Positions 1-64,000 of a stretch of 64,000 nucleotides of DNA are shown here, piece by piece. The notes below the pieces were generated by a model, which did not search any database, was not told the origin of the DNA, and saw only the letters and a program-made list of their open reading frames with translations. How positions within the stretch are numbered: position 1 is the first letter of the stretch; every line of letters starts with the position of its first letter. A program made the position numbers and the translations under genes. Source of the DNA: a virus; the IMG/VR virus record IMGVR_UViG_3300031873_000003, positions 1-64,000 of that record. One strand, 5' to 3'.

Positions 1-115
1 TGAGTTCGATTTTCCTCAAGCCTCAGTTGTAGATAGATGCCAAGTGGACAAGCCAACGAGACAGGTCAACTTCTTGTCCCTTGGTCAGCTTGAGTTTGAG
101 GGTTCGGACGATCAC
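1..115 (-). pseudogene. tnpB: TnpB (IS200/IS605 OrfB) 5' end, interrupted, cut by window edge
   Basis: Reading leftward from a GTG at 115, the translation matches a TnpB N-terminus (VRTLKLKLTKGQEVDLSRWL, then a Tyr-Asn). An in-frame TGA at 23-25 stands where the family usually has Trp, and the frame then continues as GLRKIEL. The GTG overlaps the stop of the upstream 44-aa ORF by four bases, so translation is probably coupled. The rest lies outside the window. I call it a pseudogene because of the stop codon; a sequencing error or readthrough is possible. A recoded TGA is unlikely because many genes here end in TGA. Confidence 0.65.
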
Positions 116-246
116 TTCTTTCGTCTCTTCTCGTTGAGTTGCTTCATCCATTCTGAACGTCTTTTACGTTCTTCTTTAGAAATGTTTTTGGATATTCCTT
201 TACCCATTCTTCCTAATGCCTGAGCTGCTTTGTTTAACTCTTCCAT
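112..246 (-). CDS. 44-aa basic protein coupled to tnpB
   Basis: A small Lys/Arg-rich protein begins MEELNKAAQALGRMG and ends in a KRRKK tail. It was too short for an automatic ORF list. It starts just downstream of a good promoter with a palindrome in its spacer, and its stop codon overlaps the tnpB start. The basic composition suggests a nucleic-acid-binding peptide, perhaps an autoregulator of the insertion sequence, but this is inference and no family is recognised with certainty. Confidence 0.6.
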   Translation of the reverse strand: MEELNKAAQALGRMGKGISKNISKEERKRRSEWMKQLNEKRRKK

Positions 247-252
247 ACTTAT

Positions 253-281
253 ATCTTACAACATAAAACGTTTTATGTCAA
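253..281 (-). promoter_or_regulatory. Sigma-70-type promoter with palindromic operator in the spacer
   Basis: On the minus strand a perfect TTGACA (276-281) is followed after 17 bases by TAAGAT (253-258). A perfect 18-base palindrome, acataaaacgttttatgt (261-278), fills the spacer, so a bound dimer would occlude RNA polymerase. It drives the 44-aa ORF and tnpB. Confidence 0.7.
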
Positions 282-315
282 CACTTATTTTAAGTTATTT
301 TGATTTATTTTTATG

Positions 316-356
316 CCCGACTTACCCCACGAATAAATTCGGGGGAATGCGTCGGG
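316..356 (-). repeat. IS200/IS605-type left-end hairpin
   Basis: Nested inverted repeats (cccgac/gtcggg outside, cccc/gggg inside) resemble IS200/IS605 subterminal palindromes. The reverse complement shares the words cgcattcccc and ggggtaagt with the left-end hairpin of the solo element at 35970. It lies upstream of the leftward tnpB at 1-115, as a left end should. Confidence 0.6.
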
Positions 357-501
357 TTACTGTTCCGTAAGTTTGGGACCTCCGCCCCTCAGCAGAGGCC
401 CCATCCCCAACACCTCCTGGTTCGGAATGTTCCACAAGGTCGGGAAAACGACAACGATTTGCATTGACCATGCTATTGCTATTTTTCTCCCGATTCTTCA
501 T
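322..501 (-). CDS. Hypothetical 59-aa protein running into the IS end
   Basis: The ATG at 499-501 overlaps the stop of the upstream gene (ATGA) and has GAGGG six bases upstream. The protein begins MKNREKNSNSMVNANRC. Its last 10 or so residues are encoded by the IS left-end hairpin, so the original C-terminus has probably been replaced by the insertion. No family recognised. Confidence 0.4.
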   Translation of the reverse strand: MKNREKNSNSMVNANRCRFPDLVEHSEPGGVGDGASAEGRRSQTYGTVTRRIPPNLFVG

Positions 502-728
502 CCCAACCCTCTATGGCCCGGAGGTAAGGCCGCCGGATTAAACTCTTTCGCAGACGAGATCGCAACTGAGTTGCAACATCGGCCCTGGATATAGAAAAAA
601 CAATCAACGAATCCTGCCTTAAAATAGTAACATTCCTTTGACGGATCAAAACAGACAGAAAGTCGGTTCACTATGAAACAGTGAAGATTTTTTTTGGGTT
701 CTTCTTGAGGAATTATTGTATCAGTCAT
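498..728 (-). CDS. Hypothetical 76-aa protein
   Basis: The start was set at the ATG at 726-728 (MTDTIIPQEEPKK) because an AAAGGAG motif lies upstream; a longer frame starts at 749 inside the preceding stop codon. Several cysteines are present but there is no clear zinc-binding pattern. It lies between the small HNH gene and the IS-truncated ORF, coupled to the latter by an ATGA overlap. Function unknown. Confidence 0.45.
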   Translation of the reverse strand: MTDTIIPQEEPKKNLHCFIVNRLSVCFDPSKECYYFKAGFVDCFFYIQGRCCNSVAISSAKEFNPAALPPGHRGLG

Positions 729-745
729 GTCATAGTCTCCTTTTT

Positions 746-1009
746 TCAATCAATCCTAATGAGGTGACGTTCGACCAGGTCGTGGCACGTTGCGCATAAC
801 GTGATAATGTTTTCCGGGGTATCGCTGCCGAGCTGCGACTTTCTCTTTTTGTGATGTGGTGTTAGGGATCGCCGAGAATTGCAGTGACAACATTTCCATC
901 CATCTCTCTCGTAGACATCCCGGACAAGCTCTCTATAGTCTTTCCCTTTTAGGCGATGTCGGTGCGGTTTAGGGAACGCCAACTGCAAGGGTGCAGGTTC
1001 ACTTTTCAC
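746..1009 (-). CDS. Small HNH endonuclease
   Basis: The protein has a compact HNH fold: CxxC (CCHC near residue 40), then LTPHHKKRK supplying the catalytic His pair, then ENIITLCATCHDLVE with the Asn and the last CxxCH. HNH proteins nick or cut DNA using one metal ion, and in phages act in homing or near packaging. I chose the GTG at 1007-1009 because GGAG lies about eight bases upstream and it overlaps the end of the preceding gene by only 11 bases. A frame extending to 1081 would be buried in that gene. Confidence 0.75.
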   Translation of the reverse strand: MKSEPAPLQLAFPKPHRHRLKGKDYRELVRDVYERDGWKCCHCNSRRSLTPHHKKRKSQLGSDTPENIITLCATCHDLVERHLIRID

Positions 1010-2069
1010 TTTTTTGTTTCTCCAGTTCCTTAAACGAAGTGTACACCGGTATCCCATGTTTCTTGGCCCACTCAACCTCAAGGTCTGCTCCCTTGCTTTC
1101 GCCAGGCATCCTCAGCACCGCACCACAAGCCAGCAACCACGCCTTATCCATATCGATCCAGACCTTCCAGTCCTTGGGGGATATTTCGTCCCAATAGTAG
1201 GATAGATGAGGGATAAAGGGAATAAGTCCCATTTCGAGCACCTTGTCGGCTACCTTAATGGCATTCGCTACGTTTCTTTGTGGGTTAGGGAGAGTGTATG
1301 GCCCGGAAATATAAATGCACTGCTTGCTGCTTGGGGTAAAACAATGCTTAGGCTTGACCTCGGTTCCAGGGGGATATTCGGCCAGGAATGAAGCACAAAT
1401 CACGTCGGCCAGCAGATACCCCTCTTTTTCGGAGGCCGATAATCTACTTGCAATCTCAAGGGCTAACTCAACGATTTCTTGTTGCCCTTGAAATAGCGCA
1501 AAAAATTTCTTGTTTGGCTGTAAGTTGGCCTCTTCCTGCGTTTTAAGTCCCCTCGCCACAGCAACTTTGGCATTCAGGGATTGGACTGTTTCGCCCTTAG
1601 CCACATCAAGCCAGTGGGCCTTGTTTTCCTCTGTTACAACAGGCACAAGCTCCTTGAGCCGACTCCAGCCGATCTGCCCTGCAACCTCTACCCCTATGCC
1701 GACCTCGTCACATTTCTGGCGGGTTGTACGGATGTAGTCAATCGCCCTGGGCTTCAGTTCTAATGGCCCCAATGCTGTTTCACAAAAAGCTCTCCATGTC
1801 GAATACCCCAGGTCAACATAGTGCCTGCCTTCGAATATTTCCTGGAGCACCCGTCCAAGCTCGAACCAACGTGTTTCAATCTCCGTTTTTAGTGCCATGA
1901 CTTTTTCATACAGTTCCCTTCCCCTTGTAGTTTCAATCGTTTCAATTATATTGCCCAACCTACCGAAGGCCCCACATTTATCCGAGACCTTGCATGAATT
2001 TTTACATACCTGAACCGAGATTTTCTTTCCTTTTTTCCTATCGCAAACTAAGTATCGTTGTGGTGTCAA
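999..2069 (-). CDS. Two-domain protein with C-terminal nucleoside 2-deoxyribosyltransferase-like domain
   Basis: The C-terminal 110 or so residues start with CIYISGPYT and include PFIPHLSYYWD and RMPGESKGADLEVEWA, the pattern of the nucleoside deoxyribosyltransferase/DUF4406 fold, which handles nucleotides or nucleosides. The N-terminus has a Cys cluster (CKNSCKVSDKC), then about 200 helical residues that I do not recognise, resembling phage DNA-binding modules. A nucleotide-metabolism role next to replication genes is plausible. The exact substrate cannot be read from the sequence. Confidence 0.65.
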   Translation of the reverse strand: MTPQRYLVCDRKKGKKISVQVCKNSCKVSDKCGAFGRLGNIIETIETTRGRELYEKVMALKTEIETRWFELGRVLQEIFEGRHYVDLGYSTWRAFCETALGPLELKPRAIDYIRTTRQKCDEVGIGVEVAGQIGWSRLKELVPVVTEENKAHWLDVAKGETVQSLNAKVAVARGLKTQEEANLQPNKKFFALFQGQQEIVELALEIASRLSASEKEGYLLADVICASFLAEYPPGTEVKPKHCFTPSSKQCIYISGPYTLPNPQRNVANAIKVADKVLEMGLIPFIPHLSYYWDEISPKDWKVWIDMDKAWLLACGAVLRMPGESKGADLEVEWAKKHGIPVYTSFKELEKQKSEK

Positions 2070-2091
2070 TGTTCATCCTCCCCTTTTTTTG

Positions 2092-2111
2092 GGTTGCAAT
2101 TAAGTGCAACC
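2092..2111. promoter_or_regulatory. Palindrome GGTTGCA-N6-TGCAACC
   Basis: A near-perfect inverted repeat lies just upstream of the gene that starts at 2069. The central 16 bases (ttgcaattaagtgcaa) recur with one change at 29759-29774. It could be an operator or a short hairpin; no protein is identified that binds it. Confidence 0.4.
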
Positions 2112-2330
2112 TTAAATTACCCCGTCCCTCTCCACCCTGCTTACGGCTGGCCGATTAATTTTGGCCTCGGTTAACCCACCCAAAACCCGGATTTCAACGA
2201 CCTTCCCTGGTCGAAACCGCACCCCGGATAGTTCGATGGCCTGGATTCCGTCGTTCGCCTCGACCTCCTGCCGGTAGAGGGTTTTCCGTTTGTTTCCCAT
2301 CTCTTTGTGGACAGTAATTTCAAACCGCAT
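2112..2330 (-). CDS. Hypothetical 72-aa protein
   Basis: The start ATG at 2328-2330 (MRFEITVHKEMG) has AGAGG upstream; the frame extends to 2354 without a better signal. The protein is predicted to be mainly beta-strand and has no recognised motif. It sits in the leftward early operon between the homing endonuclease and the deoxyribosyltransferase-like gene. Confidence 0.55.
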   Translation of the reverse strand: MRFEITVHKEMGNKRKTLYRQEVEANDGIQAIELSGVRFRPGKVVEIRVLGGLTEAKINRPAVSRVERDGVI

Positions 2331-2413
2331 TTTTGACCTCTTCTCTCTCTTCAATCAAAATCTTTCCGGTGATTCCCCATTTTTTTTCAATCCATATATC
2401 GTGAATACCTGAA

Positions 2414-3364
2414 TCATTTAGGAAACTCCCAACTTGGAATAACACTGCTAAATTTTTTAAAAATCAATTCATACCGATAGCAATCTAAACCCAAACTTAA
2501 TGCAATTTCATGACTTTTACGTGATTGAGTAACCATAAGAAGTTTAGAAGATTCTTCAGGAAAATATTTTCTGAATCTTTTAATTTTAGTTATACTTCTT
2601 GAATCAAACCACCCCTTAACTTCTATCCATTTATCAAGAGTCTTATTATAAAAATCAGGAGTAAACGAAACCGAACCCCTTCTTATTCCTTCAAAATAAA
2701 AATCTTTTGGCTCATATTCCCATTCATAACCTAAAAAGTTCATATAACGAGCATAGTTGGCCTCAACCGTACTTCTAAAAAATTTATTATCCAAATCTGG
2801 CCTTTTACCTCCACGTGTCCTACTATATGGGTTTCCCTGATTTTTATTTGTATTTAAAGTTCCATTTTTAATTCTGGTTTGCAATGCCTTTTCTGCTCTT
2901 TTTTCCCAATATTCCTTAGAACAAGAATTCATGAAAACTTTTGATTTTTTACCAATAATTTTTTTTGTCTCTTCTGAAAATTTCTTCCCAAGATTCCCTC
3001 TTGGATGACCATATTTTTTTATTCTTTCTTTTCCTGCATTGATCATGTTTTCTCTACATAATTCTGTAGCCGGTCTTTTATAAGATGTAATTTTCAAATT
3101 ACTTGCCCTACAGGCAATAGCAGCCCTACTTCTACCCATCTTTAAAGCTATTTCGTTTAAAGATATGGAACTATCCCTACTTCCATACAAATCTTTAAGT
3201 ACAGCATCTTCTTTTTCAGACCACTCGTCAGATTCAATTATTCCCCGTTTCGACAATCTTTCCCATACAGATTGACCACACATATTAAATACTTGAGCAA
3301 CTTTCCAAACATTCTTAAGACGTGAATAAGATTCAATTAATTCAAAGTCAGTGGCTTTTTGCAT
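2414..3364 (-). CDS. Homing-type endonuclease, NUMOD3-like plus PD-(D/E)XK
   Basis: The N-terminal 100 residues look like a helix-turn-helix DNA-binding region (KVAQVFNMCGQSVWERLSKRG; LNEIALKMGRSRAAI). Next comes a NUMOD3-like motif (GKKFSEETKKIIGKKSK). The C-terminal domain has the PD-(D/E)XK signature (FTPDFYN, then WIEVKGW). Together these indicate a free-standing homing endonuclease. It is clearly more AT-rich than its neighbours, consistent with recent transfer. I set the start at the Met at 3364 because a zinc-ribbon ORF occupies the upstream DNA in another frame; 3442 is an alternative. Confidence 0.7.
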   Translation of the reverse strand: MQKATDFELIESYSRLKNVWKVAQVFNMCGQSVWERLSKRGIIESDEWSEKEDAVLKDLYGSRDSSISLNEIALKMGRSRAAIACRASNLKITSYKRPATELCRENMINAGKERIKKYGHPRGNLGKKFSEETKKIIGKKSKVFMNSCSKEYWEKRAEKALQTRIKNGTLNTNKNQGNPYSRTRGGKRPDLDNKFFRSTVEANYARYMNFLGYEWEYEPKDFYFEGIRRGSVSFTPDFYNKTLDKWIEVKGWFDSRSITKIKRFRKYFPEESSKLLMVTQSRKSHEIALSLGLDCYRYELIFKKFSSVIPSWEFPK

Positions 3365-3488
3365 TCCTTTTTTTTCTATCCCAATATGGACTATGGCATC
3401 GGGGACATACTCTAACTTCTTGATTTCTTGGATTCCATTCATAATCACACCTCTCACATTTTAATTGTTTTTTAATTTTTACTTTCAT
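3348..3488 (-). CDS. 46-aa zinc-ribbon protein
   Basis: This short ORF follows a clear AGGAG site and encodes CERCDYEWNPRNQEVRVCPRC, a textbook CxxC-x13-CxxC ribbon, followed by SPYWDRKK. Small ribbons of this kind occur widely in phages and archaea and are thought to bind nucleic acid or proteins. Its end overlaps the start of the homing endonuclease by 17 bases, so the two are probably co-translated and mobile together. Confidence 0.7.
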   Translation of the reverse strand: MKVKIKKQLKCERCDYEWNPRNQEVRVCPRCHSPYWDRKKRNAKSH

Positions 3489-3507
3489 TTAATCTCCTGT
3501 GTGATTA

Positions 3508-3536
3508 CAAATAACATATTTTAGATAACTTGTCAA
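3508..3536 (-). promoter_or_regulatory. Promoter for the zinc ribbon/homing endonuclease pair
   Basis: TTGACA (3531-3536, minus strand), a 17-base spacer and TATTTG (3508-3513) precede the zinc-ribbon ORF. An own promoter inside the operon fits a mobile unit. Confidence 0.5.
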
Positions 3537-3556
3537 GTCATTCGGGGCATGGTTTT

Positions 3557-3796
3557 TCACACATCCCCGAACGCTGCTGAACGGGGGTCTATCGCCGGAT
3601 CAAGCTTTTGTCTTGGCTTTTTGACTCGCTTCGGGTTGAGCGACAGGTGGTATTTATTGCTAATCCTGCGGACGATTTTCCTCATTATCCCATCGATCAC
3701 GATGGGGTAGATGGTAGAGACGACCCACACGGTGAAAAGGATTACAAATGGGCTAATAAATGCACCTACCAGAAAACCTAACCAAAATGTGTTCAT
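3557..3796 (-). CDS. Small membrane protein
   Basis: After an AAAAGGAG site the protein starts MNTFWLGFLVGAFISPFVIL and continues with a second hydrophobic stretch to about residue 35; a basic cytoplasmic tail (KRVKKPRQK) follows. One or two membrane spans are likely. No family is recognised. Its position next to lysis-type genes would suit a holin-like or membrane-anchored accessory role, but this is a guess. Confidence 0.6.
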   Translation of the reverse strand: MNTFWLGFLVGAFISPFVILFTVWVVSTIYPIVIDGIMRKIVRRISNKYHLSLNPKRVKKPRQKLDPAIDPRSAAFGDV

Positions 3797-3963
3797 AATT
3801 TACTCCTTTTTCTAAAAAGTTAGTCCCCTAGCCCCACATAGTCCAACAAATAGTGACTTTTTGGTTTACCCCCTACCAAGACCCCTTGGTTTTAGTTTTA
3901 AAATGCTGTAGCGCACTCCTGATAATGCTGGGGAACCTAAAAGGGCCATCTATGGGGGCTCTA

Positions 3964-4248
3964 TTAAGTCGATTTAGCCTTAAGTTTGACATTTTTTATC
4001 CTTTTTACAAATTTTTCTTTTTGACTTTCAGACATTACCTTGCTTTTTTTATCAGGATATTTGACCTTGTCCCGGTATGGCATTTGGGGGTAAAGGGGAC
4101 ATTCGGGGATTAAGCAATCAATTCTCCCGTCCACGAACCCCCCACAACAGTCGTAGCACTTGGCTTTGCACATCTGGTTTTTGGTGAGCCTTTCGCCCGC
4201 CTCGTGCCTGAAAAGTTCTCTTCCACCTTGACCCTTTTTCCCGTTCAT
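3964..4248 (-). CDS. Cysteine-rich phage protein (CPLYPxxPYR type)
   Basis: The protein carries CKAKCYDCCGGFVDGRIDC and CPLYPQMPYR, an arrangement that recurs in small phage proteins of unknown function and is probably a zinc knuckle. The C-terminus is Lys-rich (KEKFVKRIKNVKLK). It lies directly downstream of the lytic transglycosylase gene with an eight-base gap. Confidence 0.7.
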   Translation of the reverse strand: MNGKKGQGGRELFRHEAGERLTKNQMCKAKCYDCCGGFVDGRIDCLIPECPLYPQMPYRDKVKYPDKKSKVMSESQKEKFVKRIKNVKLKAKST

Positions 4249-4255
4249 CAGTTTT

Positions 4256-4876
4256 TCACCTCCCTATTTTTGCTTCGTAAATCTTTGCTTTTGCAAGGAC
4301 TACACGAGCATACCCATCAAGCGCCTTATTATTTGCGTTTGATGATCCTCCATTATAGGCTCGTAAAATTACCATCCAGTTATCCTTGTAAGTTCGCTGA
4401 AGATCGCTCAGGTATGCGATAGACGCCGATATATTTGATAGGGAATCATGGATATTGGTTCCATTTCCGTAGTGCCTCCATGTTGCATCCATGAGCTGGC
4501 CCTGACCTCTCGCACCCTGTGTAGACACTGCTCTTGGATCAAATTGAGACTCTTGTTCGAGGATAGCAAGGATGATCGGCACTGGAATTTTTTTTTGAGA
4601 AGTGACCGCATCCATGATGTCAATGGCGACCCCGATGGTGATGGGACGCTTTCTAAGTGTCTGAAGTAACTCGTGTTTTAGGATGATGAGGTTTCGCTCA
4701 TTCTTGATGGTCTCGTAGGATGAGATGATGATTTTTCTCTCCAGGTCGTAGAGCCATCCCCCAAGACAAAGCATCGCTACCAGCAGGATGCCAATGGAAA
4801 AAACCCAAATCATTTTTTGCTTGAGTCGCCTAATGATCCTGAGATGATCGGACATCAAAATGACTGTATTATCCAT
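4256..4876 (-). CDS. Membrane-anchored lytic transglycosylase
   Basis: A single membrane span (about residues 20-42, IWVFSIGILLVAMLCLGGWL) precedes a soluble lytic transglycosylase domain. This shows the catalytic Glu in ILAILEQESQFDP, then GARGQGQLMDATW, and later ILRAYNGG. The enzyme cleaves peptidoglycan, for lysis or local wall opening at entry. The start at 4876 was chosen over 5005 because the longer frame overlaps the upstream gene. The first nine residues (MDNTVILMS) match the start of the upstream protein. Confidence 0.8.
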   Translation of the reverse strand: MDNTVILMSDHLRIIRRLKQKMIWVFSIGILLVAMLCLGGWLYDLERKIIISSYETIKNERNLIILKHELLQTLRKRPITIGVAIDIMDAVTSQKKIPVPIILAILEQESQFDPRAVSTQGARGQGQLMDATWRHYGNGTNIHDSLSNISASIAYLSDLQRTYKDNWMVILRAYNGGSSNANNKALDGYARVVLAKAKIYEAKIGR

Positions 4877-5111
4877 GCTTTCCCCCCTCTCTGTGCTTGT
4901 CGTGTGGTTCGTCCAAAAAGGATGTCCCCACAACGCACCCCACGGCATCGATGGCCTTGACCGCATCCTTGATAGATAAATACTTTGTCGCCTTATTGTC
5001 ATCAATAACAGTGACGTTCCCCCCAGAACATTCGATTAGAGTAACTCGCTTATGACCATTGATTGTTATAAGGTCCATCATTTCGGACATCAAAATCACT
5101 GTATTATCCAT
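4869..5111 (-). CDS. Hypothetical protein, tandem paralogue A
   Basis: Eighty residues, starting MDNTVILMSEMMDLITING. From residue 14 it aligns with the next gene upstream: KRVTLIE..GG.VTVI...., then DAVKAI, then GxVVGTSFL.xPHxKH. Its 3' end overlaps the transglycosylase start. No known family. The copies come from a tandem duplication of about 235 bp. Confidence 0.6.
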   Translation of the reverse strand: MDNTVILMSEMMDLITINGHKRVTLIECSGGNVTVIDDNKATKYLSIKDAVKAIDAVGCVVGTSFLDEPHDKHREGGKHG

Positions 5112-5325
5112 GCTCTTTTCCATCCTTGTGTTTTCCGTGTGGCCCATGCAAAAAGGATGTCCCCACAACGCTCCCCCCGGACTCAATGGCCTTGACCGCA
5201 TCCTCGATGGATTCATACCTGATCTGCTTAATGCCATTATCTCGCTCGATAACGGTGACATCGCCCCCGAAAGATTCGATTAGGGTGACTCGCTTGTTAC
5301 CATTCAGTATCCTAAAATCGTTCAT
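5104..5325 (-). CDS. Hypothetical protein, tandem paralogue B
   Basis: Seventy-three residues (MNDFRILNGNKRVTLIESF...) homologous to the downstream neighbour over nearly the whole length, including the C-terminal GTSFLHGPHGKH. The His-rich end could bind metal. The stop overlaps the next start. Function unknown. Confidence 0.6.
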   Translation of the reverse strand: MNDFRILNGNKRVTLIESFGGDVTVIERDNGIKQIRYESIEDAVKAIESGGSVVGTSFLHGPHGKHKDGKEHG

Positions 5326-5530
5326 TTTTGCTTGCCTTTCGTTTCGTGTCGTAGTATCCTATCGCTTTCCTAATTGGCTTTGCATTCCAAAGGGCAGTAT
5401 CGCCGGTTTCGTCTTGCTTCCTCTGCTGATCCTGAACCCATACTTCGTAATCAAAATTGTCGCTTCGGCCACACTTCCCGCAAACATGGTCTTCCTTGAT
5501 CCAGCCAGTTATACACCACTTGCAAGCCAT
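5312..5530 (-). CDS. Zinc-ribbon protein
   Basis: Start at MACKWCITGWIKEDHVCGKC; CxxC (residues 3-6) and CxxC (17-20) form a zinc ribbon, followed by a charged tail. GGGGGAC lies upstream. A frame reaching 5749 would overlap ssb and is not credible. Role unknown; such ribbons often bind nucleic acid. Confidence 0.6.
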   Translation of the reverse strand: MACKWCITGWIKEDHVCGKCGRSDNFDYEVWVQDQQRKQDETGDTALWNAKPIRKAIGYYDTKRKASKNERF

Positions 5531-5657
5531 TTTTGTTGTCCCCCTATATCTTTCGACTCGGAATCGATAAAGTCTCGGGAAAACCCCATTTCCTGGGCTC
5601 TGGGGGGGTAATTTGATCGTTCTGTCTACCCGTGAACCCCAAAATTGCCGGCAGCGA

Positions 5658-6044
5658 TCAAAATGGAAGCTCTGAATCATCCCCTGGCTCCCTCGCTTCC
5701 CCTTCTTTTTGTTTGGACCCTCCCAGCATTTGTAACCGTTGCAGAACAATTTTGATTGTTTGTTTCGGGTTGCCTTCCTTATCCGTCCACTTCTCTGTCC
5801 GAAGAGATCCCTCGCAGTAGACTAGTGACCCCTTGGTGAGGTATTCCGACGCTATCTCTGCAAGACGGTTGAAGGCCACACAACTGAACCACTCAGTTCT
5901 GGTCTGCTTTTGGCCATCCTTGTCCTTGAATGTCTCCGATGCGGCCACGGAGAAGTTTGTAACCTGGCCCCCGGACGGAAGAAACCTAGATTCCGGGTCT
6001 TTTCCGAGGTGGCCGATGATCTGAACTTTATTTAATGAAGCCAT
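5658..6044 (-). CDS. ssb: Single-stranded DNA-binding protein
   Basis: A clear OB-fold SSB: MASLNKVQIIGHLGKDPESR, VTNFSVAASE, TEWFSCVAFNRLAEIASEYLTKGS, YCEGSLRT, and the acidic tip DDSELPF that recruits partner proteins. At 128 residues it is shorter than host SSB, as usual in phages. It protects single-stranded DNA at the fork and in recombination, immediately downstream of the primase/helicase. Confidence 0.95.
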   Translation of the reverse strand: MASLNKVQIIGHLGKDPESRFLPSGGQVTNFSVAASETFKDKDGQKQTRTEWFSCVAFNRLAEIASEYLTKGSLVYCEGSLRTEKWTDKEGNPKQTIKIVLQRLQMLGGSKQKEGEAREPGDDSELPF

Positions 6045-7724
6045 TTAATCACCTCCATATCTTTTATCTTGAGGGTATTCTTTTTTTTCTGGGGATTTCC
6101 ATCCATCCTGAGTAATAAACTTTGCTCCCTGTACGATTTTAAATTCAATCTCCATTCTCTCTGGGTTTATTTCTGATGCCCAAGTTTTCCCCTTAATGAT
6201 CTTCAGTTTTCCCCGATCTAAAGTTAAATACAGCCGTGGTTTTTCAAGCCCGAGTCCCCCTCCTCGTCCATATTCTTTTTGGGGGTCCTTCTGGATGGCT
6301 ACAAACAGAATTCCTTTATTTAATCTCTTATGATATTCCCGAAGCCGTTCTGCAATTAGATAAAATTTATCTGTAATCTCCAAAAAGTCTATAATATTTA
6401 CTCCGTCCGGATTTAGTGCATTGGCAAAATCTTCTTCTTTTTTATAAAACCCTACCTTCCTCCATTGTTTAATTGGACCTTCAAATTTTTTCAATCTGGC
6501 CTTCAATTCTGGTCCATCCATTTCTGACGAAAAATAAAGAATTGGCCATTTATCCATATTCATCCGAGCAAAATTAAGAAGGAAACAACTTTTTCCTGCA
6601 TTCGGCACACCGGCGATAACCAAGATATTCTTGGGCATAATAGAAATAAGTCGCTCGATCTCAAACGGGAATTGAAGGGGTAAAATCGAATCATCTGCAT
6701 TTTCCCAGTCAATCAACTCAATATCAGTCTCAATTTTACGAAATGACCCTGACCGTTCCCCAAATCTTTCGATAACTCCTTGTTCACAAAGCCTTTTCAG
6801 GATAATTGAAACATTCTTCTTATCTTCTCTTGTAGACAGTTGTAGACTATGTTGACACTCTGTAGACAAAAAGTAGCCACTTTGTAGACAGACCCAATCT
6901 TTTACCTCGTCGGATAAATTTCTTTCTTTACGTTCGGCACGCTTCATAGCACTATCTATTTTTGCCTGTATCCACTTATTATCGTGTTCACCCCATGAAG
7001 CCATAACAGTATGTAATATTTGATAAATTTCGTCTTGTCTTGCCCCTCCCTTTACTAAGCAATTTGCGGTATGAAATAGATCCTCATCTCTTCTTCCCTC
7101 CCTAAACATGTAGACAGTTGTAGACACTTTTTGTTCACTGTCTACAGATTTGTCTACATCCCCTCTAGAAAGATCTTTCTTTAATTCTTTTATTATTCTA
7201 GTATGCAAAAGATCTTTCTTTAATTCTTTTATTATTGCTGCTATTGCATTAGGGAGGGGAGGAGGGTGAACTTCCGATAGGCTGAGACCTTCAATCCATT
7301 GCCATCCTTTTCCAGTACCGTTGACTGAGGGGGAGGCTACGATATAACCGCCTTCGGTTCTAACATCAATTCCTTCTGCAACCCTGGCACGGTTTATAAA
7401 ACCTTCCTGATGTTTAAAAATAAAATGCTTTCCACCCTTTGGAGTTCTTTGGCAGGGAACAAGGAGGCTTTCAGGAATTGCATCGTTTACTCGCATAATC
7501 GCTGAGGCTGTGTCGGTGTCAACCACAAGAAGATTAGATATTGCTCCTGTGACAATGCCAATATTCATATTTGGCCACTTCTGAAACCATCCTTTAATCT
7601 CTTCCCTGGAAGCCCTCTGTTTCTGGTAGGGTTCCCATTTGATCAAAGGAACTTTTTTGTTATCTACTGGTATCACGGAAAAATTCATTTCCTGATACTT
7701 CATCGCCGCTTCAAGAATTGTCAT
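6045..7724 (-). CDS. Primase-polymerase/helicase replication protein
   Basis: Residues 1-165 are a bifunctional primase-polymerase domain: catalytic acidic pair in VVDTDT (67-72), then TPKGGKHFIF (94-103) and GIDVRTEGGYIVASPS. A linker carries a direct repeat IIKELKKDL (164-172 and 177-185). A winged-helix-like stretch (275-345) leads to a RecA/DnaB-type ATPase with Walker A GVPNAGKS (372-379) and Walker B VNIIDFLEI (442-450). It would prime and unwind phage DNA. The gene holds two clusters of TGTAGACA words that look like origin iterons. The SSB gene begins one base after its stop. Confidence 0.9.
   Translation of the reverse strand: MTILEAAMKYQEMNFSVIPVDNKKVPLIKWEPYQKQRASREEIKGWFQKWPNMNIGIVTGAISNLLVVDTDTASAIMRVNDAIPESLLVPCQRTPKGGKHFIFKHQEGFINRARVAEGIDVRTEGGYIVASPSVNGTGKGWQWIEGLSLSEVHPPPLPNAIAAIIKELKKDLLHTRIIKELKKDLSRGDVDKSVDSEQKVSTTVYMFREGRRDEDLFHTANCLVKGGARQDEIYQILHTVMASWGEHDNKWIQAKIDSAMKRAERKERNLSDEVKDWVCLQSGYFLSTECQHSLQLSTREDKKNVSIILKRLCEQGVIERFGERSGSFRKIETDIELIDWENADDSILPLQFPFEIERLISIMPKNILVIAGVPNAGKSCFLLNFARMNMDKWPILYFSSEMDGPELKARLKKFEGPIKQWRKVGFYKKEEDFANALNPDGVNIIDFLEITDKFYLIAERLREYHKRLNKGILFVAIQKDPQKEYGRGGGLGLEKPRLYLTLDRGKLKIIKGKTWASEINPERMEIEFKIVQGAKFITQDGWKSPEKKEYPQDKRYGGD
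6831..6890. repeat. Iteron cluster A (TGTAGACA)
   Basis: TGTAGACA or a one-mismatch form starts at 6831, 6841, 6850, 6861 and 6883, giving steps of 10, 9, 11 and 22 bases, close to whole helical turns. The words fall in different reading frames of the primase gene, so protein coding does not explain them. They probably bind a replication initiator. Confidence 0.6.
7109..7158. repeat. Iteron cluster B (TGTAGACA / TGTCTACA)
   Basis: Two direct copies (7109, 7119) and two inverted copies (7139, 7151) of the same eight-base word lie in 50 bases, about 220 bases from cluster A inside the same gene. The change of orientation again argues for a DNA-binding site. Confidence 0.6.
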
Positions 7725-7740
7725 TGATAGAGTTCTTTTT

Positions 7741-8106
7741 CTATAATTTTTCCCCCGGCGGAATATTGAGATAATGAATATTAAAAATTATTTTTCTCCA
7801 CATCCGAGAAGAAAGTTGGTTTACTTGATAATTTTTGCGACCAGTCAAAAAACCTATTTCCTTAGTGGTCATTTTTCCAAGAGTTAAAAATAATTTACAG
7901 TAGACTCCAATAAAACTACGACCCGATCCTACTTGATTCCTTTTAGATCCGTCATTCCAGCAAGATACACAAAATAAGGCAGGGTTTTTAATCGTATCTT
8001 TTCCGTCTGGGTAGTTTTTTTGATAAAACCCTATCCTGTCTGCCACGCCTCCGCAGAAAAAGCACTTATATTCGGATAGACGAGATTGAGCCATTTCTGA
8101 ATTCAT
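7741..8106 (-). CDS. Hypothetical zinc-binding protein
   Basis: Cys pairs CFFC (15-18) and CVSC (46-49) probably bind zinc. The rest includes TTKEIGFLTGRKNYQVNQLSSRMW, which could be a helix-turn-helix. It lies between the nuclease-like gene (two-base gap) and the primase/helicase, so a replication-associated role is likely but unproven. Confidence 0.6.
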   Translation of the reverse strand: MNSEMAQSRLSEYKCFFCGGVADRIGFYQKNYPDGKDTIKNPALFCVSCWNDGSKRNQVGSGRSFIGVYCKLFLTLGKMTTKEIGFLTGRKNYQVNQLSSRMWRKIIFNIHYLNIPPGEKL

Positions 8107-8108
8107 AA

Positions 8109-8753
8109 TTAGATCCCTAACATTTCAAGTAGAGAAAAAATTTCTTTATCGTATTCTTCTGGGGAAAGTTGAGCGTCAATTAATTTTTGCTTTTCCCTTC
8201 CGTAAACCTCGAATCCCCAGTTTGAGTTCCATCGGTGAGAGGTTCCGTTTTTCCTCAGCTTGAAATATTCAGTCCCGCAGACCTTGAACATAAATTTCAC
8301 ATCAGGGAGGTCCCGGGGGAGAAAAAGTTCTCCGATGAAGAATAGACCGGACAGCCTTGTTGCTAAATATTGAAAACCGTCTGAAAATTCCTTAGATTGC
8401 TGGCTCAAATAATTATTCATTGGAGGGTAGATGAGAATCAGGGGGAGGAAATGTCGAGAACCGTTAAGTTGAAAACGAGTGTGTCTGTATGATATTGCCT
8501 GATGGTAAACTTCAATGATTTGCTTTTTGTTTCCATCCTCCAATTTTTCGGTCTTAATTTCTACGCCAACAGGAATCTCAGGGAATGATAGTTTAAGAAG
8601 GTCTGCTTTTGGGGTTAAAATAGCATCGATTCTCTTTAGGTTTCCTCGCATGTGGTTTCCCCACACCTCTTCTTGAATTTCAAAATATGGGGAAAGATTC
8701 TCTCTGAGATATGCTACGGTGGTATTTTCAAATGATTGCCTGATTATCGGCAT
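8109..8753 (-). CDS. PD-(D/E)XK nuclease-like protein
   Basis: KRIDAILTPK, then VGVEIKTEK, then QIIEVYHQAISYR give the Asp...Glu-x-Lys...Gln order of RecB-type PD-(D/E)XK nucleases. GGAG lies about eight bases before the ATG. It starts the rightmost part of the replication sub-operon, downstream of a terminator, so it may have its own promoter, although I see no good one. Confidence 0.6.
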   Translation of the reverse strand: MPIIRQSFENTTVAYLRENLSPYFEIQEEVWGNHMRGNLKRIDAILTPKADLLKLSFPEIPVGVEIKTEKLEDGNKKQIIEVYHQAISYRHTRFQLNGSRHFLPLILIYPPMNNYLSQQSKEFSDGFQYLATRLSGLFFIGELFLPRDLPDVKFMFKVCGTEYFKLRKNGTSHRWNSNWGFEVYGREKQKLIDAQLSPEEYDKEIFSLLEMLGI

Positions 8754-8911
8754 TTCGAGACTCCAAGAGATAAAGTTTTATGGCAAAAAAAGGGGCCAGA
8801 ACTGGAACGCGTCGCTTTCGCGCTGGGTGAGCGTTGTCCTGACCCCGATTCTTGCCAAGTTTTTAAATTTGAGTTTTCACGTTCCATTATGCTCACCCGT
8901 GACTACTCCCC
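8754..8911. other. Non-coding spacer upstream of the nuclease-like gene
   Basis: No convincing gene on either strand. Short plus-strand frames here have no ribosome site and end in the IS-type hairpin. On the minus strand this is the leader of the 8109-8753 gene and would be the 'guide' side of the adjacent omega-RNA-like hairpin. Confidence 0.4.
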
Positions 8912-8968
8912 ACGGCTAAAGCCGGGGGCTTCTAGGGATTGAGTACCCAAACTCGCTAGTCCGCGAGT
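8912..8968 (-). ncRNA. IS200/IS605 right-end hairpin, omega-RNA-like remnant (copy b)
   Basis: Read on the minus strand, a stem ACTCGC/GCGAGT with loop GGACTA (8951-8968) is followed by a right-end-type palindrome (CCCCCGGCTTTAGCCGTGGGG) and then gagtagtcac. This matches the 3' ends of the TnpB elements elsewhere in the window. No TnpB coding remains. It lies just after the operon terminator. Confidence 0.5.
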
Positions 8969-8984
8969 TAATAAAAAAAATCGC

Positions 8985-9038
8985 AAACAAAAAGGCTCGC
9001 AGGGAAGGTCTGGCAAACCCGGGGAACCCTTTGAGCCT
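8985..9038 (-). terminator. Rho-independent terminator
   Basis: On the minus strand AGGCTC (9033-9038) pairs with GAGCCT (8993-8998), followed by a T-rich run (TTTTTGTTT). It would end the leftward transcript after the KTSC gene. A 54-aa frame overlapping it (8903-9067) is probably spurious. Confidence 0.6.
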
Positions 9039-9159
9039 AATTGCTTGCGAATTATTTTAGTTGTCATTGCCAGTATCCTTTACAGGTTGACCCTGCATCC
9101 CAGTTAACCCTACACTATCACCAATATTCAGAAAAGTCAAGGGGTATTTCACGAATTTC

Positions 9160-9387
9160 TCACTTTTCTTTTTCATCAACCCTCTCCCCCTTGAAACCAC
9201 CGTTCACGATATTCTGGTTTATAAACTTCCCGACCGAGTCAGCGCTCAACAATTTGGCGTGGGTCTGGGGTTCGACTCCAGGATACTGGTAGATGGCTCC
9301 TGATCGGAAAGCAATCTCTAGGATGTTGGTTTGTTCGTCGTACCCGACAGAGGCAACGTTTGATGATTTGACTGGTATCCTTTCCAT
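9160..9387 (-). CDS. KTSC-domain protein
   Basis: The whole 75-residue protein matches the KTSC domain: PVKSSNVASVGYDEQTNILE, FRSGAIYQYPGVEP, LLSADSVGKFINQNI. The domain often sits beside or fused to nucleases and DNA-repair proteins, but its function is not settled. It is the last gene of the recombination sub-operon before a terminator. Confidence 0.85.
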   Translation of the reverse strand: MERIPVKSSNVASVGYDEQTNILEIAFRSGAIYQYPGVEPQTHAKLLSADSVGKFINQNIVNGGFKGERVDEKEK

Positions 9388-9414
9388 GTTTCACTCCTCG
9401 CAATTGATTGCGAT

Positions 9415-9600
9415 TTACTCCTGAATTTTTAGTTTTAGGCTTGGTACAAGGGCGGTGAACCCTATATTGAGAAATTTTTTATTTGAGGAAATGCCCTCAA
9501 CGAGCGGCAGCCCAGAGTCCAGCGCTTCCCCTATGTCGATGAGCACGATGTCGTTAAGGTCTTCGACGAGCAGTTGTTTTATGAGTTCTCGGACTGTCAT
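9415..9600 (-). CDS. Hypothetical 61-aa protein
   Basis: The start overlaps the erf stop (ATGA), so it is translationally coupled. It begins MTVRELIKQLLVEDLND, a helical start resembling many small phage proteins of unknown role. No motif for a function. Confidence 0.55.
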   Translation of the reverse strand: MTVRELIKQLLVEDLNDIVLIDIGEALDSGLPLVEGISSNKKFLNIGFTALVPSLKLKIQE

Positions 9601-10658
9601 GATTTTTCCCCTTCCTTGGTTTTCTTAAACCCCGCCAGCCTTTCGTTCACCATTTTTGATACGTCTGGCATAATAGTGTCTGGGATGTTGTTCTTTTCGG
9701 TAGTGAACCATCTGTTGAGGTTGATAGCGTTAGACCAGATTTCTATTTGTTTTTTGTAATCATTGATTGACATAGGCATTCTGGTGACGTTTTGCCGCTC
9801 TGGATTTCTGACGCCTACATCGATCTCCGGGGTATGCGGCAACAGATCGTCGGCTTTTTCATAATTCACGGGGACGGCATTCTTATCAACGGCCTCTTTT
9901 ATCTCTGGGCCCATGTTATCGAATACTGTTGACTGAACGGCCTGAGGTGGTTCCGGGGTTTCTTGTGCCGTAAGAGATACGATCTCCGGGCCATAGGGCG
10001 TTGTGTGAAAAACGATGGTCACGGGTTTGCCTGCGGTTTTGGCCTCCGAGGCGACCTTGGCAATTGTGGAGCTAAACGTAGAGTATCTCTGGTTCTGGAC
10101 ATGCACAGAATATTTCGTAAATTTGGTCTTATCTTTTTTTGTCCCTTGGGATTGGGTCACGTTTGTGACGATATCAGTGATGGTTTCGGTGGGGGGACGA
10201 TTCTGAGTGCCTTCGGATTTCTGTTTTTCCGTGTCCTTTCCGGTGGCGGCGTTCCCATCATCGTCTGCGGTTGCAATACCGATGATGGCGGCCAGGGAGT
10301 ATCTGCGACCGTAAGAAATTGCCGACCCCATTGATTGAGGGTCATCGGATGGTGTCCATCCCTCGTTTTTTATCTGTTTCATCGGATTGATCGGATATAT
10401 GCTCGAATACCATTCTCCGCTGGAATGTGTCAGGACGGTTTCGAGTATCAACTTACCCTCTATAACCTTCGTGACTTGGATGATTGCGAGCCCGTTTGTG
10501 GATAGGGGTTCCCTGGCCGCATCCCATACCGATGCGAGGGAAGCGTAAGTCATGTGGAAGTAGGGGTTTTCGGAATCCTTTATGGCTCCCCTAATTCCCC
10601 CTTGCGCTTTAGATAGGGCCTCAGCCAATTTTACGATTGATTCAGATCTATTTTCCAT
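9597..10658 (-). CDS. erf: Erf-family single-strand annealing protein
   Basis: The N-terminal 150 residues match the ERF superfamily: SESIVKLAEALSKAQGGI, NPYFHMTYASLASVW, LSTNGLAIIQV, MGSAISYGRRYSLAAIIGIATADDD. Erf anneals complementary single strands in phage recombination and circularisation. The remainder is a low-complexity linker and a unique C-terminal region. The start at 10658 follows AAAAGGAG; the longer frame to 10730 overlaps the exonuclease. It pairs functionally with the exonuclease upstream. Confidence 0.9.
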   Translation of the reverse strand: MENRSESIVKLAEALSKAQGGIRGAIKDSENPYFHMTYASLASVWDAAREPLSTNGLAIIQVTKVIEGKLILETVLTHSSGEWYSSIYPINPMKQIKNEGWTPSDDPQSMGSAISYGRRYSLAAIIGIATADDDGNAATGKDTEKQKSEGTQNRPPTETITDIVTNVTQSQGTKKDKTKFTKYSVHVQNQRYSTFSSTIAKVASEAKTAGKPVTIVFHTTPYGPEIVSLTAQETPEPPQAVQSTVFDNMGPEIKEAVDKNAVPVNYEKADDLLPHTPEIDVGVRNPERQNVTRMPMSINDYKKQIEIWSNAINLNRWFTTEKNNIPDTIMPDVSKMVNERLAGFKKTKEGEKS

Positions 10659-10678
10659 CGTTTTTTCTCCTTTTCGGG

Positions 10679-11563
10679 TTAATCTGCCCCGATAATTAGG
10701 TTTCTCTCCTCCCATTGCGCATACGACCACCGTGGGATGTTAGCGGTGACAATCTTGTTTGGATATCCCGGCCAGAGATCCTCTTGGATGCAGGCCCGCC
10801 AAATGTGTATCCCGTTTTCTACCTTCTGCAACCCTGTAATTTCTGCCATGTTGGGAAGGATGACGAACGAACATAGATGGGGCGGATCGACCTCGACCAG
10901 CACAAACACAAACACAGGGGTTTTGCCTCCTGTGACAGCGGTTACACCACGTTGATACAGGACGCTCTGTATGTCGTATCCCATATTGACGATGGTTTTG
11001 CCAATGTCGATAGGGTTTGCGGTCTGATTCGTGGTTTTTATGTCGAGAATTAAGGTGCGGTCTTTTGATATCCAGTCTGGCCGGGCCTTAATCCAAACTC
11101 CATCCTCTTCCCAAACATACGTCAGTTCTGCGTCTCCCTCTGTGCGAAGATTTTTGATGCCAAGCTCTCCACACTCAAGAATTCTCCGATCAACAACATC
11201 GGCTATCGTTTTTGCCTGGCCATACTGTGCCGTCAGTAAAGGGCTCTTCCCTTCCTTCCATGCTTGATCTCTGACCTCCTTGGCGGCTTTGGTTCGCCAG
11301 TCATCGGCGTCCACAATTACAATATTGTCTAGCCCCTCCAGTATCAGGGAATGGACAGCGGACCCTATGTCGAATTTCCCCCCACCGTTGTCAGGTGTGT
11401 ATAGGGGGTTGAGTCTAGGGTGATTGAACCAGGCTCTCGCCGGTGACGAAAAGACCAGATCCTTGATTATCGATCTCGATAGGCAGGGTTTCTCACATAC
11501 CTGGTCGGCGTGGTAGTCCTGTGACGAGATGGTGTACGATCCTGGCTTAGTGATTAATGTCAT
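10679..11563 (-). CDS. RecE-like PD-(D/E)XK exonuclease
   Basis: Matches the phage exodeoxyribonuclease VIII-like (DUF3799) family: DYHADQVCEKPCLSRSIIKD, SSPARAWFNHP, FDIGSAVHSLILEG, then the nuclease core KARPDWISKDRTLILDIKTT (Asp...Asp-x-Lys) and YDIQSVLYQRGV. It would resect DNA ends to give 3' tails for the Erf protein encoded just downstream. Confidence 0.85.
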   Translation of the reverse strand: MTLITKPGSYTISSQDYHADQVCEKPCLSRSIIKDLVFSSPARAWFNHPRLNPLYTPDNGGGKFDIGSAVHSLILEGLDNIVIVDADDWRTKAAKEVRDQAWKEGKSPLLTAQYGQAKTIADVVDRRILECGELGIKNLRTEGDAELTYVWEEDGVWIKARPDWISKDRTLILDIKTTNQTANPIDIGKTIVNMGYDIQSVLYQRGVTAVTGGKTPVFVFVLVEVDPPHLCSFVILPNMAEITGLQKVENGIHIWRACIQEDLWPGYPNKIVTANIPRWSYAQWEERNLIIGAD

Positions 11564-11578
11564 GGTGTCCTCCTTTTC

Positions 11579-11662
11579 TTATTTGTGATCTTCCCAGTAT
11601 TGCATCAGAGCAATAACTCCGAGCAAAAAGATGAGAAACAATAGAGAGTTAGTTGTCTCCAT
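11579..11662 (-). CDS. 27-aa membrane peptide
   Basis: A strong GAGGAGG site precedes METTNSLLFLIFLLGVIALM, a single membrane span with a short acidic/His tail. It is absent from ordinary ORF lists at this start because the frame stays open further upstream. Function unknown. Confidence 0.5.
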   Translation of the reverse strand: METTNSLLFLIFLLGVIALMQYWEDHK

Positions 11663-11682
11663 GAACCGTTCCCTCCTCAATC

Positions 11683-11871
11683 TTATGTGGAAAAAACCCG
11701 GGTTGACTCTTTTTCCTCGCAATGATGCTCGGTATACCAACCTCCTTTGTCTCCAGTTACAACCTTCTCGATGAATTCGACCTCGTGCCCACAATGCGGG
11801 CAGTGTTGGGTCTCAGACCCACTGTCCGGGTTGTGACCATCCTTGGATATCCTCATCACTATTTGGTTCAT
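11683..11871 (-). CDS. Small zinc-ribbon-like protein
   Basis: GAAGGAGGGG lies before the ATG. CPHC (residues 24-27) and a later His-His-Cys could bind zinc. It is preceded by a leader carrying the second copy of a conserved hairpin. Function unknown. Confidence 0.6.
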   Translation of the reverse strand: MNQIVMRISKDGHNPDSGSETQHCPHCGHEVEFIEKVVTGDKGGWYTEHHCEEKESTRVFST

Positions 11872-11947
11872 TTTCCCCTCCTTCTCCGGCTTCCCGGGTT
11901 GTGACGGGGTGCCCCGCCTGCCGGTCTATCGCTCTCCCCGGCGTGCG

Positions 11948-11970
11948 GACTGGTTATCGGGTTTCCAGTC
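11948..11970 (-). ncRNA. Conserved leader hairpin, copy 2
   Basis: On the minus strand GACTGG-AAACCCGATAA-CCAGTC, flanked by GTT and CGCA, 77 bases before the start of the small zinc protein. The 11-base loop is identical to copy 1 (12879-12901) while two stem pairs are exchanged with compensation, which points to a selected RNA structure. Confidence 0.6.
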
Positions 11971-11992
11971 AACTCTTTCATTCTATCCTAAA

Positions 11993-12039
11993 TAAAAAAA
12001 GGGGACGCTAACCATTATGACGAATGGAAAACGTCCCCT
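11993..12039 (-). terminator. Rho-independent terminator after the first early gene
   Basis: AGGGGACG (12032-12039, minus strand) pairs with CGTCCCCT (12000-12007), with an inner CCATT/AATGG stem, followed by TTTTTTT. It stands between the first early gene and the second leader hairpin and could attenuate the operon. Confidence 0.7.
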
Positions 12040-12053
12040 ATCTCAGTGCCATT

Positions 12054-12083
12054 GATGGGATGCCTCAATAACTAGCATCCCTT
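12054..12083 (-). repeat. 30-bp hairpin repeat, copy in the 3' untranslated region
   Basis: A 25-base hairpin (GGGATGC/GCATCCC arms) matches 26 of 30 positions of 12594-12623 inside the same gene, 540 bases away. It lies between the stop codon at 12100 and the terminator. Confidence 0.5.
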
Positions 12084-12099
12084 AAGGCGGAAGGTGGGG

Positions 12100-12813
12100 C
12101 TAAACCTCCACGAAGTGCGGCTCCCTGCAATGATAGCAGGTCGCCTTTTCGACTGCGGCGTAAACCCATTCAGGGGATACGCCTCCCCCGTCACAAATGG
12201 ACGACCATTCTTGGCCGTCCAAAGCCCCTCCCTGGCAGAAGGGAGACTCTGCCAGGATAGACCATTCTCCCTGACCAAACTCGGCCAGGGTTTGAAGTTG
12301 GGCGATCCATTGATTTGGTTCGCCCTCGTCGAGCCAAAACAACGGCTCGTTTGGCTGCTCGTCCAGGCAGCCATTCTTCCACCATGCCTGATGAGTGCCA
12401 TTGGCACCCTTCAGAACTAACTGGTAATGATCCCAACGGTTGGAACCATACTTAGGAGCCAGGTCAAAAACCTGGCTTTCAGACATCCCAGGAGCCAGTA
12501 AGCCTGACTCCACTGGGAGAACCTTAATAGGTCTCCCTTTTTCAAACTCAAGCCGAGTCACTCTCCAGACCCGGATAGTGAAATCCCTCCGGTGATGGGA
12601 TGCCCCTATAACCATCATCCCTTCCTCGGCCCTAAAAAGGGCATGTTCGCTGTTGCTGAGCGAACCCGCCCTTCTCACATATATCGGGGTCAACTTCTCC
12701 CCGTTTGGCCCCGCTACAATTTGAGCGGAGCCGGTGTTTGTCGATCCCCCGCCACTCTCCCAGATGGCGGGCAATCCTTTCTTAGTCACGTCGAGTCTCA
12801 ATTCTTTTTCCAT
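12100..12813 (-). CDS. Hypothetical 237-aa protein, first gene of the leftward operon
   Basis: Starts MEKELRLDVTKKGLPAIWES after AAGGA; GGGSTNTGSAQIVAG and HHRRDFTIRVWRV are recognisable blocks of a conserved but uncharacterised phage protein type. The C-terminus has CYHC, a possible metal site. Being first behind a consensus promoter it is probably strongly and early expressed, which would suit a host-takeover or regulatory protein, but that is inference. Confidence 0.65.
   Translation of the reverse strand: MEKELRLDVTKKGLPAIWESGGGSTNTGSAQIVAGPNGEKLTPIYVRRAGSLSNSEHALFRAEEGMMVIGASHHRRDFTIRVWRVTRLEFEKGRPIKVLPVESGLLAPGMSESQVFDLAPKYGSNRWDHYQLVLKGANGTHQAWWKNGCLDEQPNEPLFWLDEGEPNQWIAQLQTLAEFGQGEWSILAESPFCQGGALDGQEWSSICDGGGVSPEWVYAAVEKATCYHCREPHFVEV
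12594..12623 (-). repeat. 30-bp hairpin repeat, copy inside the coding region
   Basis: Second copy of the repeat at 12054-12083. It encodes GMMVIGASHH in the first early gene. Arms GGGATG/CATCCC are kept in both copies. Confidence 0.45.
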
Positions 12814-12878
12814 CAAGTTTTCCTTCCAGCCGTTTATTTTTCCCTATATCGCCAAGGATCGGGCGGCTAACCCCTGCG

Positions 12879-12901
12879 GACCAGTTATCGGGTTTCTGGT
12901 C
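12879..12901 (-). ncRNA. Conserved leader hairpin, copy 1
   Basis: GACCAG-AAACCCGATAA-CTGGTC on the minus strand, 66 bases before the start of the first early gene and about 45 bases inside the transcript. A downstream GGGGTT could pair with the AACCC of the loop as a pseudoknot. See copy 2 at 11948-11970 for the covariation. Confidence 0.6.
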
Positions 12902-12950
12902 AACCCTCATTATTAAACAGTTTCTTAAACTTTCTTGGATTGTTAATTTG

Positions 12951-12979
12951 ATTATAAACAGTCTAAACTCATTTGTCAA
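12951..12979 (-). promoter_or_regulatory. Consensus early leftward promoter
   Basis: TTGACA (12974-12979) and TATAAT (12951-12956) on the minus strand, 17 bases apart: a perfect sigma-70 consensus. It faces away from the rightward promoter at 13033, giving a divergent control region with the HTH gene. Confidence 0.85.
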
Positions 12980-13032
12980 GTAAAATCGTAAAAAAAATAA
13001 AAATAAATTTTAACGGTAAATAAAAATTTAGT

Positions 13033-13061
13033 TTGACAAGTTTTGTTTTACGTGTTAATCT
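13033..13061 (+). promoter_or_regulatory. Rightward promoter of the HTH regulator
   Basis: TTGACA (13033-13038), 17 bases, TAATCT (13056-13061) preceded by TGT (extended -10). The start codon at 13068 is only about one base beyond the expected transcription start, so the message is nearly leaderless. Confidence 0.6.
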
Positions 13062-13067
13062 ATTTTT

Positions 13068-13235
13068 ATGAATCCGCTAACCGTCCAATATCGGTTGCGA
13101 CTCAAGGGATATACCTTTTCTCGGATAGCACGAGAGACCCAGGTATCCAAACAGGTTGTTTGGGAAGCCATCAACAACGACAGGCGAAAAGGGTTGAGCG
13201 CTAAGGTATGGAAGAAGATATCACAAATTATATAA
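13068..13235 (+). CDS. Cro/Ner-like helix-turn-helix regulator
   Basis: A 55-residue basic protein: MNPLTVQYRLRLKGYTFSRI, then ARETQVSKQVVWEAINNDRR. Residues 16-37 form a helix-turn-helix of the Cro/Ner type, with the recognition helix around VSKQVVWEAIN. Missing from automatic ORF lists because of its length. It lies between divergent promoters, next to short AT-rich palindromes such as tttaacggtaaa, and is the best candidate for the early-late or lysogeny switch. Confidence 0.8.
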   Translation: MNPLTVQYRLRLKGYTFSRIARETQVSKQVVWEAINNDRRKGLSAKVWKKISQII

Positions 13236-13244
13236 GGGAGGTTT

Positions 13245-13640
13245 ATGACAGAAGAAAAAAACTCATTAGTAATTTTTACTAAAGCAGCTCAAATGTTGGT
13301 TGAAGCTGATACTTTACAGAAAGCAAAGGAACTAAAAAATCTCGCATTAACAGCGGCAGACTGGGCAAAACGAAAAGGGATGGGGGAAGATGCAATTCAA
13401 CATTGTCGATCCTATGCCTTAGAAGCAGAACGAAAGATGGGTGAAATGTTGAGTCAGACGGAAAGGGCTGATGGTGGTGATGCGATGCGTGCTCGGTTAC
13501 ATGGTGTTACCGAGCAACCCCCCACCCTATCCGACCTTGGCCTTACAAAGAGAGAGAGCGCAGAGGCACAGATGCTGGCAAGTATTCCGAGAGAGATGAG
13601 GAAGAAGATTAAGCAATTGATTGCAGGAAAAGGCGCATGA
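13245..13640 (+). CDS. Partition-like (ParB-annotated) phage protein, paralogue 1
   Basis: Belongs to a phage family often labelled ParB-like or DUF3102-like: KELKNLALTAADWAKRKGMG, then AERKMGEMLSQTER, then TLSDLGLTKRESAEAQMLAS. It has a helical body and a region resembling a DNA-binding turn. Two related copies follow (13839, 14363). Bases 13321-13414 are repeated exactly at 18499-18592. Confidence 0.65.
   Translation: MTEEKNSLVIFTKAAQMLVEADTLQKAKELKNLALTAADWAKRKGMGEDAIQHCRSYALEAERKMGEMLSQTERADGGDAMRARLHGVTEQPPTLSDLGLTKRESAEAQMLASIPREMRKKIKQLIAGKGA
13321..13414 (+). repeat. 94-bp perfect repeat, copy 1
   Basis: Identical over 94 bases to 18499-18592. Here it is in frame inside the partition-like gene (KAKELKNLALTAADWAKRKG). 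This looks like the source copy. Confidence 0.9.
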
Positions 13641-13780
13641 TAGAAATTGCGACGAGTATGGGTTTTTCCGACGGTTTACGGATTGCGGCATCGGTTCCGA
13701 TTTCCGTCAATTGTAGGTTTTTAACGAATTCACTTATCGAGTCTTGTGAATACCCAAGGGAACGTAATGATTTGCAATGA
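13637..13780 (+). CDS. Small hypothetical protein (47 aa)
   Basis: The ATG overlaps the previous stop (ATGA). It encodes MIEIATSMGFSDGLRIAASV and a short continuation, a pattern I associate with C-terminal regions of phage DNA-binding proteins. It fills the gap between two paralogues. A minus-strand frame over the same bases has no ribosome site. Confidence 0.4.
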   Translation: MIEIATSMGFSDGLRIAASVPISVNCRFLTNSLIESCEYPRERNDLQ

Positions 13781-13838
13781 TAAAATATCAAATACGAAGC
13801 ACTGTGTTTGCGGGCTTTTTACATTCTAAGGAGACGGT

Positions 13839-14366
13839 ATGGAATCAAAAAGCATAGCATTATTGAACGGGGCGACAAAAATGTTGGCCGAAGTCCAAAC
13901 GATAGACGACGCCAAGGACCTCATGGACATGGCAGCGGCAGCGAAACATTATGCTCAAAAGCATGGACTTGGAAAAGAAGCCGTAACTTTTGCGAAATCA
14001 ATCGAAATATCGGCTGAAATAAAGCTCGGAGAAATATTGATTCAAAACAAAAACGATGCAAGAAAAATCAATGCCAAAAAAATCATAAGAGAGTCTGACG
14101 GATGCGTTATTTGCGGAAATACATTTAAGCCTATTTTGGTAGTCCACCATAAAAAACTCATATGCGTAGGCGGGGAAAGCGACGGAAATAACCTTATTGT
14201 TCTTTGCCCAAATTGCCATGCTATAGCACATAGAATTATTGAAGCAAGAGAGTCTGGAGATAATGCCAGAATGGGCAGACTTGCTTTGTATTTTATTAAA
14301 AGCAATGGCGGAAACATAGATAAATATATGGAGATATTTATATGGATTACAGAAGAGGCGACATGA
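13839..14366 (+). CDS. Partition-like N-terminus with HNH endonuclease domain
   Basis: Residues 1-75 match the paralogues (LLNGATKMLAEVQTIDDAKDL, AEIKLGEILIQNK). Residues 85-150 are an HNH domain: CVICGNTF, LVVHHKKLICVGG, NNLIVLCPNCHAIAH. The normal C-terminal half of the family is missing, so an HNH gene seems to have inserted and been fused in frame. AAGGAG precedes the start. The stop overlaps the next ATG. Confidence 0.75.
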   Translation: MESKSIALLNGATKMLAEVQTIDDAKDLMDMAAAAKHYAQKHGLGKEAVTFAKSIEISAEIKLGEILIQNKNDARKINAKKIIRESDGCVICGNTFKPILVVHHKKLICVGGESDGNNLIVLCPNCHAIAHRIIEARESGDNARMGRLALYFIKSNGGNIDKYMEIFIWITEEAT

Positions 14367-15448
14367 CAGGAGAAAATTCATTAGTAATATTTACGCAAGC
14401 ATCTAAGATGCTTGCCGAGGCTGACACTATCCAAAAAGCACATGAGCTAAAAAATCTTGCTTTGACTGCGGCTGAATGGGCTAAACGAAAAGGCATGGGT
14501 GAAGAAGCTATTCGGTATTGCCGCTCTTATGCGATAGAAGCAGAGCGCAAAATGGGCGAAATGCTGAAACAGACAGAACGGGAGAAACCTGGGCCAGAAA
14601 AGCAAGATCGGTTACCAGGTGTAACCGAACCACCCACGCTTGCCGAGCTTGGTATCACGAAGCGTGAAAGTTCAGAGGCCCAGCTTATTGCCGACCTGGA
14701 TGATGATGATTTTATGGCCGTCAAATCCGGTAAGACAAGCAAGAAGACAGCGAAGAAAAAGCATAAGCAAAAAGAGAAGGAAAGCGAGAAGGCGAAAGAG
14801 GTAAGAACGGCAGAAATAAAACCAGAACTTTATCAAGCCGATGCGTTTTCATTTGATCCCGGGGAGGTGGATTTATTATTGACTGATCCGCCTTACTCAA
14901 CAGACGTTGAAAATATCAAAGACTTTGCTCCAAAGGTTATCGAACTTCTTGGGTATGTCAAGCCGACAGGACGGGCATATATCTTCATTGGTTCATATCC
15001 TGAAGAACTGACGGCATACCTCAATGCTCCAAGTCCCAACCACATGAAGTTAAGCCAGGTACTGGTATGGACATATCGTAACACGTTGGGGCCGTCTCCA
15101 AAGCAACTCTATAAAAACAACTGGCAAGCGATTCTGTATTATATCGGGATTGATGCTCCTCCGTTGGACTGCCCGGTATTGAATGAATTATTCAGCGTCC
15201 AAGACATAAATGCACCAGATGGCCGTTTAGGGGATCGCTATCACTCATGGCAGAAGCCTCTTGAAATAGCTGATAGGTTTATCCGACACTCAACAAAGGT
15301 TGGTGATATTGTATATGATCCATTTGCTTGCACGGGGACTTTTCTAATAAGCGCTGCAAAGTTAGGTCGGCGTGGTATAGGGTGCGAAATAAGTGAGGAT
15401 GTTCTGGCAATAGCAAAGAGCCGGGGAATAGAATGGAAAATAACGTAA
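14363..15448 (+). CDS. Partition-like module fused to a DNA methyltransferase
   Basis: Residues 1-110 repeat the partition-like family (HELKNLALTAAEWAKRKGMG, ERKMGEMLKQ, LAELGITKRESSEAQ). A Lys-rich linker follows. Residues 150-360 are a beta-class DNA methyltransferase with motif IV LLTDPPYSTD and motif I DPFACTGTFLISAAKLGRRG. It probably methylates adenine-N6 or cytosine-N4, for anti-restriction or regulation. The start at 14363 overlaps the previous stop; an upstream frame start at 14342 is less likely. Confidence 0.85.
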   Translation: MTGENSLVIFTQASKMLAEADTIQKAHELKNLALTAAEWAKRKGMGEEAIRYCRSYAIEAERKMGEMLKQTEREKPGPEKQDRLPGVTEPPTLAELGITKRESSEAQLIADLDDDDFMAVKSGKTSKKTAKKKHKQKEKESEKAKEVRTAEIKPELYQADAFSFDPGEVDLLLTDPPYSTDVENIKDFAPKVIELLGYVKPTGRAYIFIGSYPEELTAYLNAPSPNHMKLSQVLVWTYRNTLGPSPKQLYKNNWQAILYYIGIDAPPLDCPVLNELFSVQDINAPDGRLGDRYHSWQKPLEIADRFIRHSTKVGDIVYDPFACTGTFLISAAKLGRRGIGCEISEDVLAIAKSRGIEWKIT

Positions 15449-15960
15449 AGCAAGATATGACGGATAGTGCAACGGCTCTTGAACTTCTCATTTGGCCGTC
15501 TGTGTTGCCGTGGGTTGGAGGTGGGGAACTTCTTCAAATGGAGAGTGTCAACGACAGTAAATTCGCATCAATTCTTGACATGAAGGCTGGTATAGATGGT
15601 TGGCAGATTCATAACGATGGTATGAGGGGTATAGCTTCACGGATACAACGGGGGGACAAAGCGTGGAATACGTTTACCATCAGGATGTCACGAGATTCCG
15701 GGGTGGCGACCGAGTATGAAAAAAGAACGGTTGCGATTGAGACGGGGAAATATATCTATCCTTATTTGACAATACAAGCGTATGTTAAGACGTGGCAAGG
15801 GCCGGTTTTGTCTGTTGGTATGGCAAAGACTGCTGATATTATGGAGTTTATAAAAAGAGGGCTAAACACAACAAAGAGAACGACAAACGCAGTTTTTGCC
15901 GTGTGCCCGTGGGAAATAATGGTTAAGAATAAATTTCCAGTAAAGGTTAAAATTAACTAA
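15433..15960 (+). CDS. Hypothetical protein, possibly nuclease-like
   Basis: Overlaps the methyltransferase by 16 bases. Recognisable blocks: FASILDMKAGIDGWQIHNDG, GIASRIQRGDKAWNTFTIR, TEYEKR, GKYIYPYLTIQAYV. The Asp/AGID followed by a Gly-x-x-x-Arg-x-Gln strand resembles degenerate PD-(D/E)XK cores, but I cannot assign a function. Ordinary length for a conserved phage protein of this type. Confidence 0.55.
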   Translation: MENNVKQDMTDSATALELLIWPSVLPWVGGGELLQMESVNDSKFASILDMKAGIDGWQIHNDGMRGIASRIQRGDKAWNTFTIRMSRDSGVATEYEKRTVAIETGKYIYPYLTIQAYVKTWQGPVLSVGMAKTADIMEFIKRGLNTTKRTTNAVFAVCPWEIMVKNKFPVKVKIN

Positions 15961-16009
15961 GGAGGTATGGTATAAGCCAACAACAGGAACCAAACAAGGA
16001 GGTGCAAGG

Positions 16010-17002
16010 ATGGTAGGCGATAGCACAATTCAATATCTCAATTTTCATCTGAAAGAATACCGTGGAATCACACAGTTGATTCGGGCCACAAAACAGAGAT
16101 TACAATCTCTACCCGGCGAGGACAGACCGGAGGAGTTTGACGCCCTGCTCAAGGGCCGGCAGGCGGTCGGCGAGAGGGAGATTGGACTGGAGATGATCAA
16201 GGCCCGATGTGTCAGGGAGATCGAACACGAGTTGTCGGCCTGGGATATCTGGGGGCACTGGGCGAAGAAAATTCCGGGGATAGGTCCATGGATTGCTGGG
16301 GAGTTGATAATTTTGTTTAAATACCGCTTTATCGCTACTTGCAAAGCCTGTGGGGGGGACCTGGAAAAGAAGGAAAAGACGTTGGTTTGTGTGTTATGTG
16401 GAAAAAAGGCCAAGAAGGACGGGGCATTGATATACCGGATCGAGGAGAAAGACTTCCCCACTATCTCAAAATGGTGGGCATACATGGGTAGACATACGGT
16501 TGATGGCGTGATGCCGAAGTTGAGGGAGAGCGTCAAGTCGTCCTGGTCAACCAATGGTAGGACGGTGGGATGGCATATCGGGGAGGAATTTAATCGTCAA
16601 TCGGGAGACAATCCGTATAAGCTGCTGTTGCTGTTGCGGAAAGAGAAACATGCCAAGAACCATCCAGAATGGTCGATCGGCCATATCCACAGTGCGGCCA
16701 AAAATGAGGTTGCGAAGATCTTCCTTGCGCATTGGTGGACAGTAGCCAGGACGTTGGACGGAAAGTCAGTGTCGGAGCCCTACGCCGGTGCATTAATGGG
16801 CCACACAGGGATCATAAACCCATATTATTGGGAAGAGGAGAGCGAAACCTTAATTGAAACCCATCATCAATTTGCGAGCGAGAATTTGATTGAAACCCAT
16901 GATCAAGATGCGAGCGAGAAAGGATATGAAATCCAAACAAGGACTGCGAGCGATAACGCCGTAATCAGCGGGCGGCGTTTCGGCGCTCCGCTGGATGAGT
17001 AG
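16010..17002 (+). CDS. Helix-hairpin-helix/zinc protein related to IS110-type transposase C-termini
   Basis: WAKKIPGIGPWIAGELI (about 85-101) is a helix-hairpin-helix as in the Transposase_20 region of IS110 enzymes. A CKAC..CVLC zinc ribbon follows. HPEWSIGHIHSAAKNEVAKIFL and GHTGIINPYYW complete a phage-conserved form. The DEDD catalytic half of IS110 is absent, so it is probably not a transposase. The C-terminal 45 residues are encoded by three copies of the 36-nt repeat (ETHHQFAS, ETHDQDAS, EIQTRTAS). Confidence 0.65.
   Translation: MVGDSTIQYLNFHLKEYRGITQLIRATKQRLQSLPGEDRPEEFDALLKGRQAVGEREIGLEMIKARCVREIEHELSAWDIWGHWAKKIPGIGPWIAGELIILFKYRFIATCKACGGDLEKKEKTLVCVLCGKKAKKDGALIYRIEEKDFPTISKWWAYMGRHTVDGVMPKLRESVKSSWSTNGRTVGWHIGEEFNRQSGDNPYKLLLLLRKEKHAKNHPEWSIGHIHSAAKNEVAKIFLAHWWTVARTLDGKSVSEPYAGALMGHTGIINPYYWEEESETLIETHHQFASENLIETHDQDASEKGYEIQTRTASDNAVISGRRFGAPLDE
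16855..16953 (+). repeat. 36-nt repeat array i (three units)
   Basis: tgaaaccca starts at 16855 and 16891, and tgaaatcca at 16927; each is followed about 10 bases later by tgcgagcga. The period is exactly 36. The sequence between the two nine-base blocks varies. See arrays near 19442 and 19754. Confidence 0.75.
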
Positions 17003-17020
17003 GTTAGAAAGGAATATTCA

Positions 17021-17215
17021 ATGAGCGAACGACTAATATTGGTATTATACCCAATTTGGATCGGGATAATATTAAACATGATATTTGCAATAATTAATGT
17101 TTCGTTAATAGGCCATTATGGGAAAATAGCGAGTGGATACATGAAATACTTTCCCTGGTTCTTTGGTACAACGTGGATAATGTTAATTGGGTTAGCTGTT
17201 TTTAATTATTTCTAA
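17021..17215 (+). CDS. Small membrane protein, two spans
   Basis: AGAAAGGA precedes MSERLILVLYPIWIGIILNM. Two hydrophobic stretches (5-31 and 44-63) flank a short basic loop. No family recognised. Its stop codon touches the attC-like hairpin. Confidence 0.55.
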   Translation: MSERLILVLYPIWIGIILNMIFAIINVSLIGHYGKIASGYMKYFPWFFGTTWIMLIGLAVFNYF

Positions 17216-17267
17216 CGCCCACCCTCACGGTCGCGCTCCTGCGCGTACCGTGCAGGGTGTTGTTGGC
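17213..17267 (+). other. attC-like recombination hairpin 1
   Basis: Starts TAACGCCC and ends GTTGTTGGC with long imperfect arms between (CACCCT/AGGGTG, CACGGT/ACCGTG, CGCG/CGCG). This is the outline of an integron cassette attC site, although the outer core does not fit the RYYYAAC/GTTRRRY consensus exactly. A plain transcription hairpin is the alternative. Confidence 0.35.
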
Positions 17268-17284
17268 AGTCTGGATTCCGAGAC

Positions 17285-17341
17285 ATGACGCCATACTTCC
17301 AGGATGACGCGGTGACGATCTACCACGGGGACTTACGCAAG
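17285..17341 (+). pseudogene. N-terminal fragment of a second DNA methyltransferase
   Basis: MTPYFQDDAVTIYHGDLRK matches the start of the intact methyltransferase at 17813 (MVKPYYQDDAVTIFCGDCRE). The similarity ends where the LAGLIDADG gene on the other strand begins. The frame stays open to 17803 only as the complement of that gene. Confidence 0.7.
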
Positions 17342-17785
17342 CCCGGAGCGGTTCAACGCTTTGACTTCCGCATAGATGGATTCGCGTTGCGCTACAACGG
17401 CGGGGTTAGTCTTTGTGCCGCGAACGCCAACACGCACAGCGCGACGTTGGGCAGTTGGCAACTCCTTAGACTCCCTGAGTTCACAAATCAGTTCGGCCTG
17501 CCTTCGCTTCAACCGCAGGTGAGGAAGCAGCGTCTTGGACGCCGACGCCGCGTTTCTGTTGCTGGCAACCCAGTAGAAAAACGGCTTCCACTTGGGATCT
17601 CGCTGCCGTTGGCGGACTGTTCCGCCAAAGGTGTCGCGCAGCATGTTCGGAACAACGTCGGACACCTGCCCGAGCCCGATGAACTCCGAATAGGTAGTAG
17701 ACCCGCGAATGGTATGCGACCGGATCGAAAAGAACCCGTCGGCATCCATCGCGCCAGCAAGGTAAGCGAGCGTTTCTTTATTCAT
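17333..17785 (-). CDS. LAGLIDADG homing endonuclease
   Basis: LAYLAGAMDADGFFSI (residues 6-21) is a LAGLIDADG motif. With one motif in 150 residues it would act as a homodimer. It lies antisense between a methyltransferase fragment and an intact methyltransferase whose first residues match the fragment, so it appears to have entered a methyltransferase gene. GC content is higher than in neighbouring genes. Confidence 0.8.
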   Translation of the reverse strand: MNKETLAYLAGAMDADGFFSIRSHTIRGSTTYSEFIGLGQVSDVVPNMLRDTFGGTVRQRQRDPKWKPFFYWVASNRNAASASKTLLPHLRLKRRQAELICELRESKELPTAQRRAVRVGVRGTKTNPAVVAQRESIYAEVKALNRSGLA

Positions 17786-17812
17786 GCCAGCAACATACCA
17801 TAGGGGGTGTAG

Positions 17813-18607
17813 ATGGTCAAGCCTTATTATCAGGATGATGCCGTAACTATTTTTTGCGGCGACTGCCGTGAGATTGTGCCAACGCTACCGAAACACGACC
17901 TGCTTGTTTCTGACCCTCCGTATTTTGTCCCCGCTGTTGCCTATGTCGGGGCAAGGGGCGAGAAACTTCCGGCGCGAACACTTGGCGACCTGTCAATCAT
18001 GCAGGGCTATTTCGATGTGCTGTTGCCAATGATTGCGCCGTCTGCTGGAGGGTCCGCATATCTGTTTTGCGATGCAAAGTCTTATCCCGTGTTCTTTCGG
18101 GCGATGTTTCCGCACTTCCGCCATTTGCGGCTGTTGGTTTGGGACAAGGTTGTTTCCTACAACGGCTACACATGGAGACACCAGCACGAACTGATTGCAT
18201 GGGGAGAGGGCGACGGCGCAAAGCGGATTCCGACAGGGGACGGGGATGTTTTGCGGGAACGCGGCGTGGTTCAAGAGGGCCGCGTCCATCCTGCGGAAAA
18301 GCCCGTGTCTTTGCTTGGGCGGTTGATCGGGAAGCACGACGAGGCCGCGCTGATTCTTGACCCGTTTATGGGAAGCGGGACAACGCTTCGGGCCGCGAAG
18401 GATTTGGGGCGGAAGGCCATCGGCATTGAAATCGAGGAAAAGTATTGCGAGATTGCGGCCAGACGCATGGGGCAGGGCGTGCTGGATTTTGGTACTGCAA
18501 GCAAAGGAACTAAAAAATCTCGCATTAACAGCGGCAGACTGGGCAAAACGAAAAGGGATGGGGGAAGATGCAATTCAACATTGTCGATCCTACAACGTTG
18601 GAGTTAA
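17813..18607 (+). CDS. DNA methyltransferase (beta class) with altered C-terminus
   Basis: Motif IV LLVSDPPYFVP (about 30-40), then LILDPFMGSGTTLRAAKDLG (about 180-199) as motif I, and AIGIEIEEKYCEIAARRM. The enzyme would modify adenine-N6 or cytosine-N4. After GQGVLDFGTASK the frame runs into a 94-bp copy of an upstream gene, giving a foreign tail of about 33 residues, so the native C-terminus was replaced. GGGGGTG precedes the start. Composition is GC-rich. Confidence 0.85.
   Translation: MVKPYYQDDAVTIFCGDCREIVPTLPKHDLLVSDPPYFVPAVAYVGARGEKLPARTLGDLSIMQGYFDVLLPMIAPSAGGSAYLFCDAKSYPVFFRAMFPHFRHLRLLVWDKVVSYNGYTWRHQHELIAWGEGDGAKRIPTGDGDVLRERGVVQEGRVHPAEKPVSLLGRLIGKHDEAALILDPFMGSGTTLRAAKDLGRKAIGIEIEEKYCEIAARRMGQGVLDFGTASKGTKKSRINSGRLGKTKRDGGRCNSTLSILQRWS
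18499..18592 (+). repeat. 94-bp perfect repeat, copy 2
   Basis: Exact copy of 13321-13414, here out of its own gene and at the end of the methyltransferase. It ends precisely where the second attC-like site begins. Confidence 0.9.
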
Positions 18608-18647
18608 GCGGTGAGCGAAGCGAATCCGATTGAACGACTTGTTATGC
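18590..18647 (+). other. attC-like recombination hairpin 2
   Basis: CTACAAC...GTTAAGCGG....CCGATTGAAC..CTTGTTATGC has the order of R'', L'', L' and R' core boxes of an integron attC site, with GTTAAGCGG pairing to CCGATTGAAC apart from unpaired bases. TTGAACGACTTGTTA is a word typical of attC sites. No integron integrase is in the window. Confidence 0.5.
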
Positions 18648-18808
18648 CCGTGGCGGTTTCGGTAGTGCGGCCCTTCATTGAGGAGCACCACTACAGCAAG
18701 AGCATCAACGGCTGCAAGGTGAGCATGGCGTTAGCGCTTTACGAAGCAGGAGAGATGGTCGGGGCGGTGCTGTTCGGGCCACTATCAACAACGGCGTGGA
18801 AACGCTAA
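18644..18808 (+). pseudogene. Truncated Mom/GNAT-like DNA modification protein
   Basis: MPVAVSVVRPFIEEHHYSKS followed by VSMALALYEAGEMVGAVLFG resembles the first 50 residues of GNAT-fold, Mom-like proteins that hypermodify adenine. A stop falls after STTAWKR, where family members continue for over 100 residues. It starts inside the attC-like site, as a captured cassette might. A frame from 18611 merely reads through the attC. Confidence 0.5.
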
Positions 18809-18821
18809 GGAGGGAGAGGGG

Positions 18822-19496
18822 ATGAAGAAAAAGGGGGAAAAACCAGAATATGACAAGCTGAATATCGAGGAGATTGAACGGAAGATCGCTGAATTCCGTG
18901 CACTGTCTTACCAGATGCAGGCCAAAATGTATGAGTGCCTGGAATACTTGAGGACAACGCACAGGTATATGGAAAACCCCATGTATGCGAGGTCAACGTT
19001 TTGGGAATACCTGGAGGACAGGTGGATGATGCGAAAACGAGCGTATTACGACCACACAAGGATATTTGCAAAGTATCCGCTCTATGCGGACAAGTACGGC
19101 CCAGGGCTCGTTGGGCGGATGGATAGAGAGTGTGGCCCCATGAGGGTTGAGAAGGTCATGGCCGCAATCCACCAAGAGGAAAGCGAGAGGAAAAGTCCAA
19201 TTACCAGGACGCAAATTGGGGAGATCATCGAGAAATATCGGAAAACGGATGGGGATCGAGTCGAACGAGTGAGCACAGATTGGCGGGCGATGTATGAACA
19301 CGAACGGATTGCTCACGAGGAAACCAAGGATGCGCTGCGGTTTATCCAAAAACAACTGAGGGAGGCCAACGAACAAATTGCAAAGCTGAAGGCGGCGGTT
19401 GTGACCAAAAAATACGAAAGACCGAGAACGACGAGGCCATTTGAGACCCATGAAAATCGTGTGAGCGATCCAAGATGTGTGTGTGAAACCCAGTAA
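18822..19496 (+). CDS. Coiled-coil hypothetical protein
   Basis: GGGAGAGG lies before the ATG. Residues 10-60 contain helical ENPMYARSTFWEYLEDRWMM; 115-135 are ITRTQIGEIIEKYRK; 165-200 are a coiled coil (FIQKQLREANEQIAKLK). The C-terminal FETHENRVSD and CETQ come from 36-nt repeat units. It could be a DNA-binding phage protein, but no family is certain. Confidence 0.6.
   Translation: MKKKGEKPEYDKLNIEEIERKIAEFRALSYQMQAKMYECLEYLRTTHRYMENPMYARSTFWEYLEDRWMMRKRAYYDHTRIFAKYPLYADKYGPGLVGRMDRECGPMRVEKVMAAIHQEESERKSPITRTQIGEIIEKYRKTDGDRVERVSTDWRAMYEHERIAHEETKDALRFIQKQLREANEQIAKLKAAVVTKKYERPRTTRPFETHENRVSDPRCVCETQ
19442..19496 (+). repeat. 36-nt repeat array ii (short)
   Basis: tgagaccca and tgaaaccca 42 bases apart with a tgtgagcga between them, in the last codons of the 18822 gene. 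The extra six bases are a (TG)n run. Confidence 0.6.
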
Positions 19497-19572
19497 AGGA
19501 ATTTTGAAATGAAATAATTTGTCCCCTTTTTGTGCCTCCAGACTCTTCCTATATAAAGGGAGGTACAGAAAA

Positions 19573-19986
19573 ATGGAAATGCATGACCGGATATTCGGTT
19601 TTTCGACTGATTTGAAGAAATTGGTGAGGAAGGATGAGGGAAGATTAAAAAAAGGGAAAATCACACAAGCGGAATTTGAGGCAATGTGCCGTATCCACTA
19701 TACCATTCTTTGGGACGAATACTACAATGATTCTCAGATACTTAATAGGAGACTGCGAGCCAAGATGAATTTGAAACCCGGTAAAAGACTGCGAGCGATG
19801 AAAGATATGAAACCTAGATTGCAAGTGCGAGCGAATCAATCTTTAAAACCCAAAACAGGACTGCTGAGCGACCATTCCACTGAAATCCAAAATCCGAATG
19901 CGAGCGATTTGTCGATTGAAACCCAAGTTGGATATGCGAGCGAAGTGACGGATGAAACCCAGAATCGGAATGCGAGCGGTAAGTGA
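19573..19986 (+). CDS. Hypothetical protein with repeat-encoded tail
   Basis: GGGAGG precedes MEMHDRIFGFSTDLKKLVRK. The first 60 residues (LVRKDEGRLKKGKITQAEFE) look like an ordinary small phage protein. The last 75 are translated 36-nt repeats, first in one frame (LRAMKDMKPRLQVRA) and, after a one-base offset, in another (IETQVGYASEVTDETQ). The frame change shows the tail is not under strong protein selection. Confidence 0.5.
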   Translation: MEMHDRIFGFSTDLKKLVRKDEGRLKKGKITQAEFEAMCRIHYTILWDEYYNDSQILNRRLRAKMNLKPGKRLRAMKDMKPRLQVRANQSLKPKTGLLSDHSTEIQNPNASDLSIETQVGYASEVTDETQNRNASGK

Positions 19987-20177
19987 ATTGAAACCCAGTT
20001 TGAGATTACGAGCGATGAAAGATCTGGAACCCATGACCGGAATGCGAGCGACTCGAAGTTTGAAACCCAAATTGGAAATGCGAGCGAAGGGTGGACTGAA
20101 ACCCAAATTGAAACTGCGAGCGACATGGTCACTGAAACCCAAGATAGGAGTGCGAGCGATAGCGGGAGTGAAACCCA
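19754..20177 (+). repeat. 36-nt repeat array iii (about 12 units) upstream of terS
   Basis: tgaaaccca-type blocks recur from 19772 to 20169 every 36 bases with one 37-base step, each paired with tgcgagcga. Variable segments of roughly 8-10 bases separate the blocks. The array ends 31 bases before the terS start. It is a good candidate for a packaging or other DNA-recognition site. Confidence 0.75.
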
Positions 20178-20208
20178 CTAAACCCAACAACAATTATCCA
20201 GGGGGGAA

Positions 20209-20805
20209 ATGACAGGGAAGAAGCGTAAACTCACAGGAAAACAGCAGTTCTTTGTGGCAGAGTATCAGAAAGATTGGAATGCGACAAGGGCGGCGCTGTC
20301 GGCGGGATACACCAAGAAAAATCCGTCGGAGATGGGATACCTTCTCCTTCAGATACCTTTAGTGAAAGAGGCCATCCAGAGGGGAATACATGAACGGTTG
20401 CGCAGGGTTGGGGTTCATTCGGAGCGCATTTTAACTGAGATTGCCAGGGTTGGGTTCTCTGATACCCGGTTGCTATTCCGGGAGGACGGCAGCCTCAAAC
20501 CTCCCTCCGAATGGGACGACGCCACAGCAGCATCGGTGTCAGGGATGGACGTATCGGAAATCAAAGGGAAGGGCCGAGAACAGGTTGGGGAGATGAAGCG
20601 GGTCAAGATGTATGATAAAGTGAAGGCTTTGGAACTCCTCTCCAAACATCTTGGCATCATCGGCGATAAGTCCCACGACGACAAGGACGATGACATCGAG
20701 CGTGTCTTGACAACCCTGGAACTCTCGGCGAAGCTGGTATACCTGGTGAAGCTGGCAGCAGAGAGAAAGCAGATCGAGATGAAAAATGTAGTGGACGTCG
20801 AATGA
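20209..20805 (+). CDS. terS: Terminase small subunit
   Basis: KLTGKQQFFVAEYQKDWNAT, then RAALSAGYTKKNPSEMGYLL, is the helix-turn-helix start of Terminase_2-type small subunits, followed by a helical region (VHSERILTEIARVGFSDTR) and ALELLSKHLGI. It recognises the packaging site and delivers DNA to TerL. GGGGGG lies upstream. Ordinary length (198 aa). Confidence 0.9.
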   Translation: MTGKKRKLTGKQQFFVAEYQKDWNATRAALSAGYTKKNPSEMGYLLLQIPLVKEAIQRGIHERLRRVGVHSERILTEIARVGFSDTRLLFREDGSLKPPSEWDDATAASVSGMDVSEIKGKGREQVGEMKRVKMYDKVKALELLSKHLGIIGDKSHDDKDDDIERVLTTLELSAKLVYLVKLAAERKQIEMKNVVDVE

Positions 20806-20827
20806 TATAGCGAGGAGGTCATCTATA

Positions 20828-21055
20828 GTGAAAACATTCACTTCTTTTCTATTTGTAATCTTCCTTTTTGTGTCAAGCCTGGAGCTTGGGAGGCAGATCG
20901 ATAGCCCCTCACTACCGATCCCAATAATTATAATGGGAGCCCTTGGGTTGTCATTTTATATCCTGATCCTTGCTTTATTACTTGTTGGTACAAGACTTGC
21001 ACGGCGAGGCAGCAAGAAGGGAAAGAGGTGGCTCCAATTTTGGGGTAAGGGATAG
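20828..21055 (+). CDS. Small membrane protein between terS and terL
   Basis: GTG start after GAGGAGG. A hydrophobic stretch (5-17) and a second (30-55, IPIIIMGALGLSFYILILAL) precede a basic tail (RRGSKKGKRW). It abuts the terL start. Possibly a holin-like protein, but nothing specific supports this. Confidence 0.5.
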   Translation: MKTFTSFLFVIFLFVSSLELGRQIDSPSLPIPIIIMGALGLSFYILILALLLVGTRLARRGSKKGKRWLQFWGKG

Positions 21056-23728
21056 ATGGCAGATTCACAATCCAAACAGATTCTCGAACTCTCCCGTATC
21101 CTGGAGACCCTAAATCCTACCGAGTTACGGGAGTTGCAAGACGAGGTTTTGAAGTCGTTGGACCATCCAATATGGACACCGTTGCCGGGTCCGCAAATGG
21201 ATGCGATGAGGAGCGAGGCGGACATTGTGTTCTTCGGGGGGAGCGCTGGCGGTTCCAAGATGCTAGCTCTCGATACTCAGGTTCCCACCCCAGAAGGCTG
21301 GACAACCATAGGAGAAATTCAGGACGGAGATGTTATTTTCTCTGAACTTGGGAAACCGATTCAGGTTTTAAAGACCCATCCAATAGACCCTTCTCCGGTG
21401 AGTTATCGACTCAAATTTGACGATGGTACAGAGATAGATGCCTGTGCGGATCATAGATGGGTGACGTGGACGAAGTCAGATAGACGATATTATCGTGAAA
21501 GATTGAAACAGCGTGATACATTTCCGAACAATTGGGGTTTGTTCAAAACCGAATCCGGGAGAATACTTGGAAAGATAAAAACTACCCTTGAAATTTATAA
21601 ATCAAAACATCTTCGTCATTGTATTCCTTGCGCAAAGCCTCTTGTTTTTAAAGAAGTTAAGCTTCCGATACATCCGTATGTTTTAGGTTATTTATTAGGT
21701 GATGGGGATACAATAGGTGAAGGAAGAGTGGCCTGCAATCCTAATGAGAGAGATGAAATAATTACCATTTTCCAAAAATATGGCTATCCTTGCACACTAC
21801 CTTCAGACAATGGACATTTTTTTGTAAAAGGGATAGGTAAGGTGTGGAGAAAATATGGTCTTTATCTTGGTAAATATATTCCTAAAGAATATCTTAGGGC
21901 TTCTATAGAACAAAGAAGATTATTATTGGCCGGTTTATTTGACAGTGACGGAAGCTGTGTAGAAAGAAAATGCAGTTTTACTAATACAAATTATAAACTA
22001 TGTGAGTCTGTTCTTGAATTGTTGGTCAGTTTAGGAATGAGAGCAAGGATTCAGAGAGGTAACCGAAGGGGAAAATCTAAGTCAAGGAATGAGGCAGATT
22101 CATGGCAGGTATGTACGAGTTCTCCTATTTTTGATATATTCGCCACTCCAAGAAATCTTAATAAATTGAGAAAGATAAATCTATCTCACAAAGGGATTAA
22201 TAGAGCTCGATATATTGTTGACTGCCAACCGATTGAACCTATCCCTATGAGATGTTTGACTGTTGATAATCCAACAGGACTTTATCTTGCCAGTCGTTCA
22301 ATGGTTCCGACACATAATACGGACCTGCTCCTTGGCCTTGCTTTGACGCAACAAAAACGCTCTATAATTTATAGACGAGAGGCAACCCAGACAGTTGCCC
22401 TGGTTGATCGGTTATCGGAAATTCTTGGCACGAGGGATGGGTGGAATGGCCAACAACTCATTTGGAGGATGCCTAATAGACAGATTGAATTTGGGTCCTG
22501 TGCTAATCCGGGAGATGAACAAAAGTGGGCCGGGAGACCACATGATTTTATTGGGTATGATGAACTTACCCAACTGACCGAATTCCAATTTAGATTTCTA
22601 CAAACATGGAATCGTACTACCGATCCCCACCAACGTTGCCGTGTTGTCTGTACCAGCAACCCCCCCACAGACGAGGATGGCCGATGGGTAATTTCTTATT
22701 GGGGTCCATGGCTTGATCCCAAACATCCCCATCCTGCAAAGCCTGGAGAACTTCGATGGTACACAACCATCGATGGCAAGGATGTCGAAGTACCAAGTGG
22801 TGATCCCATCCGGGTCAATGGTGTTCTCGTAAAACCTCTATCGAGGACATTCATTCCCTCAAGAGTCCAGGACAACCCCTTTCTGATGGGCACCAACTAC
22901 GAGGCAATCCTTCAGGCCCTTCCAGAACCCCTGCGATCCCAGATGCTCGAAGGCAATTTTCAGGCAGGTATCAAGGACAGCGAGTGGCAGGTTATCCCTA
23001 CGTCATGGGTCGAGGAGGCCCAGGATCGCTGGTCGGAGGACGGCAAAAAGGGAATGATGGATTCGATGGGGGTGGACGTGGCTCGTGGAGGGATTGACCG
23101 AACCGTAATTTCTACCCGTTTCGGCCCTTGGTATGCCCCGTTGATTTGCTACCCAGGCAGGGAGACACCAGACGGGGGGACGGCAGCAGGGTTGGTGATT
23201 GCTGCTCTTAGAGACGCTGCCCCAATCCATGTCGATATTATCGGGGTTGGCGGGTCACTTTATGATCACCTACGATCCAACAAGATCCATGTGATTGCTG
23301 TCAATGGGTCAAGCGCTCCGCCGGAAGGAAGCACAGATCGAGCAACCCAGAAGATGCGGTTTAGGAACATGAGGTCATACATCTGGTGGCGTTTCAGGGA
23401 AAGCCTGGACCCCAAGACCGGTAACAAGGTCGCCCTACCGCCAGACCCGGAGCTCAAGGCCGATCTGTGTGCTCCATTATGGATGTTGACGCCCAGTGGG
23501 ATTCAGATCGAATCCAAGGAGGATAAGTTTGGTGACGCAGGCGTGAAAATTGCAGGATTAAAAAGAAGGTTAGGTAGGTCGCCGGACAAGGGTGAGGCGG
23601 TAGTCTACTGTTCAATGGCTACCATCCGGCTGGTGAGGCTGGATGAGATGCCTCCTGCCCAAAGGTTAGCACATTCATACGCCGTCAATATCGATCCAAA
23701 TCAGAGATACAAGGGGAATATTAGATGA
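21056..23728 (+). CDS. terL: Terminase large subunit interrupted by an intein
   Basis: Exteins form a TerL: ATPase Walker A GGSAGGSK/T split by the intein, then RSIIYRREATQTVALVDRL, AGRPHDFIGYDEL as Walker B, VVCTSNPPT, and the nuclease start MGVDVARGGIDRT. It powers DNA translocation into the capsid and cuts it. The joined exteins give about 537 residues, normal for the family. Packaging requires splicing, because the ATP-binding loop is interrupted. Overlaps the next gene by four bases. Confidence 0.95.
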   Translation: MADSQSKQILELSRILETLNPTELRELQDEVLKSLDHPIWTPLPGPQMDAMRSEADIVFFGGSAGGSKMLALDTQVPTPEGWTTIGEIQDGDVIFSELGKPIQVLKTHPIDPSPVSYRLKFDDGTEIDACADHRWVTWTKSDRRYYRERLKQRDTFPNNWGLFKTESGRILGKIKTTLEIYKSKHLRHCIPCAKPLVFKEVKLPIHPYVLGYLLGDGDTIGEGRVACNPNERDEIITIFQKYGYPCTLPSDNGHFFVKGIGKVWRKYGLYLGKYIPKEYLRASIEQRRLLLAGLFDSDGSCVERKCSFTNTNYKLCESVLELLVSLGMRARIQRGNRRGKSKSRNEADSWQVCTSSPIFDIFATPRNLNKLRKINLSHKGINRARYIVDCQPIEPIPMRCLTVDNPTGLYLASRSMVPTHNTDLLLGLALTQQKRSIIYRREATQTVALVDRLSEILGTRDGWNGQQLIWRMPNRQIEFGSCANPGDEQKWAGRPHDFIGYDELTQLTEFQFRFLQTWNRTTDPHQRCRVVCTSNPPTDEDGRWVISYWGPWLDPKHPHPAKPGELRWYTTIDGKDVEVPSGDPIRVNGVLVKPLSRTFIPSRVQDNPFLMGTNYEAILQALPEPLRSQMLEGNFQAGIKDSEWQVIPTSWVEEAQDRWSEDGKKGMMDSMGVDVARGGIDRTVISTRFGPWYAPLICYPGRETPDGGTAAGLVIAALRDAAPIHVDIIGVGGSLYDHLRSNKIHVIAVNGSSAPPEGSTDRATQKMRFRNMRSYIWWRFRESLDPKTGNKVALPPDPELKADLCAPLWMLTPSGIQIESKEDKFGDAGVKIAGLKRRLGRSPDKGEAVVYCSMATIRLVRLDEMPPAQRLAHSYAVNIDPNQRYKGNIR
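21260..22318 (+). other. Class 3-like intein with LAGLIDADG endonuclease
   Basis: 353 residues. It begins M-LALDTQVPTPEGWTT, so position 1 is Met rather than Cys, Ser or Ala. Block B contains ADHRW, block F MRCLTV, and block G MVPTHN followed by Thr+1. This gives the Trp-Cys-Thr triplet that defines class 3 inteins, which start splicing from the block F Cys. Two LAGLIDADG motifs (VLGYLLGDGD and LLLAGLFDSDGS) mark an endonuclease. More AT-rich than the exteins. Confidence 0.85.
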
Positions 23729-24129
23729 AGGAACAACGGATGACGTTTGAGGAATTTAAGGCTCTGCTGCACAGTATGCAGATGCAGGAGGTCGATATCA
23801 GTGAGTCCAAGGGGAGAGAGTATGGCCTTGGATACCGGACATCCAATTTTCGCAGGCTTGGAGAAGAGGTCAAGATCACGTGTCCGCATTGTGGTCACGA
23901 GCATGGTATCGGGCCATTCGTAGTTTTGTGGGTGTTTATGAAAAAACATTTGGATGCGATCCTGAGTTACGTCAATGGTCGCCGGGAAGGATTGTCCGAA
24001 AGTATCGATAGCAGGGTCCTGGATGTGCGCCTCTACGCAATGCTGTTCGAGGCCCTGGTGGAGGAGGAGAGGAACAATGTCAAATTGGAAAGCGGTATTC
24101 CGAAACAAAAAGAGACGTCCGCAGGATGA
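23725..24129 (+). CDS. Hypothetical phage protein with zinc finger
   Basis: Starts in a four-base overlap with terL. VKITCPHCGHEHGIG (CxxC with His) suggests a metal site; the rest is helical. Conserved position behind terL is common in phages but no role is known. Confidence 0.55.
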   Translation: MKEQRMTFEEFKALLHSMQMQEVDISESKGREYGLGYRTSNFRRLGEEVKITCPHCGHEHGIGPFVVLWVFMKKHLDAILSYVNGRREGLSESIDSRVLDVRLYAMLFEALVEEERNNVKLESGIPKQKETSAG

Positions 24130-24289
24130 GGGTTTTGCGTGTTGTGGTGGGTGCGATGCCAAGGTCTATGGGGACGGGATTCATAAGGTAGGCCCCAAGA
24201 ACGGGATATGCACCTGTCCCTCCTGCGTATCCAAGACCGTCTCTCATGCCTACAGAGAGAATTACCGGGAGATTTTTGGACATGATTGA
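24077..24289 (+). CDS. Small zinc-binding protein
   Basis: ATG at 24077 follows GAGGAGGAGAGGA. Contains CCGGC and CTCPSC, four or more cysteines in ribbon spacing, and ends YRENYREIFGHD. It overlaps the previous gene by 53 bases in another frame. Function unknown. Confidence 0.55.
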   Translation: MSNWKAVFRNKKRRPQDEGFACCGGCDAKVYGDGIHKVGPKNGICTCPSCVSKTVSHAYRENYREIFGHD

Positions 24290-24532
24290 GGTTGAGTAAT
24301 TGTTGAGAACGGATAGGTGCCACAACACCGAAAAGCCAGAATCCCCTCTTCCTGGCCTGCCGTTCTTTTATTACTTTAAAAAAAAGGACAAAAGAACGAT
24401 AAAGAGGTTTTCTCAGGACCCCTCATTTGAAAAGAATTAAGTCTGTGGTTGTGAGTGAGACAGTGGTTTACTTGGGGCTGCTTTTTTTCGAGAGCCACCT
24501 CGCAGGACGTTTCTAATGTCCCTCGATTCCCC
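24290..24532. other. Non-coding region with a long inverted repeat
   Basis: No gene seen. CGTTCTTTT (24361-24369) pairs with AAAAGAACG (24390-24398), extended by CCTCTT...AAGAGG outside (about 24346-24408). It could be a structured leader, a terminator read weakly in either direction, or a small RNA. Confidence 0.35.
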
Positions 24533-24640
24533 TCATATCTTTGTCAACCGCCACAACGGTTCTAAGGAGTAGTCTTTCCCCAGGCATCGCTGCTTTTTTC
24601 TGGTTCGGGGGATCGTCAATTCAATCGCCCATACTCCCAT
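24533..24640 (-). CDS. Possible 35-aa leftward peptide
   Basis: GAGGTG lies six bases before the ATG; the peptide is basic (MGVWAIELTIPRTRKKQRCL). It would be transcribed from the leftward promoter at 24893-24921 if the terminator at 24737 is read through. Weak evidence. Confidence 0.25.
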   Translation of the reverse strand: MGVWAIELTIPRTRKKQRCLGKDYSLEPLWRLTKI

Positions 24641-24701
24641 AGTCTCACCTCTTTTGGGATACCCTTGTCTTTGATTATCTCTTATTTTACGTAAGAGTGG
24701 T

Positions 24702-24872
24702 TCAGATCAAACAGGTTAAGACTGAACCGTTTAGACAAAAAAATCCCCAAAGGATTTCTCCCCTGGGGATTGAAAGAAAAGGGACAATAAGTAAATATAG
24801 GAGCGGCAGGGTGATAAGTCCTGCACTTGAAACGCTAGAATAGCTAACTTTGGTTGGGTTATCAGCCCTCAT
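24702..24872 (-). CDS. Possible 56-aa leftward membrane peptide
   Basis: AGGAG seven bases before the ATG. It begins MRADNPTKVSYSSVSSAGLI followed by a hydrophobic stretch (LPLLYLLIVPFL). Behind a leftward promoter in the middle of the rightward late region. The 3' third overlaps a terminator hairpin, so the alternative is a short untranslated RNA. Confidence 0.35.
   Translation of the reverse strand: MRADNPTKVSYSSVSSAGLITLPLLYLLIVPFLSIPRGEILWGFFCLNGSVLTCLI
24737..24771 (-). terminator. Leftward Rho-independent terminator
   Basis: AATCCCC...GGGGATT (24765-24771 with 24742-24748) followed on the minus strand by TTTTTTT (24737-24743). Confidence 0.6.
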
Positions 24873-24892
24873 ATAATTACTCCTATAATTAA

Positions 24893-24921
24893 CTAATACA
24901 ATATATTTTAAACTTTGTCAA
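24893..24921 (-). promoter_or_regulatory. Leftward promoter
   Basis: TTGACA (24916-24921, minus strand), 17 bases, TATTAG (24893-24898). Divergent from the promoter at 24953. Confidence 0.5.
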
Positions 24922-24952
24922 GTCTTTTTTCACGGACGTCTAAAAAAAACCC

Positions 24953-24981
24953 TTGACAAATTTCTAGAACTGTGATATGGA
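24953..24981 (+). promoter_or_regulatory. Rightward promoter before the portal operon
   Basis: TTGACA (24953-24958), 17 bases, TATGGA (24976-24981). The -35 is perfect, the -10 weak. Confidence 0.5.
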
Positions 24982-24987
24982 TAATTC

Positions 24988-25131
24988 GTGCAATCAAGCT
25001 CTCAAGAGGGAGATGTCATTGACCTGCTAAAACATCTAACCAGGCAGGACGTCATTGACCTGCTGAAACATTTAGAGGGATTTAAGAGGAAGCTAAGGAA
25101 GCTTCTTGATCGAGATAGCGCAGGTAAGTAA
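24988..25131 (+). CDS. Possible leaderless 47-aa protein
   Basis: A GTG lies exactly at the expected transcription start, seven bases past the -10. It encodes a helical, charged peptide with an internal repeat DVIDLLKHL (9-17 and 21-29), which is also visible as DNA repeats. It is followed by a strong terminator at 25169, so promoter, ORF and terminator form a separate small unit. No family known. Confidence 0.4.
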   Translation: MQSSSQEGDVIDLLKHLTRQDVIDLLKHLEGFKRKLRKLLDRDSAGK

Positions 25132-25168
25132 AGCGCACCCCTAACTCTCTAAAGGTATGCGGGATACG

Positions 25169-25206
25169 AAGGGACGATGGATTAAAATCTGTCGTCCCTT
25201 TTTTTA
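25169..25206 (+). terminator. Rho-independent terminator
   Basis: AAGGGACGA (25169-25177) pairs with TCGTCCCTT (25192-25200), followed by TTTTTATT. It closes the small unit upstream of the portal gene. Confidence 0.8.
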
Positions 25207-25230
25207 TTGGCATGAAGGAGAAATAGCAAA

Positions 25231-27078
25231 TTGGCCGAAGATTGGGATTCTCAAGAGATTGGCGAAAGGACTGAAGCTGCCGAGGCGATCGGAACCGAAG
25301 ACCCTGGCTTATTCGTTGACTTTGCCCACGATGCGATTTCAGCCTCGGAGCAGGCCAACAGAGACGTTCGATACCTCTGGGATCGCTGTCTGGATGCTTA
25401 CAAGGGAAAAATCGACTACTCGGAGAAGGATGGTTGGCAGGCCAAAATGACCACCGGGGACATGAACTCTACGGTCAAACAGGGCGTGGCCATCATCAGG
25501 AAGGCTCTCCGTCAACCTGACTGGTATAGCATCGAAGGTCAGGGCGAAGAAGACAAGAAGTGGGCCAACTTTTTTCGAGAGTCATTTGATTTCTGGCTTA
25601 ACCCTCAACATGCGTCGTTCAATCTTCGTTTCTCGGATGCCTGCGAGTTAGGCTTTGCGATAGGGCAATCCCATGAGATGATACCCATGTGGGTGCCGGG
25701 GAAAGGGTTGATATTCAACTTAGTGCCACCCTGGCAGATCTACAGAGACCCCGATGCAATCCCAAGAGACCCGTGGTCAGGCGATTACTGGATTCATGTC
25801 GAGTGGCTTGACCTGTGGAAGGTCAAGGAACTTGGCAATGGTAATAGTCGCTACGTTCGGTTAGATGAGGTGACGGCGAACGAAGGCGCATGGGGACAGG
25901 AGACGATTGAGAAAAAATCGAGGAGAAAGGGCCAGTATTACCAGCGTAGTTCGTTCAGACATGCTTGCAAGGTCATCGAACACTGGGGGGTGGTCTTAGA
26001 TAAACGTGGAGACCTCCTGTTGGATAATGCCAGGTTTACGATTGCCGGGGACGTTTTGATCCGTAACCCTGAGCCAAACCCCTTTGTTAATTTGAAGTGG
26101 CCAGGAGTGGCGTTTTCTCCTCTGCCAGACCTTTTTTCATTTGAGGGGCATGGCGTCATCGAAACCTCCTTGTTGCTCTGGTTGAATACGTGCAACTTGA
26201 TGAGCCTACACCTGGACGACCTTTCCTGGCGAGTGAACAAGCTTCGAGAGATCGATAGGATGGACTTGGAAGACCCGACAGACGTTGCCATGTGGCCCGG
26301 AAAGACAGTGTTTAGGTCGAGGGATGCCAAGTCCCCTCCTGGTCAACCGATTGTAAAGGAAATCTATACCAACCCAACTACCAACGAGACCCTCGCTACA
26401 CTCCAACATTGGGATCAACGCCGAGAGAATTCAAGCTTCGTAAATCAGTTTGTTGCAGGCCAGAGAGGCACTAGAACCCAGATCACCAAGGGCGAGGTGG
26501 AAATTAAGACCAGCCAGTCCATGACTATATTTGATTCGATAGGAGAAGACGTTGAGGACGGGGCGGTTAACATCATGAGGGCTGCCCTTGAGGTGCTAAT
26601 CCTGAACTGGTCGGAGTTGTCAGACCCCACCGTTAGCAGGGTTATGCAAAACAACCCCGTTGCCCAAGAATTTGCCGAGATGCCGCCGGAAGCAAGAAGA
26701 GAACTTCTGCGTGCCAACTGCGATATCAAGATTATGGGCATATCAGCACAAATCAAAAACAGCGAGCTTATTCCGAGATATCAGGCGTTGATGAAGCAAG
26801 CGGAAAGCATGATGTTCAGTAAATATTTCCGGCCCTACAATTTACTCAAGCACGAAGTCAATGCGTTTGGGTTTTATGAACCTGATTTTATAGTCAACGA
26901 TGACGAAGCGGTTATGTTGGATCAACCTCCTCCTGTTCAACCGGAAATGGGAGGGGAGCAGCCGGCACCGACAGATCAGATGGGTTCCTTAATGGGACAA
27001 GAGGCACAGGCAGGGGAGCAACCTGGTGTGTCGGCCGTGTTGCCACCGGGATCAATTCCTATGGAACCACAAGCCTAA
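25231..27078 (+). CDS. Portal protein
   Basis: At 615 residues it is of usual size for podovirus/P22-like portals. Recognisable blocks: TTGDMNSTVKQGVAIIRKAL, FSDACELGFAIGQSHEMIP, VPPWQIYRDPDA, TSLLLWLNTCNLMSLHLDDL, GQRGTRTQITKGEVEIKTSQ. It forms the dodecameric gate for DNA at one capsid vertex. Start is TTG with GGAG about 12 bases upstream. The C-terminal 50 residues are Pro/Gly/Gln-rich. Follows the terminase genes after a promoter-containing gap. Confidence 0.85.
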   Translation: MAEDWDSQEIGERTEAAEAIGTEDPGLFVDFAHDAISASEQANRDVRYLWDRCLDAYKGKIDYSEKDGWQAKMTTGDMNSTVKQGVAIIRKALRQPDWYSIEGQGEEDKKWANFFRESFDFWLNPQHASFNLRFSDACELGFAIGQSHEMIPMWVPGKGLIFNLVPPWQIYRDPDAIPRDPWSGDYWIHVEWLDLWKVKELGNGNSRYVRLDEVTANEGAWGQETIEKKSRRKGQYYQRSSFRHACKVIEHWGVVLDKRGDLLLDNARFTIAGDVLIRNPEPNPFVNLKWPGVAFSPLPDLFSFEGHGVIETSLLLWLNTCNLMSLHLDDLSWRVNKLREIDRMDLEDPTDVAMWPGKTVFRSRDAKSPPGQPIVKEIYTNPTTNETLATLQHWDQRRENSSFVNQFVAGQRGTRTQITKGEVEIKTSQSMTIFDSIGEDVEDGAVNIMRAALEVLILNWSELSDPTVSRVMQNNPVAQEFAEMPPEARRELLRANCDIKIMGISAQIKNSELIPRYQALMKQAESMMFSKYFRPYNLLKHEVNAFGFYEPDFIVNDDEAVMLDQPPPVQPEMGGEQPAPTDQMGSLMGQEAQAGEQPGVSAVLPPGSIPMEPQA

Positions 27079-27091
27079 AAAAGGAGACAAA

Positions 27092-27883
27092 ATGGGAAAG
27101 CGACAATTGACGCCATTTGCAACAGAGGTTTTGGAGATCGGGTCAACGGCGGTTGGGTTGAGTTCCGATAAGTATTTACTCGGAGACTGCGTGATTGATG
27201 GGGGGTTTGAGATATGGACGTCGGCGACCGTCCCCAGGTTTTGGACGACCTCCGTTGCGGTTGGTTCAACGGTAGATCGTGGAGCCACGGTCAAGGCCGG
27301 GACGTATAGTCTCCAGTTGACTATTGATGGAGCAGAGTCAAACGCCAGCGCTTCCCAAGCAATTAGGATGAGTCCTGGGGGACATTATACTCTGGATTTC
27401 TACTACCGGAACTCTGGGGCGAACAAAACCGCAAAGGTGACGATTGCGGATTCGGGTTCCAATAAGTATCTCACAAGCGCAGGTGAATGGCAGACGTCAG
27501 CCACCTACATCACCCTACCCAATTCTAACGCAGCATGGACGCAATATACCCTTACATTTCCGTCACATGGGTTGTATACCGATTACACCATTACGTTTGC
27601 TAACCTGGTCGCTCTTTCATCCAACATCTTCATCGATTCTGTCAGGTTGGTAGAGGCCGAGACAGGGAGACCTATTTTCCCTCAACCAGCCATAGAAGCC
27701 TTTGGGGTATTGGAGACAGCGCAAATTCGATTCTCAAAAAATAATACCCCCACTACAACCATAGGCCAATTGTTAGAGATTGGACAGAACTATACCTTCG
27801 AAAACATTGATGATATCATGAAGTTTAAGGCAATCAGGACAGGGGCAACGTCGGGATTGATGACGGTCGAGTATAGACGGTGA
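27092..27883 (+). CDS. Structural protein with carbohydrate-binding-like domain
   Basis: AAAGGAG precedes MGKRQLTPFATEVLEIGSTA. Residues 40-200 resemble a CBM-type jelly roll: DGGFEIWTSATVPRFWTTS, GTYSLQLTIDG, HYTLDFYYRNSG, TLTFPSHG. It may sit on the capsid or fibre surface and bind sugars. A longer frame from 27026 overlaps the portal. Confidence 0.6.
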   Translation: MGKRQLTPFATEVLEIGSTAVGLSSDKYLLGDCVIDGGFEIWTSATVPRFWTTSVAVGSTVDRGATVKAGTYSLQLTIDGAESNASASQAIRMSPGGHYTLDFYYRNSGANKTAKVTIADSGSNKYLTSAGEWQTSATYITLPNSNAAWTQYTLTFPSHGLYTDYTITFANLVALSSNIFIDSVRLVEAETGRPIFPQPAIEAFGVLETAQIRFSKNNTPTTTIGQLLEIGQNYTFENIDDIMKFKAIRTGATSGLMTVEYRR

Positions 27884-27907
27884 ACCTTTTGAAAAGGAGA
27901 AAACAAA

Positions 27908-28612
27908 ATGTCAAAGCATGGTCCGATAGGTGGGGAGTCATGGAGAAGCACGGTCATTACTGGTTACGATAGCTCGGCAGTCAGTCAAAATAAAGACGGA
28001 TCGTTAATGGAGAGGTTGGAGGAACTCCGAAACCTTGTGATGTTGGGAGCGGTCGTTGGTTCCCGAAGTCAAAGTCCGTCAGTATCACCGTCAACGTCTC
28101 CGTCTGCCAGTCCATCCTTGAGTCCGTCAACCAGTCCATCCAAGAGTCCGTCGGCCAGTCCATCCAAGAGTCCGTCTGTCTCACCTTCGGCGTCGCCTTC
28201 CTTGAGTCCATCAGCTTCCGTGTCTCCATCGGCTTCGCCGTCCTTAAGCCCATCGGCCTCCGTGTCACCATCAACGAGTCCGTCAGTTTCTCCTTCTGTG
28301 TCACCTTCTGCATCACCATCCTTAAGTCCGTCGGCTTCGGTATCTCCCTCGGCTTCACCATCCTTGAGTCCGTCGGCTTCCGTATCACCGTCTACGAGTC
28401 CTTCGGTCTCACCTTCCACATCTCCATCACTAAGCCCGTCGGCTTCTGTGTCACCATCTGGATCTCCCTCCTTGAGTCCGTCGGTTTCACCTTCGGGATC
28501 GCCATCATTGAGTCCTTCGGTTTCACCTTCGGGATCGCCATCATTGAGTCCCTCGACCAGTCCATCCAAGAGTCCGTCGGCCAGTCCGTCATTATCCCCA
28601 TCCGGAGCTTGA
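27908..28612 (+). CDS. Ser-Pro repeat protein 1
   Basis: AAAAGGAG precedes MSKHGPIGGESWRSTVITGY; about 55 unique residues are followed by about 44 SPSx tetrads (x = A, L, V, T, K, G) to the end. The tract is likely an ext extended, rigid polyproline-like stalk, rich in hydroxyls that could be glycosylated. Three larger proteins in the window share it. The gene ends next to TnpB debris, so the C-terminus may be truncated. The long open frame on the opposite strand is a by-product of the repeat. Confidence 0.7.
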   Translation: MSKHGPIGGESWRSTVITGYDSSAVSQNKDGSLMERLEELRNLVMLGAVVGSRSQSPSVSPSTSPSASPSLSPSTSPSKSPSASPSKSPSVSPSASPSLSPSASVSPSASPSLSPSASVSPSTSPSVSPSVSPSASPSLSPSASVSPSASPSLSPSASVSPSTSPSVSPSTSPSLSPSASVSPSGSPSLSPSVSPSGSPSLSPSVSPSGSPSLSPSTSPSKSPSASPSLSPSGA

Positions 28613-28613
28613 T

Positions 28614-28841
28614 ATGGGAATAGAAAAGAAAGTGAAATACGTCGAACCTGATTCAAGAAATTCCATCAGGACTTGTTTGTCGTGCGGCGCTTTGTCGGGG
28701 CCGCAAGGATGGGCAGGACTGTCGGTAAGAGAATGGGTGTGTTCGGCATGTGGTGCCGTGTGGGATCGAGACGTAAATTCGGCCCTAAACACCCTTATCG
28801 GGGCGGGTGCCGCCCACGAGGTGCATCATGCAGCAGCATGA
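28614..28841 (+). pseudogene. TnpB C-terminal fragment 1
   Basis: Encodes only the zinc finger and last catalytic region of TnpB: RTCLSCGALSGPQGWAGLSV, then REWVCSACGAVWDRDVNSAL. The RuvC I and II regions are missing. Begins two bases after the Ser-Pro protein stop. Confidence 0.8.
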
Positions 28842-29010
28842 TTGCAGTCAGGAATCTGCTGGGCTTCAGCCCAAGCAGAGGCTCAATGGGCTTGTGGTAA
28901 GGCAATGGTGCTGTAGTGCTTGTGGGGCACATCATGACAGGGATCAAAACTTTGCCAAGAACGCACTATTTGCTGCGCTCGGAACGAGCGTCGAGAAGGA
29001 GGCAGCGTAA
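28807..29010 (+). pseudogene. TnpB C-terminal fragment 2
   Basis: A second, partly overlapping fragment in another frame: LNGLVVRQWCCSACGAHHDR followed by DQNFAKN. It ends with the element's 3' hairpins at 28976-29053. Two TnpB 3' ends thus lie in tandem. Confidence 0.75.
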
Positions 29011-29053
29011 TGGTTGCTTCCAACAGGAATCCCCCGGCTTTAGCCGTGGGGAG
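28976..29053 (+). ncRNA. Omega-RNA-like 3' end (copy c)
   Basis: CGCTC-GGAAC-GAGCG (28976-28990) is followed about 40 bases later by the right-end palindrome CCCCCGGCTTTAGCCGTGGGG and gaggttcaa. The 5-bp stem with a GGANN loop recurs in copies d, e, f and in the intact tnpB. Confidence 0.6.
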
Positions 29054-29148
29054 GTTCAAACAGAAGAAAGATAAGGGGGACAAAGAAAAACTTAATAGAT
29101 ACCGCATTATAGAAAAAGCACGTCTTTTGCGGCCAACAAGGAGAAGTG

Positions 29149-29436
29149 ATGAAATCAGGTTGCCAAACTACACGACCTCATACTCCCTATACGTCAAGAA
29201 AGCAGGCGATTGCAGGTAACATAGCGCTGGCGGCAAGGGAAGGGAGTATCCCTAAGTCGAAGTTGAAGGGTGCGTCCAGGGAGATGGCTAAGGGAATGAC
29301 ACTCAAAGAATTGAGAGGTCACTCAAAGGAGGCCGCCGGGAAGAACCTGCCCTACGCCGTGACGAGGCCGATACTTAAAGCAAAAAACATCCCACTAAGG
29401 GGATATTCTAATATCGGAAAGGAGAACAAAAGATGA
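29149..29436 (+). CDS. Hypothetical basic protein
   Basis: AAGGAG upstream; start MKSGCQTTRPHTPYTSRKQA. Lys-rich, with MTLKELRGHSKEAAGKNLPY near the middle. Overlaps the next gene by four bases. Possibly a small virion or DNA-binding protein; unproven. Confidence 0.55.
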   Translation: MKSGCQTTRPHTPYTSRKQAIAGNIALAAREGSIPKSKLKGASREMAKGMTLKELRGHSKEAAGKNLPYAVTRPILKAKNIPLRGYSNIGKENKR

Positions 29437-29654
29437 AAGGTAAAAAAGGATTAGGAAATTTGGATCTTATGGGTTCTATGGGGGGGCCTTCTTCGAGAGC
29501 ATCATTACCGCCTCCTATGTCAATGCCCCCGATGAAGCGTGCGCCAGTCATGAAACAAAAGGGAACGCCATTGTCGGGGTTCGCTCCTGCACCCAGGAAG
29601 GCAAAGAAAAAGATTCGGAAGGGGTCTGGGATGCCTCCTGGATTGATGATTTAA
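29433..29654 (+). CDS. Small Met/Pro/Lys-rich protein
   Basis: MKGKKGLGNLDLMGSMGGPS at the start and KQKGTPLSGFAPAPRKAKKK near the end. The latter resembles KMKGSALSGFMPEAKKLKK of the 29808 gene, so the two are distant paralogues. Disordered by composition. Function unknown. Confidence 0.5.
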   Translation: MKGKKGLGNLDLMGSMGGPSSRASLPPPMSMPPMKRAPVMKQKGTPLSGFAPAPRKAKKKIRKGSGMPPGLMI

Positions 29655-29758
29655 CGCTGAATCAAAGCCACCGGGGGAACCTCGGGAAGAGCGGCCAGAG
29701 GTGTCGTGTAGCAATGCGAACCAATGAAGGTCGAACCATGTTTTTTGTGGAGTTCAAC

Positions 29759-29774
29759 TTGCAATTGAGTGCAA
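29759..29774. promoter_or_regulatory. Palindrome TTGCA-ATTGAG-TGCAA
   Basis: Differs by one base from the centre of the palindrome at 2092-2111. It lies about 34 bases before the start of the 29808 gene. Possible shared operator. Confidence 0.35.
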
Positions 29775-29807
29775 CTAATTGAGTTATAGATAAAGGAGGC
29801 AATAATT

Positions 29808-30131
29808 ATGGATAACGGGAATCAACAAAAAAGGCCAAATGCAACTCGACGAGCATTCTCTGAATATTTTAAACCCTCATTAACTAAAACCTCATCAGGA
29901 GCCGTGGATTATATTCCCCGGCCAATGAAGTCCCCAATCATTGCAAGAGAAGAGAGAGAAACTACTATTAGAGGAGGCGGGGAGCTGAATTTGTTGAAAA
30001 ATAAGACACCATTATTCCCAAGGGCTAAAGGGGGGCCTGTTTCTCCTGGAAGATCCCTTATGAAAATGAAGGGTAGCGCATTGTCGGGGTTCATGCCGGA
30101 AGCCAAGAAATTGAAGAAGGGGAGCAAATGA
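29808..30131 (+). CDS. Small basic, probably disordered protein
   Basis: AAAGGAGG precedes MDNGNQQKRPNATRRAFSEY. C-terminal SLMKMKGSALSGFMPEAKKL is shared with the 29433 product. It overlaps the next gene by ATGA. No family known. Confidence 0.55.
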   Translation: MDNGNQQKRPNATRRAFSEYFKPSLTKTSSGAVDYIPRPMKSPIIAREERETTIRGGGELNLLKNKTPLFPRAKGGPVSPGRSLMKMKGSALSGFMPEAKKLKKGSK

Positions 30132-30484
30132 CAGATAGCATTTCTGGGGGGATGGCGGTCGATATTTTGACCGGTAGGCCAAAGGGCGTCTATCCTACGG
30201 AAAAAGATCGGTTACTGGAAGGGCAACTTGAGGTGGATGTCGCCACAGGTTTTGAGGCAGACCAGAAACTCAAGACAAGGGCCGGAAAACTATTCGTATC
30301 CCTGATTGACGCTTCCCTCCAGCGACGCATTGAAGAGTTGGTAAATGCCGATCCAGAGTCGATGGCCCTCCTTGGGTTACTATCGAAACTTGGGCATGAC
30401 ATCCAAAAAGGAGAGGCGGCGGCCAAGAGGTTAACACGGATGAGATTGGGAAGGCAATCGAGAGAACTACCGAGTATAGAATAA
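30128..30484 (+). CDS. Hypothetical helical protein
   Basis: 118 residues; GMAVDILTGRPKGVYPTEKD, then a helical region (LQRRIEELVNADPESMALLG) and a basic end. It precedes the scaffold-like gene. Function unknown. Confidence 0.55.
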   Translation: MTDSISGGMAVDILTGRPKGVYPTEKDRLLEGQLEVDVATGFEADQKLKTRAGKLFVSLIDASLQRRIEELVNADPESMALLGLLSKLGHDIQKGEAAAKRLTRMRLGRQSRELPSIE

Positions 30485-30592
30485 TTCTGCATCCATTAAA
30501 CGCCCCTGCTCTTAACGCAGATTCGGTGTTTTTGGAAATATAAGAAAGGCTTGGACCCCTACAAAAGGGATTCTCCAGGAGAGTGAAGATTA

Positions 30593-31618
30593 ATGGGAAG
30601 ACAGGTTACGGCAAAAGAGTTGGATCTGGATGATGGGTACGAGGAAAGGGATGATGTCCCTGCTGGCGAGGGTCCCGATAAGGATTCACCCGAAACCAAA
30701 TTTAAGGGCGCACCCGATCATGGCGCAATAGGGGCAGAAGTAGTTGAAGAGGAAGTGGAAGAAGCAAAGGCACGGCAGAAAAAGGCTGACAAAGACCGAG
30801 CGGCAGAGGAGTCAGAAAAAGTAGAGGGAGGGGAAAATGAAAAAGAACAACCCCTTCAATACAAAGACCAGGTCGCCGCTGAAAAGGCCGTCAGAGAAGC
30901 CAAAAGGAAGATGACGGAGGCCACCACAAAGGCTGCGAAGTTACAAAGCATTGTCACAGACCTTGAAAAACGTGTGCAAACAGCCTCCAGTGAAGCTCCC
31001 AATACGGCTCCTGCCGAAAACCCCTGGGATATGAAACGCCAGAAGGTTGCCGATGACACCATAACCAAGGCTGCGGCCATTGCGTCTCCCGCACCACCAC
31101 AGGACAGGGATGATCCAGACTTCGACGCCAAGTGGACCGATTATCAAAAGAAGATGGGGGAATACAACGCAAAGGTAGCAAGAGCGTGGGCGGATGCGCA
31201 AACAGAGATTGCCAATCTTGCAATCGAAGAGCGTGAGGAAGCCAAAAAAAACAAAGAAACCGTTATCTTCGCTGTTGATAACGCACTTGAGGAAGCTGGA
31301 CTAATCACCGACAAGTCGTCCCAGAAAGAGAAAGATAGCGTACTGAAACTCTTCTGGTCGATGTCGGGAGACGTATCAAAGTCTCTTCCAATGGAAGACC
31401 AGATCAAACAGACCGCCGATCTGTGTAAGGATTTTGTTGATGAACTTAGAGGCAAAGAGAGGGAGCGTGTCAAGAAAGAGAAAATTAACCAGGACGATCT
31501 ACAGGTCTTGGGACGTGGCTCCAGAGTAACCACCCAAAAACAACCGGAGATCACTCTAACCATAGGGGAAGCTCAAAGAGCAGTTATGGAAAGGAGAAGA
31601 CTCCGCCGTAATCCATAA
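30593..31618 (+). CDS. Scaffold-like coiled-coil protein
   Basis: 341 residues, highly charged: acidic start (DLDDGYEERDD), long coiled-coil region (about 60-130, AAEKAVREAKRKMTEATTKA), then helical and a basic C-terminus (RRRLRRNP). Composition and location immediately before the capsid gene fit a scaffolding protein, which guides capsid assembly and leaves. The assignment is by analogy. Confidence 0.6.
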   Translation: MGRQVTAKELDLDDGYEERDDVPAGEGPDKDSPETKFKGAPDHGAIGAEVVEEEVEEAKARQKKADKDRAAEESEKVEGGENEKEQPLQYKDQVAAEKAVREAKRKMTEATTKAAKLQSIVTDLEKRVQTASSEAPNTAPAENPWDMKRQKVADDTITKAAAIASPAPPQDRDDPDFDAKWTDYQKKMGEYNAKVARAWADAQTEIANLAIEEREEAKKNKETVIFAVDNALEEAGLITDKSSQKEKDSVLKLFWSMSGDVSKSLPMEDQIKQTADLCKDFVDELRGKERERVKKEKINQDDLQVLGRGSRVTTQKQPEITLTIGEAQRAVMERRRLRRNP

Positions 31619-31631
31619 GGAGGAATATATC

Positions 31632-31697
31632 ATGGCAGAAATGACATGGGAATTTAGTGCACCATCAGGCGTCAATGTAGGCGCCATTAAGGAGTGA
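31632..31697 (+). CDS. 21-aa ORF ahead of the capsid gene
   Basis: AAGGAGG lies before the ATG and the peptide is MAEMTWEFSAPSGVNVGAIK plus Glu. Its last codons contain the AAGGAG ribosome site of the capsid gene, so its translation could control capsid synthesis. Confidence 0.4.
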   Translation: MAEMTWEFSAPSGVNVGAIKE

Positions 31698-31703
31698 TTC
31701 TTA

Positions 31704-32795
31704 ATGCAAACCCAGAATTTGCTGGAAACACCGAGAATCCAACACTACTTGCCAGAAGGCAGTGAAAACGTGCTTGGTGCGGTCAATCAGCAGGCAGAAC
31801 AACCCTTAGCGAATGCTATGCCAACTCTTTACGAAGAGGTAGGTTGTTCGGCCCCAGAGACTTACAATGGGCATCTCTTACGAGAGATGGTGATAAAGTC
31901 CGGCCCTCCGGCGACGGAAGGGATGAGCCGCTACAAAAATTCCGCTATAAGTTCGAAGCTCCGTGAACAGTCGATTGCCGAGTCCAAGTTCATGGATTTC
32001 GTCAGGACGGAACCGGGTTTCGGAAAAAAGCGCGGAGAATCTATCACCATTACACGGGCTGATATTTTGACACAGCCTACCAGCGCCACCCTCTCCGAAC
32101 ACGATCGGATTCCTGTGGACGACTTTTCTCTGTCTACCACAGCTATCACAGTGTCGGAGTATGGCCGAGCAGTAACATTTACTCACATGAGTCAATTGCT
32201 TTCAAGGTTTGACCCACAAGACCCGATCCAGAAGGCTTTGCGGAAACAGATGACCAAGGCGCTGGACAGGCTTGCGGCAACAACCATGAAGACGACCTAC
32301 CTTATTTACGCTCCAACCTCATTGACGGGTGGAACGTTCATGGAGGACGGGACGATTGACACGGCGGCCTTAGTGAACGTCAACATCGATCACCTTGGGG
32401 CCATCAGGGATGCCTTTGCGGACACCTACGTCGTAGACCCCTACGAGGGAGACGACTACATTGGGCTGCTCTCAACAAAGGCCCTCAGAGGAATCAAGTC
32501 TGACGAAAATTTTGAGACTTGGAAACAGTATCTCCGGGAAGGAGACACCCTGCACAATTCCGAGGTCGGAAAGGTTGAGTCTATTCGGTGTATCGAGATC
32601 AAGGATACCAGTTGCCTTGCCAACAACAAGGGAACGGGATCTGTTCTTGGAGAAGGGATCATCTTCGGAGATGACTTCTGCGCCATGATCGAGGCAGAAA
32701 CGCCAGAGGTTAGGGTACAGGTCAACTTCGGACAAGATCATGGTAGAGTGAACTCAGCAGCCTGGTACGGTGTTGAACCCAACTACTTGAATTAA
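31704..32795 (+). CDS. Major capsid protein, N4-gp56 type
   Basis: Matches the N4-gp56 HK97-fold family: GKKRGESITITRADILTQPT, PVDDFSLSTTAITVSEYGRA, FTHMSQLLSRFDPQDPIQKA, LGAIRDAFADTYV, YIGLLSTKALRGIKSDENFE, and GVEPNYLN at the end. It forms the icosahedral shell. 363 residues, usual size. A partial second copy follows directly. Confidence 0.9.
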   Translation: MQTQNLLETPRIQHYLPEGSENVLGAVNQQAEQPLANAMPTLYEEVGCSAPETYNGHLLREMVIKSGPPATEGMSRYKNSAISSKLREQSIAESKFMDFVRTEPGFGKKRGESITITRADILTQPTSATLSEHDRIPVDDFSLSTTAITVSEYGRAVTFTHMSQLLSRFDPQDPIQKALRKQMTKALDRLAATTMKTTYLIYAPTSLTGGTFMEDGTIDTAALVNVNIDHLGAIRDAFADTYVVDPYEGDDYIGLLSTKALRGIKSDENFETWKQYLREGDTLHNSEVGKVESIRCIEIKDTSCLANNKGTGSVLGEGIIFGDDFCAMIEAETPEVRVQVNFGQDHGRVNSAAWYGVEPNYLN

Positions 32796-32828
32796 TTGGG
32801 GAATGGCACCATTAAGGAGCGATCTTTA

Positions 32829-33068
32829 ATGAAAAACCCTGAATTTGCTGGAATAACCGAGAATCCGACACTACTCGCCAATGGCAGTGAAAATGTGTTC
32901 GGTGCGGTCAATCAGCAGACAGGACGATCCTTAGCGTCTTCAAACGCTTTGCCAACTCTTACCGAAAGAGGTAGATCGTCCGGTTTCAGAGGCCACCAAG
33001 GGGCATCTCCACAAGGAGATGATGGTATGGTCCATCCCACCGGCGACGGATGGGGAGCCAATGCGTAG
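32829..33068 (+). pseudogene. Partial duplicate of the capsid gene 5' end
   Basis: The region from the ribosome site (ATTAAGGAG) through about 240 bases aligns with the start of the capsid gene: GSENVFGAVNQQTGRSLAS against GSENVLGAVNQQAEQPLAN. It is frameshifted and ends where the omega-RNA-like segment begins. It may still make a 79-residue peptide. Confidence 0.7.
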
Positions 33069-33158
33069 GCTTAGGTTTAGTTTGGCCGTTGACTGCCACG
33101 GCAGGAAAAGTCCGAGGGGCGTTCATAAGTTCCTCGTGATAATTGAGGAATTTTAAGA

Positions 33159-33288
33159 ATGATAGCGGCGGGAATCGCCGGTACTGCCAGTCGAGGCACT
33201 GTTAGTCGAGCCAGGGGGCGAAAACCCTCTGTCCTTGCCCGTGCCGTTGAAGCTGGAAGCCCCCGCCTTTAGGCGTGGGGTAATTCAC
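33159..33288 (+). ncRNA. Omega-RNA-like segment with TnpB tail remnant (copy d)
   Basis: CGGCG-GGAAT-CGCCG (33166-33180) is followed about 78 bases later by the right-end palindrome CCCCCGCCTTTAGGCGTGGGG and taattcac. A frame from 33159 (MIAAGIAGTASRGTVSRARG ... VEAGSPRL) looks like the tail of a TnpB after its last catalytic Asp. No other TnpB coding is left. Structured DNA also extends upstream to about 33092. Confidence 0.55.
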
Positions 33289-33291
33289 ATA

Positions 33292-33388
33292 GGGCAGGAA
33301 CTGCCCAAATCAACGTTTGGGGAGAGGCGGTGTATCAATGCCCTTCAACGAACCAAGAAGCCCCGTCCGTAAGGGCGGGGTAGTTCAC
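33292..33388 (+). ncRNA. Omega-RNA-like segment (copy e)
   Basis: GGGCA-GGAAC-TGCCC (33292-33306), then aaatcaacgtttggggagag, then the right-end palindrome CCCCGTCCGTAAGGGCGGGG and tagttcac. The block after the hairpin aligns with the same part of copy f and of the intact tnpB (taaaagcgcgtggagagg). It follows copy d in tandem. Confidence 0.6.
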
Positions 33389-33427
33389 ACAATCTTACGC
33401 TAAGGCGTAAAAAAGGAGGTAACAACG

Positions 33428-33877
33428 ATGGCTTACACAGATTCTAAGTGTTTATGTATTGGTGAAGGAGAAGCAACATCAGCTACTTTAGGTTTTGCCG
33501 CAAGTGCAACGGTTGTTTGCTTGGTGAGACAGCCCTGTACCCTTTATGCGGTTGGTGCTCTGGTCCGGGTAGTCATGGATACAAATGCCGCAGCCATAGT
33601 GGTGACTCGAAGAGTTATCCCGAATAGCGATGTCGGTGCAACGGCGGTGGCTACCGTTACCCTTCCAACCCTCACCGCTGCGGGGAAGATTGTCTATAAG
33701 GGAGGTGTTAATCCGCAGACCGTCGCAAATCTTCTTCCTGTCAAGCTCAATGCTGGGGATGAATTAAAATTTGTTGCGGATGGTGGAGGAGGGTCTTATT
33801 ACTGGAAGCCCTGGTTTGAGGCATATCCTCGACCAGAAACGATGGATAACAACACTGACTTTATTGAAAGTGCATAA
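33428..33877 (+). CDS. Probable minor structural protein
   Basis: AAAAAGGAGG follows a small hairpin (ttacgc/gcgtaa). 149 residues, beta-rich, Ala/Val-rich: SATLGFAASATVVCLVRQPC, VTRRVIPNSDVGATAVATVT, GDELKFVADGGGGSYYWKPW. Located after the capsid gene, so a decoration or head protein is likely, by position only. Confidence 0.55.
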   Translation: MAYTDSKCLCIGEGEATSATLGFAASATVVCLVRQPCTLYAVGALVRVVMDTNAAAIVVTRRVIPNSDVGATAVATVTLPTLTAAGKIVYKGGVNPQTVANLLPVKLNAGDELKFVADGGGGSYYWKPWFEAYPRPETMDNNTDFIESA

Positions 33878-34000
33878 CCTAACCCGGGGAGGGAGCCTAG
33901 TCTCTCTCCCCGCAATGTCTCTGTAGGTATTCAACCCTCGCTCTAACTGGGGGATACCCCAAATACTAATGAGGGCAAGGGAAACTAATGGAGGTGAAAT

Positions 34001-35266
34001 ATGGGCAGTATCGTAGCAACAGACGTAACGATTACGGGGCACCTTAATCGCTTAGGCAGAAAGAAAATGTATGACGCAACCCTCACCTTTGGGGGTGGCG
34101 CACTTCAGTATCCTTATGGCGGGGTACCTCTTCCCCCGATAGGAAGATTCGGGATGCATTCTGCTCCTGAAATGGAAATTTCCCAGCCGGACACATCAGG
34201 AATTATCTGGAAGTATGATCAGACAAACCACAAACTTAAGGCATATCATAGGGCGCCGGTGGTTGTGTTTGAAGAAGTGGTTACGTCGACACATGGAGTA
34301 ACTTATTCAACCGGCACGACAAAATACCCTATGGCATGGCCTCTTTATGCCAGCAATGGGAACCAGGCTCTTGGGCTCTTGCCTGCCGGCCTCAATCCTG
34401 TGACCACAACGATTGCGATCAACATGTATTCGGCAACCCCGGGAACAAGAGCGTTGATCACATCGTTACATGCAACAGATCATTATGACACCGTTACAAT
34501 CAGTTACATCACTCAGGCATGGGCAGAAGTGTTTGAAAATCTGGTGGAAGCTGAGACCATGACTGCCGGTGCAACGACCACAAACGGGATTACGCTTACT
34601 GCGGACGTGGGGACAACAGACCTCATTAGCTTTTTAACGCCTGGCCCATTTCTATGTGGCTTGATGGTCGGATTGAGCCGAGCTGGAACCGTAACCTGTC
34701 CAAAACCATTAGGTTTGTTACAGGTTGCTGCGGCAGGAGAATATGCACTTGACTTTACGGATGCAAACCCAGTTGCAACGACTATGGCAAGTCTCGCAAG
34801 CCAAGCATGGGATGCGGGAACGGCTATTATCAAATTTAACTACCTCAAAAAGCCCTCTTCAGGTTTTCTCTATGATAGGTTCGTAGAAGAAGAGGCCATT
34901 ACGGCCAGTGGTCAGATAGCTACTCATGCGGCTGGGGGCGATGTTTTGCAGCCTCTCTTATGGGCAACCCCTGGGTTTATGCCTTCAGTGACGGTTAGCA
35001 CAACCTCCGCTACCTGGCCTATCGGTGGTACAGGCATGACAATAGGGACGACCGCACAATGGCAGCCAACAAATTTTTATCCGAAACAGAAATTAACGAC
35101 GGCTGCAACATGGACTTCAGGGACAGGGGTCTTAGTAACCCTTGCAGTTAAACCCTCTTATATTTGGGGGATTCCAGAGGATATTGACGTTATCGTTCCC
35201 CTTGAGATGCCGCACGGAGTGAGATTGAAAAGTCGAAGTATCCGGGCACAGGTCTGGGGACAGTAA
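34001..35266 (+). CDS. Probable structural protein
   Basis: TGGAGGTG precedes MGSIVATDVTITGHLNRLGR. 421 residues of beta-rich, Thr/Ala-rich sequence, ending GVRLKSRSIRAQVWGQ. No recognised domain. Position among head genes and composition suggest a virion surface protein. The 33878-34000 gap holds only a GC-rich stem without a T run. Confidence 0.55.
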   Translation: MGSIVATDVTITGHLNRLGRKKMYDATLTFGGGALQYPYGGVPLPPIGRFGMHSAPEMEISQPDTSGIIWKYDQTNHKLKAYHRAPVVVFEEVVTSTHGVTYSTGTTKYPMAWPLYASNGNQALGLLPAGLNPVTTTIAINMYSATPGTRALITSLHATDHYDTVTISYITQAWAEVFENLVEAETMTAGATTTNGITLTADVGTTDLISFLTPGPFLCGLMVGLSRAGTVTCPKPLGLLQVAAAGEYALDFTDANPVATTMASLASQAWDAGTAIIKFNYLKKPSSGFLYDRFVEEEAITASGQIATHAAGGDVLQPLLWATPGFMPSVTVSTTSATWPIGGTGMTIGTTAQWQPTNFYPKQKLTTAATWTSGTGVLVTLAVKPSYIWGIPEDIDVIVPLEMPHGVRLKSRSIRAQVWGQ

Positions 35267-35286
35267 TCAGATCGTTTATGATTATC

Positions 35287-35321
35287 GTGGGAGCCTCGTT
35301 TCTTGAGGCCCCCACTTTTCT
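35287..35321 (+). terminator. Rho-independent terminator
   Basis: GTGGGAGCCTC (35287-35297) pairs with GAGGCCCCCAC (35305-35315), followed by TTTTCT. It would end the capsid-region transcript. Confidence 0.7.
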
Positions 35322-35344
35322 AAAAAACAGAAAGGAGATCATAG

Positions 35345-35800
35345 ATGTTGCCACAACCAACAAGGACGGAAGGGTCGAGAAAGACGTTGAATGGAAGGGA
35401 GGTTTGGACAAGGCATAATTTTACGACTGAGCAAGGCAATGTTTTAGAAACGATGGGTGGAGAATATATCCTCCCCAACGGGGAACCAGCGACAGATAGG
35501 GCTATCCTTGAGTTGCTTCCCGATCAGCATAAGCAAAAAGCTCTTGCGTGGTGGGACAGGATGTTTGGTGGAAGCCAGACACAGGAAAAACCAGTCCATA
35601 CGACAGAGTTTGTGCCGGAAACAGTTGAATCTCTGATGGCGCAAATGGCAATCATTCAGGAACGAATCGCTACGGTCCAGGGAGCAAAGGTTGCGAAGGA
35701 CGTGGAGCCTGATGCTGACAAAGAACCCAAGAAGCCGCCGGTAAAGTCAAGAACCGAGAAGATACCCGATGTCCTTGCCCAGATGGGCATAGCGAGGTGA
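35345..35800 (+). CDS. Hypothetical protein
   Basis: 151 residues; AGGAGATCAT upstream. Middle block DRAILELLPDQHKQKALAWW, then a coiled-coil stretch (VESLMAQMAIIQERIATVQG) and a Lys/Pro-rich tail. No family recognised. Confidence 0.5.
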   Translation: MLPQPTRTEGSRKTLNGREVWTRHNFTTEQGNVLETMGGEYILPNGEPATDRAILELLPDQHKQKALAWWDRMFGGSQTQEKPVHTTEFVPETVESLMAQMAIIQERIATVQGAKVAKDVEPDADKEPKKPPVKSRTEKIPDVLAQMGIAR

Positions 35801-35804
35801 ATGA

Positions 35805-35957
35805 GTGACCCAAACAGTTGCCGAAGGGACTACTGACCCCAACCCGGGGACAAGCAGCGTTACACATTGTCCGAAATGCGGAAATATCTTCATTATGGAC
35901 GAAGATTTTGAGAATAAGTGTCCATTCTGCGGGTACTCGTTCGAGAATAAGGATTAG
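35805..35957 (+). CDS. 50-aa zinc-ribbon protein
   Basis: GTG start behind GAGGTG. CPKCGNIFIMDEDFENKCPF plus CG makes a CxxC-x13-CxxC ribbon. Common type of small phage protein. It is immediately followed by the solo IS element. Confidence 0.65.
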   Translation: MTQTVAEGTTDPNPGTSSVTHCPKCGNIFIMDEDFENKCPFCGYSFENKD

Positions 35958-35969
35958 GATTGAAGTGTC

Positions 35970-36189
35970 GCCGAACGCATTCCCCTGATTTTAATCGGGG
36001 GTAAGTGAGGCACTTGACAAATTCAGGTAGGGCAGGATATGCCCTAATTAACGCCTGTGGAGAGACTCACCTCTGCTTTTCGATTTCGTCGAAAAGTAAG
36101 TGGACTCAAAGAAGCAGGAACCGTACTTGGAGGTTGCTAATGAGCAACCAACAAGGATGCCCCCGAATTCATTCGGGGGAGGATGTCAC
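35970..36189 (+). mobile_element. Non-autonomous IS200/IS605 element with omega-RNA-like interior (copy f)
   Basis: A left-end palindrome (CCCCTGATTTTAATCGGGG, 35982-36000) and a right-end palindrome (36160-36179, ending ggatgtcac) enclose about 220 bp. Inside are GGGCA-GGATA-TGCCC (36030-36044), the block taacgcctgtggagag, and a perfect stem CTTTTCGA/TCGAAAAG. A frame across it (GYALINACGETHLCFSISSK) is the tail of a TnpB. There is no transposase gene, so it would move only with a helper. Confidence 0.65.
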
Positions 36190-36224
36190 GTGGGAGGAAA
36201 CTTAACAGAGGTGGAGAAGGTGTA

Positions 36225-36911
36225 ATGTGTGAATTAATAGTGAAGGCGGTAGATGCAACTCATCCAGACCCTGAGAAGGATAGAAGAGGATGCTATAAAA
36301 GGGGATACCCTGTCGCAGTCTATCCTGATGGAACTAAGTGGGGAGCCTGTGAGTGTTTACCCAGGTTTGTCATTATCAAATTTCCTGGAGTTCCTGTAGA
36401 TAATCCAATAGTGCAGAAATATACGAAACCTCATATTGAACCTTGTCAACAGACAAGAAGTTGGAATATTATCGAGTGGAATAGAGCTGTAGCAAGGAGT
36501 AAGTATCGGGAATTTTTATCCAAGCCTGTGGTTCTATCTACAGTGGATGAACCTTTTGAGAAAATAATTACTTTGGATCAATGGCAGGAAATGCAGGATG
36601 AAAACGATTATTATCCATTTTTTGTAATGCCAACCATTGAAATCCTTATAGGAGAAATAACAGGAATAAAGTTGTCTGGAACTGTTCGTTTAGTTGAGCT
36701 ACAGGGAGATATTAATACAACCATTATAAGGAGGCTTTGGCAAATACGTTGGGCGTCTTTGCCTCTTGTAGCAAGAAATAAGTTGGCATCGTTGGGAGAG
36801 TTAGTGATAAAGGTTGGTTTATATGGTGGCACGTATGATTACACTTGGGCACAGGTGAAAGGTTATTTCAGGAACCAGCAGACCAATCTGGATGAGACCG
36901 AGGACTTATAA
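36225..36911 (+). CDS. Hypothetical 228-aa protein
   Basis: Start MCELIVKAVDATHPDPEKDR after GGTGGAGAAGG; blocks GCYKRGYPVAVYPDGTKWGA and KYTKPHIEPC. Cys residues are scattered. Probably a structural or accessory virion protein by position between capsid and fibre genes. No family known. Confidence 0.55.
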   Translation: MCELIVKAVDATHPDPEKDRRGCYKRGYPVAVYPDGTKWGACECLPRFVIIKFPGVPVDNPIVQKYTKPHIEPCQQTRSWNIIEWNRAVARSKYREFLSKPVVLSTVDEPFEKIITLDQWQEMQDENDYYPFFVMPTIEILIGEITGIKLSGTVRLVELQGDINTTIIRRLWQIRWASLPLVARNKLASLGELVIKVGLYGGTYDYTWAQVKGYFRNQQTNLDETEDL

Positions 36912-39900
36912 ATGGCAACAGAAGTAACCCATATAGTTGACCCTGGAGAAGGTGCAGGACACGATTACCATTCCCTATCCTTATGGGAGGCTGGTGAAGT
37001 GGGCGACCTCACGGGCGTAAGGGATGAGATCGCTGTTGCCAAGTGCCGAGCTACAGATGGGGATGCGGATACGACTGCCGTAGTTCTTGACGGTTGGATA
37101 ACTTCCCCCACCCAGTATATCAAAATCTGGACTGATCCTGCGGAATCACATCGCCATGATGGGAAATGGAATACAAGTAAATATCGTCTAACTGTTAGTG
37201 GTGCTTATACAATACAAAATAGTGAAAATTATACGAAAATAGATGGTATCCAATTTTCCGGGAATACGGGCGCCATATATAGGGGTTTGGCAATCGGTGC
37301 TCTTTCAAATTGTATATTAAATGGACTTAATACTAATAATCTTTCTGGTGTGTTACAAGAATCTGGAGGAGCGGTTACTTGTTGGAATGTTGTTGTTTTC
37401 AATTTGGGGACTGGTGCGAGTGGTTTTATTTCTTATACAAATGGTTCTAATTTTCGTAATTGTACTGCTTTTAATTGTGATAACGTAGGTATCGAGAATG
37501 GTTATGCGGATGCTGTAGCAACAAATTGTGTGGCACTTACTTGTGGGTCTTGCTTTGATGGCGGTATTGTTGGAAATTATAATTGTTCCTCAGATACGAC
37601 TGCTCCTGGGGCTAACTCTCTAAAAAGTAAGTCCGCAGCAAATAATTTTGTTGATATAGGTGCCGGAACAGAAGATTTGCATCTAAAACTTGGTGCAGAT
37701 TGTATAGATACAGGAACTGATTTATCTGCTTATTTTACAACTGACATAGATGGTACGACCCGACCGACAGGAGCAAATACCTGGGACATCGGGGCGGATG
37801 AGTATGTAGCTGGTGCAGAATCCCTATCTCCATCTGCTAGTCCTAGTTTAAGTCCATCACCATCCTTATCTCCCAGTGCAAGTTTGTCTCCTTCCGAGTC
37901 GCCATCCCTATCCCCCAGTGCAAGCTTGTCTCCATCTGCCTCGCTTTCGTCTTCTCTTAGTCCTTCGACCTCACCGTCAAAAAGTCCATCTAAAAGTCCT
38001 TCGACCTCACCCTCCAGGAGTCCCTCCAAAAGTCCCTCCAGGAGTCCCAGCGCCAGCCCAAGCTTAAGTCCATCAGCGTCAGCGTCTCCGTCTTTATCAC
38101 CATCTATTTCCCCAAGCATATCTCCTTCGGGATCTCCTTCGTTAAGTGCGAGTATAAGTCCAAGTGAGAGCCCGAGTTTGTCACCTTCGGCTTCGGTAAG
38201 CCCGTCTGTCAGTCCTTCAGTCAGTCCATCGGCATCTCCGTCAATGTCACCGAGTGTATCACCGTCGGCATCGCCTTCCGTATCGCCAAGCCTGAGTCCA
38301 TCAGCTTCTATTAGCCCTTCGCTTAGTCCATCTGCGAGTCCCTCGGAGAGCCCAAGTGAATCACCGTCGTTGAGTCCTTCTGCTTCAGTTTCACCAAGCG
38401 AATTGCCATCTGTATCACCGAGTATTTCCCCTTCGGGATCACCAAGTGAAAGTCCAAGCCTGTCTCCAAGCGTAAGCCCATCGGAATCTTTTTCAGAAAG
38501 TCCCTCAGAGTCGCCATCCTTATTACCCTCGGCCTCTGTGAGTCCTTCTTTGTCCCCATCTGCAAGCGTGTCACCTTCCGAGTCACCATCGTTGAGTCCG
38601 AGCATCTCACCATCGGTATCTCCATCTGCATCCCCATCACTATCTCCATCAGCGAGTATAAGTCCGTCGGTATCTCCATCAGTTTCACCCAGCGAAAGTC
38701 CTTCATTAAGCCCATCGGCTTCCGTAAGTCCCTCGGTTTCACCTTCGTTATCACCTTCTATCAGTCCAAGCATTAGTCCAAGTCTATCACCATCCGTTAG
38801 CCCAAGCAAAAGTCCTTCATTAAGCCCCAGCGCTTCACTATCTCCAAGTGTTTCACCAAGCGTCTCTCCATCAGTGAGTCCCAGTATTAGTCCTTCGGTA
38901 AGCCCCTCATTGTCTCCAAGTGCTTCGGTTTCACCGAGTATCAGTCCATCTCTATCGCCGAGCATAAGTCCGAGTGTTAGCCCAAGTGTTTCACCCAGTA
39001 TATCACCGTCAATAAGCCCATCTGAATCACCATCGTTTTCTCCGTCAGTTTCGCCATCTGTATCGCCAAGCGTAAGTCCTTCAATCAGTCCAAGTTTATC
39101 ACCGTCCCTGAGCCCATCAGTTTCACCATCGGTAAGTCCATCAATCAGTCCATCGGCGTCACCGTCCATGAGTCCGTCTTTAAGCCCCAGTGCTTCTGTC
39201 TCTCCATCAATGTCTCCCTCGGCTTCTCCGAGTTTATCTCCTTCTATTTCGCCATCGGTATCGCCAAGCGTAAGTCCTTCAATCAGTCCATCGGTTAGCC
39301 CGTCTGTAAGTCCGAGCATTAGTCCATCATTAAGTCCCAGTTTAAGTCCTTCAAAGAGTCCAAGTTTAAGTCCCAGTGCATCATTAAGTCCCAGTTTAAG
39401 TCCGTCTTTATCACCTTCCGAGAGCCCTTCACTTTTACCATCGGCTTCGCTCTCCCCGAGCTTGTCACCGAGCGCCAGCCCAAGCGTATCACCATCGGAA
39501 TCTCCGAGCTTATCGCCCTCGGCTTCGGTAAGTCCTTCCATAAGCCCGAGTTTGTCGGCTTCTGAATCTCCCTCGGTATCCCCAAGCTTTAGTCCGAGTG
39601 AATCACCATCCCTGAGTCCATCCGTTAGTCTTTCAATCTCTCCGTCGATCAGCCCCTCGGTTAGTCCGAGCAAATCACCTTCGGTTTCACCCTCTGAGAG
39701 TCCGAGTTTAAGTCCTTCCATTAGTCCATCTCTCAGCCCTTCAGCGAGCGTTTCACCATCGATTAGTCCATCCCTCTCCTTAAGTGAGTCACCATCGGTA
39801 AGCTATAGCCTATCGCCCAGCGCAAGTCCGTCCCTTAGCCCATCGATCTCACCCTCGGAGAGTGCAAGCTTAAGTCCAAGTATCAGTCCTTCGGTCTCTC

Positions 39901-40019
39901 CTTCGGCATCCGAGAGTCCATCAAGGTCGCCCTCAATATCTCCTTCTATGTCTCCGTCTATTGAGGGCGCTATGCTTTTGCAAAATTTTCATTACTACTA
40001 TCAAAACATAGGGGCTTGA
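36912..40019 (+). CDS. Ser-Pro repeat protein 2 with beta-helix-like head
   Basis: Residues 1-300 resemble pectate-lyase-like right-handed beta-helix proteins: YTKIDGIQFSGNTGAIYRGL, NCILNGLNTNNLSG, FRNCTAFNCDNVGIENGYAD, ending TGANTWDIGADEY. Residues about 304-1018 are about 178 SPSx tetrads. The last 16 residues (MLLQNFHYYYQNIGA) are unique and may anchor it. It fits a long fibre: globular sugar-binding or cleaving head plus stiff stalk. The 663-aa frame on the other strand is a repeat artefact. Confidence 0.75.
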   Translation: MATEVTHIVDPGEGAGHDYHSLSLWEAGEVGDLTGVRDEIAVAKCRATDGDADTTAVVLDGWITSPTQYIKIWTDPAESHRHDGKWNTSKYRLTVSGAYTIQNSENYTKIDGIQFSGNTGAIYRGLAIGALSNCILNGLNTNNLSGVLQESGGAVTCWNVVVFNLGTGASGFISYTNGSNFRNCTAFNCDNVGIENGYADAVATNCVALTCGSCFDGGIVGNYNCSSDTTAPGANSLKSKSAANNFVDIGAGTEDLHLKLGADCIDTGTDLSAYFTTDIDGTTRPTGANTWDIGADEYVAGAESLSPSASPSLSPSPSLSPSASLSPSESPSLSPSASLSPSASLSSSLSPSTSPSKSPSKSPSTSPSRSPSKSPSRSPSASPSLSPSASASPSLSPSISPSISPSGSPSLSASISPSESPSLSPSASVSPSVSPSVSPSASPSMSPSVSPSASPSVSPSLSPSASISPSLSPSASPSESPSESPSLSPSASVSPSELPSVSPSISPSGSPSESPSLSPSVSPSESFSESPSESPSLLPSASVSPSLSPSASVSPSESPSLSPSISPSVSPSASPSLSPSASISPSVSPSVSPSESPSLSPSASVSPSVSPSLSPSISPSISPSLSPSVSPSKSPSLSPSASLSPSVSPSVSPSVSPSISPSVSPSLSPSASVSPSISPSLSPSISPSVSPSVSPSISPSISPSESPSFSPSVSPSVSPSVSPSISPSLSPSLSPSVSPSVSPSISPSASPSMSPSLSPSASVSPSMSPSASPSLSPSISPSVSPSVSPSISPSVSPSVSPSISPSLSPSLSPSKSPSLSPSASLSPSLSPSLSPSESPSLLPSASLSPSLSPSASPSVSPSESPSLSPSASVSPSISPSLSASESPSVSPSFSPSESPSLSPSVSLSISPSISPSVSPSKSPSVSPSESPSLSPSISPSLSPSASVSPSISPSLSLSESPSVSYSLSPSASPSLSPSISPSESASLSPSISPSVSPSASESPSRSPSISPSMSPSIEGAMLLQNFHYYYQNIGA

Positions 40020-40020
40020 T

Positions 40021-40722
40021 ATGTATGAACTAAAAACCAATACAGCAGTAAGAATACCGGTTGGGCCATTCGTTGACCCTACAGACGGTAAAACCGCAGA
40101 GACATCATTAGTTGTGACTGATATATCTGTCCAGCTTTATCAAACCAAGACAGACGGTACAGCCGTTGTTCGTGCTCAATTCGCCCCTACCTCCTCTGGT
40201 GGTAATAATGACATGGCCTTAGTTGCAAGTTCAACCGACGGAATGTACGACTTGGAGTTGACGGCCAATCAACTTAATTGGCTTGGGAATGGTCGAATCA
40301 CGTTCTACGATATTGATGGAGCCTTGGTTCACTGGATAGATGTCCAAGTTGTAAATGCTGATTATTTTAATGGTAAGTATGGAACGTCGGGGGATATTTG
40401 GTCAAAGGTTTTACCTGGAACCTATGGAGCAACCGAGGCAGGACATATTTTGGCTGATATAAAAACAAAAACAGATACTATTGGGGGAGCGGGAGCCCTT
40501 GCCTGGACATACACTCTAACGGACGAAGGTACGGGAGACCCCATCGATGGCGCAGAGGTCTGGATAACCACGGATTCATTAGGATCAAATATTGTTGCGT
40601 CAGGGGTAACAAATACCTTTGGGGTCGTAAACTTTACATTGGATGCAGGAAGTTACTTTGTTTGGAGGAAAAAGGCAGGATGGAATTTTAGTCCAGAGCC
40701 GGATACCGAAATAGTTTCTTAA
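40021..40722 (+). CDS. Structural protein with Ig-like C-terminus
   Basis: 233 residues; ELKTNTAVRIPVGPFVDPTD, then a C-terminal DEGTGDPIDGAEVWITTDSL...GVVNFTLDAGSYFVW typical of carboxypeptidase-regulatory/Ig-like folds. It directly follows the long fibre gene; likely a fibre-associated or neck protein. Confidence 0.6.
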   Translation: MYELKTNTAVRIPVGPFVDPTDGKTAETSLVVTDISVQLYQTKTDGTAVVRAQFAPTSSGGNNDMALVASSTDGMYDLELTANQLNWLGNGRITFYDIDGALVHWIDVQVVNADYFNGKYGTSGDIWSKVLPGTYGATEAGHILADIKTKTDTIGGAGALAWTYTLTDEGTGDPIDGAEVWITTDSLGSNIVASGVTNTFGVVNFTLDAGSYFVWRKKAGWNFSPEPDTEIVS

Positions 40723-40732
40723 GGGGGGTTAA

Positions 40733-41758
40733 ATGGCTGGAACAGGCACAGGGAAAAGGGTAAGCGTGACTCCGGTTGCGGGGGTAACAAGTCCTCCGGC
40801 AGGAGCCATGAGTATCGGGGGAGATGGTGGCATCATTGACCTGGCAAGAAAGGCCATCCTTGATGATGACATTGAACCCTACTTATGGAGTGGGATTGAA
40901 CTCATCCACTACTTGAACATTATTACCGAAGAGTTATACCGAGAAACGCTTCTAATTGAAGATCGCACCACAACCGCACTTACACAACTGAAACTCTTGA
41001 GCAATCTTAGCGACTATACCATTGACGATAGGGTATTGAACGTCAAGGAAGGCGCCAAGCTGTCCGAGAACACAAACGACAATTATGGCGTGCTAAAACG
41101 AACCTCCCAGGCTTATATGGATCAACTCAAGGCAACATGGCGAGAAATCACAGACATCGCTCCAACACGATTTATCCCTGATTGTGGTAGAGGGTCTTTG
41201 TCTATCTATCCCAAATTTGACGATGAGGGAGAAGTTGTTGGCGCATCAAACATTACTTTCACAGCAGCCACCAAGAAGATATCTAAGGTGGGAGAGGATT
41301 TTACCGCCCACTACGTGGTGGGAGACGAGATTAATGTTTCTGGAACAACCTACAACGACGGATATGTGACGGCAACATTAGTGAGTGCAACGGAAATTAC
41401 TGTTACAGAGACACTTGTTAATGAGACGCTTACCTCGGCAACCTTGCGGAAGGTTCGTGATACCCTTCTGATGGTAGTCAATCGCCTTCCTCTTACGCCA
41501 TTTGTTGTTGCTGATATTACTGCTGTTACCGCTGTTTATCCTGAGATTAAGACCATGTATCATAGGGAGCTTCTTTACGGGATTGGGAGGGAAGCGTTTC
41601 AGAAAGAGGACACCCAAACCCTTGACCTGGCAGCGGCGGATCGAAACGGGAAGAGGTTTGAGGAATTCAAGGATAAAGTCAAGAGGAGCTTGGTGTTCCT
41701 AAATCGATCGGAAAGGCAGGGGAGTTCGGGGAGTTCGGGGATTTGGAAGAGTTATTGA
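40733..41758 (+). CDS. Probable head-tail adaptor
   Basis: Contains IIDLARKAILDDDIEPYLWS, GIELIHYLNIITEELYRETL and late PEIKTMYHRELLYGIGREAF, the helical core of podovirus-type adaptor or DUF6682-like proteins, with a beta insert between. It would join portal and tail. The 3' end has a short GGGGAGTTC repeat coding GSSGSSG. Confidence 0.6.
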   Translation: MAGTGTGKRVSVTPVAGVTSPPAGAMSIGGDGGIIDLARKAILDDDIEPYLWSGIELIHYLNIITEELYRETLLIEDRTTTALTQLKLLSNLSDYTIDDRVLNVKEGAKLSENTNDNYGVLKRTSQAYMDQLKATWREITDIAPTRFIPDCGRGSLSIYPKFDDEGEVVGASNITFTAATKKISKVGEDFTAHYVVGDEINVSGTTYNDGYVTATLVSATEITVTETLVNETLTSATLRKVRDTLLMVVNRLPLTPFVVADITAVTAVYPEIKTMYHRELLYGIGREAFQKEDTQTLDLAAADRNGKRFEEFKDKVKRSLVFLNRSERQGSSGSSGIWKSY

Positions 41759-41773
41759 TCAAAAAGGCGTGAA

Positions 41774-42778
41774 ATGTCAAACATAACCACGAGCGTGATT
41801 ATACCGAGCAGAAATTGCAAGTATGTGTCCCGCACAATACAGGACGTTTTTGAAAAGGCAGGGGGACCGATAGAAGTGATTTGCCTCTTAGATGGGTACT
41901 ATCCCGATCCTCCAATCAAGGATCATCCTAATTTAACGATAGTCCATAAACCAGAAGTCACGGGAATGAGAAAGAGCATTAACATGGGGGTTCAGCTTGC
42001 AAAAGGAAAATATATTTGCAAAATGGATGATCATACGATGGTCGGAGAGAACTTTGATAGGATTATCAGTGAGAGTATAGATGACGACTGGCTTGCTGTC
42101 CCGAGTCGATATTCACTCGATCCAGAGAAGTGGGAGAAGGGCAGAGGACCAACTGAATACCTATTCGTTACCTACCCATACAATCACGACAATTTGTATG
42201 GAAATGGCCTCCACGGAAAGAAGTGGATCGGGGAAGATGGTATCGGAAAGAATATGGGCAAGACTGAGTTCTATTGGATGGAGGATCATCGAAAGGATAA
42301 ACGGATTGACGATTTACAAACGTTCCAGGGCTCGTTTTGGGCAATGTCGAAAGAACACTATTTCAGGATCGGAATGTTGGACGAAAAACATTGTGATTTG
42401 ATGGAGAATGAACCGCAGGAGCTGGGGTTTAAAACTTTTTTGTCGGGGGGACGTTGTGTTTTGATAAAAGACGCCTGGCACGCCCATATGCACAAAAACG
42501 AGCGTGAGTTAGACAACAGGGGACGAAGCTGGAAACTTAGTTGGCAGGCCATGAGAGACACGGGAAGGTTTCAAACTTTTGTGTGGATGAATAATCGCTG
42601 GGCCGGGGCAACTAAAAAGATTGAAGATTTTGTGGAGCATTTCTGGCCTATCCCTAGTTGGCCGTCGGACTGGATTTCGCAAAGGGATCAGTGGAACAAG
42701 GAACACCCAGAGATGAACACAAACTTCCGGATTTTTGACCCCGATGGGCATGACGGATTACCCCTTCGGGAAACATAG
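41774..42778 (+). CDS. Family 2 glycosyltransferase
   Basis: TSVIIPSRNCKYVSRTIQDV, EVICLLDGYYPDPP, GMRKSINMGVQLAKGKYICK followed by MDDH: the GT-A fold with its D-x-D-like metal motif. It transfers an activated sugar. It opens the glycan cluster. The N-terminal half of the protein at 52936 is a close relative (LDGYYPDPPIKD versus CDGNYPDPPIKD). Confidence 0.85.
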   Translation: MSNITTSVIIPSRNCKYVSRTIQDVFEKAGGPIEVICLLDGYYPDPPIKDHPNLTIVHKPEVTGMRKSINMGVQLAKGKYICKMDDHTMVGENFDRIISESIDDDWLAVPSRYSLDPEKWEKGRGPTEYLFVTYPYNHDNLYGNGLHGKKWIGEDGIGKNMGKTEFYWMEDHRKDKRIDDLQTFQGSFWAMSKEHYFRIGMLDEKHCDLMENEPQELGFKTFLSGGRCVLIKDAWHAHMHKNERELDNRGRSWKLSWQAMRDTGRFQTFVWMNNRWAGATKKIEDFVEHFWPIPSWPSDWISQRDQWNKEHPEMNTNFRIFDPDGHDGLPLRET

Positions 42779-42798
42779 AGGGGCGGCGGGAAACGAAA

Positions 42799-43560
42799 AT
42801 GCGTGAACTCATTACCCTAACGGGAAGCCGAGGTTTTCTTGGAACCGCCATCAGGAAGGACATCAAATATCCTTATAGTGAGGTCGATTACCTTATCGGA
42901 AAAGACCATAAGGACGTCATCGGAAGAAAGGGAACGTTGATCTTTATGTCGTCATGGGTGGACCAGGGAGAGTCGATGGTGAACCCCGCAAAGTATATTC
43001 AAAATAATTTAGTTTACCTTGCGATGATACTGACCAACAATGCGTTCGATCAAGTGATCTTCCCCTCTTCCTGTATGGTCTACGACAAGGACGGGAAATT
43101 GGAACCAAGCTCAGTGTATGGCTTTACGAAACTCGCTGGAGAGAAGTTGATTAAAATTTACTCTAAGAATTACTGGATATTGAGGATCGGGAACCCCTAC
43201 GGGCCGAACGACCATCGATCGGTCTTTCGTGAACTGGCAAGATGCAAAAAAGAAGGGGATACGTTTATAATCTCTGGCGGAAAGATCGTTAGGGATTATT
43301 TTCCTGTTGCTCATATCGCAAAGCTTGTGAACAGGATATTGGACGGAGGTATCGAGCCAGGTATTTATAATGTTGGGTCTGGAAACCACGTCGTGACATC
43401 GGAATATTTAAAAATGTTTTGTGTGAACCATGCGATTAAGCATGTGGTGGTTGATGGGACGGGGACGCTTGCTTCCGGGTACGCAGCCAAGGATCACATG
43501 TTGGCCTGTAGGCAAAAGAAAATATCCGACAGAGAATGGAAGGATTACTATTTGGGATAG
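42799..43560 (+). CDS. NAD-dependent sugar epimerase/dehydratase
   Basis: Extended SDR family: Gly-rich loop TGSRGFLGTA (8-17), FPSSCMVYDKDG, catalytic YGFTK (YxxxK), RIGNPYGPNDHRS, and ISGGKIVRDYFPVAHIAKLV. At 253 residues it is shorter than typical (about 310). It would make a nucleotide-sugar for the neighbouring transferases. Confidence 0.85.
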   Translation: MRELITLTGSRGFLGTAIRKDIKYPYSEVDYLIGKDHKDVIGRKGTLIFMSSWVDQGESMVNPAKYIQNNLVYLAMILTNNAFDQVIFPSSCMVYDKDGKLEPSSVYGFTKLAGEKLIKIYSKNYWILRIGNPYGPNDHRSVFRELARCKKEGDTFIISGGKIVRDYFPVAHIAKLVNRILDGGIEPGIYNVGSGNHVVTSEYLKMFCVNHAIKHVVVDGTGTLASGYAAKDHMLACRQKKISDREWKDYYLG

Positions 43561-43570
43561 GGGTATCATC

Positions 43571-44230
43571 GTGAGTGACATAACTCTTCTGTACTATACA
43601 GCAAACAGAATACCTGATCGCTTTGCGGTGAACGTCAGAAACCACTTGATTATAACGGCACAAGGGAAGCCTATTATCAGTATCTCCCAACAACCTATCA
43701 ATCTTGGAGAAAACATATGTGTTGGTGATATAGGATATACCGTTCCAAATGTCTATGCACAGATTTTGGTGGGAGCCAAGATGGCAAAAACACAGTACGT
43801 TGCTTGTTGTGAAGACGATACCCTGTATGTCCCGGAGCATTTTGACTATATTCCGCCAGACGATACGTTTGGATACAATAAGAACAGGTGGAATCTTACC
43901 GAAAGCCATTTCTATTTACAGTCTCGAAGGTCAAACATGTGTGTATGCATAGTTCCAACCGAATCGATGATAAGGACGCTTGAGGAAAGGGTAACTAAGT
44001 TTGGTTCTGGAGGGCCTCCTCACCTTGGAGAACCTGGGAGACGTGAGAGAACGATGGGAATCAATACAGTAAAGGCTTGTAAGTTCAACACTATTGATCC
44101 TGTGTTACAAATTAATCATGCCATATCCCTTGGTGGAATTCGGAGGCGGGCGAATTACAACGTAATCCAGGCAGAACATCCTGCGTGGGGGAAAGCCTCC
44201 GCTTTATGGGAAAAAATGGTGAATGGATAG
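43571..44230 (+). CDS. Glycosyltransferase-like protein
   Basis: GTG start after AGGGG; SDITLLYYTANRIPDRFAVN, then AKTQYVACCEDDTLYVPEHF with an acidic EDD motif. It is related to the C-terminal half of the 52936 protein (FFAEHDILYPKEHFDF). Overlaps the next gene by eight bases. Confidence 0.7.
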   Translation: MSDITLLYYTANRIPDRFAVNVRNHLIITAQGKPIISISQQPINLGENICVGDIGYTVPNVYAQILVGAKMAKTQYVACCEDDTLYVPEHFDYIPPDDTFGYNKNRWNLTESHFYLQSRRSNMCVCIVPTESMIRTLEERVTKFGSGGPPHLGEPGRRERTMGINTVKACKFNTIDPVLQINHAISLGGIRRRANYNVIQAEHPAWGKASALWEKMVNG

Positions 44231-44513
44231 CAACGACTGGTTCAGTTGGAGCCCCGAAACAGAAGAGCGGATGAATTTTGTTGGTGGACGGTATACTGCC
44301 TGCGAAGTAATCAGGCAAGCATACCGTAGGATTCAAGACCCGGAAGTAAAGTTGATGTTAAGGATTGCTACAACGATGTGCAAGTCGATGGCAACAAGAA
44401 TCACCAAATATGATGGGCGAAGGTGGGGAAAGGATATATACCCGCTTAATCCATACTTAAATAGAGAAACGGAAATGTTGGTGAAGGTTGACATCCTCCC
44501 CCCACTAAAGTAG
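44223..44513 (+). CDS. Small helical protein, 3' end altered by IS
   Basis: CEVIRQAYRRIQDPEVKLML and ATTMCKSMATRITKYDGRRW match the 55367 product (TLRDIYHLTDDPEIKLKCRL). The last nine residues (VDILPPLK and neighbours) are IS sequence. Removing the IS restores a frame ending VKDEPSNL that overlaps the next start as in the paralogue. Confidence 0.6.
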   Translation: MDSNDWFSWSPETEERMNFVGGRYTACEVIRQAYRRIQDPEVKLMLRIATTMCKSMATRITKYDGRRWGKDIYPLNPYLNRETEMLVKVDILPPLK

Positions 44514-44530
44514 GGGGATTCCCAGAAAGG

Positions 44531-45715
44531 TTAAACAGAGTGCTTAACATTTCCAAGTTGGTTCACGTTTCTACGAGGTCTGCCTTTTCGAGCCGAAGCC
44601 CGAACTGGTCTTGTAACCTCTCCACGCGCTTTTACGGAGTGTCCCTCCGCATCACGGATATTTATCGCTGCGTTATCATCGCGGTCGTGGTGAGTCTTAC
44701 ACTCGGGGCAATACCACTCACGAATGCTCAAGGGAAGCGATTCCAGTATGTACCCGCAGACATTACAGCGTTTACTACTTGGGAAAAATGGATCGATAAT
44801 CCGAAGATCCTTTTCGTACCAGTCGCATTTGTAGGTAAGCATTCCCCGAAACATGCCAAAGGCGGCATCGCCGATAACTCTTGCCAGTTTGTGATTTCTG
44901 ACCATACCTCGAACATTCAGATCTTCGATTTGAATTACGTCAAAGCGACGAACCAAATCGGTGGTCACTTTGTAGAGGTGGTCTTTCCGCATGTTAGCAA
45001 TATGCTCTTGAAGACGAGCAACCTTGAGAATAGCCCGGCGCCGTCTACCGCTCCCCTTCTTCTTCTTGGCAAGCTTCCGCTGCAGCTTCTTCAGCTTCAG
45101 GAGATTCGTCCCAAGAGCCCTGGGGTTTGGGATTTGTTCGCCATTGGACAAGGTAGCCAGACGAGAAACGCCGAGGTCGATGCCGATTTTCAAGCCAGTC
45201 TTCGGAAGGGGCAGCCTCACTTCATCGAGGCAGAGAGTAACAAAGTATTTCCCACTTGGCAACTTGGTTATTGTCACCGTGGTGGGGATACTCTGGAAAC
45301 CTCTGCTCCAGTGAATGTCAAGTCTGCCAATGCCGGAGATGCTCAAATTGCGATTGGCAGCATCCCACTTGAACGCGCTTCGGGTGTACTCAGCGGTCTG
45401 CTTGCCTCGCTTCTTCTTGAATGTCGGATACTTCGCAGTCTTGTTCCAGAAGTTGATGTAAGCAGTCTGGAGATGCCGAAGCGCTTGCTGGGTCGGGACG
45501 CAAGAGATCTCGTTGAGCCATTCGGTTTCCGGTTGCCTTTTCAGTTCGGTGAGCATAGCGGAAGATTCGTTGTACCCAATGCTTCGGTTCTCTTTGAACC
45601 AAGCATCAGTACGGATGCGCAGAAAACGATTGAAGACGAACCGACAGGAACCGAAAATCCGAGAAAGGCTCTCGGCCTGTTGTTTTGTCGGGTAAACCCG
45701 GTATGTGTGTCTCAT
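44531..45715 (-). CDS. tnpB: TnpB RNA-guided nuclease, intact
   Basis: All three RuvC parts are present: KIGIDLGVSRLATLSN (Asp), VIQIEDLNVRGMVRN (Glu), HHDRDDNAAINI (Asp). The zinc finger is CNVCGY...CPEC. N-terminus MRHTYRVYPTKQQAESLSRI is canonical. 394 residues, normal size. TnpB uses an omega-RNA from the element's 3' end to cut DNA next to a target motif. Within its 3' coding part lies CGGAG-GGACA-CTCCG (44635-44649), the same kind of GGANN hairpin as in the solo copies. ATG at 45715 was chosen; a GTG is at 45721. Confidence 0.92.
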   Translation of the reverse strand: MRHTYRVYPTKQQAESLSRIFGSCRFVFNRFLRIRTDAWFKENRSIGYNESSAMLTELKRQPETEWLNEISCVPTQQALRHLQTAYINFWNKTAKYPTFKKKRGKQTAEYTRSAFKWDAANRNLSISGIGRLDIHWSRGFQSIPTTVTITKLPSGKYFVTLCLDEVRLPLPKTGLKIGIDLGVSRLATLSNGEQIPNPRALGTNLLKLKKLQRKLAKKKKGSGRRRRAILKVARLQEHIANMRKDHLYKVTTDLVRRFDVIQIEDLNVRGMVRNHKLARVIGDAAFGMFRGMLTYKCDWYEKDLRIIDPFFPSSKRCNVCGYILESLPLSIREWYCPECKTHHDRDDNAAINIRDAEGHSVKARGEVTRPVRASARKGRPRRNVNQLGNVKHSV

Positions 45716-45727
45716 CTTCACAATACT

Positions 45728-45756
45728 ATTGTATCTTGTGTAAATTCAGAAGTCAA
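45728..45756 (-). promoter_or_regulatory. tnpB promoter
   Basis: TTGACT (45751-45756, minus strand), 17 bases, TACAAT (45728-45733). The start codon lies only about 13 bases further, leaving almost no leader. Confidence 0.65.
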
Positions 45757-45822
45757 ACAAAAATAAAAGATGGCATTTCCTCCCCCGGCTAAAGTCGGGG
45801 GTATCCATGCCGAAAAATTCTC

Positions 45823-46572
45823 ATGAACCATCCAACCTGTGAAGTAATAACGATGTGGTATAACGATGTGTTTCTGGCGCCATTTTTCCTGAAACATTAT
45901 TCGTATGCAGACCATATTCGAGTCATTATAGATGCGGATACAGATGATAAGGCAGAATGCGAGGCGCTTGTTCATCAGTATCCAAACGCATCCGCAGAGT
46001 TCTTCAGTTTTCCTGATGGGTATAACGTAGATGTTCGGCAAAATTTAATCTTTTCCGCATGTAATGAATCTAAGGCTGACTGGGTGATTGTGCCAGATTC
46101 AGATGAGTTTATATTTTGTGGAGATATGCATCAGTTTCTATCATCTCAAACGGCAGACATAGTTGTTGTTAGGCTATACCAGGTTTTTAGGAATAGTTTA
46201 GACGCAGACCTTGATTTATCTCAACCAATAGAGGGTCAGCGTAGACATGGAGACCCAAATTATGTCAAGGGAAGAAACTCGCATGGAAGCAAACCAATCA
46301 TCATAAGGACAGGCAAGAAGATACACCTTATGCCGGGAAATCATAATGTTTGGAATAAACATCGCTACACGGTAAGCAAAGATATTCTTATTGGCCAGCA
46401 CTGGCAAATGGCTGATCCTTGTTTTTGTGTTCCTCGAAGGCTGTCGAGGAGCAAGAGGTTAGGCGATGCAAGCCTCCCGACCGGATATGCTTTTCATGAC
46501 CTTCATGTGACCGAAGAATATATTCTATCTCAATGTAATGCTCACTTAAACGATGGAGAATTGCCGGCTTGA
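45823..46572 (+). CDS. Glycosyltransferase (GT-A-type)
   Basis: PTCEVITMWYNDVFLAPFFL, HIRVIIDADTDDKAE, and ADWVIVPDSDEFIF with the D-x-D-type metal site; GNHNVW later. Resembles family 2/92-like enzymes. The IS stands immediately upstream of the ATG, so native expression may be disturbed or now depends on the IS. Confidence 0.7.
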   Translation: MNHPTCEVITMWYNDVFLAPFFLKHYSYADHIRVIIDADTDDKAECEALVHQYPNASAEFFSFPDGYNVDVRQNLIFSACNESKADWVIVPDSDEFIFCGDMHQFLSSQTADIVVVRLYQVFRNSLDADLDLSQPIEGQRRHGDPNYVKGRNSHGSKPIIIRTGKKIHLMPGNHNVWNKHRYTVSKDILIGQHWQMADPCFCVPRRLSRSKRLGDASLPTGYAFHDLHVTEEYILSQCNAHLNDGELPA

Positions 46573-47129
46573 AAGCAACAGACATACCTGGATGGATGGA
46601 CGAAAAAGAGATTGAGTGGCTCGCAGAACAGGCCAAGCACCACAATCTTATCGTTGAAATCGGAACGTGGCTTGGAAGGTCTGCCTATGCGATGGGAGAA
46701 GTAACGCCAGGAAAAATTATCACTATTGATAGTTTTAAGATGGAGGGTGTTCCTCCGAAAAGGTGGCCAACGGCAATAGAGGCACACAAGGAAATGGAAA
46801 CCGATCCGGATTGGATTTATCGCCGTTGCCTGGATAACCTTGATGAACTTATAACAAGCGGAAAGGTAGAGGTTATTCGGGGAGATAGCCTTAAGGTTAT
46901 CAAGGATTTGGATGGTATAAAAGGTCAGGTGGACATGGTATTTATTGATGGAAGTCATGATTATGTTTCTGTTCAAGAGGATATCTATAAATATCGGCCT
47001 TTACTAAAAAAGGGTGGGTTACTGTGCGGGCACGACTTGGCTCACCAGGTAAAAAAGGCGGTTAGTCGCTTAGTTCCTGACTATAAGTTAGTTGCAGGAA
47101 CTTTGATCTGGGCAGCAATAGAGAGTTAA
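46569..47129 (+). CDS. Class I SAM methyltransferase (Methyltransf_24 type)
   Basis: TTG start overlapping the previous stop. LIVEIGTWLGRSAYAMGE is motif I; VDMVFIDGSHDYVSVQEDIY and LKKGGLLCGHD follow. Related enzymes act on sugars or lipids in glycan clusters. A start at the Met at 46596 is possible. Confidence 0.75.
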   Translation: MKATDIPGWMDEKEIEWLAEQAKHHNLIVEIGTWLGRSAYAMGEVTPGKIITIDSFKMEGVPPKRWPTAIEAHKEMETDPDWIYRRCLDNLDELITSGKVEVIRGDSLKVIKDLDGIKGQVDMVFIDGSHDYVSVQEDIYKYRPLLKKGGLLCGHDLAHQVKKAVSRLVPDYKLVAGTLIWAAIES

Positions 47130-47134
47130 GGGTG

Positions 47135-47725
47135 ATGGGAACCGATAACGAGATACGTAATAGGTTTAGGGTTCGTTCTGGGGACACCCTTCCCCACAAG
47201 ACACATAATTGCACCAGGGAAACCTTGGCTAAATTTATGGGAGATATGGCATTTCAAGCAGGGGCGGAAATAGGGGTTGCGAAGGGAGACTTTTCTCTCG
47301 TTCTTTGTTCTTACATTCCCAATCTAAAACTGAAACTGATAGACCCCTGGGATACATTTGGAAGACGTACGACAAGGGAAAGTAACGAGAAGAACTTACA
47401 AAGGGCCATGAACAGACTGAAAGGGTTTCCAAATTGCGAATTTATACGGAAGGGCAGCTTGGATGCGGTCAAAGATGTTCCAGACAATTCCCTTGATTTT
47501 GTCTATATCGATGAGATGCATGAATTCGACCCTGTGATGATGGACTTGATCCAGTGGAGCCCAAAGGTAAGGTCTGGGGGGATTGTGTCTGGTCATGATT
47601 ACTCGAATGTCTTCTATCAGTTTGGCGTAATACAAGCAGTGCATTCCTATACATACATACATAATATATATAATTGGTATATAACTTCAGACGATGTACA
47701 TCCGTCATTTTTTTGGGTAAAGTGA
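47135..47725 (+). CDS. Class I SAM methyltransferase
   Basis: FQAGAEIGVAKGDFSLVLCS is motif I; LDFVYIDEMHEFDPVMMDLI and VRSGGIVSGHDYS follow, parallel to the upstream gene. A short run of ATAC units near the 3' end (about 47650-47670) could slip and change the C-terminus. Confidence 0.75.
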   Translation: MGTDNEIRNRFRVRSGDTLPHKTHNCTRETLAKFMGDMAFQAGAEIGVAKGDFSLVLCSYIPNLKLKLIDPWDTFGRRTTRESNEKNLQRAMNRLKGFPNCEFIRKGSLDAVKDVPDNSLDFVYIDEMHEFDPVMMDLIQWSPKVRSGGIVSGHDYSNVFYQFGVIQAVHSYTYIHNIYNWYITSDDVHPSFFWVK

Positions 47726-47726
47726 A

Positions 47727-48452
47727 GTGATACTTGATATTTTAAGTGGCATGGTTAAACGGACGGACGTTGGGCTAACGGCGGCAGTGGCTATTTCAGG
47801 TGGAATAGATAGCGCCGTGATTCTTCATCATGTGGTGCATGACCTTATGGATGGGGATGGCTCTAAGGTTCATACGTTCACCGCTGTGTTTAAGAACAGT
47901 TCAGACGAAAGAGAGAAGGCCAAGAGGGTTGCTGAGTTTTATCATACTAACCATACAGAGGTTTTAATATCAAGAGAGCGTATGGCCTCAATGTTTCCGG
48001 TAGCCCTTCAACATTATCCATTTCCAAGATTTAATATATGGCCGTGGATAGTAGTTGAGGCAGTGAAAGAAAATGGACTTGGATGTTTATTTATTGCAGA
48101 AGGGGCAGACGAACTTTTTGGGTACTCCGATCGTTCATTTCTTGAGGGATGGGCGGGTCAATTGATATGGGTATGGCCTGCATGGGAGGAACCATGCCGA
48201 CACTATGACGTTAAGCTATTCGCACCCTTTATGGCTATACAGGACAGCCGGTTGCCAGTCATAGAGTTTTATAAACCACCTAACAAGGAATTGTTAAGGC
48301 GGGAATATCAAGGAATACTTCCAGGATTTATTATAGCACAATCTTCTACTTCTCCGGCATTAGGATTCTATAAGATGATGGGGATGACCAGGGAACAGCT
48401 TCAGTTGGAAGCCTCAAAAGTATGGCATGAAGTACATATTAGAGCTAACTAA
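47727..48452 (+). CDS. Asparagine-synthase-like PP-loop protein
   Basis: GTG start. PP-loop AVAISGGIDSAVILHH, later IAEGADELFGYSDRS: the ATP-pyrophosphatase domain of asparagine synthetases, without the glutaminase domain. Such stand-alone domains in surface clusters amidate sugars or amino acids. Substrate unknown. Confidence 0.75.
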   Translation: MILDILSGMVKRTDVGLTAAVAISGGIDSAVILHHVVHDLMDGDGSKVHTFTAVFKNSSDEREKAKRVAEFYHTNHTEVLISRERMASMFPVALQHYPFPRFNIWPWIVVEAVKENGLGCLFIAEGADELFGYSDRSFLEGWAGQLIWVWPAWEEPCRHYDVKLFAPFMAIQDSRLPVIEFYKPPNKELLRREYQGILPGFIIAQSSTSPALGFYKMMGMTREQLQLEASKVWHEVHIRAN

Positions 48453-49074
48453 TGACTGTAATATAACTTGCAGCATGTGTCCACGGAACTATATCGATAT
48501 GGAAATTGGATATATGTCTATGGGGTTATGGAAAATGATGGTAGATAGGATGCCTCTTGGATCAACCGTGCTTCCGTTTTGGAGGGGGGAATCAACCATG
48601 CACCCAGATTTCTGCGAGATGATCAGTTGTTTGAATGGGTGCAAGGTGGTGTTGGCTACCAATGGAATTATCACTGATAAAATTATTGATGTACTACCAT
48701 ACATCGACGTTATCAATGTAAGTATTCATAATCAGGATTCATACACGGGATATGTAAGTCTAAGGGATCATGTAATCGGTTCAAAACCGATTGTCATTGC
48801 ATCAATGGTTGAAGGAGAAAGGCCGCTGGTCGAGAACCCAAGAATATATAAGAAGCATAGCGTTGATGGATCATGGGGAAAGGTGGAGGAAATACCTCTT
48901 GGCCTATCAAGGGGTAATTCGTGCTCAAGGCTGAACGAGACAGTATTATCATGGGATGGTAGGTCCTGCCGGTGTTGTTATGTGTGGGATACCTCCAAGA
49001 CTAAACAGTTTAATTATCCTGACGAAACATGTAGCACATGCAACCAGTGGGCGGGCGGAGACCGAACGTTATGA
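48427..49074 (+). CDS. Radical SAM protein
   Basis: LELTNDCNITCSMCPRN gives the CxxxCxxC iron-sulphur motif; FWRGESTMHPDF and VVLATNGI follow. C-terminal CRCCYVWDTSK and CSTCNQW resemble a short SPASM-type second cluster site. At 215 residues it is compact. It could modify a sugar, lipid or peptide. Confidence 0.75.
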   Translation: MKYILELTNDCNITCSMCPRNYIDMEIGYMSMGLWKMMVDRMPLGSTVLPFWRGESTMHPDFCEMISCLNGCKVVLATNGIITDKIIDVLPYIDVINVSIHNQDSYTGYVSLRDHVIGSKPIVIASMVEGERPLVENPRIYKKHSVDGSWGKVEEIPLGLSRGNSCSRLNETVLSWDGRSCRCCYVWDTSKTKQFNYPDETCSTCNQWAGGDRTL

Positions 49075-49760
49075 GCAGAATCGGAGCATTACTTACGTCT
49101 ATAGATGAACCACAACTCCAAAGATGCCTTACGTCTATAGGTTCCCAGGCAGTTCCATTTTCAGATTTTGTGCATATCAATAACGTAGTTCCTGCGTCTG
49201 CGGCACTTAACTTAGGGATTAGCAAGGTAAGTTCGGAATGGTTCATGTATATTGGGGGAGACTTCATTCTTCACCAAAACGCAGTAGAGGTTGCGCATGG
49301 ATATATCGACCATGAGGGAAATGATCAAATATGTGGATATTGCTTCGGAATTTACGATACGTTCCTGCAATGCACCACCGGATATTGCAATGTGTACCGT
49401 ACCATAGTTTTTAAGCTTGAATTGGCTCGTGACACCCTGTATGACGATAGGCAACTTTCAGGGAGATTAAGAAGGAAGGGGTGGAAGTTTAGGAAACCCA
49501 AGGAAGTTCTTGCTACGCATTTTGATGATCCAAGCGAGTTTCAGGTATTCTGTAGATTTTTCTTTCATGCTAATAAGTTTAACGATGACAACTCTTACGT
49601 CAGGGATAGAATGAACGAGTTACTGAAGGATACGGGAAATCCGTTGTATCAGGTTGGACTTGATGCCTTAAACTTTGCAAAGCTTAAACATAATTATCCC
49701 GGAAGCCCTAATCTGGACTTTAATAAAAAGATGTTTGAGGAATTTAAAAGGAGGGATTAA
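49071..49760 (+). CDS. Glycosyltransferase family 2-like protein
   Basis: Start overlaps the previous stop (ATGA). MSRIGALLTSIDEPQLQRCL, NNVVPASAALNLGI and EWFMYIGGDFILH fit a GT-A fold with a modified D-x-D site (GGD). C-terminal half unique. Confidence 0.65.
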   Translation: MSRIGALLTSIDEPQLQRCLTSIGSQAVPFSDFVHINNVVPASAALNLGISKVSSEWFMYIGGDFILHQNAVEVAHGYIDHEGNDQICGYCFGIYDTFLQCTTGYCNVYRTIVFKLELARDTLYDDRQLSGRLRRKGWKFRKPKEVLATHFDDPSEFQVFCRFFFHANKFNDDNSYVRDRMNELLKDTGNPLYQVGLDALNFAKLKHNYPGSPNLDFNKKMFEEFKRRD

Positions 49761-49767
49761 AGAGAAG

Positions 49768-50529
49768 TTGGCAGAGAAGAAAGTCTCAATTGTCGTTGCA
49801 GTCTTGAACTCGCATATTATCGTTCTTAGGCAAATACGAGCGTGGAAATCTATGCATTTACCCGATGGCGTTGAGATCATTCTTGTTGATGATGGAAGCA
49901 ATCCACCTATTTTACATACAGCAGAGAGTACTGGACTTAGGAATTTAATTGTACTTGCAACTCACGACAAGAGGCCCTGGACGCAAGGATTGGCGAGAAA
50001 TATGGGGGCAGCAAAAGCACAAGGTGAATATCTATTTTTTACCGACATAGATCATATCATTACAAGAGAGGCAATAGATGATGTGCTTAAGTTTGATGGT
50101 AACAAGATGGTGTTTCCCAGGTACTTCGGGATACTTGATAGGAAGGGAAATATTATCAATGACGAAAAGTCACTGCTGGACTTTGGGCTTGATCCTGCAA
50201 GAGTGAGGACACATCGGGGACATCTATGCGGAGGGTTTCACGGAAACACCTACGCTATTCGGAAAAGTATTTTTGAAAAGATTGGTGGGTACATACCTCG
50301 TTACTGCGAGTCGGGCTTCCATGTGGGAGGCAAACATCAATCGGAAGAGAGTAAGTTTAACAGTATGTATAGGAATTTTAAAGAGGAAGGATTTATTCCA
50401 ACCGAGACCATAGGTTCCAAGATTTATCATTATCCCGTAAGTAAATTCAGAACGGACGGAGACAATAATCCGTTTGGACTGTTCCATGAGCTGAGCTTGG
50501 AACAAGTTCCACAACCCAGGAAGTTATGA
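49768..50529 (+). CDS. Family 2 glycosyltransferase
   Basis: VSIVVAVLNSHIIVLRQIRA, VEIILVDDGSNPP, QGLARNMGAAKAQGEYLFFT followed by DIDH: a full GT2 signature. TTG start at 49768 behind an AGAGAAG; a frame extending to 49675 overlaps the preceding gene. Confidence 0.85.
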   Translation: MAEKKVSIVVAVLNSHIIVLRQIRAWKSMHLPDGVEIILVDDGSNPPILHTAESTGLRNLIVLATHDKRPWTQGLARNMGAAKAQGEYLFFTDIDHIITREAIDDVLKFDGNKMVFPRYFGILDRKGNIINDEKSLLDFGLDPARVRTHRGHLCGGFHGNTYAIRKSIFEKIGGYIPRYCESGFHVGGKHQSEESKFNSMYRNFKEEGFIPTETIGSKIYHYPVSKFRTDGDNNPFGLFHELSLEQVPQPRKL

Positions 50530-51398
50530 AACTTCTACTTATTCGTTCGGCCAGTTGCAGTGGTCACTCCTACATGGTTCAGTGTTTGCACTACATGACG
50601 GGAATCGAACCGACCGTAGTTCATATTGATAGTTGCCACACGATTGACTATGGCGAGCACGACTACCTTATTTATAATGCATTTTCTAACGAGAGTTACG
50701 CACCGAAGTTTGACACCAAGATTATATATCCAGCCGATGAGCGATTCCATGCGTTCAAGGGCAAAAAGATATTGTTTGATACACACGACGAAGGAAATAG
50801 GGATGGGTTCGAGAGGATGAAGGGTTACGGCTACCCAAGGCTTAAGATAAATCCTGGATATGATTTCATGACTAAGTTCAACGTAGTGGCTGCAATACCA
50901 TTTACGGCATACCATAGATTTTTCTTGAAGTCTCCTGTGCCCAAAACAATTCCCCTGCTCTATTGTGTCAATTGTAAGGGGATTACGTTTCCCCCCAACA
51001 TAAGACCTACGGTATTCGAGAGACTAAAGCCGTTTAATCCATACACTACCAGAACATCCATGAACTATTATGCGGATACGCTAAAGACCGCAAAGATATC
51101 GGTAACTGTGCCGGGATATGGAACTGGATGTAAGTCCCATGTTGAGGCGTTAGCGGCAAGTACACTTCTTTTTTCGTATGATTCTATTAGCATGGTAAAG
51201 ACCTTACCATTCGCAGACCTTGTTGATGGAAAGCATTACATTTCATTTAACCTTGATAATCTTGAGGAGAAATTATCCTTATGCTTATCTGACGATAAAC
51301 TTGTGGAAGAGGTTAGCAGGGAGGGTCATTTGTGCTTTAGGTTGGGTTACGATCCCCGTCGGACGGGGGAGGAGATAGCAAGATGGTTCAGCTCATAG
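50526..51398 (+). CDS. Glycosyltransferase, GT-B/CgeB-like
   Basis: KLLLIRSASCSGHSYMVQCL at the start, and late SVTVPGYGTGCKSHVEALAA, LLFSYDSISMVKTLPF, VDGKHYISFNLDNLEEKL: the C-terminal nucleotide-sugar-binding half of group 1 glycosyltransferases. Overlaps both neighbours. Confidence 0.7.
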   Translation: MKLLLIRSASCSGHSYMVQCLHYMTGIEPTVVHIDSCHTIDYGEHDYLIYNAFSNESYAPKFDTKIIYPADERFHAFKGKKILFDTHDEGNRDGFERMKGYGYPRLKINPGYDFMTKFNVVAAIPFTAYHRFFLKSPVPKTIPLLYCVNCKGITFPPNIRPTVFERLKPFNPYTTRTSMNYYADTLKTAKISVTVPGYGTGCKSHVEALAASTLLFSYDSISMVKTLPFADLVDGKHYISFNLDNLEEKLSLCLSDDKLVEEVSREGHLCFRLGYDPRRTGEEIARWFSS

Positions 51399-52144
51399 AC
51401 TGCTTTATGTTCTTTAATGAGATAGACCTGCTTGAAATAAGATTGAATTCTCTTGCTCCTTACGTCAATCGTTTCGTGCTGTGCGAGATGCCAATAACTC
51501 ATAGCGGTAAACCAAAGCCTCTTTTTTTCCAGGACAATAAGGATAGGTTTAAGGATTTCAATATCACTTATCTGGTGGCGCCCCCCAGGGAAGGTAGTTC
51601 ATGGAAATTGGAGCATTACCAGAGGGATTATTTGTTAAATGGAATTACAGACGTAGACCCAGATGATATTATGTTGATCTCAGACATGGACGAGATTCCT
51701 GACATCAGCAAGTATCACCTCGGAGATGAGGGAGTCTTCAGGCAAAGCATGTATTACTACTACTTTAATGTCTATGTATCCGGAAGTTGGAAGGGGACGA
51801 TTGCGAAAAAACGTAAAAGCTTTGCAAACTTTAATGACATAAGAAATCTTAGAAACAGAATGCCAACCATTGTTAAGCAGGGGGGATGGCATTTTTCCAC
51901 TATGGGAACCGCAGAGGACATTAAGTATAAGATTGAATCTTTCGCCCACATTGAACTGGATAAACCTGAATTCAAGTCCAGGATTGAAGAAAATAGAAAG
52001 AACTTGGTTGATCCTTATAATCGTGGTGCGCCAAATTGGGGCGAGAGAGGACTAAAATTGATAGTGCAGATGCCCAGTGGGCCGCAATGGTTATTAGAGA
52101 ATAGGGAAAAATACGAACATTTATTTTGGAAGGGCGATGCATAG
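51383..52144 (+). CDS. Glycosyltransferase family 17-like
   Basis: LIDCFMFFNEIDLLEIRLNS, VLCEMPITHSGKPKPL, and DDIMLISDMDEIPD match GT17, the beta-1,4-N-acetylglucosaminyltransferase family. Rare in phages. It probably adds GlcNAc-like sugar. Confidence 0.85.
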   Translation: MVQLIDCFMFFNEIDLLEIRLNSLAPYVNRFVLCEMPITHSGKPKPLFFQDNKDRFKDFNITYLVAPPREGSSWKLEHYQRDYLLNGITDVDPDDIMLISDMDEIPDISKYHLGDEGVFRQSMYYYYFNVYVSGSWKGTIAKKRKSFANFNDIRNLRNRMPTIVKQGGWHFSTMGTAEDIKYKIESFAHIELDKPEFKSRIEENRKNLVDPYNRGAPNWGERGLKLIVQMPSGPQWLLENREKYEHLFWKGDA

Positions 52145-52610
52145 CAATAGCATTAAACTTATGCGTTGGTTTAGGGATAAGTATTTACAGGAGTTGAAAG
52201 GATGTACCGTGCTGGATATTGGGTCTAAGGTAGGCAGAACTTCAAGGAATGCTACGTACGGAGGTAGGGTATTTTTTCCCCCAGACTATAATTATATTGG
52301 AATGGATGTTGTTCCGGGAAGAAACGTGACAATAGTGGGATACGATAATCTTCCAGTGTGTGAGGTGGTTGTCAGTGGGCAGGTTATGGAGCATGTGCAG
52401 AGGCCGTGGGAGTGGCTGAAGAATTTGGTGCAATATTACACAAAGTTTATCTGTGTTATTGCTCCGAATACTTGCCCGGAGCATAAGTTTCCTTTCGATA
52501 CATATAGATATTTCACAGATGGAATGCGTGATTTATTTGAGTACGCAGGTATTCGAGAGATTGAAATCAGAATGAGTGGAAATGATACGATAGGAGTTGG
52601 GGGGAAATAA
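52137..52610 (+). CDS. Class I SAM methyltransferase (Methyltransf_11 type)
   Basis: CTVLDIGSKVGRTSRNATYG is motif I, VVVSGQVMEHVQRPWEWLKN the post-motif region. 157 residues. Overlaps the upstream GT17 gene by eight bases. Confidence 0.75.
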   Translation: MHSNSIKLMRWFRDKYLQELKGCTVLDIGSKVGRTSRNATYGGRVFFPPDYNYIGMDVVPGRNVTIVGYDNLPVCEVVVSGQVMEHVQRPWEWLKNLVQYYTKFICVIAPNTCPEHKFPFDTYRYFTDGMRDLFEYAGIREIEIRMSGNDTIGVGGK

Positions 52611-52630
52611 TGCCAAACTTTACGGCAAGC

Positions 52631-52852
52631 TTAATTGCCCTTGGACAATACAACCCAGTCCGTTCCCGACATGTCTCCAGTAGAGATGACCAGGGGGTGA
52701 AGACTTTGGTCTTTGGGCGTGAAAATGACAAGTTTTTCCTGGGACATGACCACATAGGTTCCGTCGTCGGGCCATTCAAGGCGTCTCAGTTTTTTCCCTT
52801 CGAGAAGACTCTCGGTACAATCGGGGAAATCCATGGTGTTTTCTTCGTTCAT
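52631..52852 (-). CDS. Tad2-like (DUF2829) anti-Thoeris protein
   Basis: 73 residues: FPDCTESLLEGKKLRRLEWP, DDGTYVVMSQEKLVIFTP, TGDMSGTDWVVL. This follows the DUF2829 pattern (EGKKxRRxxW ... TP ... DMxxxDW). Proteins of this family, Tad2, sequester the signalling nucleotide of Thoeris defence. The gene lies antisense in the glycan cluster with its own perfect promoter and AAAGGAGG site, as expected for an independently expressed cargo gene. The start at 52852 was chosen over 52975, which lies upstream of the promoter. Confidence 0.65.
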   Translation of the reverse strand: MNEENTMDFPDCTESLLEGKKLRRLEWPDDGTYVVMSQEKLVIFTPKDQSLHPLVISTGDMSGTDWVVLSKGN

Positions 52853-52879
52853 TGTTGGCTGACCTCCTTTTTGGGCAAT

Positions 52880-52909
52880 ATTATACGCAAAGGCGTTGGT
52901 GAATGTCAA
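52880..52909 (-). promoter_or_regulatory. Consensus promoter of the Tad2-like gene
   Basis: TTGACA (52904-52909) and TATAAT (52880-52885) on the minus strand, spacer 18 bases. Confidence 0.85.
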
Positions 52910-52935
52910 GAAAAATCGACTTAGCAAGGGGGTAT

Positions 52936-55377
52936 ATGTCTCAAAAATATAGTTTAAGCGTGTGCATTCCCGCAAGAAACGAACAATTTCTTTCCCTTAC
53001 GGTTGATGATCTCTTGAAGAATATCCGAGGGAATACTGAAATCATCGTGATATGTGACGGGAACTATCCTGACCCTCCCATTAAGGATGACCCAAGGGTA
53101 ACGCTGATCTATCATAGCCAGTCTATTGGACAGAGAGCGGCATGTAATGAGGCGGCGAGGTATTCAAGGGCGAAATATCTGGCGAAGTGTGATAGCCACT
53201 GTTCCTTTGATGAAGGGTTTGATGTGAAGTTACTTGAAGATATGCAGGATGATTGGACGATGGTTCCGATCATGAAAAATTTATGGATTTATGATTGGGT
53301 GTGCGAATCAGGCCACCGTAGGTACCAAGGTCCTTCTGGCCCCTGTACGGAATGTGGTAAACCAACTGTAAGAGATTTGAAGTGGATCGGGAAAAATAAT
53401 CCACAGAGTACAGTATACTGCTTTGACCCCGAACCGCATTTCCAGTACGCAGTAGACTTTAAGAAACGGGATTGGTATCAAAAGTCTCTTAAAGAAACAG
53501 GGTTGACCGAGACAATGAGTTTACAGGGGTCTTTTTTCATGTTAACCCGACAGAAGTATTTTGAACTCAATATGAATGACGAGGAGTTCGAGAACTGGGG
53601 ATCGCAAGGTTTAGAAGTGGCAATAAAAACATGGACTTCTGGGGGAAAGGTTATCTGTTCTCATAAGACATGGTATTCTCACTGCTTTCACACGCAAGGG
53701 GGGGATTTCGGGTTTTCATGGCCTTGTTCTGGTAGACAGGTTGCCCGAACAAAGAGAAGGGCGAAACAAGTTTTCTTCAAACAAAAATGGGGACCACAGC
53801 AAAGATATCCCCTGAGCTGGCTTGTGGAACGATTTTGGCCTACTTCTTATTGGAAAGATGAGGATTTAAGGATTCTCAAGGCGACGGAGGCGACATTCTT
53901 TGACTTTGACCTTAAACTTTTCAGGGTTCCTGGCGTAGTTGGTTCTGTTCCAAGCCCGGTGACAGATCATACATCTTCTGTGTCCTCTCTTGTCGGGAGG
54001 AGGGAGCAAGTGCCCGTTTCTGCAATGAGTCAACCTGGTCTTCCAGGGGATAATCTTATCTCCGGGACCACGGTTCTCTCTGACGTTGGCACGTCGCCTA
54101 CGTTGACCGTCGGCAGCACAGATAGTACAGATACGAAAAGGAGGACTGTTGGGAAAGTGTCTCGTGGGGGGCAAGAGGTGTCCTCTGGGGCAGTGAGTTT
54201 TGGCACGGTTGACGGAAGAAACAGCATTGGAGGGACGGAGATTATCAATCTGCAAAGCCAATCTGAGATGGAAAGGACTACAACAAGCCCTATTATTACA
54301 GACAACATGATCAACAACGGGAATGCCAGTGGCGTAACCCATAGGGACGGGTCCGATAAGCCAGGCGAAAGTCAATCTGTGCATTCTGAAGGTGTGGTTG
54401 TGTCCGATAGAGTTGGCGAGACGTTTGAAGTTGCCAAGCCCATATCCATCCTTGTCGAGACTCCCCAGCCAGTTCCAGCACCCAGTGATAGGGTCAATCT
54501 CAATCTTGGAAAAAATTCTGTCGATGTCTCTTGCGGAAAGGGTGGGGATTATGAGAAAATTGGAATTAGACATGAATCCTCCCATAGTAAGGATTTGTGT
54601 TTAGGATTGGAACGGTGCGACGAACATCGTTCCATTCCGAATACTATACCACAAGCCGATAAATTACGCAAGTGTATAATATTTTACAGTGACAATGAAT
54701 TAGATGAAACGATCTTCAAGGCAGTCCAGAAACAACTCCTTCGATCCCTCAATGGCAACGAACTCATTTCTGTCACTCTCAAGCCAATAGACTTCGGCAA
54801 AAACATCGTCCTCCCCCTAAAACGTAGCCACCTTTCTATGGCACGTCAACAGCTTGCAGGGTTGGAGGCAAGTACAGCAGACATCATATTTTTCGCAGAG
54901 CACGATATTTTATATCCAAAAGAGCATTTTGATTTTACTCCCCCACGTAAAGATGTTTTTTATTACAATTTGAACTGGTACAAGGTTCGCACCCAGGACG
55001 GCCAATCTCTTCACTTTACGGCCAAGCAAGTAAGTGGCCTATGCGCTTACCGAGACATCCTTCTCGACTACTACCGGAAGAGGGTTTCCATGATCGAGAG
55101 TGGAGAGATTGGAGGGAGAAGGCATTTTGAGCCAGGAAGCAATCATTACAGGGATGCGTATGATAAGCTTACCAACCTTGGGTCTGATACCTGGCGATCT
55201 TCCGTCCCTTACGTGGACATTAGGCACAAAGGAACTGTGACCAGGAATATCTTCGATCCCTCTGGTTATCGCAACACGATGAAGGATTGGACAATGGTGG
55301 ACGAGATACCTGGAGGGTGGGGAAAAACAAAAGGAAGATTTTGGGAGTTCTTGCAGGAGGCGGTCGATGCCATATAA
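52936..55377 (+). CDS. Double glycosyltransferase ORF joined through antisense HNH DNA
   Basis: Residues 1-330 are a GT2 enzyme (LSVCIPARNEQFLSLTVDDL, VICDGNYPDPP, YLAKCDSHCSFDEGF). Residues about 570-813 are a second transferase-like domain (IIFFAEHDILYPKEHFDF). The roughly 230 residues between are a Ser/Thr/Val-rich translation of the reverse complement of an HNH gene. At the other cluster end the two domains are separate genes (41774 and 43571). Start at 52936 after GGGGG; 52903 is an alternative. Confidence 0.75.
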   Translation: MSQKYSLSVCIPARNEQFLSLTVDDLLKNIRGNTEIIVICDGNYPDPPIKDDPRVTLIYHSQSIGQRAACNEAARYSRAKYLAKCDSHCSFDEGFDVKLLEDMQDDWTMVPIMKNLWIYDWVCESGHRRYQGPSGPCTECGKPTVRDLKWIGKNNPQSTVYCFDPEPHFQYAVDFKKRDWYQKSLKETGLTETMSLQGSFFMLTRQKYFELNMNDEEFENWGSQGLEVAIKTWTSGGKVICSHKTWYSHCFHTQGGDFGFSWPCSGRQVARTKRRAKQVFFKQKWGPQQRYPLSWLVERFWPTSYWKDEDLRILKATEATFFDFDLKLFRVPGVVGSVPSPVTDHTSSVSSLVGRREQVPVSAMSQPGLPGDNLISGTTVLSDVGTSPTLTVGSTDSTDTKRRTVGKVSRGGQEVSSGAVSFGTVDGRNSIGGTEIINLQSQSEMERTTTSPIITDNMINNGNASGVTHRDGSDKPGESQSVHSEGVVVSDRVGETFEVAKPISILVETPQPVPAPSDRVNLNLGKNSVDVSCGKGGDYEKIGIRHESSHSKDLCLGLERCDEHRSIPNTIPQADKLRKCIIFYSDNELDETIFKAVQKQLLRSLNGNELISVTLKPIDFGKNIVLPLKRSHLSMARQQLAGLEASTADIIFFAEHDILYPKEHFDFTPPRKDVFYYNLNWYKVRTQDGQSLHFTAKQVSGLCAYRDILLDYYRKRVSMIESGEIGGRRHFEPGSNHYRDAYDKLTNLGSDTWRSSVPYVDIRHKGTVTRNIFDPSGYRNTMKDWTMVDEIPGGWGKTKGRFWEFLQEAVDAI
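53866..54573 (-). CDS. HNH homing endonuclease, antisense within the glycosyltransferase ORF
   Basis: GGGAGGATTC precedes the ATG. EIDPITGCWNWLGSLDKDGY, HRLTFAWLIGPVPMG, VVDHVVCNNRACCSPFHLRL are the HNH core of phage homing enzymes, followed by two repeats of CxxGHLLPPP...RxCxIC. The good ribosome site and clean family match say this is the real gene in this interval. Confidence 0.85.
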   Translation of the reverse strand: MSNSNFLIIPTLSARDIDRIFSKIEIDPITGCWNWLGSLDKDGYGLGNFKRLANSIGHNHTFRMHRLTFAWLIGPVPMGYATGIPVVDHVVCNNRACCSPFHLRLALQIDNLRPSNAVSSVNRAKTHCPRGHLLPPTRHFPNSPPFRICTICAADGQRRRRANVRENRGPGDKIIPWKTRLTHCRNGHLLPPPDKRGHRRCMICHRAWNRTNYARNPEKFKVKVKECRLRRLENP

Positions 55378-55609
55378 AAAATACCCACCCGTAGATGAAG
55401 CGACGATGGACAGAAAAAGATTCGAGGGACATCATTCCGTGTGCCAGACCCTAAGAGATATTTATCATCTTACGGATGATCCGGAGATTAAGCTTAAGTG
55501 CAGGTTGGCGGTGGCAATGACGAAAGCTATGCACGAGCGCCTAAAATGGTACAAGGCAAAGAACCTTGCCGAAGCAGAAATAAGGGAGAAAAAGGATGCC
55601 TCAACTTAA
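55367..55609 (+). CDS. Small helical protein (paralogue of 44223)
   Basis: CQTLRDIYHLTDDPEIKLKC and AVAMTKAMHERLKWYKAKNL. Overlaps the genes on both sides (AAGGATG at the 3' junction). Always follows the second transferase domain, so it may be a partner of it. Function unknown. Confidence 0.6.
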   Translation: MPYKKYPPVDEATMDRKRFEGHHSVCQTLRDIYHLTDDPEIKLKCRLAVAMTKAMHERLKWYKAKNLAEAEIREKKDAST

Positions 55610-56579
55610 CTTTGAATATAAAAACCTTATAGGCATTTCAAGGCAGAAGGATACCAACAGAATTCCGGTAGGATATGTTGCCTACGCCATGAATGTTGAT
55701 TCGGATGATGAAAAGAAACTTCGTAGACGCAGGGGTCTTACTTCTGTTTCCACGGTGAATACCCATAGCGTATGGTCAAACAGGGATATCTGTCTATGTG
55801 TCCAGGGAGGCGTCTTAAAAGAGGTAACAATTAACCTTGTTACCAACACAGCCACCTATGTTACCCTGTTATCTGGGGCGGGCGATACACCCATGATCTT
55901 TCGGGAAGCGGGGGATATGGTCTTTTTTTCCAATAGCGACGTTTTTGGATATATCCGGGAACATGCGGTACATGGTATTTCAGAAGTTAGCGAGACCTTT
56001 AAGGTTCGGATGGTGGGAGGACACCTGATGGAATATTGGGATTCTCGCCTATGGGTATTTCAGGATAACATTCTGATTTATTCCGATGCCACAGAACCAA
56101 TGGTTAGAGACGAGAGGCATAACTTCGTGACGTTCAATGGCCGTGGAAGGATGCTTGAGGCCGTCAGGGACGGGATTTACGTGAGCGATAACGAAAGGTG
56201 TGGTTTTCTTCAGGGAGGAGCGGGAGACCCTCCCAAGTTCAATTATACCGAGGTCTGTCCTTCTCCATGTATCGAAGGCATGGCAGTCTCAAGTGTTGAA
56301 CAATTAGCAGGAATATCGGTTAAGGTGGTATTCTGGGTTACAGAGGAAGGTTGTTACATGGGACTGCCAGGGGGGCAAGTGAATAAGGTTACGGGGGATC
56401 ATTTTTACATTGAAGGGGCGTCAATAGGGAGGATGATGGTTTTGAATAGGTCTTTTCCGGATCATACAAGTATTGACCAGCTATTAGGGACCTATGACTT
56501 ATGGCCTGGCTATGGAGGAATGGAAATAGAGTTAGATGTTCCGGCGACGGACGTTGACGGTCGCATTACTGCGGCTTAA
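55596..56579 (+). CDS. Probable tail or neck protein, beta-propeller-like
   Basis: 327 residues, beta-rich with repeated aromatic strands: AYAMNVDSDDEKKLRRRRGL, PMIFREAGDMVFFSNSDVFG, GHLMEYWDSRLWVFQDNILI. The MN(V/I)D...RRGL opening is common in phage tail-associated propellers. Gene location after the glycan cluster supports a virion role. Confidence 0.6.
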   Translation: MPQLNFEYKNLIGISRQKDTNRIPVGYVAYAMNVDSDDEKKLRRRRGLTSVSTVNTHSVWSNRDICLCVQGGVLKEVTINLVTNTATYVTLLSGAGDTPMIFREAGDMVFFSNSDVFGYIREHAVHGISEVSETFKVRMVGGHLMEYWDSRLWVFQDNILIYSDATEPMVRDERHNFVTFNGRGRMLEAVRDGIYVSDNERCGFLQGGAGDPPKFNYTEVCPSPCIEGMAVSSVEQLAGISVKVVFWVTEEGCYMGLPGGQVNKVTGDHFYIEGASIGRMMVLNRSFPDHTSIDQLLGTYDLWPGYGGMEIELDVPATDVDGRITAA

Positions 56580-56617
56580 TCTTACGCTTTTGCGTAGAAG
56601 AAAGGGAGGAAAGGAAA

Positions 56618-57409
56618 ATGACGGTAAAATATTCGAGGGCTTTAATAAATTTGTTGGCTGATGGAAAGGGATTAAGGGAAATTTATGGAGATTGCGTCTT
56701 AGATGTGTATTCTGGGACGGCTCCTACAAACCCGGAAGATGCGGCAACGGGAACAAAGCTTTGCAAGTTTACCTTGTCAAGTGCCGCCGTAGTAACTACT
56801 GACCGAGGCGTTCCGAGAGTCTACAAGCTTGTTCCTGCTACCGGTTCTACGCCGGGCAGCACCATTAAAGTTACCGTTACGGTGGAGGGAGTTGGTACCA
56901 CACACATCTATACCATTTTGGCGGCTGACAGTACAGACCAGAAGGTTGCCGTGAAGGTGGCACAGATGTTAAACGATCTTCCTCAGATTCAGGCTATCTG
57001 TGAGGGAGACACAGTAAATATCTGGGCACAATGTAGGATTCCTGGTTTGGCATTGACGATTGCCGATGGAACCGGTACTTATGGAATCAACTGCTCGGCA
57101 AAGGTGGCGGCGGTCGCCACAAACGCCCTCCAGTTTAGTGCGCCAACGGCAGGGGTTATTTCAAAACCAACGGCAGCTACCTGGACAGGAACTAACCTTG
57201 CAACCGGAACGGCAGGATATTTTAGATTATGCCTTCCGGTAGACCCCGAAAGTGCGGGAACTCCAACCGCTGACACTGGTTACATCTACAAGAGAACTCA
57301 AGGAACGCTTGCGACGGTAGGAGGGGACGCACAGATTGATCCAACAACGGTGACATTGAGTGCAACGTCAACGGTTACATCGTTCAGCTTGACAGTACCG
57401 ACGTCTTAG
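56618..57409 (+). CDS. Probable structural protein
   Basis: GGGAGGAAAGG follows a hairpin (cttacgc/gcgtag). YSRALINLLADGKGLREIYG and LDVYSGTAPTNPEDAATGTK open a 263-residue protein with Ig-like strands. Similar openings occur in phage virion proteins. Confidence 0.6.
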   Translation: MTVKYSRALINLLADGKGLREIYGDCVLDVYSGTAPTNPEDAATGTKLCKFTLSSAAVVTTDRGVPRVYKLVPATGSTPGSTIKVTVTVEGVGTTHIYTILAADSTDQKVAVKVAQMLNDLPQIQAICEGDTVNIWAQCRIPGLALTIADGTGTYGINCSAKVAAVATNALQFSAPTAGVISKPTAATWTGTNLATGTAGYFRLCLPVDPESAGTPTADTGYIYKRTQGTLATVGGDAQIDPTTVTLSATSTVTSFSLTVPTS

Positions 57410-57437
57410 GACGTGTTTTTTAAAACCATTCTTGCTT

Positions 57438-57443
57438 TATAAT
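57438..57443 (+). promoter_or_regulatory. Possible -10 element
   Basis: TATAAT 12 bases before the ATG of the third Ser-Pro protein. No good -35 at 17 bases; it may be chance. Confidence 0.25.
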
Positions 57444-57454
57444 AGAGGGAAACT

Positions 57455-60400
57455 ATGCCTGAATCTGCTTCGATGAGTCCGAGCGAATCGCCGAGCGAAT
57501 CACCTTCGTTGAGTCCATCGGCCTCTGCATCACCATCGATTTCGCCGTCGCTCAGCCCGAGCGCAAGCGTCAGTCCATCGATTTCGCCTTCGAGATCACC
57601 CTCCGGGAGTCCTTCGGCGTCACCATCGTTAAGTCCGAGCGCAAGCATTTCGCCTTCGACGTCACCATCCAAAAGTCCGTCGGAGTCGCCATCGAGAAGT
57701 CCATCCAAAAGTCCTTCTGGAAGTCCTTCAATGTCTCCAAGCGAAAGTCCCTCAAAATCGCCTTCGGCGTCACCATCCTTAAGTCCGTCAACGTCACCAT
57801 CGTTAAGCCCCAGCGCAAGCCTTTCTCCGTCCCTGAGTCCTTCGGCCAGCTTGTCGCCGAGTGCAAGCCCAAGCGTATCACCCAGCATGTCACCCTCTGC
57901 ATCGCCATCGTTAAGTCCAAGTCCCGTGATAGATATTATTAAGGCTGGATGTTCGATAAGCAGCATAAGCTCAAATAATGGACGAAAACTTGTCCGAGAT
58001 AGCACAGGAAGATTGCACGTTGTTTATCATAGGGTTGCAACTGTCTGGAATATTTATCATTCGTATTCGGATGACAGCGGACAAACATGGACGGAAGAAG
58101 CGATTACAAGTGATGCATCGTACAACCAGTGGAGTCCATCCATAGCCATCGATAGTAGCAATCACTTGCATGTGGTATGGCATGGAACATCTGTCTTATC
58201 CACCACTATTGACCAAATCAGATATTCTAAATACGAAGGTTCGTGGAGTACGCCGGTTGACTTAACCGGGGAAGTTTACACGCAGGCACTTCCTTCGATA
58301 GCCATTGATAGCGGTGATCATATACATGTGGTTTGGGAGGGAATGTCCTCCGTGTCCCCAAGTTACACTCAGGTTAGGTATTCTCAGTACGAATCTTCCT
58401 GGAGTGCGCCTACCAACCTAACCAGCGGAAACCTCTGGAGGTGGAATCCCTCCGTAGCCATTGATAGTGGGAATAATTTGCATATTGTTTGGGGGGAAGG
58501 CCCCGATAGTCTTACCAGCCAAATAATGTATTCTAAGGGTGCGCCCTGGAGCCCCGTCCAGTTAAGCGATGGCAGTTATATGCAGGCTGACGCCTCTATT
58601 GCCATCGATAGCAGTAATCATGTGCACGTTGTCTGGGAGGGTAGGTCTCCCGCTCTCCCGGACTATAATCAAATCAGGTATGCTAAATATGAAGCTTCGT
58701 GGAGCACGGTTGTCGATTTAACTGGGACGAAGACCGTGGGTTATGATCAGCAAAGCCCTTCCATAGCGATCGATACCGGTGACCGGTTACATGTAGTGTG
58801 GTATGGCGCATCGGTGGTTTCTCCAAGCGCTTATCAAATCAGGCATACCAAATATGACGGTTCATGGAGTACGGACACTGACTTAACTACTGATAGTGTG
58901 TCTCAATATTATCCTTCAACTCTATGGGCAAACAATATTTATTCGGTCAATGCACAGGGTTATTGTTTCGCCTACATGGATGACACAACCCTAACGTTTT
59001 ATGCGAGCGACGAAATATCTTTCTATGGAATGGCTTCCCCCAGCTTATCGCCAAGCCTGAGCCCAAGCAAATCGCCAAGTCAATCTCCATCACTCTCTTC
59101 TTCGGGCAGCCCAAGCTTAAGTCCGAGCCCGTCGCCATCGCTTTCACCCTCGGCCTCGGAAAGCCCTTCGGCGTCACCATCGTTGAGTCCAAGCGCAAGC
59201 CTATCTCCTTCGGCCTCTGTCAGTCCAAGCACATCACCCTCGCTATCTCCATCGGCCTCTATTAGCCCAAGCGAGTCACCGTCGAGAAGTCCCTCTAAAT
59301 CACCTTCGGCGTCACCATCTATAAGCCCTTCGGCGTCACCATCGTTAAGTCCGAGCGCAAGCCTATCGCCTTCGGCCTCTGTCAGTCCAAGCGCATCTCC
59401 TTCGCTATCTGCAAGTTTGAGTCCATCGCCTTCGGCCTCTGTCAGTCCAAGCGCATCTCCTTCGGTGAGCCCAAGCCCAAGTGCGGGAACCCTTATCTGT
59501 GATTTAGCCTTTGCTCTTAGCGTTCCGGCAATAGAGGTTAGCGGAAAAATCGCTGGCCCAGGGTTGATAGGACCATCGCTTGAATTACCGGCGATTGTGG
59601 TTTCAGGCAATATCGTTACCGGCGGGGCGTTTTCGGCAATCCTTGAGCTTGCACCTCATGCATCAGGAACTATTCGTGTTGGAGGGTTGTTTTCGGGGAC
59701 AATCAATGTTCCCATTGAGGTATCAGGAACGATTTATAGTGGTGGCGGATTGGTTGCCTCGTTAATCCTTCCTGCGATACATGTTGATGGCCTCATTGCC
59801 AAAAACACGACTGGGTTTGAAATCACTGTTCCCGTGATAACCCTTTCGGGCACGATCATTACCGGAAGAGTGGTTAGTGGCGGAGTAAGCGTTCCTGCGA
59901 TTAAGGTTCTGGCAACCATCGGCCATTATAATTCGCTGACATTTGACCTCGATTTGCCTGAGATAACTACCAACCTTTTTATTATGGGAGCGCAAAAGAT
60001 CACGGTTCAAGGCGCTCCTCTTCGGAAGGCGTTCGTTGTTAATTTAGCTCATTTCGGGGTGACAGAATACTCTGGATACTCTTTCAATTCATTTGCTAAC
60101 TACCATTTTAGTAAAACCTACATAGGCGCCAGCGAAGAAGGTATTTTTGTGCTGGACGGGGATGACGACAATGGCGTTAGGATCAATGCTACAATTCAAC
60201 CAGGGAATGAAGACCTTTGGTCACAGACGATAAAGCGACTTAGGGAGGGTTTTGTAACGATGAGGGGTGGGCCAATTTCCATCGAACTGATTCTTGACGA
60301 AGGAAGGTTAGACCCGGTGACGAGGGATTTAGAGTATGTCGAAAGTACGATTCATGAAGAGCGATTTAAAATATCACGGGGGTTGAAGAATAGATTTTTT

Positions 60401-60490
60401 TCTGTGATTTTTAAAAACTTAGGTGGGAATGACTTTAGCCTTGAGTCTTTCCGATTTTTTTGCGATGAGATTCAAAGGAGAAAACGTTGA
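57455..60490 (+). CDS. Ser-Pro repeat protein 3 with Asp-box propeller
   Basis: Order: SPSx block (about residues 8-165); a sialidase-like propeller (165-530) with an Asp box SDDSGQTW and at least six repeats of SIAIDSxxHxHVVW...QIRYxKYExSWS; a second SPSx block (about 530-680); beta-repeats (VPAIEVSGKIAGPGLI types); and a C-terminal globular domain (about 850-1011). It fits a fibre with a glycan-binding or glycan-cleaving head between two stalks. Confidence 0.75.
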   Translation: MPESASMSPSESPSESPSLSPSASASPSISPSLSPSASVSPSISPSRSPSGSPSASPSLSPSASISPSTSPSKSPSESPSRSPSKSPSGSPSMSPSESPSKSPSASPSLSPSTSPSLSPSASLSPSLSPSASLSPSASPSVSPSMSPSASPSLSPSPVIDIIKAGCSISSISSNNGRKLVRDSTGRLHVVYHRVATVWNIYHSYSDDSGQTWTEEAITSDASYNQWSPSIAIDSSNHLHVVWHGTSVLSTTIDQIRYSKYEGSWSTPVDLTGEVYTQALPSIAIDSGDHIHVVWEGMSSVSPSYTQVRYSQYESSWSAPTNLTSGNLWRWNPSVAIDSGNNLHIVWGEGPDSLTSQIMYSKGAPWSPVQLSDGSYMQADASIAIDSSNHVHVVWEGRSPALPDYNQIRYAKYEASWSTVVDLTGTKTVGYDQQSPSIAIDTGDRLHVVWYGASVVSPSAYQIRHTKYDGSWSTDTDLTTDSVSQYYPSTLWANNIYSVNAQGYCFAYMDDTTLTFYASDEISFYGMASPSLSPSLSPSKSPSQSPSLSSSGSPSLSPSPSPSLSPSASESPSASPSLSPSASLSPSASVSPSTSPSLSPSASISPSESPSRSPSKSPSASPSISPSASPSLSPSASLSPSASVSPSASPSLSASLSPSPSASVSPSASPSVSPSPSAGTLICDLAFALSVPAIEVSGKIAGPGLIGPSLELPAIVVSGNIVTGGAFSAILELAPHASGTIRVGGLFSGTINVPIEVSGTIYSGGGLVASLILPAIHVDGLIAKNTTGFEITVPVITLSGTIITGRVVSGGVSVPAIKVLATIGHYNSLTFDLDLPEITTNLFIMGAQKITVQGAPLRKAFVVNLAHFGVTEYSGYSFNSFANYHFSKTYIGASEEGIFVLDGDDDNGVRINATIQPGNEDLWSQTIKRLREGFVTMRGGPISIELILDEGRLDPVTRDLEYVESTIHEERFKISRGLKNRFFSVIFKNLGGNDFSLESFRFFCDEIQRRKR

Positions 60491-60529
60491 CAGTGACTTT
60501 TTATAGAAACCATGTAAAGGAGAAACAAC

Positions 60530-61723
60530 ATGGCCTTCCCGACTAACTTAAGTTCCGCAATAGACAATGTCACAGAGATCGTAGCGGCACATCTGAACAA
60601 CCTTGAGGTTAAGGTTGGAATAGATGGGTCGGCGGTCAACACTACCCTGGACTATCTGATCAAGAGTGCATCCAGCACTGACCCTGGGCATAAACATCCG
60701 CAGGCTAAGATAACAGGGTTGACTACGGGAGATAGTCCTGTGTTTGGAACGGTTTACCTGTCAAATGTTGGTGATGGTCATGTTCCTTATCAGAACAATG
60801 GAATGGCAGGGTTAGTGTCAGGTTCAATTCACACAGATGGGTCGAATGTTTTTATAGGTGATACACAGAATGCTAATACAACCCTTGGACTAACAATCAA
60901 TCAGGGAGCTAATGACGATCAGATATTGGCTCTCAAATCCAGTGATATTGCTCATACCGTTACAACTGACACCGAAGCAGATACCTTTGGATATATTTCA
61001 AAGTATTCAGCTACCCTCGGTGGAGTTTTATTCCGAGGTCTCACGGATGCTGATGCGGCGGGAGCAATGGTCGTTGAGGGTATCATAGGGGCAACTGACC
61101 CAACGGATACGAATGCGGCCTTGATCCTGATTGGAAGTAAGCAGACGGGGACAACTACAGCAGCCTTGGCAGCAGCAGAGACGGTGTTACAGGTTAAGAA
61201 TAGGACTACTAATCTGGTAACTGTTTTGGGAAGCGGCAACGTCGGCATCGGGACGACGGGACCGAATGATAAATTAACCTTAGCTAATTCTTCTGCTAAC
61301 AGCACGGGTATTCAGTTGCGTTCGAGCGTTTTGACCCCCAATGGTACTGACTATTCTGCGGGTAGAATTCTTGGAGGATTCAGAGGTGAAAGCGGGTATG
61401 ATAATGGATATTTGGATTTACAATATCCTACCGCAGAAAACACTTTTACAACGGGGCTAAGGTTAATAAACGGCAAAGTCGGCATCGGGACGACGGCACC
61501 ACAGCAAGCATTACATGTGGTAGGCACTATCCTAGCAGATGGAGATGGTGGAGGATACGCTGGTACAACTGGATTTACTGATGTTGTAGATATAGCGGCG
61601 AGGTCAACCGGAGTGGGAACGGTACTATTTGATGATGCAACAAATCGAAACAGTGCAGGGTTTATCAAGATATACATTGGGACCGTTCCTTATTTTTTAC
61701 CTGCGTTTGCAGCTATAACCTAA
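60530..61723 (+). CDS. Tail fibre protein
   Basis: AAAGGAG upstream. N-terminal FPTNLSSAIDNVTEIVAAHL, then GNVGIGTT/GKVGIGTT repeats typical of trimeric fibre shafts, and a C-terminus NSAGFIKIYIGTVPYFLPAF as in fibres that lack the S74 chaperone. Likely host recognition. Confidence 0.75.
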   Translation: MAFPTNLSSAIDNVTEIVAAHLNNLEVKVGIDGSAVNTTLDYLIKSASSTDPGHKHPQAKITGLTTGDSPVFGTVYLSNVGDGHVPYQNNGMAGLVSGSIHTDGSNVFIGDTQNANTTLGLTINQGANDDQILALKSSDIAHTVTTDTEADTFGYISKYSATLGGVLFRGLTDADAAGAMVVEGIIGATDPTDTNAALILIGSKQTGTTTAALAAAETVLQVKNRTTNLVTVLGSGNVGIGTTGPNDKLTLANSSANSTGIQLRSSVLTPNGTDYSAGRILGGFRGESGYDNGYLDLQYPTAENTFTTGLRLINGKVGIGTTAPQQALHVVGTILADGDGGGYAGTTGFTDVVDIAARSTGVGTVLFDDATNRNSAGFIKIYIGTVPYFLPAFAAIT

Positions 61724-61757
61724 ATGTAGTATACTTCAATGTATGCAACCATTTAGG
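61719..61757 (+). promoter_or_regulatory. Hairpin beside the ribosome site of the HNH gene
   Basis: CCTAAATG (61719-61726) pairs with CATTTAGG (61750-61757), which overlaps the start of the AGGAGG site. It may damp translation of the HNH gene. Confidence 0.35.
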
Positions 61758-61764
61758 AGGGACT

Positions 61765-62466
61765 ATGCCAGAGCGACTAAATAAAAGGATTTGCGAGTTT
61801 TGCGGCAAGGAATATCAGACACACAACAGTACAAGAACGTGCTCTATAAAGTGTCGTGACCACTTAAAAACGCAGAACAGGATACAGCGATCTGAAACTA
61901 AGGAATGCCCGATCTGCGGAGAGATAAGTAAGTTGCAGTGGATTGCTCACGGGATAAGTGTGTGCAGTTTGAGATGCAAACGAACAATTAACTCAAGGGA
62001 ATGGCGCAACCAACATGGCGGATCAGTTGATATTAGTAAACGTAGCACAATAAAGCCTTTTGTAACTTGTAAGGTGTGCGGGAAAATCGTTTTGGGTAAA
62101 AGCTACAAACAATTATATTGCAGTAGAGAGTGTAAAATAATTGGCGGACATCGAAACAAGAAAATGATAGTTGATAATAAAAGGGAGTCTATAAAGACTT
62201 GCGAAATATGCGGCGTGTCTATTGATAAAATTCCAACTCCAAGAGAACTCAACTTCAGATCGTTTGGGCAAAGGGCGATGGATACTAAGGTGCAATTCGA
62301 TCACATTGTTTGCCGAGTTGATAACGGACAAAACAACGACGAGAATCTTCGAGGTGTGTGTTGGATGTGTAACCACGTAAGGGGAACGATGGACAAGAAG
62401 TTCGACAACGCCGTGGCAAAAGCGTCAATAGCGTTTTGGGCTGAGGTATTTGCTACAATTACCTAG
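61765..62466 (+). CDS. HNH endonuclease with multiple zinc fingers
   Basis: Four Cys4-type fingers (CEFCGKEY..CSIKC; CPICGE..CSLRC; CKVCGK..CSREC; CEICGV) precede an HNH core VQFDHIVCRVDNGQNNDENL...CWMCNHVRG. A mobile endonuclease between the fibre gene and a small downstream gene. Confidence 0.8.
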   Translation: MPERLNKRICEFCGKEYQTHNSTRTCSIKCRDHLKTQNRIQRSETKECPICGEISKLQWIAHGISVCSLRCKRTINSREWRNQHGGSVDISKRSTIKPFVTCKVCGKIVLGKSYKQLYCSRECKIIGGHRNKKMIVDNKRESIKTCEICGVSIDKIPTPRELNFRSFGQRAMDTKVQFDHIVCRVDNGQNNDENLRGVCWMCNHVRGTMDKKFDNAVAKASIAFWAEVFATIT

Positions 62467-62474
62467 GAGGATCA

Positions 62475-62840
62475 ATGGACATAAAACGTAATCCCGCTGG
62501 ATTAGGATGGATGGTAAGGTACGATAATGGAACGTATACAATATTTTACACACAAAAGGAGGCAGTGAAATGTATGGCAAAAATTGATACAGTAAAAGCG
62601 ATCATCAATGCAGTTAAAAGTCTGGCAACAGCAACCGATCAAGCAACAGATTTAGTCAGCGAATACTGGGATGTTGGAACATTCGTTGACGAGGATGTAG
62701 CAGCGTTGGGCATCACTGCTGCACAGCTTACATCCTGCATTACGTTATTAGAGCAGGTAGATAAACTCATGACGAACCAAGAGACAAGCCTATCTATGTA
62801 TAGAACTACCCTGAATCAAGTTCGAAGGGTTGCAACGTAA
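62475..62840 (+). CDS. Hypothetical protein
   Basis: GGAGG precedes MDIKRNPAGLGWMVRYDNGT. A second good site (AAAGGAGG) precedes an internal Met at 62574 (MAKIDTVKAIINAVKSLATA), so two products are possible. The C-terminal part is helical. Small proteins of this kind sit near fibres in phages; no function assigned. Confidence 0.5.
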   Translation: MDIKRNPAGLGWMVRYDNGTYTIFYTQKEAVKCMAKIDTVKAIINAVKSLATATDQATDLVSEYWDVGTFVDEDVAALGITAAQLTSCITLLEQVDKLMTNQETSLSMYRTTLNQVRRVAT

Positions 62841-62914
62841 ATTATAGAATATACGTTGCTTACGATACAACGAACTGGAGACCGATTAACTAAGTAAATA
62901 AGAAGGGAGATCCC

Positions 62915-63229
62915 ATGAAGATTAATTTTAGTCAAGCGTTAAAGGCGTTGGATGGAACACCAATCTCAAGACTTGACGGAAAGGGAGAATTTACCCTCAA
63001 GTTTGTTTCCCAGGAAGCGTTACTTTTATCCTTTCAGGACGAACAGGGGTTGGGGGGAGAAGAGAAAACCAGGAGGTGGGTTTTGGCTACGATGATTGAG
63101 GCAAACCCAGAGAAAATTGATTTAACCTCGGAGCAGATAGCGTTGATTAAGAAACTTATTGGCAAGGCTTATGGGCCGCTTATCGTTGGTCAGGCATGGG
63201 AGTTGTTGGAGGCGGGAGTCACTGGTTAG
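62915..63229 (+). CDS. Hypothetical protein
   Basis: GGGAGATCCC upstream; MKINFSQALKALDGTPISRL, then a beta strand and a helical C-terminus (IALIKKLIGKAYGPLIVGQA). 104 residues. This is the general form of small phage chaperone-like proteins, but no firm assignment. Confidence 0.55.
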   Translation: MKINFSQALKALDGTPISRLDGKGEFTLKFVSQEALLLSFQDEQGLGGEEKTRRWVLATMIEANPEKIDLTSEQIALIKKLIGKAYGPLIVGQAWELLEAGVTG

Positions 63230-63242
63230 GGGGAACTGAACT

Positions 63243-64000
63243 TTGGCCGACATCATAAAGTATGGAACTGGAATTCTATATGGTACGGGTCATCTATATG
63301 GAGAATATATTCCCTCGGCCTCGATATCTCCGAGCCTTTCGCCCTCTAAGGGTCCTTCGGTTTCTCCATCCCTAAGTCCTTCGGCTTCTATAAGTCCTTC
63401 GTTATCTCCATCAGTCTCACCTTCAATCAGTCCTTCGGTCTCACCTTCGGTCTCACCCTCTTTAAGCCCATCTGTTAGTCCAAGTTTATCACCGTCGGCC
63501 AGTCCATCCTTGAGTCCATCATTGAGTCCTTCTGCTTCCTTGAGTCCCAGTCTAAGTCCGTCTAAATCTCCTTCTGTATCACCCTCGGTATCACCTTCAC
63601 TATCACCCTCTCTTAGTCCGAGTGAATCTCCGAGTCTCTCTCCTTCGGCCTCATTATCTCCATCATTGAGTCCGTCTGTTTCACCGTCCGTTAGCCCATC
63701 GATTTCACCGAGCCTATCACCGAGTTTATCTCCGTCGGAAAGTCCGAGTCTTTCACCCTCTGCGAGTTTAAGCCCATCTGAAAGTCCGTCACTTAGTCCA
63801 AGTGTATCGCCTTCTTTTTCGCCATCGATGAGTCCGTCTTTATCACCTTCGGAGAGCCCTTCGTTAAGTCCAAGTGCTTCGCTCTCTCCGAGCCTGTCAC
63901 CAAGCAAATCTCCAAGTCTGTCACCATCGGCTTCGCTCTCACCCAGCTTGTCACCGAGCGAAAGTCCTTCTGCCAGTCCTTCTGTAGGCAGTTTTTCCTT
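63243..64000 (+). CDS. Ser-Pro repeat protein 4 (partial)
   Basis: TTG start behind GGGGG; ADIIKYGTGILYGTGHLYGE is a short Gly/Tyr-rich head, followed at once by SPSx tetrads that run to the window edge. The shortest unique N-terminus of the four. The frame is cut at 64000. Confidence 0.65.
   Translation, partial: MADIIKYGTGILYGTGHLYGEYIPSASISPSLSPSKGPSVSPSLSPSASISPSLSPSVSPSISPSVSPSVSPSLSPSVSPSLSPSASPSLSPSLSPSASLSPSLSPSKSPSVSPSVSPSLSPSLSPSESPSLSPSASLSPSLSPSVSPSVSPSISPSLSPSLSPSESPSLSPSASLSPSESPSLSPSVSPSFSPSMSPSLSPSESPSLSPSASLSPSLSPSKSPSLSPSASLSPSLSPSESPSASPSVGSFS

Follow-up and report, generated by a model that had tools for sequence, protein, structure and literature searches.

Mucin-type O-glycosylation, usually presented as eukaryotic, is started by the polypeptide GalNAc-transferases (ppGalNAc-Ts) of glycosyltransferase (GT) family GT27. 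The known ppGalNAc-Ts usually prefer Thr, and a C-terminal ricin-type lectin domain is usual, if not universal, in the family. Serine-rich repeat glycoproteins, which are wall-anchored adhesins, have accessory Sec/GT loci. Glycans on mycobacteriophage virions have been placed at the C-termini of capsid and tail-tube proteins (Freeman et al. 2023, as cited in PMC12619734). The phage locus described here has phage-encoded GTs linked to virion structural genes and would resemble the mycobacteriophage case in that the phage's own virion proteins are predicted to carry glycans; it differs in its GT27-like enzymes and in the long Ser tracts dedicated to this role.

The window, by which we mean the whole 64,000-base stretch that was analyzed, corresponds to bases 1-64000 of a 93,790-base IMG/VR virus record. 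The large terminase of this phage contains an intein, and its C-terminal part is ~47-50% identical to the terminases of several phages, among them Bordetella phage BPP-1. A preliminary description of the window had named four proteins with long tracts of the tetrad SPSx, and counting confirmed all four, each encoded on the plus strand, with 42 to 157 SPS units in place of the 44 to 178 units given there. Genes are referred to below by their first base. Stalk protein 1 (27908-28612, 42 SPS) is composed of a 42-aa head and a tract (bases 28034-28612, residues 43-235) that runs to the C-terminus. Stalk protein 2 (36912-40019, 157 SPS) has a head followed by a 731-aa tract (bases 37794-39986, residues 295-1025); the head, described earlier as a beta-helix, matched no family. 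Stalk protein 3 (57455-60490, 70 SPS) consists of a tract (residues 1-165), an Asp-box/BNR-like domain (the BNR-like match is weak), a second tract (residues 515-685) and a virion structural domain. A PDB search with this protein returned mostly low-complexity matches (circumsporozoite protein), plus one marginal structural protein. Stalk protein 4 (63243-64000) extends 1.45 kb beyond the window to position 65450 of the record, from which the full gene (129 SPS, tract at residues 18-619) was read.

These spans were defined by the presence of Ser at every second residue and together contain 892 Ser. Among 83 randomly chosen viral loci at least 7 kb long, none contained such a tract, although these loci were shorter on average than the GT27-like loci described below (11.2 vs 15.6 kb). 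Over 36,002 aa of tract, Ser fills 94% of the alternate positions, with the other position free, and Thr occupies only 0.75% of the Ser-register positions. Replacement of Ser by Thr in register as proof of O-glycosylation is not supported, Thr being rare, and Thr-rich membrane-anchored proteins at two other loci (L551 and L559) were not counted as evidence. At the DNA level, the 402 SPS units across the four proteins comprise 345 different 12-mers, which rules out a recent DNA repeat as the source of the tracts, and both the TCN and AGY families of Ser codons occur at both Ser positions of the unit. The diversity of the units, together with the use of both codon families at both positions, points to conservation at the protein level.

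Judged from the domains that accompany them, the tracts sit in virion proteins. The C-terminus of the 57455 product matches phrog_26502, a virion structural protein (E 1.9e-13). In other phages, tracts lie inside a head-closure protein Hc3 (L291; phrog_578, E 4e-58) or within a virion structural protein (L341), and some follow laminin-G-like or glycine-rich heads.

The GT cluster occupies bases 41774-55609, between genes for a head structural/adaptor-like protein (40733-41758; phrog_399 structural protein, E 1.7e-9) and a head-closure Hc3-like protein (55596-56579; phrog_8040, E 7e-25). These two genes and all cluster genes lie on the plus strand, except for a tnpB (IS605 OrfB) gene inserted within the cluster (44531-45721, minus strand; PF01385, E 2.5e-27), which is no part of the glycosylation system. 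To the left of tnpB are encoded a GT27-like glycosyltransferase of paralogue branch II with a DDH metal motif (41774-42778; PF00535, E 2e-13, with GT27-like profiles and a tree), an NAD-dependent epimerase/dehydratase (42799-43560; PF01370, E 6e-16), the stand-alone copy of a second GT-A family (43430-44230, true start probably near 43568; motif YYT.NR...E[HD]D.LY), and a small cassette protein with no Pfam match (44223-44513) that by eye resembles another at the opposite end of the cluster (55367-55609; 55% identity in the related phage G001). To its right are a weak GT2-like glycosyltransferase (GT2_4, 45823-46572; PF13704, E 7e-5, below cut-off), two Methyltransf_24 methyltransferases (46569-47129, PF13578, E 1.5e-16; 47132-47725, PF13578, E 1.6e-14, with a homologue in the G001 cluster), an asparagine-synthase/PP-loop amidotransferase-like protein (47727-48452; PF00733, E 2.5e-20), a radical SAM protein (48427-49074; PF04055, E 2e-4, and TIGR04317, E 2e-13, both below cut-off), two GT2 glycosyltransferases (49038-49760, PF00535, E 1.3e-5, with a homologue in G001; 49675-50529, PF00535, E 5e-11), a protein with no Pfam match (50526-51398), a GT17 glycosyltransferase (51383-52144; PF04724, E 1e-25), a weak methyltransferase (52137-52610; PF13489, E 0.0016, below cut-off) and a two-domain enzyme (52903-55377) in which a linker separates a GT27-like domain (residues 12-328, DSH motif) from a second GT-A domain (residues ~586-824). 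Pfam matches bear out the earlier placement of GT and modification genes between the SPSx proteins, except that 27908 lies far upstream of the cluster and tnpB interrupts it. The GT17 and other glycosyltransferase, epimerase, PP-loop, radical SAM and three methyltransferase genes listed in the preliminary description were all recovered; a further GT-A-fold family, represented by 43430 and by the last third of 52903, is added to that list.

The serine-rich repeat glycoproteins GspB, Fap1 and PsrP have dedicated GTs, whose genes adjoin that of the adhesin, and variable additional GTs (PMC5578698, PMC7948813). The window shares with those systems Ser at every second residue and adjacent GT genes. 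It differs in that its tracts are carried by predicted virion proteins and not by wall-anchored adhesins, and the cluster proteins scanned gave no match to GtfA/GtfB-like GT4 (PF00534).

By sequence and fold, residues 12-328 of the 52903 product and the 41774 product are homologues of the ppGalNAc-Ts. Searched against the PDB, the 52903 domain retrieved GALNT2 by phmmer (E 4e-7), a 4-sequence profile retrieved PGANT9/GALNT9 (E 2e-10), and a 31-sequence profile retrieved GALNT1 (E 2e-14); GalT1 (5hea, named putative glycosyltransferase), a further point of contact with the serine-rich repeat systems, was among the weaker matches of the GT27-like profile. When an AlphaFold2 model of the 52903 GT27-like domain (pLDDT 92.8) was used for a fold search, the top 50 PDB matches were all ppGalNAc-Ts (E 1e-16 to 5e-14, TMq 0.55-0.67). 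Residues D97, H99 and H260 of 52903, which correspond to the GALNT metal ligands, are invariant in 31/31 homologues, and H260 aligns with the His of the GALNT motif GH.FR. The likeness to GALNT1 and GALNT2 includes the fold, the D.H metal motif and the third metal-ligand His, and a Ser/Pro-rich tandem-repeat protein is encoded next door to the phage enzyme. The differences are that the phage enzyme is ~20% identical to these proteins, is phage-encoded, and departs in part from the WGGEN motif of GT27, which reads WGSQG in 52903 (W and G mostly kept, E-N changed to Q-G) and diverges further in 41774, such that the sugar donor may not be GalNAc. In addition, 52903 gave no Pfam match to a ricin-type lectin domain and ends instead in the second GT-A domain, and the tracts contain Ser, not Thr. 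Because of the Ser in the tracts and the altered WGGEN motif, we withhold the name GalNAc-transferase for now. The C-terminal third of 52903 and 43430 were assigned to one GT-A-fold family by alignment and fold search, and neither has a Pfam match. A search for related loci with the 41774 sequence alone gave no match; a profile was required.

The preliminary description had proposed a survey of whether SPSx tracts and GT clusters co-occur in other phages, and surveys in both directions, with controls, gave a positive answer. DNA-pattern scans of IMG/VR yielded 67 loci with true SPSx tracts, Pro having been disallowed at x, which removed the microsatellite (SP)n contigs of the first DNA pattern. 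In 32 contigs of 25-100 kb picked from these loci, compared by Fisher tests with 18 pattern controls, GT2 genes were present in 30/32 vs 3/18, the GT27-like domain in 26/32 vs 1/18, and the second GT-A family in 27/32 vs 1/18. The sole GT27-positive pattern control (G045) encodes a SPSATPSVTPSA repeat protein (SPSATPSV tract) abutting the cassette. Five of the 32 SPSx contigs lacked a GT27-like match and one more had only a weak one; the domain was found in 0/40 contigs chosen by random 14-mer and in 0/10 further controls. Numerous SPSx phages devoid of GTs, which had been named as evidence against self-glycosylation, were thus not found, given the GT2 genes in 30 of the 32 SPSx contigs.

In the opposite direction, a profile scan of viral contigs located at least 563 GT27-like places. 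Among the best 80 loci, 67 contained a Ser-alternating tract, on the same strand in 67/67 and within 1 kb in 59/67 (median 140 bases), and 73/80 had two or more GT27-like genes. Since most of the first seeds had been drawn from SPSx contigs, a second scan used a seed built from cellular homologues; it located at least 504 places, overlapping those of the first scan, and a tract was present in 62 of the 79 loci examined, always on the same strand and within 1 kb in 53/62. Across the two scans, 129 of 159 sampled loci carry a tract, with some contigs common to both sets; many of the loci that lack one (13/80 and 17/79) are on short contigs.

Relatives of the window's phage (G000) were found by searching with its major capsid protein (86-91% identity). 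The equivalent two structural genes of G001 (37 kb) also flank a GT cluster, one of different content, and SPSx is present in this phage's homologue of 27908. By contrast, the homologues of 40733 and 55596 are directly adjacent in G002 (145 kb), G003 (88 kb) and L010, at distances of 13, 13 and 63 bases, and these three (capsid 86-89% identical) have no GT cluster at the junction and no SPSx tract in the available sequence. The proteins encoded at the positions of 57455 and 63243 in G002 and G003 keep recognizable C-termini, the likeness for 63243 being by eye, and have different repeats; the 57455 C-terminus there sits on an SPSx-free protein. No homologue of 36912 was found in G001-G003. With G000 and G001 having both cluster and tract and the other three having neither, the two are either both found or both missing, in a comparison of two phages against three in which some contigs are fragments and L010 is short.

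The pair is not confined to viral contigs. Patescibacteria assemblies contain GT27-like homologues (50-58% identity), several of them accompanied by SPSx proteins, and the enzyme and tract in these records lie outside any evident phage module; in the Woesebacteria MAG chromosome record CP066693.1, the cassette adjoins tatC. A quick tree had two paralogue branches, within which cellular and viral sequences were interleaved. Only 1 of 10 more distant cellular homologues (L473-L482) has a tract nearby. A tblastn search of 50,697 isolated-phage records with the 52903 domain gave no match, so at this sensitivity the system seems to have escaped phage work that relies on culture, and we found no description of the enzyme-tract pairing in open-licence papers.

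Our data make it quite probable that a module for mucin-type O-glycosylation of virion stalk proteins is encoded by the phage itself, in keeping with the earlier suggestion that it glycosylates its own fibers: the tracts co-occur with the class of enzyme expected to initiate O-glycosylation of Ser/Pro-rich proteins. The GT27-like enzymes (the 52903 N-terminal domain and 41774) would place the first sugar on Ser of the SPSx tracts, the second GT-A domain (in 52903 and stand-alone 43430) would then extend the glycan, and the variable GT2/GT17, epimerase, methyltransferase, amidotransferase and radical SAM genes would tailor a modified glycan specific to the phage. The particle would then carry long, stiff, sugar-coated stalks with heads of lectin-like, propeller or beta-helix type, which may serve in extended adhesion, shielding or both.

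Phage GTs that alter host O-antigen are known, and most genes of the cluster would also suit polysaccharide synthesis, such that the cluster could instead remodel host surface polysaccharide, for receptor masking or superinfection exclusion, with the SPSx tracts acting as unmodified spacers. We consider this unlikely, since same-strand linkage in 129/159 loci, joint absence from relatives and homology to polypeptide GTs are not expected under it, nor is the presence of the same pair in Patescibacteria records, away from any evident phage module. Glycosylation of hypermodified bases in phage DNA is extremely unlikely: although there are documented phage GTs that act on DNA (Pyle et al. 2024, as cited in PMC12619734), a thymidylate synthase/hydroxymethylase homologue above cut-off was present in 0/30 records, G000 included, with control genomes positive, a search run without a positive control gave no Tet/JBP match, and the linkage to Ser tracts would be left unexplained.

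The interleaving of viral and cellular homologues, the differing cluster content of G000 and G001 and the transposon-derived gene within the cluster might also indicate that stalk and GT genes travel together as parts of one hypervariable island, with no enzyme-substrate relation. However, the coupling concerns a specific set (GT27-like, second GT-A and Ser tract) while the other genes vary, it is seen in divergent phages as well as in cell genomes, and Ser at alternate positions is kept through both codon families; we therefore regard mere hitch-hiking as very improbable. Glycosylation of the stalks by the phage's own enzymes remains the reading that we favor, and some phages probably make sugar-coated, mucin-like fibers.

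More tentatively, and with rather less confidence, the locus may belong to an undescribed prokaryotic mucin system, a mobile module (a pair of GT27-like paralogues, the new GT-A family and stalk proteins with alternating Ser) that would produce true mucin-type O-glycoproteins on the virions of many uncultured phages and on the cells of Patescibacteria; this module may share ancestry with the animal enzymes. In well over 100 of the uncultured phage contigs sampled, as well as in Patescibacteria assemblies, genes for homologues of the initiating enzyme lie next to genes for mucin-like stalks. Were these enzymes active, they would explain a recurrent, unexplained gene set of environmental phages, make SPSx peptides such as SPSASPSVSPSL a simple testable substrate, provide prokaryotic enzymes for producing O-glycosylated repeats, and suggest how virions extend and mask their receptor-binding heads.

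Tracts with Ser at every second residue are also found inside virion proteins on two phage contigs, namely a head-closure protein (L291, 13982-15709) and a virion structural protein (L341, 13313-15637). Woesebacteria, Microgenomates and one Micrarchaeota MAG (L470, L472, L467 and L482) have genes for a GT27-like (polypeptide GalNAc-transferase-like) domain and a Ser-alternating tract, and these tract genes possibly encode surface glycoproteins of ultra-small cells.

The glycosyltransferase cluster contains a full-length gene for TnpB (IS605 OrfB; 44531-45721, minus strand), and what we judged by eye to be a TnpB-like zinc-finger remnant (~28650-28840) lies directly past the first SPSx gene. 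Beyond the window, the full record encodes a protein (86215-87570, minus strand) that, judged by eye only, looks like IscB, with a RuvC-like start and an HNH motif. The large terminase (21056-23728) contains a LAGLIDADG intein (approximately residues 69-420) that is absent from the close relatives G002 and G003 and apparently present in G001. Tandem repeats of a 36-bp unit, ATTGAAACCCAA..GGAATGCGAGCGA, occupy 16853-16935 and 19879-20177.

In relatives, counterparts of the SPSx proteins (49392-50534 and 53245-54183 of G002) carry other degenerate repeats (IDIPAL... and AHANAIDG...), a difference suggesting that stalks are swapped at fixed positions.
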